Assembly (NCBI RefSeq): GCF_964340395.1
Contig: NC_135564.1
Location: forward strand, 10,751,391-10,815,390
Reading direction: 5' to 3'
Source of the DNA: Glandiceps talaboti
Taxonomy: Eukaryota > Hemichordata > Enteropneusta > Spengelidae
Length of the DNA: 64,000 nucleotides
How positions within the stretch are numbered: the first letter of the stretch is position 1; every line of letters starts with the position of its first letter. Positions 1 through 64,000 of this stretch are shown in pieces. Under the pieces are notes generated by a model. It was not told where the DNA came from. It saw nothing but the letters and a program-made list of their open reading frames with translations, and did no database searches. The position numbers were made by a program, and so were the translations under genes.

Positions 1-1028
1 AAAGAAAATGAAATATCTGTGATTTTCTACTTCCCTTTCTTGTGTTGTTAGTGCAGTAATTTTAAAATACCCTTCTCCTTGTAAAAAATTAAAATGCAAT
101 AATTGTCAGTAAATCCAAAATGATTCCAAAACATATCACGTTACTAACTATACATGTATATGTTTACAATGTGTAGGTGTACTTTTCAACTGTCATAGAT
201 TTTTCGAGCCTGAAACGAATTTTAGCATTTAGTCGAGATAATGCAAAATAAATGATAAGTAAATATATAAAGAACTGGGTGTTGGCTGCCATCTGTAGTG
301 CTCAACTTTAAACTCTACACATACACAGACCATCTACATGTCTGTCTTGTTTTATATCAATGGTGCCCCAGGAACAAAAACTAGAAAACTCAAACCTTAC
401 CTGATTTTTCTACAGTGCTCAGCTGGTTACTGTAATCATAAAAATAGAGCCTGACACGATCTTTTTAAGGTATATTTATGATGATTACACAGCAGTGAAA
501 AACATGTACCTGTAGCAGTGCATGGATCCCCTGCCAATGTGTACTCTGAACTTAGCTATAACATACCTTGGTAAAATTTAACAGATAACAACTGACTTTA
601 TCTATATCCACCTAATGTACAGCAGGTACCAAAGCGTGTAGATGTAGATGCACATGTACACAGAGGTGATATCAGGTCACACAATTCAAACGTTACAATG
701 AGTAAACATTAACAATTTATTATTGTCATTATAAAAATTTACCAAAAACAAGAAGTCAAAGTGTCTCCTTTTTTCCCCTAATGTTGGAGAATTTGATATA
801 CTCATGGTACGGACTTTACTTTGGAAAACTTAGTTCAAACCCTAATTTGTAATTATTGACTAAGTCAGTGGTGCCTTTGTTAACAAATAAACATTAAGTA
901 AACATGAATTTTGGATTGACAACTTGACATGGGTACCTCAAGAACAAAAACTGTCAGAATTAAAAGGTCAAAGTTCATCTCTAGTTTTTAGTGTTACAAT
1001 AGTTGCCATAGTTACATTTGCACTCTAC
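1..1028. other. AT-rich non-coding sequence
   Basis: No coding exon, RNA gene or clear repeat recognised. Scattered TACATGTA-type words as elsewhere in the window. Confidence 0.5.
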
Positions 1029-1405
1029 GGCTTAAAAAAATTGAGTGGTTCCAATTACGCTCAATTTTAGAATGAACTCTAGGTAGATTTTTTTTTTAAT
1101 TAGTTTTTTTTTTCATGTGATTGTGAGAGTCTAGTTCAGGTAGTTATCAGTATTTTCTGTTGTTTTCCATATATGGTCTTGTTGTTATTAGTTTCTTCCC
1201 AACAGATATACAGCCATTACAGATTGAAAGTTATATCATCTTTTAAGTTGATGTCACTTTCCACATCCACTATTTCTTGCGTGACTTCACAATTTTCGTG
1301 ATTTTAATTATTATTTTCTCAAATACAAAAAAAAGAAGTTTAGGCTCTGGAGTGAAAAACTTGGTGGGTTTGGGTAATCGGAACCAAATAATTTTTTTAA
1401 AGGCC
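1029..1405. mobile_element. Foldback DNA element, family B copy 1
   Basis: About 377 bp bounded by imperfect inverted ends: GGCTTAAAAAAATT then TGGTTCCAATTAC on the left, and GTAATCGGAACCA then AATTTTTTTAAAGGCC on the right. Its interior is closely similar along its length to 33433-33820, in the same orientation. No ORF; probably a non-autonomous DNA transposon. Confidence 0.7.
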
Positions 1406-1494
1406 AAATCATCTTACTGATAGGGCTGCCATTTTGCATTCTTTCTGACTGCTATTTTAAACATTTCTATGGTAACAAATACATGCATAGTGGC

Positions 1495-2130
1495 TGTCAA
1501 ATACCACAGATATGATGGTTGACAGCCACCCTATATGCTGGTCTTTGACAGTTTTCACAAACCACCACCATACATGTATCTATTGGTATTTGAGCGTCGT
1601 AAAGTGGCCATGTGGATGAGGATTTGGTATCTATTTTAAATTTTTAATATATAAAACAAGTTTGTCATGGCTTCCTACTTGAAAAGTCAATGTAAATCAA
1701 CATTGACAAAGTCTGTGTTTGTAACTCAATAACATTGCAAAAAGCTTAAAAATGTGTTAAAAGTTTGTTGTTATACGTACAATAACAAAGATTTTACACA
1801 TTTATCAATCTTTTGCATGTAATTGTATGACAAACAAGGACTTGGCAAATGTTTCACATTGACTTTTCAACTAGGAAGCCATTTTAAAATTGTTTCATAA
1901 ATAAAAAATCCAAAATAAATACACCCAATCCTCATCTATATGGCCACTCTAAAGAAAAAACATCATAATCTGTGGTATAAGACAGCTACCAGATATATTG
2001 GTATTTGATGGTGCTTTTTGTTAAGGCCCTTAAATACCAACAGATATGGTGGTAGTTTATGTGAAAACTCTCTCAAATATCACAGATATCATATCTGATG
2101 GTAGTTTTTGTTTTGACTGTCAAATACTAA
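1495..2130. mobile_element. Long imperfect palindrome
   Basis: Arms centred near 1775. AAGTGGCCATGTGGATGAGG (1601-1620) and GGCTTCCTACTTGAAAAGTC are answered inverted by GACTTTTCAACTAGGAAGCC and CCTCATCTATATGGCCACTC (to about 1950). The centre itself (GTTATACGTACAATAAC) folds back too. Outer parts share words such as TTGGTATTTGA and CAGATATG in inverted order. Probably a foldback transposon. Confidence 0.6.
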
Positions 2131-2284
2131 AAAATATGACACATTCAGTTATGTATTATAACATGTATATATATGCATTTCAAACTGGGTTGTGTCTATC
2201 TGAATGTGATATCAATTAATGGAGTTCCAAATGACCTAGAAAGATACTAGGAGACACCAAAGATATCACAGGGTCATTTTTACA

Positions 2285-2663
2285 GTACAAAGTATCATAC
2301 CCTGTGATGTGAGCGTGAAACCATGTACCTGTCTCAATACAGAAACAGATAGATAAAACATGTAGTTATGACTGGTAAGACTATGTACCCATCTAAATAC
2401 ACAATATCAACAGGTACAAATATGAGCTGGTTACAGCTATATTTTGTAAATTATATGCACCTGTCACCATACACAAATGTATAGATAATGGTTATGGTAG
2501 GTTAAGCCTATCTCACAGATATACATGTATGTACATGTAGATAACTTCATGGCCGGTTAAGAGTGTACCTGTCTCAATACAGAAATGTGTAGATAATAGT
2601 TATGGTCGGTTAAGACTGTACCTGTCTGACAGAAATGTATAGGTAATAGTTATGGCCGGTTAG
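2285..2663. repeat. Degenerate tandem repeat, unit roughly 70-120 bp
   Basis: Recurring GTACCTGTCTCAATACAGAA, AGATAATAGTTATGG and GGTTAAG words in the same order about four times, with the last two copies the most alike. Confidence 0.5.
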
Positions 2664-3118
2664 GAGAATGCCACTCCAGGAAATAGACACATTTTCATAA
2701 ACTATGGGATCTGGAGAGTCATTCATAATGTTACATCAATTACAATTTCTTACAATTTCAGAGAAGCATCAAGTTGATCTTGTGCCTGTATAGGTATCTT
2801 TGCTATGGGCTATTGCACCATGGAAGTCAGCAGAAATAATATATTCAAGCTGTACACTGAATATTCATGAGTTTGGATTGACTATACCATTCAGTATAAA
2901 GCATCTCTCATGCATATTCATTGTGCAACTTGAATATATTATATTTGCTAACTATCATAATGTAATATCCCATAGCAAACACACCCTTTAAAGGCACAAG
3001 ACCCACTTGGATGTTTCTCTGAAATTGCAAGTATTTGTAGGTGATGTAAAATCATGAAATGACTCTCTAGTATCTATATTTTGAAAATGACTTCATTTCC
3101 TGGAGTGGTGTTCCTCTT
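2664..3118. mobile_element. Foldback element of about 455 bp
   Basis: Left arm begins GAATGCCACTCCAGGAAAT; the right end is ATTTCCTGGAGTGGTGTTC, its inverse with one or two changes. Inner words also mirror (GCTATGGG with CCCATAGC; AATATATTCAAG with CTTGAATATATT), so most of the element folds on itself. A partial relative lies at about 14336-14420. Confidence 0.7.
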
Positions 3119-3739
3119 TAATATTACTTATACCAAATTATATATCTTACAATATGTGCTATACATCTATCACCTCTCTGAATGGGGACTGACCACTGAT
3201 TAGCTTAGTTTTTGGTACTTGTCATCCCCAGTTTCAGATACATAACATCATTTTGCCAAATATCAGATTTCAAAATGTATTTGTCATTTGTGCACTAATT
3301 ATAACAGTTGATCTTAATGATTCCCTAAGAGCCATCATGTCTCTTGAGTTTTGTGTATTTTTTCCTGTGTTTCTTTTATTTTGTAATCTATCTTGCGATT
3401 GTGTGTATTTATTTCCTGATTGTGCATGTAATCTTTATTGTTTGACAAATAAATAAAACAACAAATATATTCATTCAAAATCCACCATTACAGTATAATG
3501 CTGCAGGTGATATGTCAAATGTTTTGTTGTCATCAACGCATACATCTACATTTGTAGTGTACTTTACTGGGGCAGATATTTATGAAGTAATTTTACGAGT
3601 CTTGATTTCCATGGTTGTAGATCCATAGGGAGGTTATAAGTAGAATTCAATGAAGTATACAGTAAGTGTGCCTAACAGCTTCACATTGCTATTCACCCTT
3701 TATGCACCAGTATGTTTTCCATGTTAGGACCACTGCATA
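3119..3739. other. Non-coding, nothing recognised
   Basis: AT-rich; the open frames of 60-85 codons here have no family resemblance and no splice context. Confidence 0.4.
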
Positions 3740-4440
3740 CAGAGTTCAGGGCTTTATGAATAAGACTTTCATACAAAAAGTTCATTTTTCTGAAAAAGAC
3801 TTTTGTATACAGAGTTCACTTTTCTACCTACATATACCTAAGACTTGTAAACACACAGACTTTACTTGTATGTGTGTAATATACAGACTTATACTTAACT
3901 ATTCTAAACAAGGATTACAGTAAGTTACATACCGGATTCTGTTTTCTAAACAAAACTTTACAGCATTCACTTTTCTACATCATAAAGACTTTCACAGAAT
4001 TCACTTTTTCCTGAACAGGACTTTCAGAGTTCACTGACTAAAGACTGTGATTCATAGAATTCACTTTCTTTTTAAAAAGATTTGTCCACAGTTCACATTT
4101 CTAAACAAGTCTTTCACTTCTGTACATAAACATTCTCAGCTTTGATTTTTCTAAAGAAGACTTTCTGCAATTGACATAGCTCCGTTTTCTAAAGAATTTC
4201 AAAGACCTCAACTTTCAAAGACTTCAAAATTCTAAATAAACATTTCACAGACTTCACTTTTCTATACAAGATATTTTGTGATTCATAGAGCTTGCTTTTC
4301 TAAATGGGAATTTCATAGTTCACTCAAATTGAAAATAAAACTTTTAAAATTTCATTTATCTGAACAAAATTTTAACAGACTTCACTTTTCTAAATAAGAC
4401 TTGTAAGTGACAAGTCTTTCACAGACAAAGATGTTTTCTA
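3740..4440. repeat. Degenerate satellite-like tandem repeat (period roughly 45-60 bp)
   Basis: Many variants of AGACTTTCACAGAGTTCACTT followed by TTCTAAACAAGACTTTC. The copies are diverged and of uneven length, suggesting an old array. Confidence 0.6.
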
Positions 4441-4764
4441 AATAGCATTTACATGTAATCATCTTCCTCCTAAGGGGTATTTGTTTGTAAACAAGTAATT
4501 ACTACTTGGGCATAACATGGACAAGAGGATTAACTGCTATGGATATCGATATTAAAATCTTTCACTTTACAAGATTTCTTTCATTCAATGTCTTCCTTTG
4601 AAATGAAGAAGATTCTCTGAATCTGGTTGGTAGAGTATGCATGATGACAACAATACTGGACTGTAGAACTATACATTATGCTGGTTGATAGAATGACATG
4701 CAATGAAAGCCTTCAAGGCTACATTTGAATGTAATTCTATACAACTCTTGAAAAAGAAAAATTG

Positions 4765-5154
4765 GTACTGTACTGTACTGTACTGTACTGTACTGTACTG
4801 TACTGTACTGTACTGTACTGTACTGTACTGTACTACACTGTACTGTACTGTACTGTACTGTATTATAACTGCACTGCACTGTACTGCACTGTACTGTACT
4901 GTACTGTACTGTACTGCACAGTACTGCACTGTACTGTACTGTACTGCACTGCACTGTACTGCACTGCACTGTACTGTACTGTACTGCACTGCACTGTACT
5001 GTACTGCACTGCACTGTACTGTACTGTACTGTACTGTACTGCACTGCACTGTACTGCACTGCACTGTACTGTACTGTACTGCACTGTACTGCACTGTACT
5101 GCACTGTACTGCACTGTACTGTACTGTACTGTACTGTACTGTACTGTACTGTAC
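4765..5154. repeat. Pentanucleotide array, GTACT/GCACT
   Basis: About 78 units of a 5-bp repeat, interrupted near 4834 and 4860-4870. Units are either TACTG or CACTG, mixed in irregular order. Because 5 is not a multiple of 3, every frame is open on both strands; the resulting 130-180 codon frames are not genes. Confidence 0.95.
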
Positions 5155-6458
5155 ACTTTTGGTGGTAATATGTTCCTGTCAAAGCTACAAACCTCTAACT
5201 TCTTCCTACATTTTAAAATCAAATAGGGGGAGAGGTGGCTGTTGACAAACAAATGCAGGGGATGGCTGTCACAATATTCTAGAAAATTCAGAAAATAATA
5301 TTATCTGGGCAATAAAGTACAACTTGAACTTACTCTGTGTAAATCAATTCAGTTCATATTCTTCAACATAACATATACTGTCAGTGTATTATAATTTGAC
5401 ATATGAATAAATTCAGGGTGACTTCAGTTAGTTACTAGACATATTTTAAATCCTGTATTTCTTTCTATGCTCAACAAACAAGAAGCTTTAGCTACCTGCA
5501 AAGTTTCATTGTAAACTAGAAGTTAAAATATTTGATAAACTTAGTAACAATTGTATGGTATTTGTCATTGTATTACCATCACTGTTTGTAAAGGTACGTT
5601 GAGACAAACTGGAAAGAAATTATTTCTGTACATTTCATTTTTAATACTTTTTTTTACTTATTTTACTTTTTGAATGAGCAGTGGTTACATATTAATTAAT
5701 ACCCATTCTTAACATTTTAAAATACAATTTATTTCATATAATATACATTGTAATAAAATGTGCAGAGTTATTATATAACAGTATATCCTTGACAGGGAGA
5801 CTGGCAGTATAAAAACGGTAATTCCTTTTATAAAGTTTTATTTTTAAAAATATTGAATGGAGATTTTGGTATTAACAGGATAAACACGGCAGATGTGAAG
5901 AAAAAAAAACAGTAGCCAATTTGACGGTGTAATATTGCCCATCAAAATTTAACGACTGCACTTTGCCATAACATGGATTATTTTACGTTGAACCATAGAC
6001 CCTCTGTCATTTCGAAACCAACCAGTAACTATTTTACGGCGCAGACCAAAGACGGAAGTGTTGTATAGTAAACTATACTTCCGGGGTTAGGGTTTTGGTA
6101 CGTTTTAATATGTAGCGTTGTATGACTCAAGGAAGCACTGAAAGTTAACTCGCCGGTAATTGAAAGACCGACAACTTCCACCTTTTCAAAATAAAGTATG
6201 TGAGACGTAACGCGAACACACCCAAATACACGGATTCCCTTTTCAAAAAATTACCGTAAACACATTCATACAATATATACAAACACTTTTCCACTCTTCA
6301 CAAAGACCACTTTAGAACGGCTATTTTCACTTACACGCATTTTATATCGATTTGTCTGTTAAACCGTCATAAATATACCGGCGAACGTTAAAACTTGCAC
6401 ACACTGTATATACACAGTGCAGGTACAATACAGGTACGTTAGCACATATCATACATAC
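5155..6458. other. Non-coding; ends in CpG-richer promoter-proximal sequence
   Basis: No exon recognised. From about 5940 CpGs become more frequent (ACGGCGCAGACC, TATACTTCCGGGG with an ETS-like core near 6075), continuing into the candidate promoter at 6459-6710. Confidence 0.4.
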
Positions 6459-6710
6459 CTCAACCACTTTCACAAATCTTCGTGCACTTTCCTGACTTAG
6501 CCTCACAAAATTTGACAAAAGGTCGGCCGTTATTGTAGTTCACTTGTTCCCAATGAAGCTCGGTTACTGTTTTGTTAAGTGTGTACCAAACAATTCTGGA
6601 ATCGTAGGAAATGTTATATGAAGTCCCTACTAACAGTAGCTAGTAGTCAGTCAACGGTCCGCAACCGCAGCCATCTTAGCCTAAATGAAACTGCGACTGC
6701 GCAGTCTGGT
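6459..6710 (-). promoter_or_regulatory. Candidate promoter and non-coding first exon of a minus-strand gene off the left edge
   Basis: ACTGCGCAGT (6696-6705, NRF1-like palindrome) and, on the minus strand, TAAGATGGC (6670-6678, YY1-like) stand in a locally CpG-richer patch. Reading leftwards, the sequence runs to GTGGTTGAG followed by GTATGT (exon end 6459), a good donor. It has stops in all frames, so it would be 5' UTR. The coding part of such a gene was not found between 1 and 6458. Confidence 0.35.
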
Positions 6711-7600
6711 AGGCCAAAGGTCAATAATACCACGCACGTGTGTCGTAAGGTGTGCACCCAGACTTTGTCTGGATAGATGGTGGGGGTGGCGTGTACTTCA
6801 TTATTTTGGCATGACTGTATTTTGGTAGACAACCCGTACAGTAGTAGTCAAACCAAGGAATAGGACCCCGTGGTAAAAACCAAATACGTACTGCGAATGG
6901 GCAACTTCCTGCTATAGTATATTTATCAAATGATTTATAATATTACTCGTACAAAATGTGATGTTATTGTTAAACATAATAGCCTATATTTCATGGAGAC
7001 AACATAACTGCTACTGATCCAAGTAGCGTGTTTATCAACGAGCCTATAAGTAGGAGGAATCCATGAAAAAATGAAGATGTTGTGATTGTGCGGTATTGTT
7101 TGTTTGTCACAAATATAGATTATTATATTTACAATCGACTTTTTCGTTTAAAGCTTACCTCTATACTGTGTTATCCTGTCAGCTGCTGACTGAATTGGTC
7201 ACTCTGCTTCGCTCGTCTCTTTACAAGAATAAAAACTAACATAACTTAGTCACGGATTCAGTCAGGAGACAGACATTAGTGGTGTGGGTGTATGCACAGA
7301 ATATTGGTTCGGTGTATTGTGATGTCATCCGATATACTCACCGTCCATGTCCATATCAGGCATTCTACACCCTTCTGGATAGGTTACAATATATCCGCTA
7401 AAACCACAACATTCTTTCAGGGGTGATATATTATTACTACAGAATCCCCATCCCACCCCATCCAGAATATAGTAGGGAAAGAAAGTGATGAGAATACCCC
7501 CATATGTACTTAAATAAAATTTTAATAGTTTTAGTAGGTACTGTATCTAAAAATAGTAAATCATGAACAAGGTGGGGCCAACATATACAGAGGTGCATAT

Positions 7601-7938
7601 ATACATACATGCATACATACGTACGTACGTACATACATACATACATACATACATACATACATACATACATACATACATACATACATACATACATACATAC
7701 ATACATACATGCATGCATGCATGCATGCATGCATGCATGCATGCATGCATGCATACAGACAGACAGACAGACAGACAGACATACATACATACATACATAC
7801 ATACATACATACATACATACATACATACATACATACATACATACATACATACATACATACATACATACATACATACATACATACATACATACATACATAC
7901 ATACATACATACATACATACAGATTGATACTCACCGAG

Positions 7939-7969
<31 letters not shown>

Positions 7970-8126
7970 CATACATACATACATACATACATACATACAT
8001 ACATACATACATACATACATACATACATACATACATACATACATACATACATACATACATACATACATACATACATACATACATACATACATACATACAT
8101 ACATACATACATACATACATACATAC
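7601..8126. repeat. ACAT tetranucleotide array with variant blocks
   Basis: About 525 bp of ACAT units with homogeneous blocks of variants: ACGT (about 7619-7632), GCAT (about 7709-7755), CAGA (about 7755-7781). A 20-bp unique interruption GATTGATACTCACCGAGTT starts at 7922. Long open frames ([16 protein letters not shown]) are artefacts. Confidence 0.97.
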
Positions 8127-9354
8127 TCTCTCATTCTCCCATTGCGATATTCCTAAGTAGACCACTTAGAATTGTTTAGTCTGTGTCCTAGCTAGTCATA
8201 AAAGTGTTATTCTTTCTTCCTGTGATTAGAGTGCATGTATATGAATATGTGGCATAGGTCGGCCAGACTGGATAGTATCCTTTAATTCAAATCAATGAAT
8301 AAGTTACTAGTTGAAATCTGCACATATACTTGTGATAAAATTGAACATGTCAGTTTCATAAACCATGTGATTTTCCAAAAGTTTGTGAGAAATATCACAA
8401 AATGTTTAGTTTTAGACCATATTGAACGTTTACTTTATAGTAACTGATATAAGTCGATCTTTCAGTTCTACAGTAAGAATAAATACTTCATATTGTGAAA
8501 ACTGACGAATAATCTTGTTTATTTTTAAAACATGTCCAGACTGGTCATGTGATGTCCTCTTGTTGAGTTCTACGCCAATATATATACTAGTATCACATTG
8601 TTAATCTACATCGGTATTGAATCAGAATAGTTTCAGAATGAACCTTGCTACAAATGACCTTAAGTACAAAAGAGATATCAGAACTAGAGACGTGTGTAGA
8701 CAGTGCAGTATTGTCATGAGTTATAAGGTCTGGGTACAAATGACATTGGGAATGCACACAATTTATTGCGAAACCCCCCACCCCCTGAACGCGTTCACAT
8801 ACACGCGCACATATAGCTTGAAAGACATTATGTTGATCCTCTAAATCACAGACAACTAACTAGACCCATACAACTAACTAGATTGTTAGTTGTCTGTGTC
8901 TAAATCAATAGTAGACAAAGTCAGAAAATTCTCTCCATCCGTGGGTTCACTACTTTCAGTTTTCATGTTCGTTTCACGATTAACGTCGACATACTATTCA
9001 CCTTCCCTCCTCTCGTTGAGAGCTTCTGCACGTAAGAATTGATGAATAAAAAATACAAGAAAAAGTAGCCAGAATATATTTTACGTTTGGGCCAGGTGTT
9101 GAATACAGCGTTTTGTGATTATGGTAGAGAAAAGAGAAAAGTTAACGTTAGGTTAATTTTATGATAACTTTGTCATCATCGGAGAAATAGTTTATAGGAA
9201 AGAACAAGGAGAAAGAAAATATGGACTGGTGCGTCAGGGTTTTAATATAATAAATTCAATTCTTTATTTACTTTGAGCAATTTCTGCTCATCAGTTACAG
9301 AACTAGAAAAACAAATATCGTCACAAAGAAAACGAACAAGTGGCCAAGCTTGCC
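8127..9354. other. Non-coding, with one short hairpin
   Basis: No exon recognised. An inverted repeat CACAGACAACTAAC / GTTAGTTGTCTGTG with a 24-nt loop lies at about 8847-8899. Confidence 0.5.
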
Positions 9355-9439
9355 AAATGAATGAATGAATGAATGAATGAATGAATGAATGAATGAATGA
9401 ATGAATGAATGAATGAATGAATGAATGAATGAATGAATG
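9355..9439. repeat. (ATGA)n microsatellite
   Basis: About 21 near-perfect GAAT/ATGA units. Confidence 0.97.
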
Positions 9440-10917
9440 CAGTACTAACATAAAATTTACTATCCTTGCGGCTAAGGTGTGAATGCACATGGATAGTTTT
9501 AATATAAAAACGTTGAATTACGGCTTACTTTTGTATCATTCGAATTCTACAACAAATCTGTCATCGTGATATTGTGATGATCAAAGAAAGTGGACTTGTT
9601 TGTGTCTCCATTGTTTCATTGAAATCGAAATAAACGAAGATAAGAAGGCAGCCATCAATTGAAACTAAAACGAAATGTGTGATATTCCCTTATTGGAGCA
9701 TCTCGATAGCCAAAACAATAACAAAGATAGGAATTGCATGAGACATGACTCACTATGTATCATTATGATATGTACATGTTGGCCTATAATGATAATGACT
9801 GTAACGTGACGATTCCCATCTGTCGAAATTTAAAGGCGCAATTTTAGTGGCGAAGTGCAAGATTGAATTCCATCATAATATAACAATTTAAAAAAACGAG
9901 AAATAAACAAGAAACTGTCGAAAGTCGTCGGCATACAAATACGCTTGTTTAAGGAGCGCCCGCAACGACAAATCATTCAGATTGTTTTGTTTAATAATAA
10001 GCTACGGGCTCGCTAACATTCCCTGACGAGTGTGAAATTTGATCAAAACTGCTGTGGCTATCATTTACAATTACAAATAAGTTAATCCTACGGCCTTTCG
10101 AGTAAACATGCTATTCGTAATTCTACATCATTTTTCGATGTAATTTTGCTAAAGATACTGGTGCCAGACTGAATAATGTCTCACATTAGAAAATAACAAT
10201 ATTTTAGTATTTGGTAGTACACAGTACTGGTATTGAGAGAGCATGCCAAGAAAAACATACAAACGTATGATGGTCATATATTCGTTGTCTCTTATCTACT
10301 AATATTGTACACACTATCTCTAAAACACAGGCTTGCATACATATATTGTCAATTTGTTTACCCCAGAACTTTTCTTACAAGACATAAGCTAGGTTACGTT
10401 TTTAAAACAATTGTGAGGAGTGTGTTCTGTTGTTCTTAAGTACCCACCCATTGGTGAAGGGCATTTGTGCATTTGTGCCCCCCCCCCCCCATTAAGCTAC
10501 CTACTGGATTTCAAGTTGCCCGCCAGCCCACTGCCCACCCAATATTGTGAATGATTTACCCGATCCCGCCAGAGAAACGTTTGCACTTTCTACTATTCCA
10601 AAAATTCACAGTACAACACTCACCGCGTTGTGATTTTTTATACGAAAGCGTCTAATTCTAACAGTGCATAGAACGTCCCGATATGGGATGTTTGATTCAT
10701 AGCACTTTTATAGCGCCCTCTAGTGTCAATCATACACATGCCTTCTCAGCATCACATCCACACTTCTGCCGTCCTCAGAGTGCAAACAGCATTTATTCAT
10801 CATAATCACATTTTGGATATTTAACACTACTGAATAGAATGATTTGTTGGTACCAGTGTCATGTCAGGATCAATTCCTAGATTTTTTTTAAATTCAGAAG
10901 ACATCATTCATGCATAC
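9440..10917. other. Non-coding intergenic sequence
   Basis: No gene recognised. Contains a 13-nt C run (10478-10490) and the CTCF-like motif at 10713-10726. Confidence 0.4.
10713..10726 (-). promoter_or_regulatory. CTCF-like motif
   Basis: The minus strand reads ACACTAGAGGGCGC, 13 of 14 positions of the usual CTCF core CCASYAGRKGGCRS. It sits between the EPC 3' end and the candidate promoter at 6.5 kb, a plausible place for a boundary element. A single motif match can occur by chance. Confidence 0.3.
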
Positions 10918-10982
10918 CATACATACATAGATATATACAAACATACACCCGTACATAGTGTAGTACATACATACATACATAC

Positions 10983-11018
<36 letters not shown>

Positions 11019-11120
11019 ATGCATACTGCACAGTAAAGAACATATATACATACATAAATACATACATACATACATACATACATAAACACATACACATATA
11101 TACATACATACATGCACACA
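10918..11120. repeat. Mixed ATAC / GATA tetranucleotide array
   Basis: ACAT units, a run of about 11 GATA units near 10983-11018, then ACAT again with longer interruptions. Confidence 0.9.
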
Positions 11121-11639
11121 CTACATTCATATACATATATGTACATTACACATACACAAACAACCAACCATGAAACATAACATTTAGACTTTTATCTTTT
11201 TTATTTCCAAAGTTGTCACAACGCAACTTGACTTTATTTAAATGTTGCATTGATTGTAGGACAATTAACCTTTATGCAACAAATTGTTTTATCTTGTGTG
11301 ACAGACACACCTTGGGATGTCAAACAAAACCCCCCATCCTGTGGAGCATCACAATAAATAATGTACAAATACAAAAAAATGTTACAAAAATTGGTAGACT
11401 TTCACATAGACCATTTCCTTTACATTTTCATTTACCCTTAATTTGCAGTTGTATTTCGAATTATTTACAATACACATTTTTTTTTCTTGTGCAATAACTG
11501 TACAGTATACTTATCCATGCTACTCTCATCAACCTCAGCATGTAGGGAAAAGAATAGAAAAGTTACACACACATGAAATGATGAAACGGTATCTTGCCTG
11601 CTACCTCAAGGGAATGCATATCAAGAATGTGTTGTTCTT
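11121..11639. other. Non-coding, nothing recognised
   Basis: Several 67-94 codon open frames without family resemblance or splice support. Confidence 0.4.
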
Positions 11640-12050
11640 GTCTTGAATGGGACATTTTATACTCTGTTGACCTCATGGAGATTTTGCTATGTTGCCATAC
11701 ATGCAGACATATTTCAGATATCAATGGTACAGTTTACTATGTTTCCATAGATACAGACAATTTAAGACCTCACTGGGACATTTTAATATGTTTCCATGGA
11801 TGCAAACAAAATTTTGAAATTAGAGATCTCAATGGGACAGTTTGCTATGTTGTTCTAGAAATAACCTAACAGACAAATTTCATATAAATTTCAGATCTCA
11901 GGGGGACATTTTGGTGTTTTCAGGAAATCTGGGATCTCGTGGGGGAAATTTTGCTATTTTTGCCATAGATACAGACAATACCAGATCTCAATGGGATAAT
12001 TCCCTATCATGGTGTTGAACATAGCAACACATTTCAGATCAAAGTGTGTT
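11640..12050. repeat. Degenerate tandem repeat, period about 60-70 bp
   Basis: CAGATCTCAATGGGACA, TTTGCTATGTTTCCATAG and ATACAGACAA recur in this order about six times with substitutions and indels. Confidence 0.6.
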
Positions 12051-12328
12051 GAAAAAGACATTCCTGAGATGACTATCTAAGATTACAAGGTTTTACAGTA
12101 GTTTTATTGTACTTATACACACACAGATATAGGATTATGAAACTTTGAATTCAATTTAGTTGTGACATGACATGACATGACATGATATGATATGACAGGA
12201 CATGATCAAATAATCTAATATGGCGAGTAATCTTCATACCTATAAGCATGTATGGTTCTTGAAGCATGCAATCCTGTATGTGACTGACAAAACGCCAAAA
12301 TTTTGGGGTTTTTTGTTCTTAGCATTAA

Positions 12329-12676
12329 AGCTGCACTAGCTGCAACTGGCACAATTTGTTAAAACTCTTTTGTTAGGTAGAATGACTTACTGGTAATATT
12401 GTACATCCTGAACAGTATTGTGGGTAAATGTATGTGTGCTGCTGTACACCTAAAACGGTACAATAAACCCAATTAAATTGATTTTTGGGTCCACACCTAA
12501 AAATCAGTGCCCCAATGCTATTACAATTTCAATCTTTTTCATGTAGTACTTATGGATACAATAGATCTCTGAGTAAAACGCGGTGTCTAATTATTGGTAT
12601 TTTAACAATTTTCAGTGAAAATACGGTTGATTGTCTAATCCCAAAATATACTACTCTAGTTACAGCTAGTGCAGCT
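12329..12676. mobile_element. TTAA-flanked MITE (family C), full-length copy
   Basis: 348 bp bounded by inverted ends AGCTGCACTAGCTGCAAC (left) and the inverse of GTTACAGCTAGTGCAGCT (right), 17 of 18 matching, flanked on both sides by TTAA (12325-12328 and 12677-12680). TTAA target sites are typical of piggyBac-type transposons. No transposase frame, so it would be mobilised in trans. Degraded relatives lie at about 14953-15676, 37600-37792 and 62823. Confidence 0.8.
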
Positions 12677-12680
12677 TTAA

Positions 12681-13199
12681 CAAAACTCTACAACACAAAG
12701 GACCTGTAATGCTGATAACCATACGAATGCACAACCAACTGAACAGTACAACTTGTTAATCTCCACTAACTCCTTTCCAATGTTGGCATTCTGCATTCGT
12801 ACTACTTCTAGCAAGAGTTAAGAGAAATGTTTAGTGTTGTTATCTTGTGTGATACGTAACAAAGGGTTACAAGACTACTATACTTGGCTACTCTGGGTGA
12901 CATAAACAGTTACCATAATTTTTGTATTTCCATAATATAGATATGATATGAATTGACAAAATCATTTTTCGTTTGTTTTTGTTTTTTGGGTTGATTTACA
13001 AAATAAACTTCTCAAAATGTACATATTCAAGTGATGTTAATACAAAGTAGGTGCCTTTATTTAATGTAAGACCACTTAAGTGTGCTGTAACTGTGGATGT
13101 ATCGGTAATAGTTTATAATTTTTGTTGTTGACAGGTGCAGTAACATAAACTAACATTTTCGGCAAACATGTAGTAATTTGTTGTAAACAGTCAAGGTAG
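12681..13199. other. EPC 3'-flanking sequence
   Basis: No exon recognised. Carries AATAAA on the minus strand at 13056-13061, a possible EPC poly(A) signal 743 nt past the stop. Confidence 0.35.
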
Positions 13200-13480
13200 A
13201 TGGTGATTGGAAGACAGAATTGGTATGGATACAAGCTATGGACAGATACTCATACCTGATTGGATAGTGGGTAAGGTACAGGTGCAACTTTTCACATGAT
13301 ATTCTAACCTGATTGGACAACTGGTTTAGAATATTGAGAATACTTGCATTTGATTGGACAATACTGCTAGACAACATGGAACTAAGACCTGATTGGACAC
13401 TCGGTTTGATACTGCTACAGATTACTATGTACTCACACTTGATTGGACAATAGACTTTTGTACTCTTGTGGACTGTAACA
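13200..13480. repeat. Degenerate tandem repeat with CTGATTGGACA core
   Basis: ACCTGATTGGACA-like cores recur about every 60-65 bp, five times, with diverged spacers (GGTTTAGAATATTGAGAATA, GGTTTGATACTGCTACAG). It probably lies in the EPC 3' UTR or just beyond. Confidence 0.55.
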
Positions 13481-13803
13481 TGGAAATGGACAAATAATGA
13501 GGTTGTTATTGTTGAATGTAACCTGATACCTAAACTGACCAGATTATAGGTTTTGGTACTAGCCTATACTGCCACCATATCTAGTACAAAATAGCCGTGG
13601 TTACAGTAACAGAACTCTGCATTACATGAATCAATATGCCAGCCAAATAATGAACACAACATCGTACATTTCGGATGATACAATACAAAATTTTGGGGGC
13701 ATATACAAATAGCAACTAAGAAGTGAAGTTCAGAGTTTACTGAGGTTGATGAGAGCTACTAATTTAAACAGATATATCACAATCTTTATACAATAAAAAT
13801 ACT

Positions 13804-13939
13804 TTAAATCCAGTCAGTGGCATTCACAGATCTTTTCTCTCTCAGAATTCCTGACACTTTCTTGCTTCCTTCACCTCTCTCTTCCACAATGATTCTTCCG
13901 TGTTCCTTCCTCTCTTCGTTGCTCACTGTCTGTGAATTA
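13804..13939 (-). CDS. EPC: EPC terminal coding exon 13 (residues 754-798 and stop)
   Basis: Acceptor CTTGGCAG gives a 45-codon open frame that ends NATDWI-stop. Two other AGs just downstream either hit an immediate stop or give a much shorter tail. Charged (EERKEHGRIIVEERGEG); sequence not conserved, so this is a model-based call. Confidence 0.65.
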
Positions 13940-16900
13940 CTGCCAAGATAGATCCTTGTACACATTAACACAGCTAAACACAACTAGAGTCAAGTCACTT
14001 CCATTACAACTGTTTGGTCATTACCTATACTTGTTAGTGATTTTCTTTTATCGTGTGCTTCTCTGCAACACAAAAGTAAAAGTTGACAAGTCAGTCAATA
14101 ATTCACCATAAGCAAAGTTCTAGTTACTTGGTTGTAATAGCTGAGCATCAATATTTGTGACTCCTAAGTGCTTATTACCTCAAATAAAACAATATTGATG
14201 TTCAGCTTTTACATATGTACGTCTACTGACTCCCTGTCCCATACGACAATGTGTGTCAATGGCAAAGAGTCCAATGAACAATGAAAGAGGAATAAGTTTC
14301 AACTTGTTATTTCTCGGTAATCACATATAATTTTTTGTAAGTGACGTCTAGTCATGAAATGACTCTCCATGACGCAATATTTCCGAAAATGCCTTTATTT
14401 TCTATCAGCTGTATTCCCTTTTAACCAGATTCAGAAGTATTGCAGTTCAGATTTCTAGTTTTTCTTACCTTGAAAGTCCATCTAAACTGTTTGGCGATGA
14501 GGACAGCTTAAACAAAGTACTAGCTGCCGACGTTGATGGCACAATTGATGATGTGACTGGCTTGGATACATTGGATGTTGCATTGAGTGTTGTCACTGTA
14601 CTGATATTATCAATAGCTGAAGCAGGACTTCGTGATTTGAGCAAGTCTGTTGTGCTGGTTGTTGTTGTTGTTGTTGACACTGCTGTTGCTGTTCTTGTTA
14701 ACGAGGTTGCATTTAACGTCGAGAGTCCTGTACTCGACGTTGTTGCTGTTGTGGTTGCTGTTGAAATTGGATAATTCAATTGAAGAACTGTTGCAGCAGG
14801 TGCAAGGGAATGACCAGGGGCAGTAACTACGGAAAAAAATAAATAGATACATGTCAGTGACTGACAATATCATGGATTTATGACAGATTGCAATAATCAA
14901 CAACACATATCAACAGACTAGTCTGACAGATTTGTTGTGGATGCTCCCTTGAAATCTGCACTAGCTGGCAACATGAACATTGATAGAAACTGTTTGTTCG
15001 ATATAATGATTTACTTGTTATATCATATTGTACATCCTGAACAGTGTTGAATCACGTGTGGGTAAATGTATTTGTGTAGCAGTATATATAGTGTGTAGTA
15101 ATAATAATAATAATAATAATAAATAATGTTGGGTTCTTATATAGTGCTTTCCCACGCTGTGCTCAAAGTGCTTTACAATTACAGGTAAAACAGCGAGGGA
15201 TCGCAGAACGACTGTGCGTATCATGCACATTTTATGTTCCCTAAGAACAATTTAGATAGATAAGAAACAGGCTTCCCACAGACCACTCAATACAAATATA
15301 AACAACACCACACTCCTGCTGACAAGCAGGCACTGTATGTGCACACACATATCACTTGTAACTTAGATTCAATACACATGTATGTGTCAAAATCTGAGCC
15401 TGTAATGCAATAACTTTCAATAGCTTGTTTGTTCCAAGGACGATGTGTGTGTGTCTGTGTATCAGAAGTAGTATTACTGATCAAGTTGTCCACATCCAAA
15501 TATCAGCACCCCTAATGAATCAAGACTTCAAACTTATCACTATACTACTTATAGATAAAATAGACCTTAAATTGACATGTACAAAGTCTAAGTATTGACA
15601 TTTTCACAATTTTCAGTGGATAAATTATTGGTTGTCTGAAAAAAACAAATAACCTAGTTAACTAGTGTAGACTTAATTACTCACTACATGTAGATTAGTA
15701 ATTAAAGTCAATTAAAAACACACTGACCTACTTTGAGTACATTCTCTGTAAACCATAGCCTATTTTTTTTTTATCAAGTGAAATGACATATGTAGGTCAT
15801 ATTGACAGTGCAAGTAATATCTGTGATAAACAAGGTAGAATTTGACTTTGAACTTTCGACATGAACATTCTCAATCAAGAAAAAGATGCAAATTTGTGGC
15901 TTCTTGAAATGAAACTGGCTGCCACTTGGTAAACAAATGATATGGGTTATCATGTAAAGACAATCATGATGTATCTGTGATTGTACTTTTGTTAAGTTTG
16001 GTAACCTTGGAAACAGCAGAATTTCTGTAACAACGGACTTGATGGTTTTTACGATGTAATGGCTTCAACTGTTTACTTTCCTACTGATAAAGTATATCTA
16101 CTTGTACACCCTAACTGTTTACAGCACCTCTACAATTGTTTTACTTTGTGTTTGAATTTGTTTCTCTTCAAATGTTGCATCTCATCAGTGAAACAGACAC
16201 CAACCCTGTAAACCAACTCTGCTGTAAACTTGAATATTTAAGGTATGTTACACCAATAAAGATAAACAGGTCATATTTTGATACTGAAATGTTCCTTTAG
16301 ACAAATAATAGTTTGATTTCTCTTCATCAAAACACAAGAATGATACCATTGCTATGGGCCTGATGATTATAGTTGCTAGGGTTTTTAATATAATTTTGCT
16401 CTTGCTGCTGTTCAAACATATGCAGTTATTATGGGTATGATCATGGTTGCTAGGGGTTTTCAGTACAGATTCAAGTAAGTATTCACCTGGCCACCTAAAA
16501 TACCACATGCAGTTACTATGGGCATGATCATGGTTGGTAGGAGCTTTTGGGGAATAATTTTGAATTATTGTTTTGTTAAAGTAATAAGCTGGTAAGCTGG
16601 TAAAATCAATGAGCTCCCCGGGTATTTTACTGGGTTCCTGACCAAACTCATGGTACATTTGTATAGGAATCTATATGTGTTTTACTAGACTTCTCCTCTG
16701 TTAGGGTTTCCAACCGTAGCAAAAAATACTGATGACCAATGCCAAGTGTTAGTTTGTCATTTACAGTCTGGCAACCATACAATAAAACACTGCCTGTAGT
16801 TCTAGCCCACGAATACCAGTGTACATGTACATGTACATGCAGTTGGAATTTTACTTTCTTAATATAACTCAACCCAACTTGCCTCCATGCTACCTGGAAA

Positions 16901-19900
16901 TCATCTCAAATCACACAAGGATAACAAACAACACTTGGGTATTGCAGTAGTTTTGAAAATCGATACTGTTGCAAGTACGCGACACTGTAATTTAATTCCA
17001 AATGTCAGAAGTCAGATGGCCTTTACCTATCATACTTACCACTCTGAATGTTCCAGTACATACCATATGTAATGTTACCTAGTATGGCTGAATATCATTT
17101 TCTTTCTTTATTCAAACCAAATCTCTGTAACTGCATAGCAATCATTTTGCTTTCCAAAAAATTTACCAACTAGACATCCCCAATAAAACAATGGTCATAG
17201 AAAATTACAATTGGTCAGGCATTTTTATGACTACCACTTTTAGTTTTTAACCCAATCTCCTTACCTGTGTAGCAATCGTTTTGCTTTGAACAATTTCAAA
17301 ACTAGATACCCAAAATAAAATTGCCATCGAACAAAATGACAAATGGGCTATCATTTTCTAACTGCATGTGGTCTATGCACAGGACAGACATACACAGACT
17401 GAACCAATATGCAATAAAATCATGCCATTATGGTAGAGGGAAGACAAGAACCTACAGACAATAATATTCCTCAGTATGGCCTACAAATCTTATTTGTAAG
17501 ACTACTTCTCATTTGTGCCCACAACATATCTCCATATTCTGGTCATGGCAAAGAAAACAATACATCAAATTGCCATTGCTTTTCAGCAGGTATAACTTTC
17601 TTGTCCAGTTCCACAGTTATTTCTTCTCGAGTTGCAACCTTTCGATGCCAGGCTCACAACCATTCACTTGTTTCAAAACAAGGCAACATGCCGCTGTAGT
17701 ACTGAGATGATGAAATTAGACGCCTAATATAACAAGGCATCTGATGTTGTTTGAATCCTTGCTCTCTGTAGGGTATATTAATCCGTGAGTTGCCTAAAAC
17801 ACAAGTGCTGGCTGGTGCCAATACTTACTTTTGGGAGTTGGCTCATATATGGCACTGTTCGTAACCTGGTTTTTAGAAGTCCTTGAATGTGCTGTGGCAC
17901 TAGGTTGCACTAGACTGGGACATTGGTCCGTGTTAATTAAAGCCGACACAGCAAATTGAGCACTTGCTGAGTCCAGTGTGAATTTGGAAGTCGGTTGCGA
18001 ACAAAATGACGCTTCCAAGTTAATTGAGGAATCTAGGAGGGACTTTTCTTGTGTTAATTGTTCAAGTTGCTGTTTCTGCATTTGTGCTAACTGTTCCTGG
18101 TGATTTAAAAACTGTTCTGCATTGAATGCTGTAGTGTCCTTATCACTTGAAGCAGCCGATGAACACGACGTTGATGATACAGGCACAGAGAAAGGCGCTT
18201 TGGTCTGACTACCACTCGGTTTGTCTGATGAAGGTGGTGATCTAGGTCTAAAATGTAACCTACAGAGGGAAAGAGAGAGAGACAGAGAAAAATGACAACA
18301 TGAGAAACTTACATATATAAAGTCAAAAGTAGATTGAAGAGAATAAGACAGACTCGTAGAAACTGTGATAAATATGTACCAAATAATTTATCCACATACA
18401 TCATCTTGATTGGTTTCGTTTACATTATAAAACTGTTGTTTTGTTTATTAAAAAAATATAATAAGGATGAATTTAGATGAAACTTTGCAGAAAGACTGCC
18501 TATTAGACAAGGACCAAATTATCTGATTCCACATCTGGATCTTAGTGATGCCATGGCATTACTAGCATCACCTATCAAGCTCCAACCATTGAGGGCACAC
18601 ATCTTTGGTTTTTGAATAGTATAGTTGGACTATTAGGTGAATGGCTCTCTGTTCTGCCTTGGCAGAGGTATGCAGCTTTACCTAGTGCTCTATATAGTTT
18701 AGATTGAGAATGGAAGGAAACACTTACCATTTGTTGTCTCTGATTTCTCTAAGAATTTCGCTAAGAGGAAGACCATTTGGCAGTGATGATGAAGTATTGG
18801 AATTTTCTAAATCACTAAGATGATCATCTATTGGTGTATAAGCTCTGTCTAAAATCACCCTGTAAAAATGAAGGAAGTCTGTTAGAATCTCAATGTCTAA
18901 AATCACCCTGTAAAAATGATGGAAGTCTGTTAGAATCTCAATGTCTAAAATCACTCTGTAAATATGAATGAAGCATGTGAGAATCTCAATATCTCAATCT
19001 TCAATTTCATGGCATGAAATATGGCTCAATTCATAATATGAGAATGACTGCAAGGTTGGTAAATGGAATATGGTGCAACTCTGAGTCTGGCAAACTATAT
19101 CTACTTATTGTCACTTCCTCCCCCTTCCCCCAACTCTTCATCAGGCAAACCCTGTAAATATTCTGATACTCACCGTCCACCCCTACCAACTCTTCGCCTG
19201 GCAAATCCTATACATCTACGAGGAGTCCTGAGTGAGGTACATGTAAAACGATATCGGTGATCACCCCAACCACCTTCTTCTTTACTACACCATGGCCAAT
19301 TACCTGCCTTTTCAGTATGTGCCTGTCAAGAACAATAAATGATTAGATTTGGGCACACAAACACAGATACATGTCCACACACACACACACAAATACACAC
19401 ACACAGTTGGACACATGAATACACACTGTGACACACAGATATAGACACAGACACAGACACAGACACAGACACAGACACAGACAAGGATTAGGTGCAGTAT
19501 CAAGTTTGCCCAGCACCCACACACTCAGATGCAAGGGACAGACATAGAGACACACACACACACAATCTATCCCACCCAGACAAAAATGCACACAGACACA
19601 CAAATTCAGGATTTACACAAAAAGACTTGTTCCCTGACAAGTGCCTTCAAGTAACAGTCTATGTCCTCCACTTTATAAATATATCACATGTTCTTGAAAA
19701 GATGCCAAGACTTTCAATTGTATCATCTATGACAAATCTACATCAATGAAGACTCATGTCATATTCTCCAATTTTCCTGACAATTGCAATAGAGAAATGT
19801 TTACTTACTGCATAATAACTGCAGCCTTTCTTTCTTCTAAAAGCAAACTGACCATCTGGATCATTTTCATCATCTTGGTCAGAAGGAGATTGCACCTGTT

Positions 19901-22900
19901 AGTCGAAAGGGAAGTTGCGTATTAGTTGTCATTTTATCAGTCTTAAAAGAAAATTCCAGTCAGAATTATTTCTGCCTTGGTCAGGACACTAGTGTTGATT
20001 ACTGCTATTAACTTGCTGATGGTGATGAAATATCACACTGATAACTTGCACTCAATTTTGAAATCTACCCTGCTGCACTGAACATGTGTTCAGCCAATTT
20101 GGAAATTTCCTGCACGGGTTTAGAGGAAAACTTCTGGTAATGATATCAATCTCTTTATCTTGACAAATATAGTGTCACTTCCTTCACCAAAATGAGGAAT
20201 TCTACTTACTGGTGAGAATACTTCGTCATCAGAACTGACATCATGCATGTGTGAATCTAAATCATTGTAGGTGGGCACTGTGCTGGTACTCTGTTGTCTG
20301 GCTTGATTTTTCAATTTCTGTTTTCTTTCATATTTCCTCTTTTTCCGAACAACTTCTTCCTGTTAATCAAAGATTGCAATTGTTTGTTAAATACATGTAG
20401 ATACTGCTATTTCTTGATTACTGAAAACTACAATGCATTTTACATAATTATCCAACACAAAAATATATACACGCAAAAAAACAAAACTTTTGAACCCCCC
20501 CCCCCCCTTTATTTCATTCAGCCTAGAAAAATACAAGTGACCTAAGGGGCTTTGTCACAACGAGTCAAAGATGAGAAGTGACATAACCTACTGTGGTCAT
20601 GGGTATTTTCTGCCTGAATGAAGAAACTTAATGGGGAATAATACAACTACCCAACACAGGTATAACTTATGAAAAATCATAGAGTTGCAACTTTGTATAA
20701 TTTGATTCATATTCTTAGCACTACAGACATGCATTGACATAACATACATGTAGAACAACTAGGGTATAAATCCCTTATACTTTGTTTAAACATGTTCAAC
20801 TTGGCTTGCAAGTGGCATAACCCACAATAACAAAACATGCACTACATATTGTAATTTGTTGCTGATCTGAATATAAGGTTACCAATTCAGTCCCCAATAC
20901 ATTCAGATACATACGATTTCATCAATATTCACAACTCAAAACTAAACATAATATACTTGCCCCTACTTTGTTTGCCCATGAATCATGGCGATGTAGACCT
21001 GACGCATACTGACTACCATTGTGTATTGATGGTATTGTATATGACGGTCTCTGGTTGCGAAGGGCTTCACACTCTGCCAACAGCTGACCATTATAATCAC
21101 CAGCTCCATATCTGTAATAGTTGCACAATTTTAGCCAGAGTTAGAAATGTATGAAACAGACAATGATTTGTGGTTTGTACACGTTCATAATTAAATTTTA
21201 ATCCCTGTTTGCTGTCACAAGCATGGCAACATGACATTCTTTGACACTGCCTTGTTTCCTTGTTAATAATGTACAGAATACCTTTAAAATTGTTAGGATT
21301 CTAATTCAGCAGTGGTCCAGGTAACATTGACTAATAAACATTGTATCTAGACTACCAAACTAGCAGTAGTCCAGGGTACATAGACTACTAAACATTGTAT
21401 CTAGACTACCAAATTAGCAGTAGTCCAGGGCACATAGACTACTAAAACATTGTATCTAGACTACCAAATTAACAGTAGTCCAGGACACATAGACTACTAA
21501 ACATTGTATCTAGACTACCAAACTAGCAGTAGTCCAGGGCATATAGACTACCAAATTTATAAGGTGATAGTCCATTAGACCAATGGAAATCAATAGAAAA
21601 ATTAAGCCGGAAATTGGCTAAATCTGACTACCATGTATAAAAAAAATAAATGAAAGCCTTTACATGAATTTATGCAATTACTCATCAACAATAAAAATTC
21701 ATCCATGACAAAGAATATTTAATTATGACAATTCAATTTCAATGACCTATGCCTGCCATTATAAATTCATTTTATTATCATTATTATTACTCTGTTGCAT
21801 ATTGGTAAATTTACACGTAATACCATGACAATAATTTTTACCTCTTCTCAAAGATTTCAACAGTCAGGTGGAGGTTTTCTCTTTTGCTCTTTTCTCTTCT
21901 TTTGACCATTTCTAAAAGTGTTACAGCTCTACTCAGATCCCTTCTGAGTTTTAGCATTTTTTCGTATGACGCTTCATCATTTTTTCTATTTTTCCTGGTT
22001 TGCATCTTTTCTGTCCGCCTTCTGAATGCTACGTAAGGATTGTTACTTGTTGAACCATCTCTCTTGTCCTGTTTTACTTGAGGTATTAAAGCATGACCCT
22101 GTAAAGGAAAATGAGTTGAGTTAGAAACACAAAGAACATATTTTAAGCAGAAAACTACGTTTGACCTGAATGCCCGCTGTAAGGTTATGTGTATGTACCA
22201 TTGTAAAGAGCGCCACCAATGGTGAAAGTGTGAATATACATGCATGGCCTATTCCATTTTTACACGAGTCTAGCTACATGTACCACGAGGTCAGCTGACG
22301 GAACATCATTTATTTAGTTTGGTTTATTCCCCAAATTGAGCATAGCAACTTGTATTTTACCAAGCTACTCATCTGACTTCAAGTCCTACTCCTGGCTCAA
22401 CTAAAAACAACATGCGAGAATGAATGTTCATCGACGCTGGGTTCATACTTAGTTCTGACGAGGCCTCGGCAAAAATTTGGGATTCATGTCCAAGAAATAT
22501 TTTGACTCTTGCGAGTAGAAATTTTCATTACTAAACATGTTATACTGAAATAGTACCCAGTTACAACACTGTTTCTGCCAATTATACTTATTACATTTAT
22601 ATGAGTTTCTGAAAATTTTAACAATCGAAAACAGGAGAAGCAGACATATTTCAATTAACTAATAATGTTAGCAGCATTTGCCACAAAACTTTTGGAAGGG
22701 ATGAATGCTGTGGTATGCTGTAGTATTTGATTCTGGACAACATTAATGGCCCAAATACTGCTGTCAAAAGAGGCCCTCAAGTGACCAAATTAGACAGTCC
22801 TTTGTCTTTCTGATAACTGGTACATGGTACTCAAGTTTATACTTACAACTTTGAGTCTCTTGTTTAGCCAGTAATCATATACTGCTATTATCAGGTCATC

Positions 22901-25900
22901 ATCTTCTTTTAGAAGTAATTTAGCTTCTTGTAAAGTCACCACCTGTGAATCAATTGTGCATGAGATATCAACAAATTGACGATTTGAAATTTATTACTAA
23001 ATGAATTATTTGGGCTAGGTATGAAGTTTGTTACTGATTACATATTATATCCTAAAATTGTCTGCAATGAATGAGTACAAAAATGGTAATTAATTATAAA
23101 TTACATGTAATACATACATCCTTGGATCTGATATTAGATCATCTTTAATTTCACACAGGTTCCTGGTTGCTGATTCGAGTTTATTCATTTCCTTTAGACA
23201 TTTTTGAGATGAAACACATGTAGCTCAGAACCAGTTTATAGAAATTTGCCCGTATCAGTGTTTTGCAACTATTATAAATATTAGGTAAAACATATTTGAA
23301 ATCCCCACGGATTTCAATAGGGTTCCATCATAGTTCTGGTACAAAATTGGAAAATTTATACCCCTTTTCCCGTCTGTCACAGAGGTTTAAAAAGCTCAGC
23401 CCAAACATACTCATCATACAGAGCCAAGACAAAGTGATCAGTCAATTCTCGCTACCTGCAATACAATTCTACACATCACTGTGGAGTCAAATGGAACGAA
23501 GTCGCGCGACAACACGTTCTAATGTCGACAACTACACTTTCGGTCGGCTATGCTAATACACAGGAATGTTTCTTTCCCATTTTCAGTTGCAGACATCTCT
23601 TGTAATTTTGCTCTGGAAAGATACTGTACATATTTAAATTTCCCACCTCCATAATTATATAAGCTTAAAACTTGCGTTTATCTTATTTATTACAAATTAA
23701 ACTGTTTGGAAGAAACATTCACGTGTATTGACATTGGTGACCGGAAATGTAGGTGTCGACAAATGCAAGGGCGGTCGCGAGACTGCGTTCCATTTGACTC
23801 CTCAGCGATGCATAGAATTGTATTGCAGATAGCGAGAATTCTAACTTCTTGTTACTACCTACCTGCTGTCCACTCCCCTTCTCTAATCTATCCATCATTT
23901 CTTCAAATTGTAGTGGTTTGATTTCTATGTTCTTTGATTGTTTCTTCATCCAAATCTCATCCCCTGAATCCATGTCGTAATCTGGAATGTCTTGTTCAAT
24001 ACCTAGAGCTAATGATAAGAGTAGACAAGATGGACGACATTAAATATGGATATTGTGCGTGACGTACAGTATTAATGAGTTTTTCTTTGACAGCACTGGA
24101 TTCATCATCTGTCTACGTTAGTATCTGCCAGCCAAGTGTCAGCCTGTTGCTAACATCAAACTAGCCCGGTATTAACACCGGTCAGGTACACTGTACTTGA
24201 ATTTCATTTGAAAATATTTGCAGGTGAGGCGGTGGTGCCAACTTGGTGTTAGCACTGAGCTACATTGTACATTGTCACAGAGTCAGAAAGCAGGTTTGAG
24301 CTGTCTTGCATCATAAGACGCATCAGGTGAAAGATCTACCTCTATCACATTTCCAAAAAACTTTCCAAAATTCCACTCTTTTTATTTTCTGCAAGTTTTG
24401 AAGTACTTACGTTGTACATGGATATATTGCTTGTTCTGTCTATATGTAAGATCATACAATCTGTCATAATGAGGGACACCACCAATAAACTCTGGAGTGG
24501 GTATAACTAAATTACTTGTAGTTCCATAGACTTGTTGTGCAGTCATCGCTTCTTGAAGATGGCGTTCCTGTACAAGAGGCAAGCAAGTCAAGAAATTAGT
24601 TTGAAAGAAAACTTTCCATTTGTTAGGGGCTGGATCATACTTCTGAAGTAAACTCTATAAGTCAAAGACTCAGTGAATACTACAGGCAAGGGTTTCAATA
24701 CAGGGTTCTCACATTAGTGTTATCTTATCAGTAGAGACATAAGGATTACATACATGTAGGGTTATTCTATTATTTCTAATGCAAACTGGGCCACTGAGGC
24801 TGATGTGCTACCTATTTTTGTTCTGTTCAATATCTGGAATTATTGATGCATGGACACCGTAAGATAAGTAGCCCTCCCCCCACCCTGATAATTTAAATAA
24901 CATTAAATAAATAAAACTAAGAAATTAGTTGCGACTCTCTCCCATTCTAATCTAAATTAATAGGGACTTTATGGATAACATCAATCAAAATTATATTTTT
25001 GTGGAAAAATACACCAGTGATATTTTGGAAGATACATTTAAAAAACATGTCATTCATGATTGTATTGCATGTAGTAATTTATCAAAATGCAATTAAACTA
25101 ATACATTCAAGTCATTGTGTATTTAGATATGCATGAACAAAATTAATATGAGTACTAAAATTTTAACTAATACACCAGTAGTATAACATTAATATCATGT
25201 CATAAAATATACCAATGTAGCATTTCTATTTTAACACTTCAATGTACCGTAAACTTGGAAATTTGAACAAATGTTAAAACTAAGTAGTAACTATCACTAA
25301 AGTCTTCTTGTATATAAACACAATGCACCAGTCTGGTCATTTGTCAAAATTTATCTTTGAGACCTAACTGAAGACTGTAAAAATGCAAATTTTTCTGGGT
25401 GTCAAATATCAAGGTTTAGAATACCAGTATGAGAAGCAATTTGGAGTATGCATTATATTTGCATAATTATTACTTGAGCACAAATTTTTGCTAATGGCTT
25501 CCTCTTTGCATGTAAATGAAAGTACAATGTGCCTTGGGGACCACTTCCCTGAAAAGTCAATTAATTTCACTGACTGCCATTATATGATGAACACTTGTAA
25601 TGTTCCTGGTCTTTCTTATTATAATAAAAGAAATCTAGGGTTCATTGTTATGTTTTCAAGAAAATTGACAATTTTTTATTTTCATAGAGTTTGGAGATAG
25701 TATTTGGAGGACATATTCAATTCTAAAATGGATCAATTTTGATTTCATTTTCATCTCTATTTTCCAATTTATACAATGACACCCTCTAATGATAACCAAA
25801 ATTTGTTGTGGGTCAAAAATGAGAAAAACTGAGTCACCACATAGTAAGAGATAGGGAAACACTAAATTTTGGTGCGTCACTACAAATTGCATGCGTCAGT

Positions 25901-28661
25901 GGCGCGTCAAATTGGCTTAGAGGGCACACTGGGTCACATGATTCTTGTTGTTGATTTTAACTGAGTTTGAGTTTTCTTGAACATAGGAAGTAACAGTAAA
26001 AGTTTAAGAAACACTTTTATTTCTGAGGTGCATACTACAATAAAATGCACCCACCGTCCAGACCCAACTCTTTTCATGTAGTTATTGTTTATTGGACTAT
26101 TTAATTTCAGGATTAATTTGCATATAAAATGACTTTCATAAGGTGAACATATAATGAACATTTTTCTTCTTCATTTTGACACTCCATGACACTGCAAACC
26201 TCCAAAGAATTATAACTGTCACTTGTCAGATGGAAAATCTAATTATTATCCCCCTCCCTCCCTACATGTATATTTAAGTAGGTCTTTTGTTGTTTCTTTG
26301 TATTTGCTTGTTTGGTTGTTGTTGTTGTTGTTGTTGTCCACCTATATCTATACAATGTATTTTGTAAATCCTTTATGATTTTTTTCTATTCTGTCAATAT
26401 TGCAATATACTCAATTTGACCAGCAGCCCCAGTAATTAGTAATTCCTAATCCCTAAGATTGTAAAAGGGGACGGACTCGACTAGTTGCAAAGACAACTAT
26501 TTTTCGTCTCCCTTTCCCAAGTTGAATACTTCATATATTGTAGAATTGTTATATATGTATATGTATATATATATTTCTGGGAATAAAGAAGATTATGAGA
26601 AAGTCCAGGACTGGTAACATCACCACCAATTACATTTTAGAAGTAGTTTACTGCAGATATTTTATGTGTGAACATAAACCCACACACATGAATCCTCAAA
26701 CATAAACTGACAAACTAAACAGGTCAGAGCAGCTAAACCTCTCTTCCATCCAATGCTATCAGTATAATCATTACGTACCATGACATTCTCATTTGATTAT
26801 TCTCAACAACAGATAGCTATAATTTAATTTTTTTAATTGAGTTTTGACAACTTAATGTCATTAACCTATTGTCACTCTGTTAGCAATTATCTTCATATAG
26901 CCAAATGAAAAAAATTGTAGGTTTCTGATAACGCTACCAGCTCTAGTAGTAGTTTCAAATGCTGCCCCTAAACATTTTTACATCCAAAAACTAGTGAGAA
27001 TTTTCTCTATTTCTGTGTAAATTTTCTGTCAAAGTGTCTTTGGGTCAAGAATTCTTTTTAAAAATCCCATTCCTGAAACACTGAGTGCTAATTGAAATTA
27101 CATGTACACTGTACTGGCTGTACATTATGTTCATCTACTTCACACATACTTGTCTTTCTTATCCTTTTACACCTCATCAAACTATCACAGAAGTATTGTG
27201 ACCAATTAGTATCTCGTCTTTCAGTTAAAGCAATTTCTCCTTCCCCCACACTCCCAATAATAAAATTAATAATAAAACTTCAACCTACCTACCTTAATTT
27301 CAGAAGTCATGTTATCAGAAACAAACATTTTTGTGTGTGTGCATAAGTAACTTTATAAATGCTTTGAGGTGTCAAAACTAATTTGTTTTCAAGAACCTGT
27401 TAAAATTTTGATAATTTTCTGCCACTGAATTTGTAATTCACATTTTGACAAGTTGAATTTGCCTTGACATTATGGTCACACACATAAACATCAAACTACT
27501 CTGACAAATCATCAATCATCTTCAAAACTTTTGTATATTTTTTTAGTTAAATGATGAACTTTAATATCTGTAACTTATACTTCAATTTTTCTAATAAATG
27601 TTAGGCTATGCCTTTTGACAGAAATAATATTGATAACATTTAAAGTATGATATTACAAAAAATCTATTGTAATCTTATTGAATATTATGTTTATTCATAT
27701 CCTGATGCATGTTTATAAATTTACTAATAAATTGTAAAAATATTTTTACTGAAATCTCAACTTTGAAGAGGTCAGAGGTGTAGAAGTTTTATTTAAAAAA
27801 ACTCAAAATAAAGTGAATAGACCCCCACAGCAAAACAAAAGTTTTGGATATGTCAAATTATAATCAGTTACATTCACACTGGGCAATATCTATGTTTCAA
27901 AATGCTCATGGTATTTGTATCTCTCATATAAATTGATTTTAGCTGACACCATATCTCTTGCTCCAATCTGGCACCTAGCCTCCCTTCACAGCAAGGGTGA
28001 CCACAACAATCACATTAGTCGCACTGCATTTTCATTTCCTGGGTCACAATTAATTATTCATGACGGCCATAATTAAATTACATTTTCGTCAATATTCATA
28101 CTATGGTGATGAGTGATCACACCTAAACAGTCAACAATTATGCATAATACTGTTAATTTTGCTGTTGGAGTGTTTACCTATAATTTAAAGACGGTTCCTT
28201 TTATATATATCTTTGTATCGACAGTTAATTAATTCATACCAATATTCAATATGGCGGACAGCATGCACATGGTCACGTGACTTTAGCACTTTCACTGGGT
28301 TGAAAAATAAAAGACTTTGCGACATTGGCATGCAAAACTTTTCGGCAAATCGTTATATTTCGTGACAAAACCTCCAACAAGAACAATGCACCATGCATAG
28401 CTTTGTCTCGCCCATCCCGATGCATGTTCTTTGATACTACCCGCCATTTCTTTGCTCATCAATGGCTGCCCAATGACATTGCGCAGAATCAGATGAAAAG
28501 ACACTCACCGATTCCTCCTCTTTTTCCATTCCAGTGGGCATTTGGGGTACTGCCCTGTTGATTGCCGAATAATCCGGCAAGTCTGGTAATTCCTCACTGC
28601 GGTACACTGGCATTGGTTTGCTGGCATCCAATGCCCGTGCCCGGAACGACAACTTACTCAT
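13804..28661 (-). CDS. EPC: Enhancer of Polycomb (EPC1/EPC2 ortholog), complete, 13 coding exons
   Basis: Scaffold subunit of the nuclear NuA4/TIP60 histone acetyltransferase complex; in the family the N-terminal EPcA region holds the acetyltransferase, ING and MEAF6-type subunits. Joining the 13 exons listed below gives 2397 nt, 798 aa plus stop, close to vertebrate EPC1/EPC2 (about 800-840 aa). Every junction is GT-AG and keeps phase. Seen: an N-terminus starting MSKLSFRARALDASKP (nearly identical to the vertebrate protein as I recall it); the EPcA core across residues 1-185; a basic, charged segment DPYVAFRRRTEK-like through KRREKSKRE at about 200-265; a GFARRRVGRGGR-type block at about 436-447; and LDSASAQFAVSALI in exon 11, typical of the C-terminal E_Pc_C region. 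The C-terminal third is Ser/Thr-rich and less conserved. The ATG (28661) fits the family start exactly. A minus-strand AATAAA at 13056-13061 is a possible poly(A) signal. Upstream on the same strand is MBD5/6. Confidence 0.95.
14336..14420. mobile_element. Partial copy of the 2664-3118 foldback family
   Basis: TCATGAAATGACTCTCCATG and GAAAATGCCTTTATTTTCT match the right arm of the element at 2664-3118. It lies just downstream of EPC exon 12's donor, inside intron 12. Confidence 0.5.
14469..14826 (-). CDS. EPC: EPC coding exon 12 (residues 635-754), Thr/Ser-rich
   Basis: Acceptor TTCCGTAG, donor GTAAGA, ends in phase 2. Encodes GHSLAPAATVLQLNYP followed by a low-complexity Thr/Ser run (TTTATTSST, TTTTTTSTT). 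Similarity to vertebrates is weak; the placement rests on splice phase and order. Confidence 0.8.
15095..15185. mobile_element. Dispersed repeat with (ATA)n end, family D
   Basis: An (AAT)n run, then AATGTTGGGTTCTTATATAG and GCTGTGCTCAAAGTGCTTTA. The inverse copy at 48080-48170 has GCGCTTTGAGCACCCAGACT and ends in (ATT)n. The pattern resembles the 3' part of a SINE; class uncertain. Confidence 0.5.
16340..16560. repeat. Tandem repeat of TGGGCATGATCATGGTTGCTAGG-like units, EPC intron 11
   Basis: Three diverged copies of a unit built around ATGGGCATGATCATGGTTG and TAGGGG with spacers of 65-80 bp. The same core recurs in five units at 53225-53705. Confidence 0.6.
17829..18259 (-). CDS. EPC: EPC coding exon 11 (residues 491-635)
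   Basis: Acceptor CTCTGTAG, donor GTAAGT, ends in phase 1. Starts WLHFRPRSPP (vertebrate WRHFRPRTPS), then a Ser-rich linker, HQEQLAQMQKQQLEQL and LDSASAQFAVSALI, both recognisable in vertebrate EPC1. Confidence 0.93.
18728..18859 (-). CDS. EPC: EPC coding exon 10 (residues 447-491), with duplicated acceptors upstream
   Basis: The most exon-proximal acceptor gives RVILDRAYTPIDD, matching vertebrate RVLLDRAHSDYDS, and is taken as the main one. Two tandem 48-bp copies of the acceptor and exon start lie directly upstream and remain open in frame (exon starts 18907 or 18955), which would add 16 or 32 residues. Ends LREIRDNKW in phase 2 before GTAAGT. Confidence 0.88.
18848..18991 (-). repeat. 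Three tandem 48-bp repeats carrying the EPC exon 10 acceptor
   Basis: Copies at 18848-18895, 18896-18943 (one mismatch to the first) and 18944-18991 (several mismatches). Each contains a short T-run, a CAG acceptor and GTGATTTTAGAC. Since 48 is a multiple of 3 and no stop is present, each acceptor keeps the EPC frame. Confidence 0.9.
19174..19322 (-). CDS. EPC: EPC coding exon 9 (residues 398-447)
   Basis: Acceptor CTTGACAG, donor GTGAGT, ends in phase 2. Encodes GNWPWCSKEEGG, HRYRFTCTSL and RRCIGFARRRVGRGGR, matching the vertebrate GNWPW to GRGGR block. Confidence 0.93.
19439..19482. repeat. (ACAGAC)n short repeat in EPC intron 8
   Basis: Six to seven perfect hexamers, preceded and followed by CA-rich sequence (19375-19410 and 19551-19564). 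Confidence 0.9.
19809..19895 (-). CDS. EPC: EPC coding exon 8 (residues 369-397)
   Basis: Acceptor CTAACAG, donor GTAAGT, phase 0. Encodes DQDDENDPDGQFAFRRKKG then CSYYA, matching vertebrate NDPDGPFAFRRKAGCQYYA. Confidence 0.93.
20210..20359 (-). CDS. EPC: EPC coding exon 7 (residues 319-368)
   Basis: Acceptor TTAACAG, donor GTAAGT, phase 0. Encodes EEVVRKKRKYERKQK (vertebrate IRPKRKYEKKPK region) and SSDDEVFSP (vertebrate PSSDEEPLS). Confidence 0.9.
20967..21111 (-). CDS. EPC: EPC coding exon 6 (residues 270-318)
   Basis: Begins with the last base of Arg270, then YGAGDYNGQLLAE (vertebrate YNLGDYNGEIMSE). Ends WANK in phase 0 before GTAGGG. A GTATAT 10 nt further on would break the frame, so the GTAGGG site is preferred. 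Confidence 0.88.
21300..21560. repeat. Minisatellite in EPC intron 5, unit about 58 bp
   Basis: AGCAGTAGTCCAGGGCACAT, AGACTACTAAACATTG and TATCTAGACTACCAAAT recur about 4.5 times with high identity. Confidence 0.85.
21842..22098 (-). CDS. EPC: EPC coding exon 5 (residues 185-270)
   Basis: Acceptor TTTACAG, donor GTAAAA, ends in phase 2. Encodes the near-invariant PYVAFRRRTEKMQTRKNRKN and SYEKMLKLRRDLSRAVTLLE followed by KRREKSKREN, a strongly basic, helix-forming stretch. This is the most conserved exon of the gene. Confidence 0.95.
22847..22942 (-). CDS. EPC: EPC coding exon 4 (residues 153-184)
   Basis: Not open with an ATG, so easily missed. Acceptor TTCACAG, donor GTAAGT, phase 0 at both ends. 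Encodes VVTLQEAKLLLKEDDDLI and VYDYWLNKR, matching the vertebrate LQEAKLLLKEDDELI / VYEYWIKKR block. Confidence 0.92.
23440..23842. mobile_element. Foldback MITE in EPC intron 3, next to the exon 3 donor
   Basis: Inverted arms of roughly 100 bp with about 200 bp between them. Left arm: AATTCTCGCTACCTGCAATA, CAATTCTACAC, GTCAAATGGAACG, CGCGCGAC, TGTCGACAA. Right arm, inverted: TGTCGACAA, GGTCGCGAGAC, CGTTCCATTTGAC, ATAGAATTGTATTGCAGATA, GCGAGAATTC. CpG-rich compared with its surroundings. Ends 21 bp from the splice donor. Confidence 0.8.
23863..24008 (-). CDS. EPC: EPC coding exon 3 (residues 104-152)
   Basis: Acceptor ATTAG (the first of two AGs, 6 nt apart; the downstream one, CTCTAG, would also keep frame and lose two residues). 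Encodes PLGIEQDIPDYDMDSGDE then IKPLQFEEMMDRLEKGSGQQ, the best conserved part of EPcA. Donor GTAGGT in phase 0. A foldback element begins only about 20 bp beyond the donor. Confidence 0.93.
24411..24567 (-). CDS. EPC: EPC coding exon 2 (residues 52-103)
   Basis: Acceptor TTGTACAG, donor GTAAGT, ends in phase 1. Encodes ERHLQEAMTAQQVYG, matching the vertebrate HLQRAISAQQVYG block, then a divergent loop and the YIHVQ segment. Confidence 0.93.
25775..25931 (+). mobile_element. hAT-type MITE (family A), decayed copy
   Basis: Matches the full element at 52119-52290 along its length: ACCCTCTAATGATA at the left, GAGTCACCACATAGTAAGAG in the middle, AAATTGGCTTAGAGGGCACA at the right. The left end has drifted and no target duplication is visible. 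Confidence 0.75.
28248..28281. promoter_or_regulatory. YY1-like site plus palindromic E-box in EPC intron 1
   Basis: AATATGGCGGAC (28248-28259) is almost the same as the motif upstream of exon 1 and in the same orientation. It is followed by GTCACGTGAC (28272-28281), a perfect palindromic E-box of the USF/TFE type. Their position about 230 bp inside intron 1 suggests a downstream promoter or enhancer element; inference from motifs only. Confidence 0.4.
28509..28661 (-). CDS. EPC: EPC coding exon 1 (residues 1-51)
   Basis: Starts at the ATG and ends in phase 0 after the acidic run KEEES, before donor GTGAGT. Contains RALDASKPMPVYRSEELPD and the INRAVPQMPTGMEKEEES block shared with vertebrate EPC proteins. 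Flanked on both sides by AAYATGGCGGAC motifs (see regulatory entries). Confidence 0.95.
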
Positions 28662-28880
28662 GATGATCTTGACACAATAACTAACTTACGATCCCTTCAC
28701 GACACCTCTTAACGAGGTCGTAGACCCAAAGTTGGTATCCGCGGTACTTTTTAGCTTTCCCTAGTTGGCTTCCATATAGGTTTTAACTTGTGAAGCTACC
28801 TGTGCTTTACACTAAAAGAGTCAAAATTTCAAATTTTTTCAAATTCGTACAATTCAACATGGCGGACACGAAAATTTGCT
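28662..28880 (-). promoter_or_regulatory. Likely EPC promoter / 5' UTR
   Basis: Sequence directly upstream of the EPC ATG, with locally raised CpG (CCGCGG at about 28740). It carries AACATGGCGGAC at 28856-28867, which resembles a YY1 site of the kind seen at metazoan housekeeping promoters. No TATA box was identified and the start of transcription is not determined. Confidence 0.45.
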
Positions 28881-31049
28881 GTCCCAGGATTCCCTGCAAA
28901 ATGGGTGTAAATAGCATGCGCGCGCATGTCCAAGGTTTCATTCATACGAAGTGGTTGGGATTTCATCTGGAATGTTTTGTGTTCATTCAGATTAGCTGAT
29001 GAACGACTAAAACGACCCCTCCCTTAAAATGACTGTCAAAATAATTTCACAACTGTTAAGGTTTTGTCTTTCCGTGCCTGTCTTTATTTTTTTCTCTCCA
29101 ATGGGCAATTTTGTTTAATTTGTCAAAAATTCTGGGGTAACTCTATGAATGACAAACATTGGTCTGGACCCAAATATCTAAATCACAATAAATGATGAAA
29201 TTTCTTAAATTTCATGATAATAATTTCACATCAGAGTCTCTTTCTTTGAGCGAGGTTTTCAAAACAGATTCCGGTTAAAAAAAATTGAAAACACAGCATT
29301 TGAAACTTTGAATTCGATGGTTATCTTGGTGATCATTATATCGAGGTAGCGATAATATCACTGGGCTATAAAAAACACATTCTGGTCAGACATTTTTAAA
29401 AATCAGTTAATCTATCAATACCGTTTTTGTATCTACTCAATTTTAAGACTTGGATCAACGATTCTGAGAGGAAAAATTGACAGAATTATCGAACCTTTCC
29501 AAGATGTGTTTAAAACATTACCTTGAAAATCATACTAACAAGAGAACTGAAATACCTTTTATCTTCACGCGATTCAATTACAATACCATCATGAGCTGAG
29601 GAATAGACAGACTCTGGAGTCAAGAGTTATAGGTGAAAGAAGGGGAGTGTGGGTGAAATCAGACACAAGCACACCATTTCAACTGGAAGAGTATTATTTC
29701 TATCATTGGAATAATATGAAAATATTACACTTTGTGATGAATTCAAAAAGGTTACAAAGAATGCAACGACTTCACCTCAGGAATCAATACAATATATGCA
29801 GATACACTATAAAAAGCCAAGTATTTTCTCATAACCCTAAATATTTCTAAATACTTCTTTCAAATTTGTCGAATAAAATGAAGAAAACATTTCCATTGCA
29901 CACAGATGTCTACTATAGTAATTACATATTTTTACTGTTTGAATCAGTGAATCCCTATTCGTACATTTCTACACATTGGTAGAACCCCAATTTTATAAAA
30001 AAATTAACAAAACAAAAAAGTATATTCTTTCATGTTCAGCTGATCTATAGAGTGACACAAAAAGTCATTTATGTCAGCAAAAAAAAAGATACATTTCATG
30101 CAGTATAGTCTGTACACATGCCAAATTTGCAATAAGTGATGGCAAATAAATAAAATACGGCTTTACATTTGTACTAAACTCTGAAAACAATAATAATAAT
30201 ATCAACTTTCCTTTAAAAAGACAACATGGCTATACTATAGATGTATTTCAGTGTATCTGAAAACTTTAATAAAGGCTATGGTAGTCACTACTACATACAT
30301 ACACAAAAGACACATCCCTTCATGCGGCTAAATTCATTTCTCACCTCGCAATCATCATTTTTTTGCCATATACATTTGTGGTATGTATACATTATCATTC
30401 ATTTGTTCTTTCCTACATACTAGTGTTTCACGCATCAGATAATTTACTGTGTTTTCAACCTCTATGTCAACCATGGAGGTATGATATGATGCTTGTGAAA
30501 ACGCAACTACTCTCTCACATCTTTCTATTCTTAATATTTCAAATATCTCTTCATCCCCCTCCCCCTCCCCAAGCAGGAAATCCTCTCTGTGTTAAAAGGA
30601 GTTGAAATATTCAAATTCTCTTTGGATAGCTTGATGTCCATTTGGAAAGCATCTAACGTGGATGTGCATAAATCTGAAAAAAAATATTATATACTGGTAG
30701 GTATTGCCTAATTATGTCAGCATTCCTGCAGCACATCCATGACTTCTAGTTCAGGAGTTAAGGACACAGTACCTAGTTTATAGCTCTAAATCATTTCTAT
30801 ACCTGACTGTATCCAGCTCAAGTGAACTTCTCACAGTCAATAAACTTCTCAACACTGTAATAAGTTGTGTGTGTTTATATTCAGCTCCAGTGTGTTTGGC
30901 CATTCTCATTTCAAATTATATTTGGTACTTATAATAAATAATGTGTTCATGTTTAACATGTCACAAAGCAGACATGATACATATATACTTGTATGTTATT
31001 AACTCTCTCTCTATTACATTCAAAGAAAATTGTCATGAACTAAGTGAGA
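28881..31049. other. EPC-MBD5/6 intergenic sequence, left part
   Basis: AT-rich, no exon, RNA gene or defined mobile element recognised. May contain the MBD5/6 3' end or distal control elements. Confidence 0.4.
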
Positions 31050-31765
31050 CCATTACTGGCTAGTATAAAACACTGCTATTGATTAAGTGGATTGTTGATG
31101 GCCAATGAACTAACAGTACTTGCACAATTGACCAAGAAAAAGATCTTGGCACCCATACCCCCCTTGGATTATGTCTATCCTATTAGTCATCCATGATCTC
31201 ATTTAATCTGTGGCAAAAGATATTTGATGGGTAATAACATTGCTATGTGAAAGTGAAATCACTGATGTCCAATCCACTAATAATAGGATGGACCAAGTGA
31301 GATTTTTGACGGGGACTATCGCAATGGACCAATCATTATTTTAAATTCCACTTGGTTAACTGATATGTAGTCAGTCACCAACTATCGCATAGCACAAGAT
31401 TACACATAATGGGTAAAAATACTGCTATGGACCAAGCCTGATCTTTAATTGGTAAAACCATTGCTATGGACCAAATCTGATCTTTGATTGCTAATACCAT
31501 TGGTAATATCTATACCATTGCTATGGACCAAGTCTAACTGCTATGGACAAAGTGTGATCTTAAATAAGTAAAACCATTGCTTTGGACCAAGTGTGATCTT
31601 TAATTGGTAATACAATTGCTATGGACAAAGTCTCATTGCTATGGACCAAATCTGATATTTAATTGGTAATACCATTGCTATGGACAAAGTCTGATCTTTA
31701 ATTGGTAATACCATTGCTATGGACAAAGTCTCATTGCTATGGACCAAATCTGATATTTGATGGCA
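31050..31765. repeat. Degenerate tandem repeat with TTGCTATGGACCAA core
   Basis: Units of about 40-50 bp: CATTGCTATGGACAAAGTCT, GATCTTTAATTGGTAATAC. The copies become more alike from about 31390 to 31760; the left part is more diverged. Confidence 0.7.
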
Positions 31766-33432
31766 ACAGATCACTTTCTAGTGTGTTAATGATACTATCC
31801 ACATTCAGAATTTAGAATGCCATGACAGATTATTTCAAACATACTAAGTAACCACTCTAAAATACTAGTATCATGGAAATATTATACTAGATATAAAAAG
31901 CAACTGAAAAAGACAAGTTGGTTTGCGAAAAGTCTTCATAATAATGATCCAGCTAATATCCTAATAATGATAACATCAACAGATATGGTAATACAAGTAG
32001 GAAATTTCAGGTAATTTTTCATTTATCAATTTTCTACATTTATAAGTCTGCATGAGCACATTCGCATTCCTTATATAACAAAGAAATCATTAAAAATATA
32101 AAAATTCAAGTGCTCTTTTGTGAAAGTGAAATCAAAACTGACCCATCAAGCTGTGTCGAATACCCTGTTGTATGCTATGCAGTGTTGCATATTACAAATG
32201 AAAAACTGACAAAAAAATGAAGTACTAAGACCATTCTATTAATTTAAAACAACTCGCAAAAGACTTAATTTTCAAAATTCCTACTTGTGAAGTCTAAACC
32301 AAGTACTGCATCAGTTCTACAGACATATTTCATATGCTGAACAATATAATATTTTGTCAGTACACCAGGCACCGACTACTATAAAAACTGACAACATAAA
32401 TGAAAATAATTCAAAAGTTGCTAGTAACAGGTTCACCATGTTGTCTCATAAATAATGTTTGAACAGAAAAGTTACAAAATGAATATTTTTAACAGTCTCT
32501 CTGAATATTTCACAAAAAACATGGTCATTAATTTTTGCGCCATAGAAATCCATGGGTCTACCTACTGTACTGGCCCGGAAATCTACTGTACACCGTTTCT
32601 ATTGATGAATCATTCTTATTACGCCATTTTGTAATTAGCAAGCTGTCTAACTTGTTTGAAATTTGACATTTGTACACAGAGTGCAATGAATATATATGTA
32701 TTCCTTACATGTTACATGTATTTACAGATTTCTACCATAATAAATTCTCGGTACCTGAAATAGAATATTACTGTGTAGACATGCATCATAAAAATAATAA
32801 ATATTTAATTTCATTGTTGACACCGTAACTTCCACTCCATGTGCTTTACATGCATTACTATAGGCACATGTGAAAATAAGTCGACTTTCTTGTTCTATTT
32901 TGATCCCATAGCATGAGGTAAAAATACTATTGCAGGTACTGAGAATTGTATAACAAAGATTATCATTAGCGAGTAAGAATTAGACTTTGCACAATCGATT
33001 TCTATCGAATCAAAGAACAAATATGCTTCCAAGACAGAGAAAAAGAGTGAAAAATAATTACTTTTGAACAGTAAATTGGAAACACATAAGATATTTTGAT
33101 ATGGAGAAAGACATTGAATCATTTGTGTGACCAAGGTCCATAGTAGATGTAGATGGAACAAAATGTTGCATTCGTTTCCAACTTACTAAAGTAATTACCA
33201 TACTAAAGTAATTATAGTTTACCGTCCTATTAATTGCATGAGCAATACATTCTCCAGCAAAAAATGGTTCATACATACATGGTATGAACATTTCTTTTTA
33301 ATTTACTGGCAAGATAGGCTGTAAAATATATTTTGAAACTATGATTTTCACTGGCATCATTTTGCAATGCTGTCTTCATCACTGTATGTAAAACATAATG
33401 ACATGTCGTGCCATGCCTATCAGACCTAATTA
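31766..33432. other. Non-coding intergenic sequence
   Basis: Nothing recognised beyond AT-rich sequence; open frames of 67-88 codons without family resemblance. Confidence 0.4.
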
Positions 33433-33820
33433 GGCCTAATAAAAAAAATTCTATGGTTCCAATTACGCTCAATTTTAGAATAGGTGGGGTAGGATGATTT
33501 TTGATTTTATTTTTTTAAATATTTTTTTTTTCATATGTGAATGTCTACTTCAGGTAGTTACGTTTTCCATTGTTTTCCATATGGTATCAGTATTATTGGT
33601 TTCTTCTCATCAGATGTACAGCCATTACAGATTGAAAGAACACTTTCGTATTGTTTTTTAAAGTTGGTGTCAGTTTCTGCATCCACTATTTCTTGCGAGA
33701 CTTCACAATTTTCGCGATTTTATTATTTTTCCCCCAAATATTTTTTTAAAAGTTTACGGTTGGCGTAAAAAATTAGGTGGGGTCTGGTAACCGGAACCAA
33801 GCAATTTTTTTTTTTAGGTC
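33433..33820. mobile_element. Foldback DNA element, family B copy 2
   Basis: Second copy of the element at 1029-1405: shared interior words include CAATTACGCTCAATTTTAGA, CAGCCATTACAGATTGAAAG and CCACTATTTCTTGCG. Ends with GTAACCGGAACCA and a T-run, the inverted version of its start. Target duplication not resolved. Lies downstream of MBD5/6. Confidence 0.7.
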
Positions 33821-34832
33821 TTAGGACTGAACAGCATGATGTGTTTTACAGTTTATTTATTGTAAGATCAGCAATAAAAATAACTGTAAAACCATGATTT
33901 TCATTGGCACTACACATACTTTTCAACACTCTGTATCCTTGCGTGTAAAACACCATGAATTGATTTGATTCCTACTTCGGCACATACAGCTCTAACTTTC
34001 TACAGTCGCAACATTTTGTGTCAGTGTTTTTGGTAAAGTTTTGGGAGCCATGGTAACAGAGATAGGGAATCTAGAATGAGTTGGCTACACTTCCATACAT
34101 GGTATCATTATTTTGGTGGGAAACTCTGGCAAGGAAATCTCAGGTAGCTTTTACTTGCTTATCATCCCTTACCAAATTCACTGCTTTTAGAGTGCACATT
34201 ACTCCTTTTATCAACAGATATTCTACTGGTACGTCTGCGCAAACTTAAACTTATGCTTTATCAATTTTGTAAATAAATAATAAATATGTTGCAAATTGGA
34301 CTTATTTGCTCTTGTTTGTGAATATGTTTTTGATACTCTACGTGCATGATTCAACTATGTAAAATAATGTCATTCCTTATTAGAGTTGTCATGATTTTTT
34401 TTTTCAAACTTGCAAAAATAAATGATTCACATTTTTAAAAAAACCGGTATACAGTATTTTGGGTAGCATGTGACCATTTTGTGTATATGTTCAATAAATA
34501 ATCTGTATTTGGGTACAACTCTGCTAACTCCTTATTACAGGTTCAACTAATCCATTAGTTGTACGAGGCGAATTACCACACCATCAGATTGGTTGTAGAA
34601 GGATTGTTTGGTGTCCATCTGGTCACAAACTTCTCCTAACTACTGGTACTACTCCGGCATGATGAAAACAACTCCAACATCTTTATATACCCACAATCGT
34701 TATTGCCGTTTCCTTTTCCTGTTTTCACACTTGGCGTCAGACTCACTATTTCCAATACTTGTTTGAAGTGTCATTCACTTCTAAAAACCATCATCTAAGA
34801 CTCCCCATAACACTGACACACCATTACAATCA
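33821..34832. other. MBD5/6 3'-flanking or 3' UTR sequence
   Basis: AATAAA on the minus strand at 33852-33857 is a candidate poly(A) signal. No coding exon recognised. Confidence 0.35.
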
Positions 34833-34904
34833 TTATCGCAATTTCCTTCTCTTTATTTTGGGTCTAGATTTATAGAACATCCTCCTTGATTTGGAATCAA
34901 ATGG
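34833..34904 (-). CDS. MBD5: MBD5/6 terminal coding exon 7 (residues 1710-1732 and stop)
   Basis: Acceptor TTTTCAG. Encodes a short basic tail ending [10 protein letters not shown]-stop, like human PKPKRRKISR-stop. A minus-strand AATAAA about 1 kb downstream (33852-33857) is a possible poly(A) signal, weakly supported. Confidence 0.9.
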   Translation of the reverse strand, partial: PFDSKSRRMFYKSRPKIKRRKLR

Positions 34905-35004
34905 CTGAAAATAAATGAAATTAGAGTTAGTTTTAAATAAATCTACTAGAAAACTTTCTTGCTCCTTACATAAAGGTGATACAAACATTAACATACACAC
35001 ACAG

Positions 35005-35064
<60 letters not shown>

Positions 35065-37089
35065 CTGTCAATTGCAAGTATTCAATTCATACATGTGTTT
35101 GAAAAGTTCAAAGCGCAGCAGTTATTCTATTTACACAGGGCCCACACTATGAAAAACTTAGTCTAGTTCCTATACATGTATCGTTACAATCAGAAACCAT
35201 GTTGGCATTCAGACTATGAAAACCTAGACAGTAACAAAAGATGCTCAAACAAAATTTTGCTTCTGAGCAGAAATTTACATGATTAATGAAAGACTTCATT
35301 ATGTACACCTCCCTGAAAAGACGAAGTACATGAACTTAACACCAAATGCCTTACCTTGTCATCCAATTCCATCATAGCTTCCTGAATGGCAGCTTCAAGG
35401 TGGCTGTTCATTTTTCTACCCCTGTGGGTACAAACAATCCAAACTCACAATGAGAATTTAGAGGTAGTGGCTACACAAATATGTGTGAAATAGACACAGT
35501 GAAAACAATGTTTAGACACACTTGGTACAGCAGCAATGTGTTTACCATATGTAATGATCACTGAGTACTATATTCACCTACCAAAGTCTTAATAATTTGG
35601 TGCCAATGGCACTGAAACACAACTGAATACTATGCAAGTATTTTGGAAAGGTTTGATAAATGGTTCAGTTATGCTACAAATTACTAGAGATGGCACTATG
35701 TATTTGTATTAGAAATGGAAGTTATCTCCCTGCCCAGAATCTAGACTAATGAAATGACTGGTTAGGATAGTATTTTATGACATTCATGCTCTTTTCCCTC
35801 TCTTCTGAAAGGTCTAAGTATTCACATTTTTCAGGAAAATAGTCACATATACATGACATCCCAATGTTTTTGATTCTGTTACTAGAGAGTAACATCACAT
35901 TAATCTGATGGTAATAAGTACTTGGGAGTCATGACTATTCAATGTTCATCTAATCCATATTCATGTCAGTGAAGACCCAGTTGAGGGATGTCCGCTATCA
36001 AATACTTTCTCTTTGTTTCAAATTTTTAGCTGAGGAATACATATATACTTATTAAGTACATTGTAAAGATTCTTTGTGTTATTTATCTTGTGCATTTACA
36101 GATTTAAAATTTGCCTTTATTCCTTTTTAGGATACTCTGTATCTTGTGTTTCTTTTATCATATCAGAAAGATTTCACTCCAAAAGCTAAGGAAATGATAG
36201 TAGATTGTATTACCTCCTGTTTCGTTTTCTTGCCCTGTAATGCGTTTCTAGACCTTCTGATAAAGTTTTCAATTTTTCAGGTTCCACCTGGGTATATGTA
36301 TGGTCACCAAACCACATCACCCACACCTACGATGAGAAAAACCAACCATAAATTGTGAGGATATTCAGGCAATACACAAGAAATAGTAATACCTTCTTGG
36401 TAGTAGGTTGACAGATTTTTGGCATGATGGATAAAGAAAGATAAACATAGTCACAAAGAACATTACAAAACATTGTAACATTATTACTATAAGTCCATAG
36501 GACTAAAGTGACTCAAGTTGTGTACCCCTCCCCCACTAGTCATGAGTTCAGATCCCACCACTGCCACCAATGTATTAAACACATTTGGGTTCTGATCATG
36601 GTCTTGTGTTCCCAGTAGAAGATTGACTGACTGTTTGGCATGATGGATAAGGAAAGACAACCAGAGTACCCTACAAAGCACTGCTACCATTACTGTTATG
36701 AGTCTGTATCTTGACCTCAGTTACTTGAATTGTGAGTTCTAGACCAATCATTTAGATGATATGGGTTAAAATCCCACCACTGCCACCAATGTAACACAAT
36801 CAGGTTCTGATCATGGTCTTGGTGTCTTGGTGTGTGGGTTGACTAGTGTTTGGCATGATGGGTAAGGAAAGACAATCACAGTCACAGGGTACTCTACTAA
36901 ACACAGCTACTTTATTGCCAAGTCAAAGGCTAAGTTACTTGTCAAGGAGTCATATACTGTGTGCCCTGTAAGCCAATTTGACGCACCACTGATGCACACA
37001 ATTTCTAGTGATGCACCAACATTTAGTATTCCTGTATCTCTTATTATATGGTGACTCACAAGAATGCCTGGTTTTTCTCATTTTCACTC

Positions 37090-37120
<31 letters not shown>

Positions 37121-38210
37121 AATTTGGCTGTAAATTGTGGGCACACTGGTCATATATCTACTTAATATTCAAAAACTATATCATGAATAGTAATATGCAC
37201 AAGTAAACATCTAGCATGTCAAAATTATACAACTATCACACATGATCCTTATTTGATACAGGAAATATCACCTGTCACTTTCTTTCACTATCACACACAT
37301 TTTGATGGATTGAAAATACCAACCTTTCCTTCCTCTGATTCTAAATCCTCCAACTTGAGTTTGACATCATGTTCTGGTACAATCTTCCCAGGCCATGATG
37401 GGAAACCCTGGATCTGACCCCAAACCAAATCACCAAGATCAAAAGTCCTTGGTATGGTGGAGTCCATGAAATCAGGTGAGTCAGGGTTGTCAACTTCTCA
37501 CACAAAAAATAAATAAAAGATTATATTAGAGAATATCATTTGATTATGTAATTTATGTAACTAAGGAGATGTCTAAGAGGAGCAAAAACTGAAATTTTTT
37601 TGAAACTGTTCTGTTAGATATAATAAGTTACTCATAATATCATACACCCTGAACAGTATTGAACCACCTGTTACTGTACTAGTTATGGATAAAAATGAGC
37701 TCTACATAACATGCACAATGCATTTTAACAGTTTGTAGGTTGTCTGATCAAAAAATTAGTATTCCAATAACTAGTGCAACTTAAACTTAGAAATCAATAT
37801 TTTTAAGTACAGATATATAATGTACATGTACGGCAGCCAATTTGCCTGAAAATCAAACTTATTCAAATCTCTCAAATCATTGTTATGAATAAAATGATGC
37901 ATAGACTGAAGATTCACCACTGTTGGTGCTCTTGTTAACCTGTACATGAACATTACTAGGTTGTATCATGGGGTTGTATGAGTTTACTCAATGATGAATT
38001 TTTCAGTCTAGCTATGGACTGTTTTTAGGCTGCTTGGCATGATTATTTTTCATCTTTTTGCTGTATGTAATACACACATACACACACACAAATGCACGCA
38101 CGCATGCACGCACACACACACACGTACATACGTACGTATGTATATACATACATACATACATACATACATACATGTACATACATACATACATACATATATA
38201 AATACATACA

Positions 38211-38244
<34 letters not shown>

Positions 38245-40244
38245 AATACATACATACATACATACACATCATACAATTACATACATGTACATTTGTAATA
38301 TTATCTATAATTACCTCCATCTTGCCTTACTATCATCTCTTCCTCATCCTCCTCCTCTTCATCGTAAATATCGTCATCATCATCACCGTCTTCATACCCA
38401 TCCATTCCTCCATCTGTTGTGAAATGTGCATCATTCTGTACTACATGTCCTGCCATTTCCTTAAACCGATGTAAATTTGAGAAACCTGAATGATATTCAG
38501 TTTGTCTGATGACTATTGTATTTCTATCATTGGCAATGTCTTTTGCCTCCTTGTCATTGAATTCACAACCTTCAGTAACAGTCACAACTCCTGGAGTTGT
38601 GGCAACACTGTTTGCTGTATAAGTAGTTTTGCTGCTTGAATTAGTACTTATCGCTACACGAGTTTGTTGACTGCAATGTCCAACAGACAACATGTCATGT
38701 CTTGCATCCTGCAAGCTGCATATCTGCCCGGTGGAATCATTTTCATGGACGGTATTATCACAATTGTTTTCAGAATGCCTGATGTTCTCAATTTTGTTTT
38801 GCTTGTCAGTTGGACTTAAATCAACATGCTTTCCGTTGTTAACACTCTCTGCTTCCTTTAATCTACTTTGTCCGTTTTCACAGTTTTTCAGGTTTGAATC
38901 ACACAAGTCATCATTGTCAGTATGTTTATTAGGTAGTGGTGACGGTTTGGTTCCAGAAACTAAACTGGAGGTATTCTCGGCTGAACAAGTTCTGCTAGAT
39001 TCAGGTATTGGTGTGATCAAGGCACTCTCAGAATTATTGTCTGCTGACGATAGCGAGGATGTGGATGACAATGATGGTGGTGACGAAGATGCAGATGAAG
39101 CTTGTACTACTGATGTTGTTTCCGTGACAGTAGTCTCTGCATTTACTTTTGAGGAGTTCCCCTTTGAAGCCTGTTTATTCTTTCCTCCTGTGATAACAAC
39201 CCTTACTCCTGAGTTTGCAGCATCAACGACTGCTTTGTATATGGCATCAATTTCAGCATTACAAGCTGAGGGATTACTAACACTCTTTGGTTTTTTAATT
39301 AAAGGGTTATCTTTCCCTTTCCTTTGGCTTCGTGGTTTGGAATGCGAGTGTCCAGAATTCCCAACACCTGCTCTGGGTGATGTTTTCCCTGATGGTACAT
39401 TTGCTGTCCTGCTTGGCTGTTGTGCAGTTTTAATTTGTTGATGATTACTATTTTGAAGTTGATGTCCACTGTTTGCTGGGTCTACCATACAAGTGTTTTT
39501 AGGACTGGGGTTAATTTGGAAGTTATGATACATAACTTGTTGTTGAATGACATTTTGATCTACACACTGTGTATGCACTGGACTTGGCTTACCCTGCAGT
39601 GGCACGGTTTCTCCCATCATCTGTTGTTGTTGCTGCTGCTGCATAGTTGGAAACATTTGTTTGTTCACTGGGGAACACTGAGGAAAGTTTTTCATCATGT
39701 TCACTCTTGGCAATGGAAGATTCCCTGGATTACTATTATTATTACTTTGTGGGAATTGGCAAAACATCGGATTGTTTGGTTGGTTCATAGCTGCCATACT
39801 GAAAGACAAATTACTACTCTGTTGTCTCAACTGTTTCTTTGATGCTGACACAATGGGGACAAAATTGTCACATGGGTTCAAGGAGTTGCTTACAATGGAT
39901 GTCGGTGACTGGTGCACTTGCTGCTGTAATTGTTGCAACTGCTGCTGTTGTTGAAGCTGTTGCAGTTGTTGAGGAGACCACTGTTGCTGTTGCTGCTGCT
40001 GTTGCTGTTGTTGTTGTTGTTGTGGTTGGTTGCCATGACTGAGAAAACCTTGGTTAAAGTGTTGGATATTTCTATCATCTGAAATGTGAATATTCCTATT
40101 TGCAGGATTCATCAACATAGCAACATTCATATTCATTTGTTCTCCAGCATTTGTCATTATTGGCATTCCTCCACTGCAAGGTACTTGCATAGATTTACTG
40201 AAAAATGCATTATTATGGACCTGTAGTTGCTGCTGTTGCTGCAT

Positions 40245-40279
<35 letters not shown>

Positions 40280-43200
40280 GCTGCTGCTGCTGCTGCTGTT
40301 GTTGTTGTTTCTGCAATAAAGTTTGTTGTTGAAGCATCATGTTGACTTGCTGTGAGTTCAGTTCATTGAAGTTGCCCTGGAAGGCCATAGCACCACTTGG
40401 TGGATTCATTTGCATGTATTGTAATGGGTAACTTGTTTGCACATTTCCTGGCATTGTCCTGTTCACTTGCATTCCTGTAGATGCACTGATACTCATGTGA
40501 ATGGCATCATCTCTGTTCAGCAAAGTATTGCCTAACATGTTCATAGATTTTAACCCTTGATTGTCAACAGGCATATTCATAGCACTACTAACAGTGTGAG
40601 CTGGTCCATAAAAATCTCGCCTTGGTGATACGTTCATTTGTTCTCTATGCGGTTGACCTTCAATCATCATTTCATGACTGAGAGGCCTTCCTGTTTTCGG
40701 CATACCTACTTTCATGACACTCGGACCAGAGCTTTCAGCTTCGTGTATAAGCACAGAATCAGATTTCATTTGTGAGATCTCTGAGGGCACCAACCCTGAG
40801 TCTGCTGTACAGTTGATCACAACATCTGGTTCTTTGTAAGACTCTATACTTTTGACTGTACTCTCCAGGCATTCAATAGGAGACTTATCAGGAATATTTC
40901 CAGGAATGAGTTTTTGTCCACCTTTTGTCCCCAACATGGCAGTGTTTATATTTCCCATTATTGAAGGCATTTCTGTCAACTGTCCAGGTGGCACAAATGT
41001 ATCAGAACTTACTTTCATAGAGCTGAACATCACGTTTGGCGAATTTCCACATTTTGCAACATTGTTCATTTTTGTGGACCATGTTAATTTATCCTGGTCA
41101 GGGGGTTGACTTACATGTGAACTGGTTGACAGTAACGTATCATCCTTTCTGAATGTCTGTGTGAACTGTACACCAGTGCTGGTTGGCAACACGTTGGTTA
41201 GAGTTACCGTAGTGGAATTCACATCCCCACTTGTTCCAACGGTACTTGGAATATCAATTCCCATTCCAGACATCACAGAAGTCCTGGAACTCCGAGTGTC
41301 TGTTGGATTTGATGCTAGAGTTGTGGTATTAGACTGTGAGGCCTGACTTGCCATCTGTGCTTTTGCTGCGGCAGACAGAAGACTACTAGCTGGAAATGCA
41401 ACTGGATTTTGACTGAAAATCTGCTGCAGAGTAACTCCTGCTAGACCAGGCTGAGATTTGGTTTTGGTTTCATTTGCTTGTTGTACATAACTATTTAACA
41501 GTGATTTAGTGAGGTCATTTTGTTGTTGAATGAAAGTTTTCAATTTGTCCTCAATCACGACAGTGTTGTTTTTCCCTTGCTGTGATGAAGTTGCTGGGTT
41601 CATAGTGGAAAGTATCTGTTCTGTAGTACTAGAAATTGGAGCTGATGGAAGCAGTTTAGTGAGCACACTCGAAATCAATGTCTGATTGTCTTGACTTGCC
41701 GTTGCTGTGGTTACAGACACGTCAGTTGGACTTGATGTTACACAACTTGTGTCTGATGTTAGAGTTCTACCACTTGACTTATTTCCAGGTTGTTGTCTGG
41801 TAGCTGGAAGCATTAAATTACTAGGCAATGGGATAATTGTGGGCACATTTCCATTTCCACTCCCTGAAGAATTCCCAGTAGCGTCACCAACGGTCGATTT
41901 GCTTCCAGCCGTACCCAGATTATTGAGTGCATTTGTATTTGTGTCTCTGGGACTTTGTAGAGGACTAGGATTGCTTGGTTCACTGGATGCAGGACTACGT
42001 TGCTGTTGTCTCACCGATACTGCAGGACTTGGTAAAGACACGGCTGGACTGGGAGTTTGCCTTAAATTTGGATTAGGAGGAAAACCAGAACAAACTGGAC
42101 TTTTCCTCATAGGTGATGTCCTTGCAAACGGATTGGAGATATTTCTCTGCATTGAATCTATGGCACAATCTGGATTGATATCAGCTCTCATAAACTCAAA
42201 TGGGTTTCTTATCGGTGATTTTGTTGATGGTGACCTGAGCGGTGAATGAAGTGGTGATCTCATAGGCGATTTTGCTGATGCCGGAGACATGCTTCTCTGG
42301 TCAAAGTTCATTGCACCCATTTTGGGATTTTGTTGATCTAGGCAACCCTGCATATGTTGGTATTGGTGTTGTTTCTGCTGGATCATCTGGAGTTGTTGTT
42401 GTATCTGAAGCTGCTGCACCTGAATGCTGTGCTGTTGCAGATGATGATCAAACGGTATATTGGGTAATGATGGATGTAAATTGGTTATTGATGGAGGTCT
42501 TTCTCCCCTCCTGGCTAATAGTTCATAAACTGACATGTTTGGGTATGCATGGTACACAGCATTCGTATTAGTTGATGCCTTCTTCCTTGGACGTGTCCTT
42601 GAACGTGCTCTTGAAGTTGTCGACCTTGTCGCCCCTAGAACATAAAGAAGAGAACAATCTAGATCAGTTTATTTGACTATGTATGTGATCATACATGTAC
42701 ATGCAACAGTTAAGACATACATAATGCTTTCAACAGTCAGTAATCCTCTACCTTCACAGGACCATGATTTGAAATGTTTAGCACATCAGACTTAGAGAAC
42801 TCATACATGCTACAAAGTTATACAAATACATAGTAACGATATCCTGATATGAAGTTATTTGATGATTGGAAAATTACAGAGATGATTATTTTGTGACTAC
42901 AGAAGACAGCATGACATTGACATTTGAGCTGTAAGATGTACCGGTATGTGTAAGATGTGGTGATGTATTTCAGATGTAAATGTCTGTCAGTTAGGAGAGA
43001 AGATATTCTTGTAGTAAGATCTCAGATCTGCATTCAGAAGGTTGCTGAACAAAAGCCAAGGATGACAGTACCTTGGCAAAGTGAGTGACTTCAGTGCTAC
43101 GCGACCTGGTGTCACTTTTAAAGTTAGCAGAACTGTTCAAGGGTCTACCAGCTATGCCAGAGAGAAGATAACTTTTTATTTCTCTGCCCCAGCCTTTTAA

Positions 43201-45832
43201 TTTTTCATAACACCACCACCATCAACATCACCACAATAACAACCACATAATCACATTTATAGCACCTCTTTGGCTACCAAGCATTCTATTATTTTCCTAT
43301 GGTATTCATCCAGCTGTGTAGCCCCTAGGAACTGCGACACACAAAATCTGACTAGTCGACATAGTTGTTTTTAAAGCTGTTCACATATTTAATTAGACTT
43401 TTTATTCAATAGATACTCTGTTATACTTTTGGTATGATGGAATCTTTAGAATCTTTAAAGAGAGTGAAGTTTCAAATATCTAACATTATATTATACCAGT
43501 ATATTGATGGCGTGAATCGAGAGATCTGATTGGTCTAGACATCGAACTAGTGCATCTAAAATGAGCGGTAATGCACAGTTGGCACATATCCAAATTTTGA
43601 TGTTCACTGTACGTCTAGAACGTTGTAGTCTGTGCAGGGATGGGGGCACAAATGAAACCAGAAAACATTGCGTCTTATCTTGTTTCTGATATTTTCAATA
43701 TACTGGTATAATATAATAGCGATAAACCATCCCTAGGAATGGTACCACTCGGTTTTGACCAGTGAACTCAATATATGCACTCGCTATCGCTCGTGCATAT
43801 ATTTCGTTGACTGGTCAAAACCTCTTGGTATACCATTCCCAGGGGGTGGTTTATTGCTTAATCTATGTTAACAATGTTGGTGTGATGGTTGCACAACATA
43901 AATTTAGGTACACATCAGATTTATCAATAATTTGTAAAGATACAAAGTGTTCTTCCACCCTATCAGATACCACTTTCAGTAAAGAGTGACCAAAACAACA
44001 AGAAGACATACTGTAAACCTAGATATTTTCACCACTAGAAAATTTATCGATTTTATAGTATTCAGCTAGTTCTCAAAGACTTATTTTCACTAATTACCAG
44101 ACTGGCACATTGTCTTTATGTACAAGAAGTATTTTAGTCAGTGCTTATTTTTGCATTTTTGTTTTCCAGCAAACAAAAACAAGTCTTAAGCAAACTTTCC
44201 AGGTTTATAGTTCTTGACAGTAGTTTACTTTTATCACTATGCTGGTATTTTTTTGGATCAACACCCACCTGTTTTGGTCTTTGTAGGCCGGCGTTCTTCA
44301 ACATGTGCATTCGGAAGAGTTGTACCAGTCTTAATAGGTGGCTCCTCAACACTGCTTTGCAATGTTGCCATGGCAATAATCTTTCGTTTATGATTACACA
44401 AGTTTGTAAGAGCACCATCTTGCTTCAGGTCTTCTGTGGTCCTTTGCTTGGAAAGTATATGGACATCAAAATTAAAGACTTTATCCAACTCTAGGGGGCA
44501 CTCTAGTCCACACTTGCATGTACCTTCAGTCTGTAGGTATTCTTTGATGTTTTCTAAACATGTCAATAGGCTCTGATTGGGACTACAAGTGAACGAGAAA
44601 AATAGAATTCATTAGCAAAATTTTAGTCACAGTGTTCAATACAGGGTTCTCTTTTTTCACAATATTTCGTTCTGATATGGTTTCCCAGCAAGTGATACGA
44701 TCAAACTGATGCCTTTAATCGCCTAAGTAATATCCAGATACTAAGAAATACTATCATGATACCATATACTTTGGAACTCAAATCAACAAATTTTCCCAAG
44801 ATGTAACATAAAGAGATATCTGTATGTCTTCGTTTTCTATGTAAACTCAACCCTGCCTAATACAGCTTCATCTTTACATGTATATCTCTATGTCACAGGA
44901 AACTCAATTTTCAAATTCCATACCCCAATATTCATACACGTTGTCCTAAATGCTCCAAAGTTTGATACAAAAAAAGTTTTGTCCCGTCAACTGTCAGATT
45001 GTTAAATCGATGCTAAGTTGCATTTGTTTAGTTTCCCTTTCTTTTTACTCATCTTTTTCAGGGTTTTTGTGTAAACAGAGTATATTGTTTTTATTTGTTC
45101 TGTTGTGAGCTGTGAACTATGTATCCTTTGAGGACTATTAAATGAATACTGATAATATTCAGCTCGGATCATGTATTCTTTATCATTATCTGACATTGTA
45201 TATTAAATCTAATACATGTATGTATGTCGTGTGGGAATGAATGTTCATAAAACCTCTGGTCATGAGAAAGTTTCTACTCAAAGTCAACACAATTTTTGGG
45301 TGGGAGTGGGGATGGAGTATCACTTCCAATTTTTTTTTTACTCGGCCAGTAGAAATGTTCACTTGTAATTGTATCTATAATGTTTGCAACCTAACAAAAA
45401 ATGTTTGATGAACCCCTCATCACTATTGTCTACTACAGCTAGCTGGGATGATAAGATGAGGTTAGACATTGGTGAAACTTTGGGATTCATTTTCTGCAAA
45501 TGATTGACTAAGAATCTAGAATTCATTAACATTTATTCCCACAGTTGTATTTATGTTGACCTTCAACAGTTATAGTCTAAACATCAAGTTCCAATGCCTA
45601 ATTGACTAAGAGTTCTAAGTAGATTTCTCTCATAAATAATACTGTCCTGTTACCTTATATAGACCACACAGCCATTCTGTAACAGCCTCTGCCATCCAAA
45701 GGGTACTTTCACAAACTCAGTACCCGTCTTGTTGACATCATTTTGATGTTCAATAGTCTCTTTCTCACCATTCCAATTGTTGTCATCTGTCTTTCCTTTA
45801 TTTACCAAAGGAATTTCTTGGTTGAAATTCAT
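34833..45832 (-). CDS. MBD5: MBD5/MBD6 ortholog: MBD-PWWP chromatin protein, complete, 7 coding exons
   Basis: Nuclear chromatin protein. In mammals MBD5/6 do not bind methyl-CpG; their MBD recruits them to the PR-DUB (BAP1) H2A deubiquitinase. Seven exons join in phase to 5199 nt, 1732 aa plus stop, somewhat longer than human MBD5. Domains seen: MBD at about 41-103 ([31 protein letters not shown]); [10 protein letters not shown] just after; an SP-repeat zone at about 220-265; [14 protein letters not shown] and [14 protein letters not shown], both present in human MBD5; two poly-Gln tracts (about 939-968 and 1033-1075); [19 protein letters not shown] at about 1289-1308; an acidic run at about 1572-1600; a PWWP domain at about 1623-1690 with SWPG as its signature; and a basic tail KIKRRKLR. 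An in-frame TAA lies 5 codons before the ATG, supporting the start. MBD6 rather than MBD5 naming is equally valid for a pre-duplication ortholog. Confidence 0.95.
35006..35063. repeat. (CA)n microsatellite in MBD5/6 intron 6
   Basis: About 29 uninterrupted CA units. Confidence 0.97.
35355..35421 (-). CDS. MBD5: MBD5/6 coding exon 6 (residues 1687-1709)
   Basis: Acceptor ACCCACAG, donor GTAAGG. Encodes [20 protein letters not shown], matching human LNNHLEAAIHEAMSELD. Confidence 0.93.
36214..36287 (-). CDS. MBD5: MBD5/6 coding exon 5 (residues 1663-1687)
   Basis: Acceptor ATACCCAG, donor GTAATA, ends in phase 2. Encodes [14 protein letters not shown] and RARKRNR, matching human [16 protein letters not shown] / RVRKRNR. 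Completes the helical end of the PWWP domain. Confidence 0.93.
36415..36900. repeat. Tandem duplication, unit about 225 bp, MBD5/6 intron 4
   Basis: TTTGGCATGATGGATAA, ATCCCACCACTGCCACCAAT and GTTCTGATCATGGTCTTG recur in order, a little over two copies. GAGTTCAGATCCCACCA looks slightly like a tRNA B-box, so the unit could be SINE-derived; not proven. Confidence 0.65.
36957..37148 (-). mobile_element. hAT-type MITE (family A), inverse copy with 8-bp duplication
   Basis: 192 bp, opposite orientation to the copy at 52119, flanked by the identical octamer GTCATATA (36949-36956 and 37149-37156). It contains a (CAA)n expansion (about 37090-37119). Lies in MBD5/6 intron 5. Confidence 0.85.
37324..37496 (-). 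CDS. MBD5: MBD5/6 coding exon 4 (residues 1605-1662): PWWP core
   Basis: Encodes NPDSPDFM then [20 protein letters not shown], matching human [19 protein letters not shown]. Acceptor is a GAGAAG tandem; use of the second AG (exon start 37493) drops one Glu. Donor GTTGGT, phase 0. Confidence 0.93.
37600..37792. mobile_element. Degraded family C MITE relative, MBD5/6 intron 3
   Basis: Shares ACCCTGAACAGTATTGA and GGTTGTCTGAT with the copy at 12329-12676, and ends TAACTAGTGCAACTTAAAC, a worn version of its right end. Left end not defined. Confidence 0.55.
38085..38260. repeat. Mixed ACAC / ACGT / ACAT tetranucleotide array, MBD5/6 intron 3
   Basis: CA-rich start, a CGTA block near 38123-38137, then ACAT units interrupted twice by the same TATATAAATACA segment. 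Confidence 0.93.
38315..42634 (-). CDS. MBD5: MBD5/6 large central exon 3 (residues 165-1605)
   Basis: A single 4320-nt exon, acceptor GTTCTAG, donor GTAATT. It opens with a basic AT-hook-like TRPRKK stretch, then [16 protein letters not shown] repeats ([15 protein letters not shown]), [24 protein letters not shown], two Gln tracts encoded by mixed [17 protein letters not shown], Ser/Thr-rich sequence and a terminal Asp/Glu run. The first in-frame methionine of the uninterrupted frame is not the start; the exon continues a spliced frame. Confidence 0.95.
42635..44268. other. MBD5/6 intron 2
   Basis: Holds the hairpin element at 43719-43858. No alternative exon recognised. Confidence 0.5.
43719..43858. 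mobile_element. Compact hairpin element, MBD5/6 intron 2
   Basis: Left arm CGATAAACCATCCCTAGGAA, TTTTGACCAGTGAACTC, ATATGCAC; right arm GTGCATAT, GACTGGTCAAAACC, CCCAGGGGGTGGTTTATTG. Arms of about 62 bp surround the small core TCGCTATCGCTC. The transcript would form one long stem. Confidence 0.8.
44269..44582 (-). CDS. MBD5: MBD5/6 coding exon 2 (residues 60-165): second half of the MBD
   Basis: Acceptor CTTGTAG, donor GTGGGT, ends in phase 1. Encodes [43 protein letters not shown] and [14 protein letters not shown], all close to human MBD5. Confidence 0.95.
44583..45653. other. MBD5/6 intron 1, between the two halves of the MBD
   Basis: No repeat of note. A minus-strand 64-codon Lys-rich open frame (45002-45196) sits here, but exons 1 and 2 join perfectly without it. 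Confidence 0.5.
45654..45832 (-). CDS. MBD5: MBD5/6 coding exon 1 (residues 1-60)
   Basis: Starts MNFNQEIPL and reaches the first half of the MBD ([17 protein letters not shown]). Donor GTAACA after AG of Ser60; the next exon supplies T, giving YISPNQ, exactly as in human YVSPSG. Confidence 0.93.
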
Positions 45833-46601
45833 ACTGATATGAGATTACTTCAAAAGTCAGCAATCTTCAGATACAAGTCACTGCTACAGTGGCTTTACAT
45901 TGTTTTTCCAAATGTCAATTCATATCAGTAGATATCACCATGACATGGGTTTGACAAAGAAGTATCATTGTCTGATAAGACAGTACTGTCTGTGTTTGTC
46001 CTAAACCAGGGAGTTAACAGTTTGCTTGGCATTCATTTAATCACCCATCATAGTCGTATAAATCTTCTCACCAGTAATCTGTAAAAGATATAGAAAATAT
46101 ACTCAAGATTAAGAGTTGAACTTTGACTAGGTACCAAAATCAAACCATTTTATACAATGAGGGGTTTCATGAGGAGTTTCAAGCCACATCTAGAGTCAAC
46201 AGTCTATATGTACATGTATGTAGACTCAGGGTTATGATAGATCAATGGCAACAGTGGCCAGCTAGGAATTGGCAAGTTGCTGATTCCAGGCTTGCTATTA
46301 TCACTTGTTTCAAAATGGTGTAAGTCCTTGGGCAAGTCTTGAACTACAACTTTGCTTCAGTCAACCTGACTACATGTATCTAGTTTGGGACCTGATAGGA
46401 TAGGCTGCTTCGTAATTGATCTAAACCTAAGCGCTAACAGAGACAGCAACAGGATTACATACTCCCCAGGAAGTTGAGAAAGTATAAAGGGCTGTTGTGT
46501 CTAAGTCTTATACAAAATGTACGTGAATACCAGTATGGGGAAATCACTCTCTAGCTCTAACTACATTAATATTACATGTATTGCTACATGTGTAATAATA
46601 A
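45833..46601. other. MBD5/6 5'-flank / 5' UTR
   Basis: Upstream of the MBD5/6 ATG. An acceptor for a non-coding 5' exon is likely here but could not be fixed. No CpG-rich promoter is obvious near the ATG, which suggests that transcription starts further upstream. Confidence 0.35.
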
Positions 46602-46790
46602 CAGAACCCCATGTCACGTGAGTTCCAGTGTGGGTAATCTGGGATATTTGCACTTGTGCTTGCAGTGTGTTATGCTGCACTTTCACTCATTATGCTGGTG
46701 AAAGTACTGCTGCAGAGAACACTGCAAGCAAGAGTGCAAATACCCCCGAGTACCCACACTGGCGCTCACGTGGCACGGGGTTCTGTCATA
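46602..46790. mobile_element. Long hairpin element of about 189 bp
   Basis: Starts CAGAACCCCATGTCACGTGA and ends TCACGTGGCACGGGGTTCTG. The arms pair along about 90 bp (CCAGTGTGGGTA, ATTTGCACTTGTGCTTGCAG on the left; CTGCAAGCAAGAGTGCAAAT, TACCCACACTGG on the right) at roughly 80% identity, with almost no loop. E-boxes CACGTG lie near both ends. Confidence 0.85.
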
Positions 46791-47252
46791 TAATTGAAAG
46801 AAAGTTGCTGCAGGCCTACATATCATGATACAATTTGAACTAACAATGTTTGTCTTTAAATGGTATCGTAATTGTCTAATTACATTAAAGTATATTCACA
46901 AATTTGAAATAATGGTTGTTTCTAGCTCTACTCATACACCACCAATCATTCACATAGCTGTTCATTAAATATAGTTTTTATTCAGGTTTCAATAAGGTTC
47001 CATTAAACTGTTATTGCCAGTGTGTAATTTACATAGTGGAAATAGGTCACTAACATATACATGTAGTGATCTCTGTGTATGACCCCTGATTTTCATTTAG
47101 GTATCTCTGTTTCTACAAAAGGTCATCTCCATCTTCAACTTGAATTCTGACATTTAAAATTCTTGGTTCAATGGCAGTGGTATAAAATACCACAACTCTT
47201 TCAAGAAGAATTTTTACCACTACACATATGATATAATACTTATTGGGAATAC

Positions 47253-47295
47253 ACATACACATACAATGTACACATACACATACACATACACACAC

Positions 47296-47326
<31 letters not shown>

Positions 47327-47330
47327 TACA
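47253..47330. repeat. (ACATAC)n hexanucleotide repeat
   Basis: About 12 units with one CA-rich interruption, followed by ACATGTACATGTAC. Confidence 0.93.
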
Positions 47331-47498
47331 AATGTATGTGTACATACATGTACATGTACACAAACATACAGACAACTAAAAGACTGTTCGCTCCTTGCCA
47401 TTACAACCACAACTAGGGTATATAAATGTACTGTTACCATACCATACATGTACATTTATACTTATTATCTTCGGATAACAGAACCTCACAAGGTGACC

Positions 47499-47500
<2 letters not shown>

Positions 47501-47586
<86 letters not shown>
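47501..47586. repeat. (GT)n microsatellite, 43 units
   Basis: Uninterrupted; followed by ATATAGATATAGATATAG. Confidence 0.98.
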
Positions 47587-47588
<2 letters not shown>

Positions 47589-48079
47589 ATATATATAGAT
47601 ATAGATATAGATATATCCCTGGTTGTTGAATTAGCATAATGGTGCAATGAAATCCAAACTAATGTTATTATTTGAGGCAATGCCACAAATAATGATATTA
47701 TTATAGTTTTTTAAATGTATGTGTAATTTTCATCTTCTATGTACAAATGTATTGTCTACAGAATATGTTCAATTCTGTATATGTGGAGGAAGTGTGTAAT
47801 TTGTTGCAAGACTACCTACAAATTACAATGTACACTGCAGCTATACTGGAAAAGTGGGACATTGTGGCATCACTTAGGCCATTCCATTCCTTTGTAGGGT
47901 AAAGTTTTTTTGATATAATTATATGTCAACCCAGCTGTATAATTGGGGACCTGGTAAAATAGAGGTTGTGTGAACGCTTAAATCATTTGTGTTTGTAAAG
48001 GCTGCAATGGATTGTATGCTCCCCAGGGAGTTGAGGAAGTATAAAGACCACTGTGCCACTATAGATCCATGCCAGGGGT

Positions 48080-48170
48080 AATAATAAGCGTAAAGCGCTT
48101 TGAGCACCCAGACTGGGGAAAGCTGCTGTATAAAAATCAACATTATTATTATCATTATTAACATTATTAT
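48080..48170. mobile_element. Dispersed repeat, family D, inverse copy
   Basis: AAAGCGCTTTGAGCACCCAG, then TAAAAATCAACATTATTATT. Upstream (48005-48060) ATTGTATGCTCCCCAGGGAG to AGTATAAAGACC is also found at about 46455-46490 (ACATACTCCCCAGGAAGTTG), suggesting a longer SINE-like unit. Confidence 0.5.
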
Positions 48171-48354
48171 ATGTTCTTTCAAATCTATTTGGATTTCAAT
48201 AAAATTGATTTTTTTTGCATGTTTACTTTATAAGCAATTTTGATCAAATTCTTCATCGTGGAAACTAAATTGCTAAATTAGTTAAACTAATTACAATTTG
48301 AGAAATTACACTATCCTAGGCTATACCCGTACAAGTACATTGTATAGAAGTAAC

Positions 48355-48847
48355 ACTTTAACTTTAAGGGCCATAGATTCAATCCTAGGTTCTCACATTA
48401 GGGTTATCATGTCAGTGGAATCATAAGGATCATTGTTTTATACTGGACTAACATTTTCTACAACTACATGTATACCAGACTGTCATTCATATCTTAATCC
48501 TAATCTGAACTGAACTGGACCTTTAATTTAAAGACCAGAGTTTCAGTCTCATGTTCTCGTTTCAGTGGTACCATTAATATTGCGTACAAAATGTACATGT
48601 ACACATGTAGGTTTGTACTGGACTAACACTTTCTATGAGACAACTATTATTCATAGCTGAATTTTAATCTAACTCTGAACTAGATCTTTTTTTTTTTTAA
48701 AAAGGCCAAAGTTTCAATTCCAGGTTCTTGTATTAGTGTTATCATATCAATGGTGGTGTCATTGTTTTGTTCCACACCATCTTTTCTATAAGTGTGCCAG
48801 ACAACTGTTTTTCATTTCTAAATTTTAATCCTAATCCAGGCCAGACA
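48355..48847. repeat. Three tandem units of about 165 bp
   Basis: Each unit has TTTCAATCCTAGGTTCTCAC-like, GTGTTATCATATCAGTGG-like, TACTGGACTAACA and TTAATCCTAATCTGAACT-like words in the same order. A single relative is at about 24685-24780. Abuts the ACAT array. Confidence 0.65.
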
Positions 48848-48867
48848 TTTGACAGATTATTAGATAC

Positions 48868-49354
48868 ACAATGTACATGTACATGTACATACATACATAC
48901 ATACATACATACATACATACATACATACATACATGTACATACATACATACATACATACATACATACATACATACATACATACATACATACATACATACAT
49001 ACATACATACATACATACGTACGTACGTACGTACGTACATACATCCATCCATCCATCCATCCATCCATCCATACATACATACATACATGTACTACATACA
49101 TACGTATACATACATACATACATACATACATACATACATACATACATACATACATACATACATACATACATACATACATACATACATACATACATACATA
49201 CATACATACATACATACATACATACATACATACATACATACATACATACATACATACATACATACATACATACATACATACATACATACATACATACATA
49301 CATACATACATACATACATACATACATACATACATACATACATACATACATACA
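48868..49354. repeat. ACAT tetranucleotide array with variant blocks
   Basis: About 485 bp. ACGT block (about 49018-49038), CCAT block (about 49043-49070), a short break at 49088-49110, then a long pure ACAT run. Long open frames here are artefacts. Confidence 0.97.
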
Positions 49355-50855
49355 TAAAATACATTGTACATGCATACAAACATGTGCATAAATGTATTCA
49401 CCCAGACATTCACACTCACCCACATTTATGTACATATCAAAATAAAACCTCCCTTGCACCATACCACCAATGTACACACCACTATTGTTCAAATATTTGG
49501 GCAGCTGTTCCAATTACAATTTAGAGCAGATGATACTGTCTAGTACATGCATTTAATTACTAAAGGTATTCTTGTATCAGTTATTACAAGAAACTTGATC
49601 AGTTTACTATCACTATTCGCAAAATTGCTATGAAGTGTACAATAACGCAAGTTGTCATATCCAAAAGGAAAAAAGAGAAGTACTTCTACATCATGTAATG
49701 TCTTCTTTTCTTTCTCTTTTTTGGGGTGGGGTGGGTCTTTCGTAAGATTATGACTATGAAAATTGAATATCATAATTATTTTTTTGAATGTAAATATATT
49801 GGTATTAGCTACAGATTGTCTTTAAAACATCACAGATATGCAAAAAATGACATTGAAAGGTTCATTTCTGACACAGTAGCAGACAGACATGCTACACCTT
49901 CAAAGTATGAATAATATGGTGGCGTAAAATGATATACAGAATTCTATAAATAGCACATGAGTCATGGTAAAACATACACTATTAAGAGTATGTACAATAT
50001 CAAATATGAGAATGAGATATAGAGAGCTTGGAATATCTAACGGTACCCAAACATATTTTGCCAAATGCATCTTATGTAAAGTTTTATCACAAAGTAATTA
50101 GTATGATAGAAAATCTATACCTACAAGGCTCCATAGAATACACAGACCCCATTTCCTTTGTTTTATTGTATGTGATAACATGAATGTGTCAAATATAATG
50201 ATATAAATAGAAACGCTGTGTCTAATAACACAATGGTAATTATCTGACCTTGCCATGGTAGACATCTGAAGTATGTAAGTAAGTACATGGAACTTTTGGT
50301 TCAGGAGCTTCAGTACAAATAGTTGATATTTACAATAAATGTGGGTGTCATGCTGTAAACAGTGGTATAAGCATCAAAATAATGCACGTGTATATAGCCT
50401 CTTTTCTGTAATATCTTTGCACAAGATTTAAAAACAAATGGTTACACTTACATACCATAAAATGGTTGAAATATGATTTGGTTTTGGTAATGACCTTCAA
50501 GGTTAAGGTCAAAGGTATAGGTCTTAACATCCTCCTGGTAACATACATATAGGGTTAACACTTCAATTTAGTGAATGTTTATTACATGTATTCTATCGAT
50601 TTCTATAATAAATAATAATTATAAAGATCTATAGGTGCCTAATCTCTGCAAGCAGATCTTGAGGTGCAAAAGTGAACGGAAAGAAAATTACTGTATGGTA
50701 AGGGGAAAAATGGATTTACAGACACTGGATACAAGGCAACTGGAGAAGGCTGAGACTACTGTTTAAAGTTTAACGTTTATGACAAATATCCCTTCAACTT
50801 ATTGATCGAGGTCAAGGTCAAATATAACGATACCAGTTGAAGGATGGTTCCTGAA
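49355..50855. other. Non-coding intergenic sequence
   Basis: Nothing recognised beyond AT-rich sequence. Confidence 0.4.
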
Positions 50856-50986
50856 CAGTGCGCCCTTTAATATAAGACAAATTTATGAGTCCCTACATAA
50901 CAAGGGATTGGGGGAACACCAAATTTTGGTGGGTCAAAATGTGATGTGTATTAGTGACATCTCAAACTGGCTTAAAGGACACACTC
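50856..50986 (+). mobile_element. hAT-type MITE (family A), internally shortened copy
   Basis: CAGTGCGCCCTTTAATATAA start, ACACCAAATTTTGGTG centre, CTTAAAGGACACACT end. The central region is partly deleted relative to 52119-52290. No duplication of the flanks seen. Confidence 0.65.
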
Positions 50987-51584
50987 TACAATGTATGCCC
51001 TTTGTATCAGGTTTGGATGAAATCAGCCATTGCACAGCAGACATTTCGCTGTGCATGGATGGATGGATGGAACCTATACTTACATATGTAGCTCTGTCCC
51101 TCAGGCAGTGCCTATGGGGGTCTAAAATATTACAGATTGTGTATCATCTTGAAGTTGAATCAAGGATAATTATATTGTATATACATGTAACCTCCATACT
51201 ACACCTTTCATTTAACATGGCCATTTCTAAATGTTTATGTACACATCCCCATACATGTACATCATAGCCATAAACTGTCATGAGCCTGCAGTTTATCAAT
51301 GTTTTTGCTAAGGTTGGGGAACCCTATTACAGCAAGGGGGAATGGGGTAAAAGAGTGACATACATGTAACTTCAACTTGCAATCTACCACAACTTTGTTT
51401 GGGAACCCTGGACAAAATACTGGGATTTTATCTGCTTACCGCCCTCATAAAAAACACAGTTTATTTTCCTTATAATTCTATGATTTTTTGATGAAATTGT
51501 ACACTTCTAGAGTTGATTACTCATCATATGGACTCAGCCGTCTTGTCACCTCGGCTTTATGAACAATTCTATGGATGTGGCAAA

Positions 51585-51900
51585 TGTTGGATACATCAAC
51601 TTTTTTTCGTTCAGCAGTTTTTCAATGAGAATGACATTGATGTCCTTCTGTGGCCAGCAAATTCCCCAGATTTGTCACTGATACAGTGCACATGAGATGA
51701 AATGCAACGTTGTATCTAATGTTTTCAACACACACGTCTGACATTTTAGAATTGACCAGGAATCTCTAACTTTGTAGAATGACATATCACAAGGGTTCCA
51801 AGCCCATTTGATTTCATCAATGAGGCGCCGATGACACTACAGTGATCAATACAAAATGTGGACATACCCATTGTTAATCTTGTGACTTTCAAATTTGCAG
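51585..51900 (+). pseudogene. Decayed Tc1/mariner transposase C-terminal fragment
   Basis: 51585-51716 reads QQFFNENDIDVLLWPANSPDL followed by SLIQCT, stop, DEMQRC. This is the Tc1 block where intact elements have WPANSPDLNPIE..WDE. TGG has become TGA, and the catalytic acidic residue of the PIE motif is a Gln here. After a gap, 51777-51880 carries HLISSMRRR then a stop and a worn HTRY-like end, in a different frame. It has at least two stops and one frameshift; a dead relic. Confidence 0.8.
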
Positions 51901-52118
51901 CATAAACTTTGACCCCGTGGATGAGACGCAAACATTAGCATTACATGTAATGCGCTACTGTCAACCGAGTACTTGGCAGTAACACTGGACTTCCTAAAAA
52001 TCTTAATGTATACTATATACATGTAGACAGTTTTGAGCTCATGGGTAAAAAATTATTATAATGCACTTTCTTTTTGTGGCCAGTATATGTAAGACAGACA
52101 TTTAAATGGAGTCTCTAT

Positions 52119-52290
52119 CAGTGTGCCCTCTAATGATAGCCAAATTTTGTTGTCATGAGTCAAAATGAGAAAAACTTGGCATTTCATGTGAGTCACCACA
52201 TAGTAAGAGATAAGGGAACACCAAATTTTGGTGCTTCACTAGAAATTGTGTATGTCAGTGGCATGTCAAATTGGCTTAGAGGGCACACTG
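52119..52290 (+). mobile_element. hAT-type MITE (family A), intact copy with perfect ends
   Basis: 172 bp. Perfect 15-bp inverted ends CAGTGTGCCCTCTAA, flanked by identical 8-bp sequences GTCTCTAT (52111-52118 and 52291-52298). An 8-bp target duplication is the mark of the hAT superfamily. No coding frame; non-autonomous. Confidence 0.93.
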
Positions 52291-53047
52291 GTCTCTATGT
52301 ACATGTATTACAGTTTTTGAGTTATGCAGTAAAATATTTATTTTGACCACAAATATGGCCACCATTCCTTCAAATTTGCATATGGTATGAAGAAAAGTGA
52401 CATGCATGCATGTATGTATGTCCCATTTAAAGGCACATTTGTAACAAGTTTGAATAGAATCAGATATTGCATGCCTGAGAAATGACATATTACAGATGCA
52501 TAGATAGATGGACAGAGCCTACTGTAATAGTCCAAACTACAATTTACAAAAGACAACAAAAACAAAGTTGATTCATGAATTGGGTATAGGAGTATCACAG
52601 TTACAAACTGGAAAACATGAGATAATTCTGTTACTACACATGAAATATCTTTGAAAGAAATATTTTATAAGGACCGACTTTTTTCTTGAAGGGCAAACTA
52701 AGTATTGTACTTGGGGCAAGCAAAACATTACTCAGGCTAGAGTACACATTACAAGTAATTTGTTTTTGTGCATGCCAAATAGCTGATGCACTGCAATGAA
52801 CATTGTGATTGTATAGAAGCATTGTCATAGCAGTAAAGCAATCAGGACGTACAGTATGTTTTGTACATGTATATAGAGCCAAGAGTTAAAGAGAACCATC
52901 ACTTTTCTCCCACTGTAATAACAAAATGTCTCGTATTACAATAATGATATTTACATAGAAAGGCCAGCTATACAGAAAAGAAAATGTAACAGGCAATGAC
53001 CATAGTGTTTGTAACAATTTGGACCGTTTCCTTTGAAATGTAACTCT

Positions 53048-53066
53048 CCCCCCCCCCCCCCCCCCC
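53048..53066. repeat. C19 homopolymer
   Basis: Nineteen C in a row; likely unstable and error-prone in assembly. Confidence 0.95.
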
Positions 53067-53224
53067 ACCATCATATCCGAACAGGACATTAATAGCGCCA
53101 ATGGCATTATAGCACAACTGTACACTTTTTAAAAATGTTTATCCACATGCTGATCAATGCTAGGTATAGGTGTTCATTTGCTGAATAACTATCTAGTTGC
53201 CTATCATATCCAACCTTGTTGTTA

Positions 53225-53705
53225 CCTTTGCAATGCACGCAATTATTTGGCTGTTGCTAGGGTTGCTAGACATATTTGCATACATTTTTGAATGTTCATT
53301 CACTTGTCTATGAACCCTGATGTTATCTTTGCAATATATGTGATCATTTGGCTGTTGCTATGGGCATGGTCTTGTTGCTAGGCACATTTACATACATTTT
53401 TTGAATATTTATTCATTTGTCTATTAATTCCTGTTATTATATCTTTGCAATATACGAGATCATTTGGCTGTTGCTATAGGCGTGGTCTTGTTGCTAGGCA
53501 CATTTGCATACATTTTTGAATGTTTCTGTTATCTTTGTGAAATACACCATCATTTGGCTGTTACTATGGGCATGGTCATAGTTGCAAGGGATATTTGCAT
53601 ATATTTTTTGAATGTTTACTCACTTGCCTACCAGATGTTGTTATTTGACCAAAATATACTGCAATTTAGTTGTTGCTAAGGGCATGGTCATGGTTGCTAG
53701 GGCCA
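53225..53705. repeat. Tandem repeat, unit about 90-120 bp, TTTGGCTGTTGCTATGGGC core
   Basis: Five units of CATTTGGCTGTTGCTA, GGGCATGGTCTTGTTGCTAG, TTTGCATACATTTTTGAATG. The core is shared with the intron 11 repeat at 16340-16560, so it is a dispersed family that can expand in tandem. Confidence 0.8.
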
Positions 53706-54347
53706 ATTGTGTCAAAATGTTTTGAAGAAAGTCTGCAGAATAGCATTTCTAGAAACATCTCACCAAGTTTCAGTCTCATCAAATCTGTGTCACGAGTGAC
53801 CACAAAAAAGAAGTGTGCTGATTCGTTGAAGAAACCTCTCAAAAGTGCGAGATTTGAACAAGAATTTCTAGTACGTGGGGTTAGATGTGGGACGGCGGCA
53901 ATCACTCGAAACAAAACAAACAATGGAAATAGAGGTACATATTATAAATAAAGACATCTAGCCACTTTCACCACATCAGATTTTAATCAGATTGCAGTGA
54001 TCAAACTCAGATAATTCCTTTTGTATTTTCCCATTTGCTTTTATACCTCTATGGACCATTACATACATGTAAAATATGAATTTTAATTGATATATCTTTT
54101 AGGTCTGAAAAAAATTTTCCTCTCAAATTTTCTAATAATAAATGATCATATGTACATTAACTTGTAAACCAGATATATATGTTCATTGTTGTATTCACAT
54201 AATAATTGCTGAAATCTGACAGAATCACCCCTTTTTAAGTCTATAATTTAAATAATATAATTAAAAATACATATAACTATCAACATAGAAATTCTTATCA
54301 ACAAACAATCTGATTACTTTCATGATTCAATTCTAACATTAGTGTTA

Positions 54348-54557
54348 AGGCCCAGTGACACAAGGCAACTCGATGAGGAAAGCACTAAGCAATTTGTCGC
54401 ATGTGATAAAATTGCTTCATGTACGCACATTATTGCCGGACCGTGATGTTACTAGTTATGTTGCAAGGAATCTGACATGTTGGACTTTCTGCAATTTGTC
54501 ACAAGTTGCTTCCTACACTATGTGATGAATTGCCCCGTGTATCTGTCTCGTCGCACT
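54348..54557. mobile_element. Probable foldback MITE of about 210 bp
   Basis: Left end AGTGACACAAGGCAACTCGA, right end GATGAATTGCCCCGTGTAT inverted to match with several changes. Inside, GCAATTTGTCGCATG and GCAATTTGTCACAAG repeat. Ends not exact. Confidence 0.5.
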
Positions 54558-56459
54558 GCAAGCAGTAACAGTTACTGAGTAACCTTTGTTATATGTGCAT
54601 AAAAAGAGACTTTTCTTGTTTAGTAGATAACAGTCAGTGGTCCTCAAGCTCAGACTCTCCACTATAACTACATTTATCTTACATATCCTTTGGGTTAAAT
54701 TTTTACTGTTCTCACTTTCATATGCTTTTTTTTCAGTTTCATAAACATACCTTATAAATATCTTTTGTGTAAAACTATATATACATGTACATGTAAATAG
54801 TATAAATGTGGTATTCAATTATTGAATTTATTCCTAAGCTCCAAACATTATTGAGTAATTGAGCAATAATAAGATGGCAAGTATGCACCAAGTATGCAAA
54901 TGAAATGTTACCTGAGGGGTCCAAAAAATAGTCTGTCTGACTAAAAAAAAAGAAGCAATTTTTCGTTTATTTCCCTACAGATTCCTACATATACATGTAC
55001 ATGTACATATGGATACTAACTTAGTCTGTATTCAGACGCAGATTATATTTGTAGTATTCCTAAAAAAACTTCTGAAATATGTTTTATTTAAATATTAATT
55101 GTGTGCAAATACATAACCTATAATACAATCTAACAGTCAGCATGCACAATGTGTATACTACTCACTCACTGAGGATTCGAACACAAAAAATATAAACTAC
55201 ATGTAGTGTTATGCAAATAAACGAGGACGCTCATCAACAATTCATAAAAATGAAAGTCCGGTGGGTTAGAACGGTTGTCTTGACAGTCTAATGGATACGC
55301 TATGAGGAGTCTTTGGAGGTGTGGCTACAATAATACTTGAAATTAAGGACAGGAAATGATAACGGTAAAATGATGCTTCAAAATCTGAACTGTGTCCAAC
55401 ATGCAACACAAGACCAGGCTACTCAAGTGATCCACATTTTGGTAAATTTGACACAATCAAGTCATAAATGCATACTTTTGTATCACCAATAATTTACTAT
55501 TTAATTTAGTGTCTTTTACTTGATTTTGACCTTTGACCTTGAAAATTAATATTCAAGGAAAATTACATCATACATGTACAATCAGAAACAAAGCTTTTAG
55601 GATTCTTCCTAAAGTCAGGTACCTCAGTAACAGAGGTGAATGATGAAGATAGGTCTGGTAAAACTTGCTCTGGTTGCTTTATCTACTAATGGTACTATAA
55701 TATGGTGGGGTGGGGTGGGGTGGAAGACAAGTAACACATCTCAGGTACATTGTATCATATGAAAATCCTTATTCACACATTCGATACATTTTTTTGAAGT
55801 GAATCCAATATTGTTGCTGAAGTCTCCTTTGTATTGCATGGGGTGTACTATAATGGGCAGGTATATCCACAGCCCAATCACGCAAACAATACCAATCAGA
55901 TGTTAAATCATAAATATTTATGAACTTATAAAGTGTAAAAGCAGGGCAATAAAAGACCCGTTGTCATTCCTTGCACAGTAAGGGCTGACAGCGCAGTGAG
56001 CTACATGTAAAGAGCAATATCTACACATGACATACATGTTGTACTCTGTAAATGTGTATGGTCAGTCACTCGATCAAGGACACCAAGCATAAGGGACATT
56101 TTTGAGTTTCCCACCCACCCTTATAGTGACATCAGTGAATACTTTGCTCAGAATATGCCTTCAACAATGCTTGCATCCCAATCTTTTCACAACAGGCAAT
56201 ATTCTTGAGTGACGTGATAACGTTTTAAATATTACTGATTTTGCCTACTACACGTACACGCATTTACAACTCAACCTTACTGTTACATGTATATCTCATT
56301 ATAGAATGGTGCATAAGCCAAAAATATGGAATATATACTCTGATCATTCTACATCACGACAACACATGTCTATGTCATGACAATGCATGTCTACATGTGT
56401 ACGTCACTGGTTCTGCTGTGTTTGAAATATGACTCAAAATGTTCAAAATTGCCATTATT

Positions 56460-56488
56460 CCCCCCCCCCCCCCCCCCCCCCCCCCCCC
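56460..56488. repeat. C29 homopolymer
   Basis: Twenty-nine C in a row; the complementary G run could form a quadruplex. Length is uncertain in any assembly. Confidence 0.95.
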
Positions 56489-56534
56489 GATTTCTCTTTG
56501 ATATTACTGGTGCTGTTATAATTATGTCATTCTC

Positions 56535-56680
56535 CAATACTTTTCTTCATTCAGCCGAAAAATACTCAAGACCTACATGTATGGGTTGTCACTACAAGTC
56601 GAGACGAGTAGTAACAAAGGTCACAAAGGTGACTCGTATTTTCCTCGGCTGAACGAAAAAAAATAATATTGGGGAATAAC
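56535..56680. mobile_element. Foldback element of about 146 bp
   Basis: Left CCAATACTTTTCTTCATTCA then GCCGAAAAATAC; right GTATTTTCCTCGGC then TGAACGAAAAAAAATAATAT ending TTGG. Arms of about 40 bp, inner part partly paired. Confidence 0.65.
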
Positions 56681-57564
56681 ATCTTGTACACACTTGTACA
56701 CGTATTTGAATATCTTTTTAATATAGATGTAGATCCAGATCTTTATTATATTCTAGCTGGTAATGGTACACAAATCCCTCTTCACGTCAAGTCTGTGCAT
56801 GCCCAGTATATAGAAAATCATACATGGCAGGAGATTCACCTTGAAAACCGGTTAACCAGTCCAGTCAGTGGCCAGCATATGGGGAAAACGGTGTATACAT
56901 TTTTGTAAATCAAGTCAAGGCAGTTATTTTCGAGTTCATATGTTGTCAAATATTAGTGGTCCCTGAAGAGGTTTATGAGAATGAAACTTTTAGTTCAGCC
57001 TTCCATGATGAAATCTTGAACATGTAAAAAAATATGCGGGTATGTGGGCAATCGATTATCGGCAATCAATTGCCGATTTTGTATGGTGTAAAATTACCGT
57101 TTCAGCAGGTCAGCATATGGGTATGGGTAGTCTGTGGACACTAGACTACCATTAATTATGAACTCTGTTGTGTTGAACACATTTTTATCTCCACATCACA
57201 AGGAACATCCCAAATATCAGAAAGTTCAACCTCAAGTTTTTTAGCCACTTATCAATCACCATGGCATAATTAATTTGTTATATTGATCTTATCACTTTAG
57301 GTATCTTGAAAAATTATTAGTATCTTACAACATATCCAGTCAACTTCTCCTTCATGTGTAGAAAAATGATATACCTCGAAATCAGCCAAGACATTTTTAT
57401 ATTTAGACCTGCTTTAGATTCAAATATTTTTTAACCTGAATTTGCAGTCACATAATTTTATCTTGCATGACAGAAATTTCCATCTAGACACCCCCTTAGG
57501 AATATTTCTGGTAGTCTTGTAGTTTTACTGTAATTGAGACCAAACACTACACTGTTTACCTAAC

Positions 57565-58125
57565 TTGCATTATTACTGATTACTACAGTCCATTTAGCAG
57601 TGCTAGCAGTATATTCCTTGTAATCTCTCATACCTCTCTTGTGACTAGAATTGCACACCACTGGTAATATGGTTTGAAAATCTCCATGCATAATTGCCCA
57701 ATCAGGTTGCTCGTCAGCTAAAGGGCCCTATAGGGGTGTCGCATATGATTATTCATGTGAAGGGATACAGAGATGAACAGTCCATGCTGCTGAGACGGAC
57801 ACACAGGTGAACATTAATTAACGAAAAAATAATGCAGGTCAGTCTTGACGTACTTACATCACTGAAAATACACTGTAAATATTACCTTTTAGTGGTTCCT
57901 GGTCAATGTGGTGAAAGGAAGAGAGACAACATTGTGTTTGTAGGGAAATGGGACCCAAAATGGAACGCAGATGGCAGAAATTGGAAGAACTACCTTTGAT
58001 TGAACCTTGACCCCTTTACACATACAGAAACTTGTCCAATTCTAGTCACAAGCGGGGTATGAGATATTAGACAGTACATGTGTATATATCCTGGTTACCG
58101 TTAGCACAGTAAACTGGCTAATTAC
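57565..58125. mobile_element. Foldback element of about 560 bp with long arms
   Basis: TCTCATACCTCTCTTGTGAC then TAGAATTG (about 57625-57653) is answered by CAATTCTA then GTCACAAGCGGGGTATGAGA (about 58037-58065). The arms extend outwards (ATTACTGATTACTACAGTCC against its inverse near 58110). About 380 bp of loop without a coding frame. Confidence 0.65.
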
Positions 58126-58770
58126 TGATTTGATTTGGCCCAGAACAATCTCAAAGTTATCTAACTTTATAGTTCTGATCACATTTTGCCTACAACAAGC
58201 CTCCAACTTATCTAATTTACATTTTACTGATCTGCAAGAACAATCCTCTAACTTACCTACTTTGCATATTAATGATACTGTTCTGATTTTACCTGGAACA
58301 AGCCTCCAACTGATCCAATTTGCATTTTACTGATCTGATTTTACCAAGAACAATCTCTCTAATTTTTCTTTCTTTATAGTTCTGATCACATTTCGCCAAG
58401 AACAATCCTCTGATTTACCTAATTTGCATACTGATTTTGCCTTTGACAAGCTTCCAACTTATCTAATTTGCATTTTACTGATCTGATTTTGCCTAGGGGA
58501 AGCCTCTAATTTATCGTATTTGCATATTATTGATCAGATTGTGCCTAGAACAATCATACAAGCCTCCAACTTACTTAATTTGCATATTACTGATCAAATT
58601 ATGCTGAGAACAAACTTCCAATGTACTCAATTTGCATTTTACTGATCTCATTTTACCGAGAACAATCATCAAAGTACCTACCTAACTTGCTCTGATTTTG
58701 CCTAAAACAAGCCTCCAACTTACATTATTTGCATTTTTTTTACCTGATTTGGCCTAGAACAATCCTCTCA
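58100..58770. repeat. Degenerate tandem repeat, unit about 55-65 bp
   Basis: Some ten copies of AAGCCTCCAACTTATCTAAT, TTGCATTTTACTGATCTGAT and TTTGCCTAGAACAA in order, diverged from each other. Confidence 0.75.
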
Positions 58771-61127
58771 GTGAATATGAATATTTCTAGTAATTACTAT
58801 AGCCCTATCATTTGTGACATTTAAACCCTATCTGCATATCATGATGTTCATCTAGGGTTTTATACCTAATTCTCACAAAGATAAACTGAGAAATCCAATT
58901 ATTTTCCTGGGCTTTACTTTCATCATTTCAGTTTTGACTCAGTAAAAATGTTGTGTGACATTTCAAATATATCATTATGGAATCGGAAATGACAATTTTT
59001 CCATATTTTCTCTTTACATATTGTTTGTGGTTGTGGTCACACCCATTTTTCTATGTAATTTTTCAATTTTTTTACTTTCACTTCAGTTTTACCATAGATC
59101 ATAAAAAAATTGGGTTGGTAGCGAAATTTTGTTTGTCTTTGTTCACAGATTTCTTTTTTCATCTTATTTCTTAAGTTTTTGTGAATTGTTATGTGGCATC
59201 ATTCAGTAGACTAGTGATCAGCTGGTAGTCATAAATTGTTTGCTTAGAGCATGTCTGGATAAAAGAACATATTCCTATATGCACATAACCATGACAACAG
59301 CAATGCCATCCTTTATATTGTGTCATTATTAGAGGTGTTCCTTGGAGTGCAAAATATAAAATAAAGACTGACTCTTCTCTGAGCAGTGCTGATGGGTGAA
59401 AGGTTACAAAATAATATATATACCATTCGCCAAGTGACTGAGCTAAAAAGATGGGAGGACTCTGCAGTTAGCATTGCTGAAAAAGCAAACAATGGGGACA
59501 GGTCTGTGATGATACAAATGTACATGTAGCTGTTCCCTATTAGAACAAGAAGTTTGGTGAAGAAGGTACAATCTATTTTTCAAGTTTTTAACATATCTAA
59601 TAATTTTATTTGCATAAAAGCATGTGTGAGTATTGCGTGTATTCCCTCTCTGTCATTCATTTGTATCAGTTGTTAAGAACTATCTCCCTGTTTGAATAAA
59701 CTTGTTTTCTTAAATTCTGATGACCCAAAATTGTCCCTGAACATACAGTGTTCACATCATTGGTCAATACTATATGTTTTCCGTAATAAAGCAGATAGAA
59801 TTCTCCAAAGTTGTAAACACAACATTCAATATCACAATTTCAACACCAGATCTAGCCAATCAACACTTGCTGAGTTTCACATGCTGGTAAAGACTGAGCA
59901 AAAACACAAGACAAAATTGGCTTCATGAATAATTAATTTCCAATTTAAATCACATAAGGAATGCAAGAGACCTGATTTCAATACTTGTTCATAAAAGATA
60001 TACCCCTCTTCAAAAAATATAAATGTGTGACGTGAATTATTAAAATTCTCTTGTATATTAATTTTTACATACCATAAATGTGGTGAGATATGGTTGAAAA
60101 TATGAAGGTTAAATTACAGTAAAAATTAATAATTACCACCCTTGTACAATGTACATGACAACAATTACATTTGTTCGGGAATAACACTGTAACAGTAACA
60201 GCATTTATACTTTTCAACTTAATAACAATGATAATTTCTAAAGAAACAGACTCTGACACTGGAGCATAATAGCTTTCAATCAGGGCTGTCATAAATTTTG
60301 ACATATGAATACTGTTATATTTTACGGATTTTACATATTATAATTTCATTTTTCAAAATTATGTGCCTTATTTTTGAGATTCCTGTGTGTAAGTTGGAAA
60401 ATTGAAGAAGAAAGAATTATTTCAATAAAAAATTATACCGTATATTTTATACATCGATAAAATAGAACCACTCTCGGTAACTACATATTTAGGCGGTGCA
60501 CAGGTCGTACATTGCACAAGCAACGTTCGTTACGAGCTGAAATACATGATGTAAACACAAGTACGCTACGATACATTTGTGTGTAGCGGAGACCCCTTTC
60601 GTAAATCAAAACATTGCTTCCTGAATACATCAGAACAGCTATATTTCTGACGAACCACCATAATATAGATATCACATTAAAATAAATTTCTCTGTGTGTT
60701 TCTAGAGATGAAGAGGAAATAGTGGGTCGCATAGAATATTGAATTTGTGACAGACAGAAAAAAGATCATCTTGGTGTGTGTGTGTGTGTACTGCACATCT
60801 AACATTCTCACGAGTCAAACGACTGGAAATTCTAAAACGTGTCATACATAGCTCTCTGAAGAAAACAAATACATCGATTTCTGAGCCTTCTGATATTTTT
60901 AACAATATAAAGAAGCACTAAGCTTCGTTACGAGAGTGCTAAATTCGTTAATTTACTGCAAACAAGGGCAAAGAAATGGCCACAATATGGCATGGCTGAA
61001 GTTGTGTCTGCCACTAGTGCCAGGCCCCACGAAAAGACAGAAAACTACATCATGAACCCGTCTACCGTCCCACCTTCCTAGTGCCTAGATTAGGGCTAAA
61101 TATCCCCTTATATATATGTATAAATAC
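58771..61127. other. Non-coding intergenic sequence upstream of AARSD1
   Basis: No coding exon recognised. A CpG-containing stretch at about 60490-60640 and a TATA-like TTATATATATGTATAAATAC near 61109-61127 are the only notable points. Confidence 0.35.
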
Positions 61128-61220
61128 CTTTGATTCCATTTTTAACCATCTGTCCGCGGCTAGCATCTCCTGGGCTCTAAATTCTTTGCAAAAACCACTT
61201 GAATTTCTCAAAATTTTGAG
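61128..61220 (-). other. Candidate upstream exon (5' UTR of MBD5/6?)
   Basis: On the minus strand, a T-rich tract ending TTTTTCAG (acceptor, exon from 61220) leads into 93 nt that end AATCAAAG before GTATTT (61126-61127). The stretch is open (31 codons, reading MLAADRWLKMESK at its end), but that length can be open by chance. Mammalian MBD5 has several non-coding 5' exons, so this may be one; the protein reading matches nothing I recognise. Confidence 0.25.
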
Positions 61221-61649
61221 CTGAAAAATAAAAAATATGCAAATGAGGGGAGTTTACCCACAATGCACTTTCTCTGACCAATGGCATCTCGCGTTAGGCG
61301 ATCTTTCAATCCAACGCGACATTGCGAGAGTTCGTAAGTTGAAACTTCATCAGCTGTGATGTGCTGTATGTGCATGCTTTCACTGTTTCAGTACCCCCAG
61401 TACAGTATGGTCGTATATTAGAGCAAACTTAATTGATACTCCACTGCATGGAATGTTTGACGGCGTAAGCTGTTGTGCATTTACACAAGAACATACAGAA
61501 AAATCGACTTGATCCCAGATCGATCATCGATCACCCGGGTTGAGAAAGAACAATATCTGTTCCGGGGACATCTCTTCCGGGTCCTAAGATCATCAGAAAC
61601 ATAATACCGTATACATTGAGTGTTATCGCAATTTCCCTGAAAAGTTATC
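61221..61649 (+). promoter_or_regulatory. Likely AARSD1 promoter region
   Basis: Lies just before the AARSD1 ATG. Seen: an octamer ATGCAAAT (61237-61244), GACCAATGGC with a CCAAT box (61278-61282), TCTCGCG just after it, and more CpGs than the surroundings. It could drive transcription in both directions. Motif-based inference only. Confidence 0.4.
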
Positions 61650-61688
61650 ATGGTATTCGAATGCCAAAGGGACAGCTTTAAAACCGAG
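61650..61688 (+). CDS. AARSD1: AARSD1 coding exon 1 (residues 1-13)
   Basis: MVFECQRDSFKTE followed by donor GTATGT, phase 0. Matches human MAFWCQRDSYAREF in length and position, which is why this ATG was chosen. Confidence 0.85.
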
Positions 61689-61929
61689 GTATGTTATTTA
61701 TAACACAGATTTATGACTTTTTAAAAACATATTAGCCAAATTTGATTCAGTTAGTCATTATTATATTTTGCAGTATTTGATTATTATCTTTTGAAATTAA
61801 ATTAAAGAGAAAAGGGAAAATAAATGCAAACGAGCAATAAGGATATAGTTTTAAATTCTCTAAACATTTTTATATTGTGAAATCTTATCAAAATAAAAAA
61901 CTGGATTACATTGTCAATAAAAGTATATA

Positions 61930-61980
<51 letters not shown>

Positions 61981-63722
61981 ACTACAGTATATAAATATAG
62001 AAAAAACTAAATTTATCAAACCGAGCTGATATCCAATAAACACATTTTCTTAGAAAGAAATGACCAGTACATTTGTAAGTTAGTTGATTTCCATGTGAAA
62101 TTTCAATTAAAAAGATGTTACTCATCTCATAATTTCTTTTTTGTGTGACCTTTTCCAATGAAATACTAGCATAATTTAGGGAATAATAAAGTAAACCAGT
62201 CTATTGGGATTCAATTTTTACTATCTGAAAGTTGCCTGTTTTTGTTGATAATGGAGATTATATACAAATGAAAAATATAAAGAAAAAAATATGATGAGAA
62301 ATGAGAAATTAAGAGCATAAAGATTTATATCATGCGAGGGAATTGAAAAGTAATTTTTGACTATATGGCCTAGATGACCACAAAGAAAAAAGTCATACAA
62401 AAAAAAATATTTTAGTAAATGAAAGAAAACTTGTAACATAACTTTGCAGAAATGGTGAAAATCATTTGCACTTCTTGATATATGTATGCTTTACTTCCAT
62501 CATCATTTTTTCTTGCTTGTTTTTATACATGTTTTTTGTTTGTTTGTTTGTTTGTTTGTTTGTTTGTTTGTGTATACATATGTGTGTTTGTTTACATTTC
62601 AGTTTGATACCAAGGTGGTTTCCTGTAAGCCAGCTGAGTTGGAAACATTGAATGGTGGCAAGAAAGAGAAATTATCAGGCTATGAAGTCATCCTTGAAGA
62701 TACTGTCTTATTTCCAGAAGGTGGGGGACAGGTAAGTTGTACTAAACACTTGATACAGAATTCTGTGTCTCTGAAAATGGTTACTAAGACCAGTGAAACT
62801 ATACCTCAAATAATACATCATTTTAAAGCTGCACCAGCTGTAACTGGAGTAGTATATGTTTGTTGGTTAACACACATTTCCAATAATGTATCTTGGCAAG
62901 AATCCAAAGAAGTCAGCAAAAAAAGTCCTGTGTACATATGTATGGTCAGAACATGTACAAATACAAAACTTGAAAGGCTTGAATCTGAGACTACCTTTAT
63001 ACATGCGAGACTTACCCAGAGAGAACCCAATTGTTATGCAAATATTTAATGTGATGGTGGAAGTTTGTGATCTTGACCCTTTGCATCATGTTTATGAACA
63101 CAAACAAAAAGAACTTAATTTATTCAGAAATGAATAGCAGGTGACCACTAAACTTTTAATATGTCATACTAAGAGTATCGATAAATTAACCACCTACTTT
63201 CTACATTTATCAACGAGCTTCTTTTGATAATTCTCAATTGTCTTTTTTTTCTCTCTCGCAAATTTTTAGATCTTCTAAATATTTCCAATATTTACTCTGA
63301 GTACAGGTGAATATGGAACTTGCAAACCCGCGATGTTTAATGTTGCATCATGGGAAGTGTGATAATAAATACTAATCAAATAGTATTGTAAACAATGTTG
63401 ATACATTGTTTTTAACCACAAATGATCAATTCATATTTGCCCTGACCATTGTGGGAGGTTGATTTTATCGGTAGCTCCTGATTAGGTATTACAATAACCA
63501 CAGATAATCCCATAGTCCTTTGCGTCTGAGCATGTTCAGTCTGGATTGCAAGTTCCCTATTCTTTAGTATGTTGTATGATGACATGTTTTAAATTATTTG
63601 TTATTACAACTCTATGTATATTGCCATTACACATGTAACAACTCACATTCCATTCTACTTCTTCTTTTCTTTAAATTCCGACTGTTTTGTGTATCATAAA
63701 TCAGCCAGATGATAGGGGAACA
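61650..63722 (+). CDS. AARSD1: AARSD1 (alanyl-tRNA editing protein), 5' part only; gene continues beyond window
   Basis: AARSD1 is a free-standing editing factor of the AlaX family that hydrolyses Ser (and Gly) mischarged on tRNA-Ala in the cytosol. Three exons are present (61650-61688, 62603-62731, 63705-63722), all phase 0 and GT-AG, giving 62 residues: MVFECQRDSFKTE, then VVSCKPAELE, KEKLSGYEVILEDTVLFPEGG, then GQ-PDDRGT. Human AARSD1 reads nearly the same (CQRDSYAREF, VVSCCPAEL, LEDTVLFPEGGGQPDDRGT). The zinc-binding HxxxH and Cys motifs of the editing core would lie in exons to the right and cannot be checked. The ATG matches the family start and has a reasonable context (ATCATGG). The gene diverges from MBD5/6; ATG to ATG is about 15.8 kb. 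Confidence 0.93.
61932..61977. repeat. (TG)n microsatellite in AARSD1 intron 1
   Basis: About 23 TG units. Confidence 0.95.
62535..62570. repeat. (TTTG)n repeat just before AARSD1 exon 2
   Basis: About nine TTTG units ending roughly 30 nt before the exon 2 acceptor. Confidence 0.95.
62603..62731 (+). CDS. AARSD1: AARSD1 coding exon 2 (residues 14-56)
   Basis: Acceptor TTACATTTCAG, donor GTAAGT, phase 0 at both ends. Contains LEDTVLFPEGGGQ, the AlaX/AlaRS-type signature at the start of the editing region. Confidence 0.95.
62732..63704. other. AARSD1 intron 2, with a family C MITE end
   Basis: TTAA followed by AGCTGCACCAGCTGTAACTG at 62823-62846 is one end of the family C element (12329-12676). 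The other end was not found. Open frames running from exon 2 into this intron are read-through artefacts. Confidence 0.55.
63705..63722 (+). CDS. AARSD1: AARSD1 microexon 3 (residues 57-62, 18 nt)
   Basis: The six codons PDDRGT lie between ATAAATCAG and GTAAGT. They continue GGGQ directly, as in human GGGQPDDRGT. Far too short for ORF finding; found by matching the expected next residues. Confidence 0.85.
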
Positions 63723-64000
63723 GTAAGTATTGCATTTTCTTTCTTAAACTAACAATTACTGTAAACTGTGTATTATATACAATAAGCCTTGGAATTTTCA
63801 CTAAAAGACTTATTTTTGCTTATTTTGCTGGAAAACAAAAACATGAACGTAAGTAGTGACTAAAATGCCTTCTTGTATATAAGCATATAAAGGCACCAGG
63901 TTTAGAAATGTGTAAACATTTAATCTTTGTGAACTAGTTGAAGAATGTAAAAATGCAAAATTTTCACATGGGGAAAATATCTCGGTTCACAAGTACTCAT
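63723..64000 (+). other. AARSD1 intron 3 (partial)
   Basis: Follows the GTAAGT donor of exon 3. No further exon before the window ends. Confidence 0.6.

Follow-up and report, generated by a model that had tools for sequence, protein, structure and literature searches.

The window analysed here is a 64,000-nucleotide stretch of the Glandiceps talaboti genome (contig C17, positions 10751391-10815390; the assembly spans 590.4 Mb in 47 contigs). On its minus strand, open frames and splice modelling place two genes as tandem neighbours, an MBD5/6 gene upstream (coding sequence 34833..45832) and an enhancer of polycomb (EPC) gene downstream (coding sequence 13990..28661), with 6171 bp separating the stop codon of MBD5/6 from the start codon of EPC (28662..34832). 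A preliminary description of this DNA had claimed the same adjacency, with both genes on the minus strand and MBD5/6 upstream, and the splice models confirm it. The MBD5/6 start at 45832 and the gap of 6.2 kb given there prove exact; of the overall extent, 13804..45832, the start stands and the EPC end moves to 13990. Only GT-AG sites were sought during modelling, so the GT-AG ends of all introns (18/18) are a rule of the models and not a test of them; the joined frames are free of stops. A few splice sites are ambiguous by some codons: in EPC, 24008 is an alternative start for exon 3 and 22850 an alternative end for exon 4, and MBD5/6 exon 5 was set at 36287 by homology where 36326 had the higher score.

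The MBD5/6 gene has seven coding exons (45832-45654, 44582-44269, 42634-38315, 37496-37324, 36287-36214, 35421-35355 and 34904-34833) encoding 1732 aa. The model, restricted to GT-AG sites, is supported by the PWWP domain and by matches to segments of human MBD5. Exon 3 (38315-42634) is 4.3 kb long and encodes long glutamine runs. Four matches to the human segments are collinear: an MBD domain split across exons 1 and 2 (44269..45832, minus strand; 55% over 121 columns, 136 bits), a pair of short motifs in the middle (63% at 52.8 bits and 64% at 36.6 bits) and the PWWP domain with the conserved C-terminus in exons 4-6 (35355..37496, minus strand; 60%, 110 bits). The best score among 100 shuffled copies was 25.8 bits. 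The PWWP domain, near the C-terminus of the protein, also lies above the Pfam cut-off (PF00855, E 1.3e-10). In the MBD exons Pfam returned no family and PDB chains gave no match, and the MBD assignment therefore rests on the comparison with the human MBD5 segments. Given the collinear matches, and shuffles that reach at best 25.8 bits, the window gene is by its sequence an MBD5-type gene. Both an MBD and a PWWP domain are described for isoform 1 of human MBD5 (PMC2917364). MBD5/6 is presented as a subunit of PR-DUB that is conserved in flies, and binding to the ASXL PHD finger within that complex is reported for the human and fly proteins (PMC9523997).

The EPC gene, modelled from open frames and splice sites, has 13 coding exons on the minus strand (28661-28509, 24567-24411, 24002-23863, 22942-22847, 22098-21842, 21111-20967, 20359-20210, 19895-19809, 19322-19174, 18859-18728, 18259-17829, 14826-14469 and 14062-13990) and encodes 775 aa. 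Its EPL1 (E 8.8e-13) and E_Pc_C (E 1.3e-22) domains both lie above the Pfam cut-offs, and human EPC1 aligns with it from end to end (E 3.6e-197). EPC is a subunit of NuA4/TIP60.

No gene was recognised by eye in the intergenic gap, whose longest open frames, likewise read by eye and outside the Pfam scan, are 106 aa on the plus strand and 95 aa on the minus strand. At the EPC 5' end (28500-29700) the CpG observed/expected ratio is 0.76, against 0.37 for the window, and at the MBD5/6 5' end it is 0.22. Given this low value at MBD5/6, and other bins in the window that equal or exceed the EPC 5' end (0.88 at 38001, 1.18 at 49001), CpG content is weak promoter evidence here. The 6.2-kb gap and, weakly, the CpG content at the EPC 5' end are nonetheless consistent with two unremarkable genes that each have a promoter of their own.

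To the right of the pair, a gene that we take to be AARSD1-like starts at 62459 on the plus strand (62459-63046 within the window) and runs beyond the window. This gene and MBD5/6 diverge, their starts lying about 16-17 kb apart, and the tRNA-synt_2c match of the AARSD1-like gene (Pfam E 0.0031) falls below the cut-off. To the left, a class I myosin, encoded on the minus strand some 23 kb beyond the edge of the window, is the next recognised gene downstream of EPC; it resembles MYO1B (best piece 87.5%), the comparison having covered class I only. Human MYO1A presumably lies at 12q13.3, which together with the class I myosin here gives a weak hint of wider linkage. Farther left, a Pfam scan of 55 of the 577 frames of at least 60 aa, with frames crossing a 10 kb joint excluded, matched 13 families, some surely by chance (p6, Trp_repressor); the matches there include MH2 (SMAD-like), TPH, filamin, kinase, Roc, TIR and pentraxin. 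Within the window, the scan took 150 of 220 selected frames (at least 45 aa, not of low complexity, and lying below 13700 or above 43500, the 70 shorter ones being left out), some of which fall in MBD5/6 exons 1-2; between 13700 and 43500, nine chosen frames were scanned, and two further chosen frames, at 44258 and 62459, lie outside that range. At E ≤0.01 the 150 frames gave tRNA-synt_2c, DUF7381 and DUF6671, one frame each, of which the two DUF matches were not taken seriously and only tRNA-synt_2c was kept. Long simple repeats of few bases at 7437-8165, 48737-49524 and 4669-5245 are open in several frames and were not taken as genes.

A search of the whole genome with E_Pc_C gave a single match, at the EPC gene of the window. 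The corresponding EPL1 search gave one match, on contig C1, which by eye looks to be a BRPF-type gene; this search is limited because the window's own EPL1 domain, split over exons, escaped it. An Antp-type homeodomain query produced 38 matches. Ten of these, all on the minus strand, lie at 18.20-18.59 Mb of contig C20 (18203031-18592628) and make up one Hox cluster, three on C9 at 10.56-10.65 Mb (10559069-10649819) are ParaHox-like, and the remainder are weaker, some of them on C17. With one E_Pc_C match and one contig bearing a Hox cluster, the host genome is probably unduplicated. Since Hox clusters occur on human 2q, 12q and 17q, linkage to Hox was considered; a place for the MBD5/6-EPC pair in a Hox-bearing linkage group is not borne out, Hox being on C20 and the pair on C17.

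Human MBD5 and EPC2 are presumably on the same strand. The published gene order in human 2q22-23 is ORC4, MBD5, EPC2, KIF5C (PMC4690300, PMC7471508), so the MBD gene precedes the EPC gene there too. For a named pair of neighbours, the chance of recurring in the same order and orientation is 1.7e-5 to 3.3e-5 (about 2e-5), by the formula 1/(2N) with N = 15,000-30,000 genes; this is a figure per named pair and becomes higher when many windows are scanned. The agreement in order and presumably in strand, the low chance figure, the full-length likeness of the proteins, the single E_Pc_C match and Hox contig, and the human duplicates, which keep subsets of the set, together make inherited linkage the best reading, and much the likelier one compared with chance even when many windows are scanned. 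Counting against it are that it draws on one invertebrate genome, that the flanking genes are unlike those in human, and that some pairs are bound to turn up by chance when many windows are scanned. The Drosophila MBD5/6 gene (sba) and E(Pc), which we believe to be on different chromosome arms, also count against it. We found no paper on MBD5-EPC2 synteny; supplementary tables, which may well list the pair, were outside the search, and neither PMC12407938 nor PMC2622764 gives the gene names searched for in its main text.

We propose, with a probability of roughly 0.8, that the last common ancestor of this invertebrate and vertebrates already carried MBD5/6 and EPC as neighbours, in tandem on the same strand. 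Both lineages would have inherited this ancestral tandem, the two vertebrate genome duplications would have copied it to yield MBD5-EPC2, and the copies now represented by MBD6 and EPC1 would have lost their partners. The earlier claim that the linkage predates the vertebrate duplications is thus supported by the one E_Pc_C match, the one Hox contig and the identical human order. Both the common descent of the linkage and the reason for its retention are matters that we infer, and for the latter the most economical account would be that a short tandem rearranges slowly, whether or not breaks are also mildly selected against. No special mechanism is needed for the pair beyond inheritance and a slow rate of rearrangement.

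A more active explanation would have the pair held together, beyond inertia, by shared or interleaved cis-regulation, whether in a genomic regulatory block or through co-expression of chromatin regulators. Neighbouring genes are, according to the survey in PMC8851819, sometimes kept together since regulatory elements of one lie in the other, and membership of the products in PR-DUB (cited above) and in NuA4/TIP60 makes co-expression plausible. During human neural differentiation, however, the genes around ZEB2, including MBD5 and EPC2, are described as generally unchanged in expression (PMC7471508), which neither supports nor excludes such regulation. Shared control of a PR-DUB and a NuA4 gene is a guess, and we regard retention by this route as unlikely. 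Less probable still is that the adjacency arose independently in both lineages: the neighbours on both sides are unlike those in human and nothing shared was found beyond the pair, but the chance is about 2e-5 for each named pair in the human order and orientation, and very many pairs would have to be read before such a coincidence was met.

Returning to inherited linkage, its extent can be addressed through KIF5, which the preliminary description had made the third member of a pre-duplication MBD5/6-EPC(-KIF5) block and had suggested seeking to the left of the window. A KIF5 motor query found nothing significant within the window (best E 0.85), in the 200 kb to its left (best E 5.9) or in the 60 kb to its right (best E 2.0). 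With the same query, a search of the whole genome places a KIF5 gene on contig C5 (27858026-27894446, plus strand), whereas the window is on C17. That search gave at least 110 kinesin matches (123 of 246 candidates scored), seven of which form the C5 gene: five exons are 75-83% identical to the query motor, the first 47% and one 54%, and two of the seven match spans run over a stop. Read by eye, the gene shows what we take to be a kinesin-1 type neck. The best single E-value among the matches listed belongs to a 60% match on C8. Two kinesin matches on C17 itself (7153518 and 7154248; 51% and 45%), some 3.6 Mb from the window, were rejected as KIF5 and look like another kinesin.

The C5 gene has a partner of its own. 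DCTN2 (dynamitin) gave three matches at C5:27828638-27845253 on the minus strand, two of them above the cut-off, and its 5' exons, found with a human DCTN2 query, reach a start codon at 27857452 with an in-frame stop just before it. DCTN2 and KIF5 therefore stand head to head, their start codons (27857452 and 27858026) 574 bp apart. The 701 bp around both start codons have a CpG observed/expected ratio of 1.31; in C5:27845001-27859000, 22 of 28 bins of 500 bp are at or below 0.32, and the other bin that stands out, at 27846500, reaches 1.03. The two genes probably share one bidirectional promoter.

The human regions keep different subsets of these families. Besides the 2q order given above, the order at 12q13.3 is listed as MBD6, DCTN2, KIF5A (PMC3990535), and KIF5B and EPC1 stand in successive rows for 10p11 in a table of PMC11203018. 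MBD5/EPC2/KIF5C at 2q23, EPC1/KIF5B at 10p11 and MBD6/DCTN2/KIF5A at 12q13 suggest an MBD-EPC-DCTN2-KIF5 array in vertebrates before the duplications. In the hemichordate the same genes form two pairs, MBD5/6-EPC on C17 and DCTN2-KIF5 on C5, and their human relatives share three regions. Of the proposed block, then, the pair holds, the KIF5 extension fails in this genome, and a block in the vertebrate line fits the human lists. One way to reconcile these arrangements, to which we give even odds, is that two older pairs, a tandem MBD5/6-EPC and a divergent DCTN2-KIF5, make up the vertebrate MBD-EPC-(DCTN2)-KIF5 neighbourhood. They would have come together in the chordate line ahead of the duplications or else have been separated in this lineage. 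The constrained unit would then be the pair and not the block, because both pairs are intact on different chromosomes here.

A pair drawn from two different histone-modifying complexes thus joins the animal gene neighbourhoods that have probably persisted from early bilaterians onward; the larger block proposed for it is cut here between EPC and DCTN2-KIF5. The age of the linkage is of some use because MBD5 and EPC2 lie together in copy-number changes of human 2q22-23 (PMC4690300).

The closest known system is the human MBD5-EPC2 pair at 2q23.1. There, as here, the genes are adjacent, with the MBD gene before the EPC gene and, presumably, on the same strand, and human MBD5 too has both MBD and PWWP domains. 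The surroundings differ: the human pair is flanked by ORC4 before and KIF5C after, whereas the hemichordate pair has the AARSD1-like gene beyond MBD5/6, on the opposite strand, and the class I myosin beyond EPC, and ORC4 lies on C20, away from the pair on C17. A second parallel is human DCTN2-KIF5A, neighbours in the published list for 12q13.3 as their counterparts are on C5; it differs in that the hemichordate pair lies outside the window. We found no paper on KIF5A-DCTN2 synteny. The human genes are presumably head to head as well.

More broadly, the MBD5/6-EPC pair is a further example of a well-known phenomenon, conserved microsynteny, and ancient gene blocks are common. In a survey of 49 animal genomes, 256 new microsyntenic blocks were assigned to the bilaterian ancestor, compared with 45, 48 or 56 such blocks in shuffled genomes, and 93% of the bilaterian-ancestor blocks were retained in lophotrochozoans (PMC8851819). 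As the source describes them, those blocks apparently comprise at least three genes, with pairs treated as background, and the figures therefore serve as a guide only where pairs are concerned. The present case resembles them in that unrelated adjacent genes have been kept together between phyla, and differs in being a pair.
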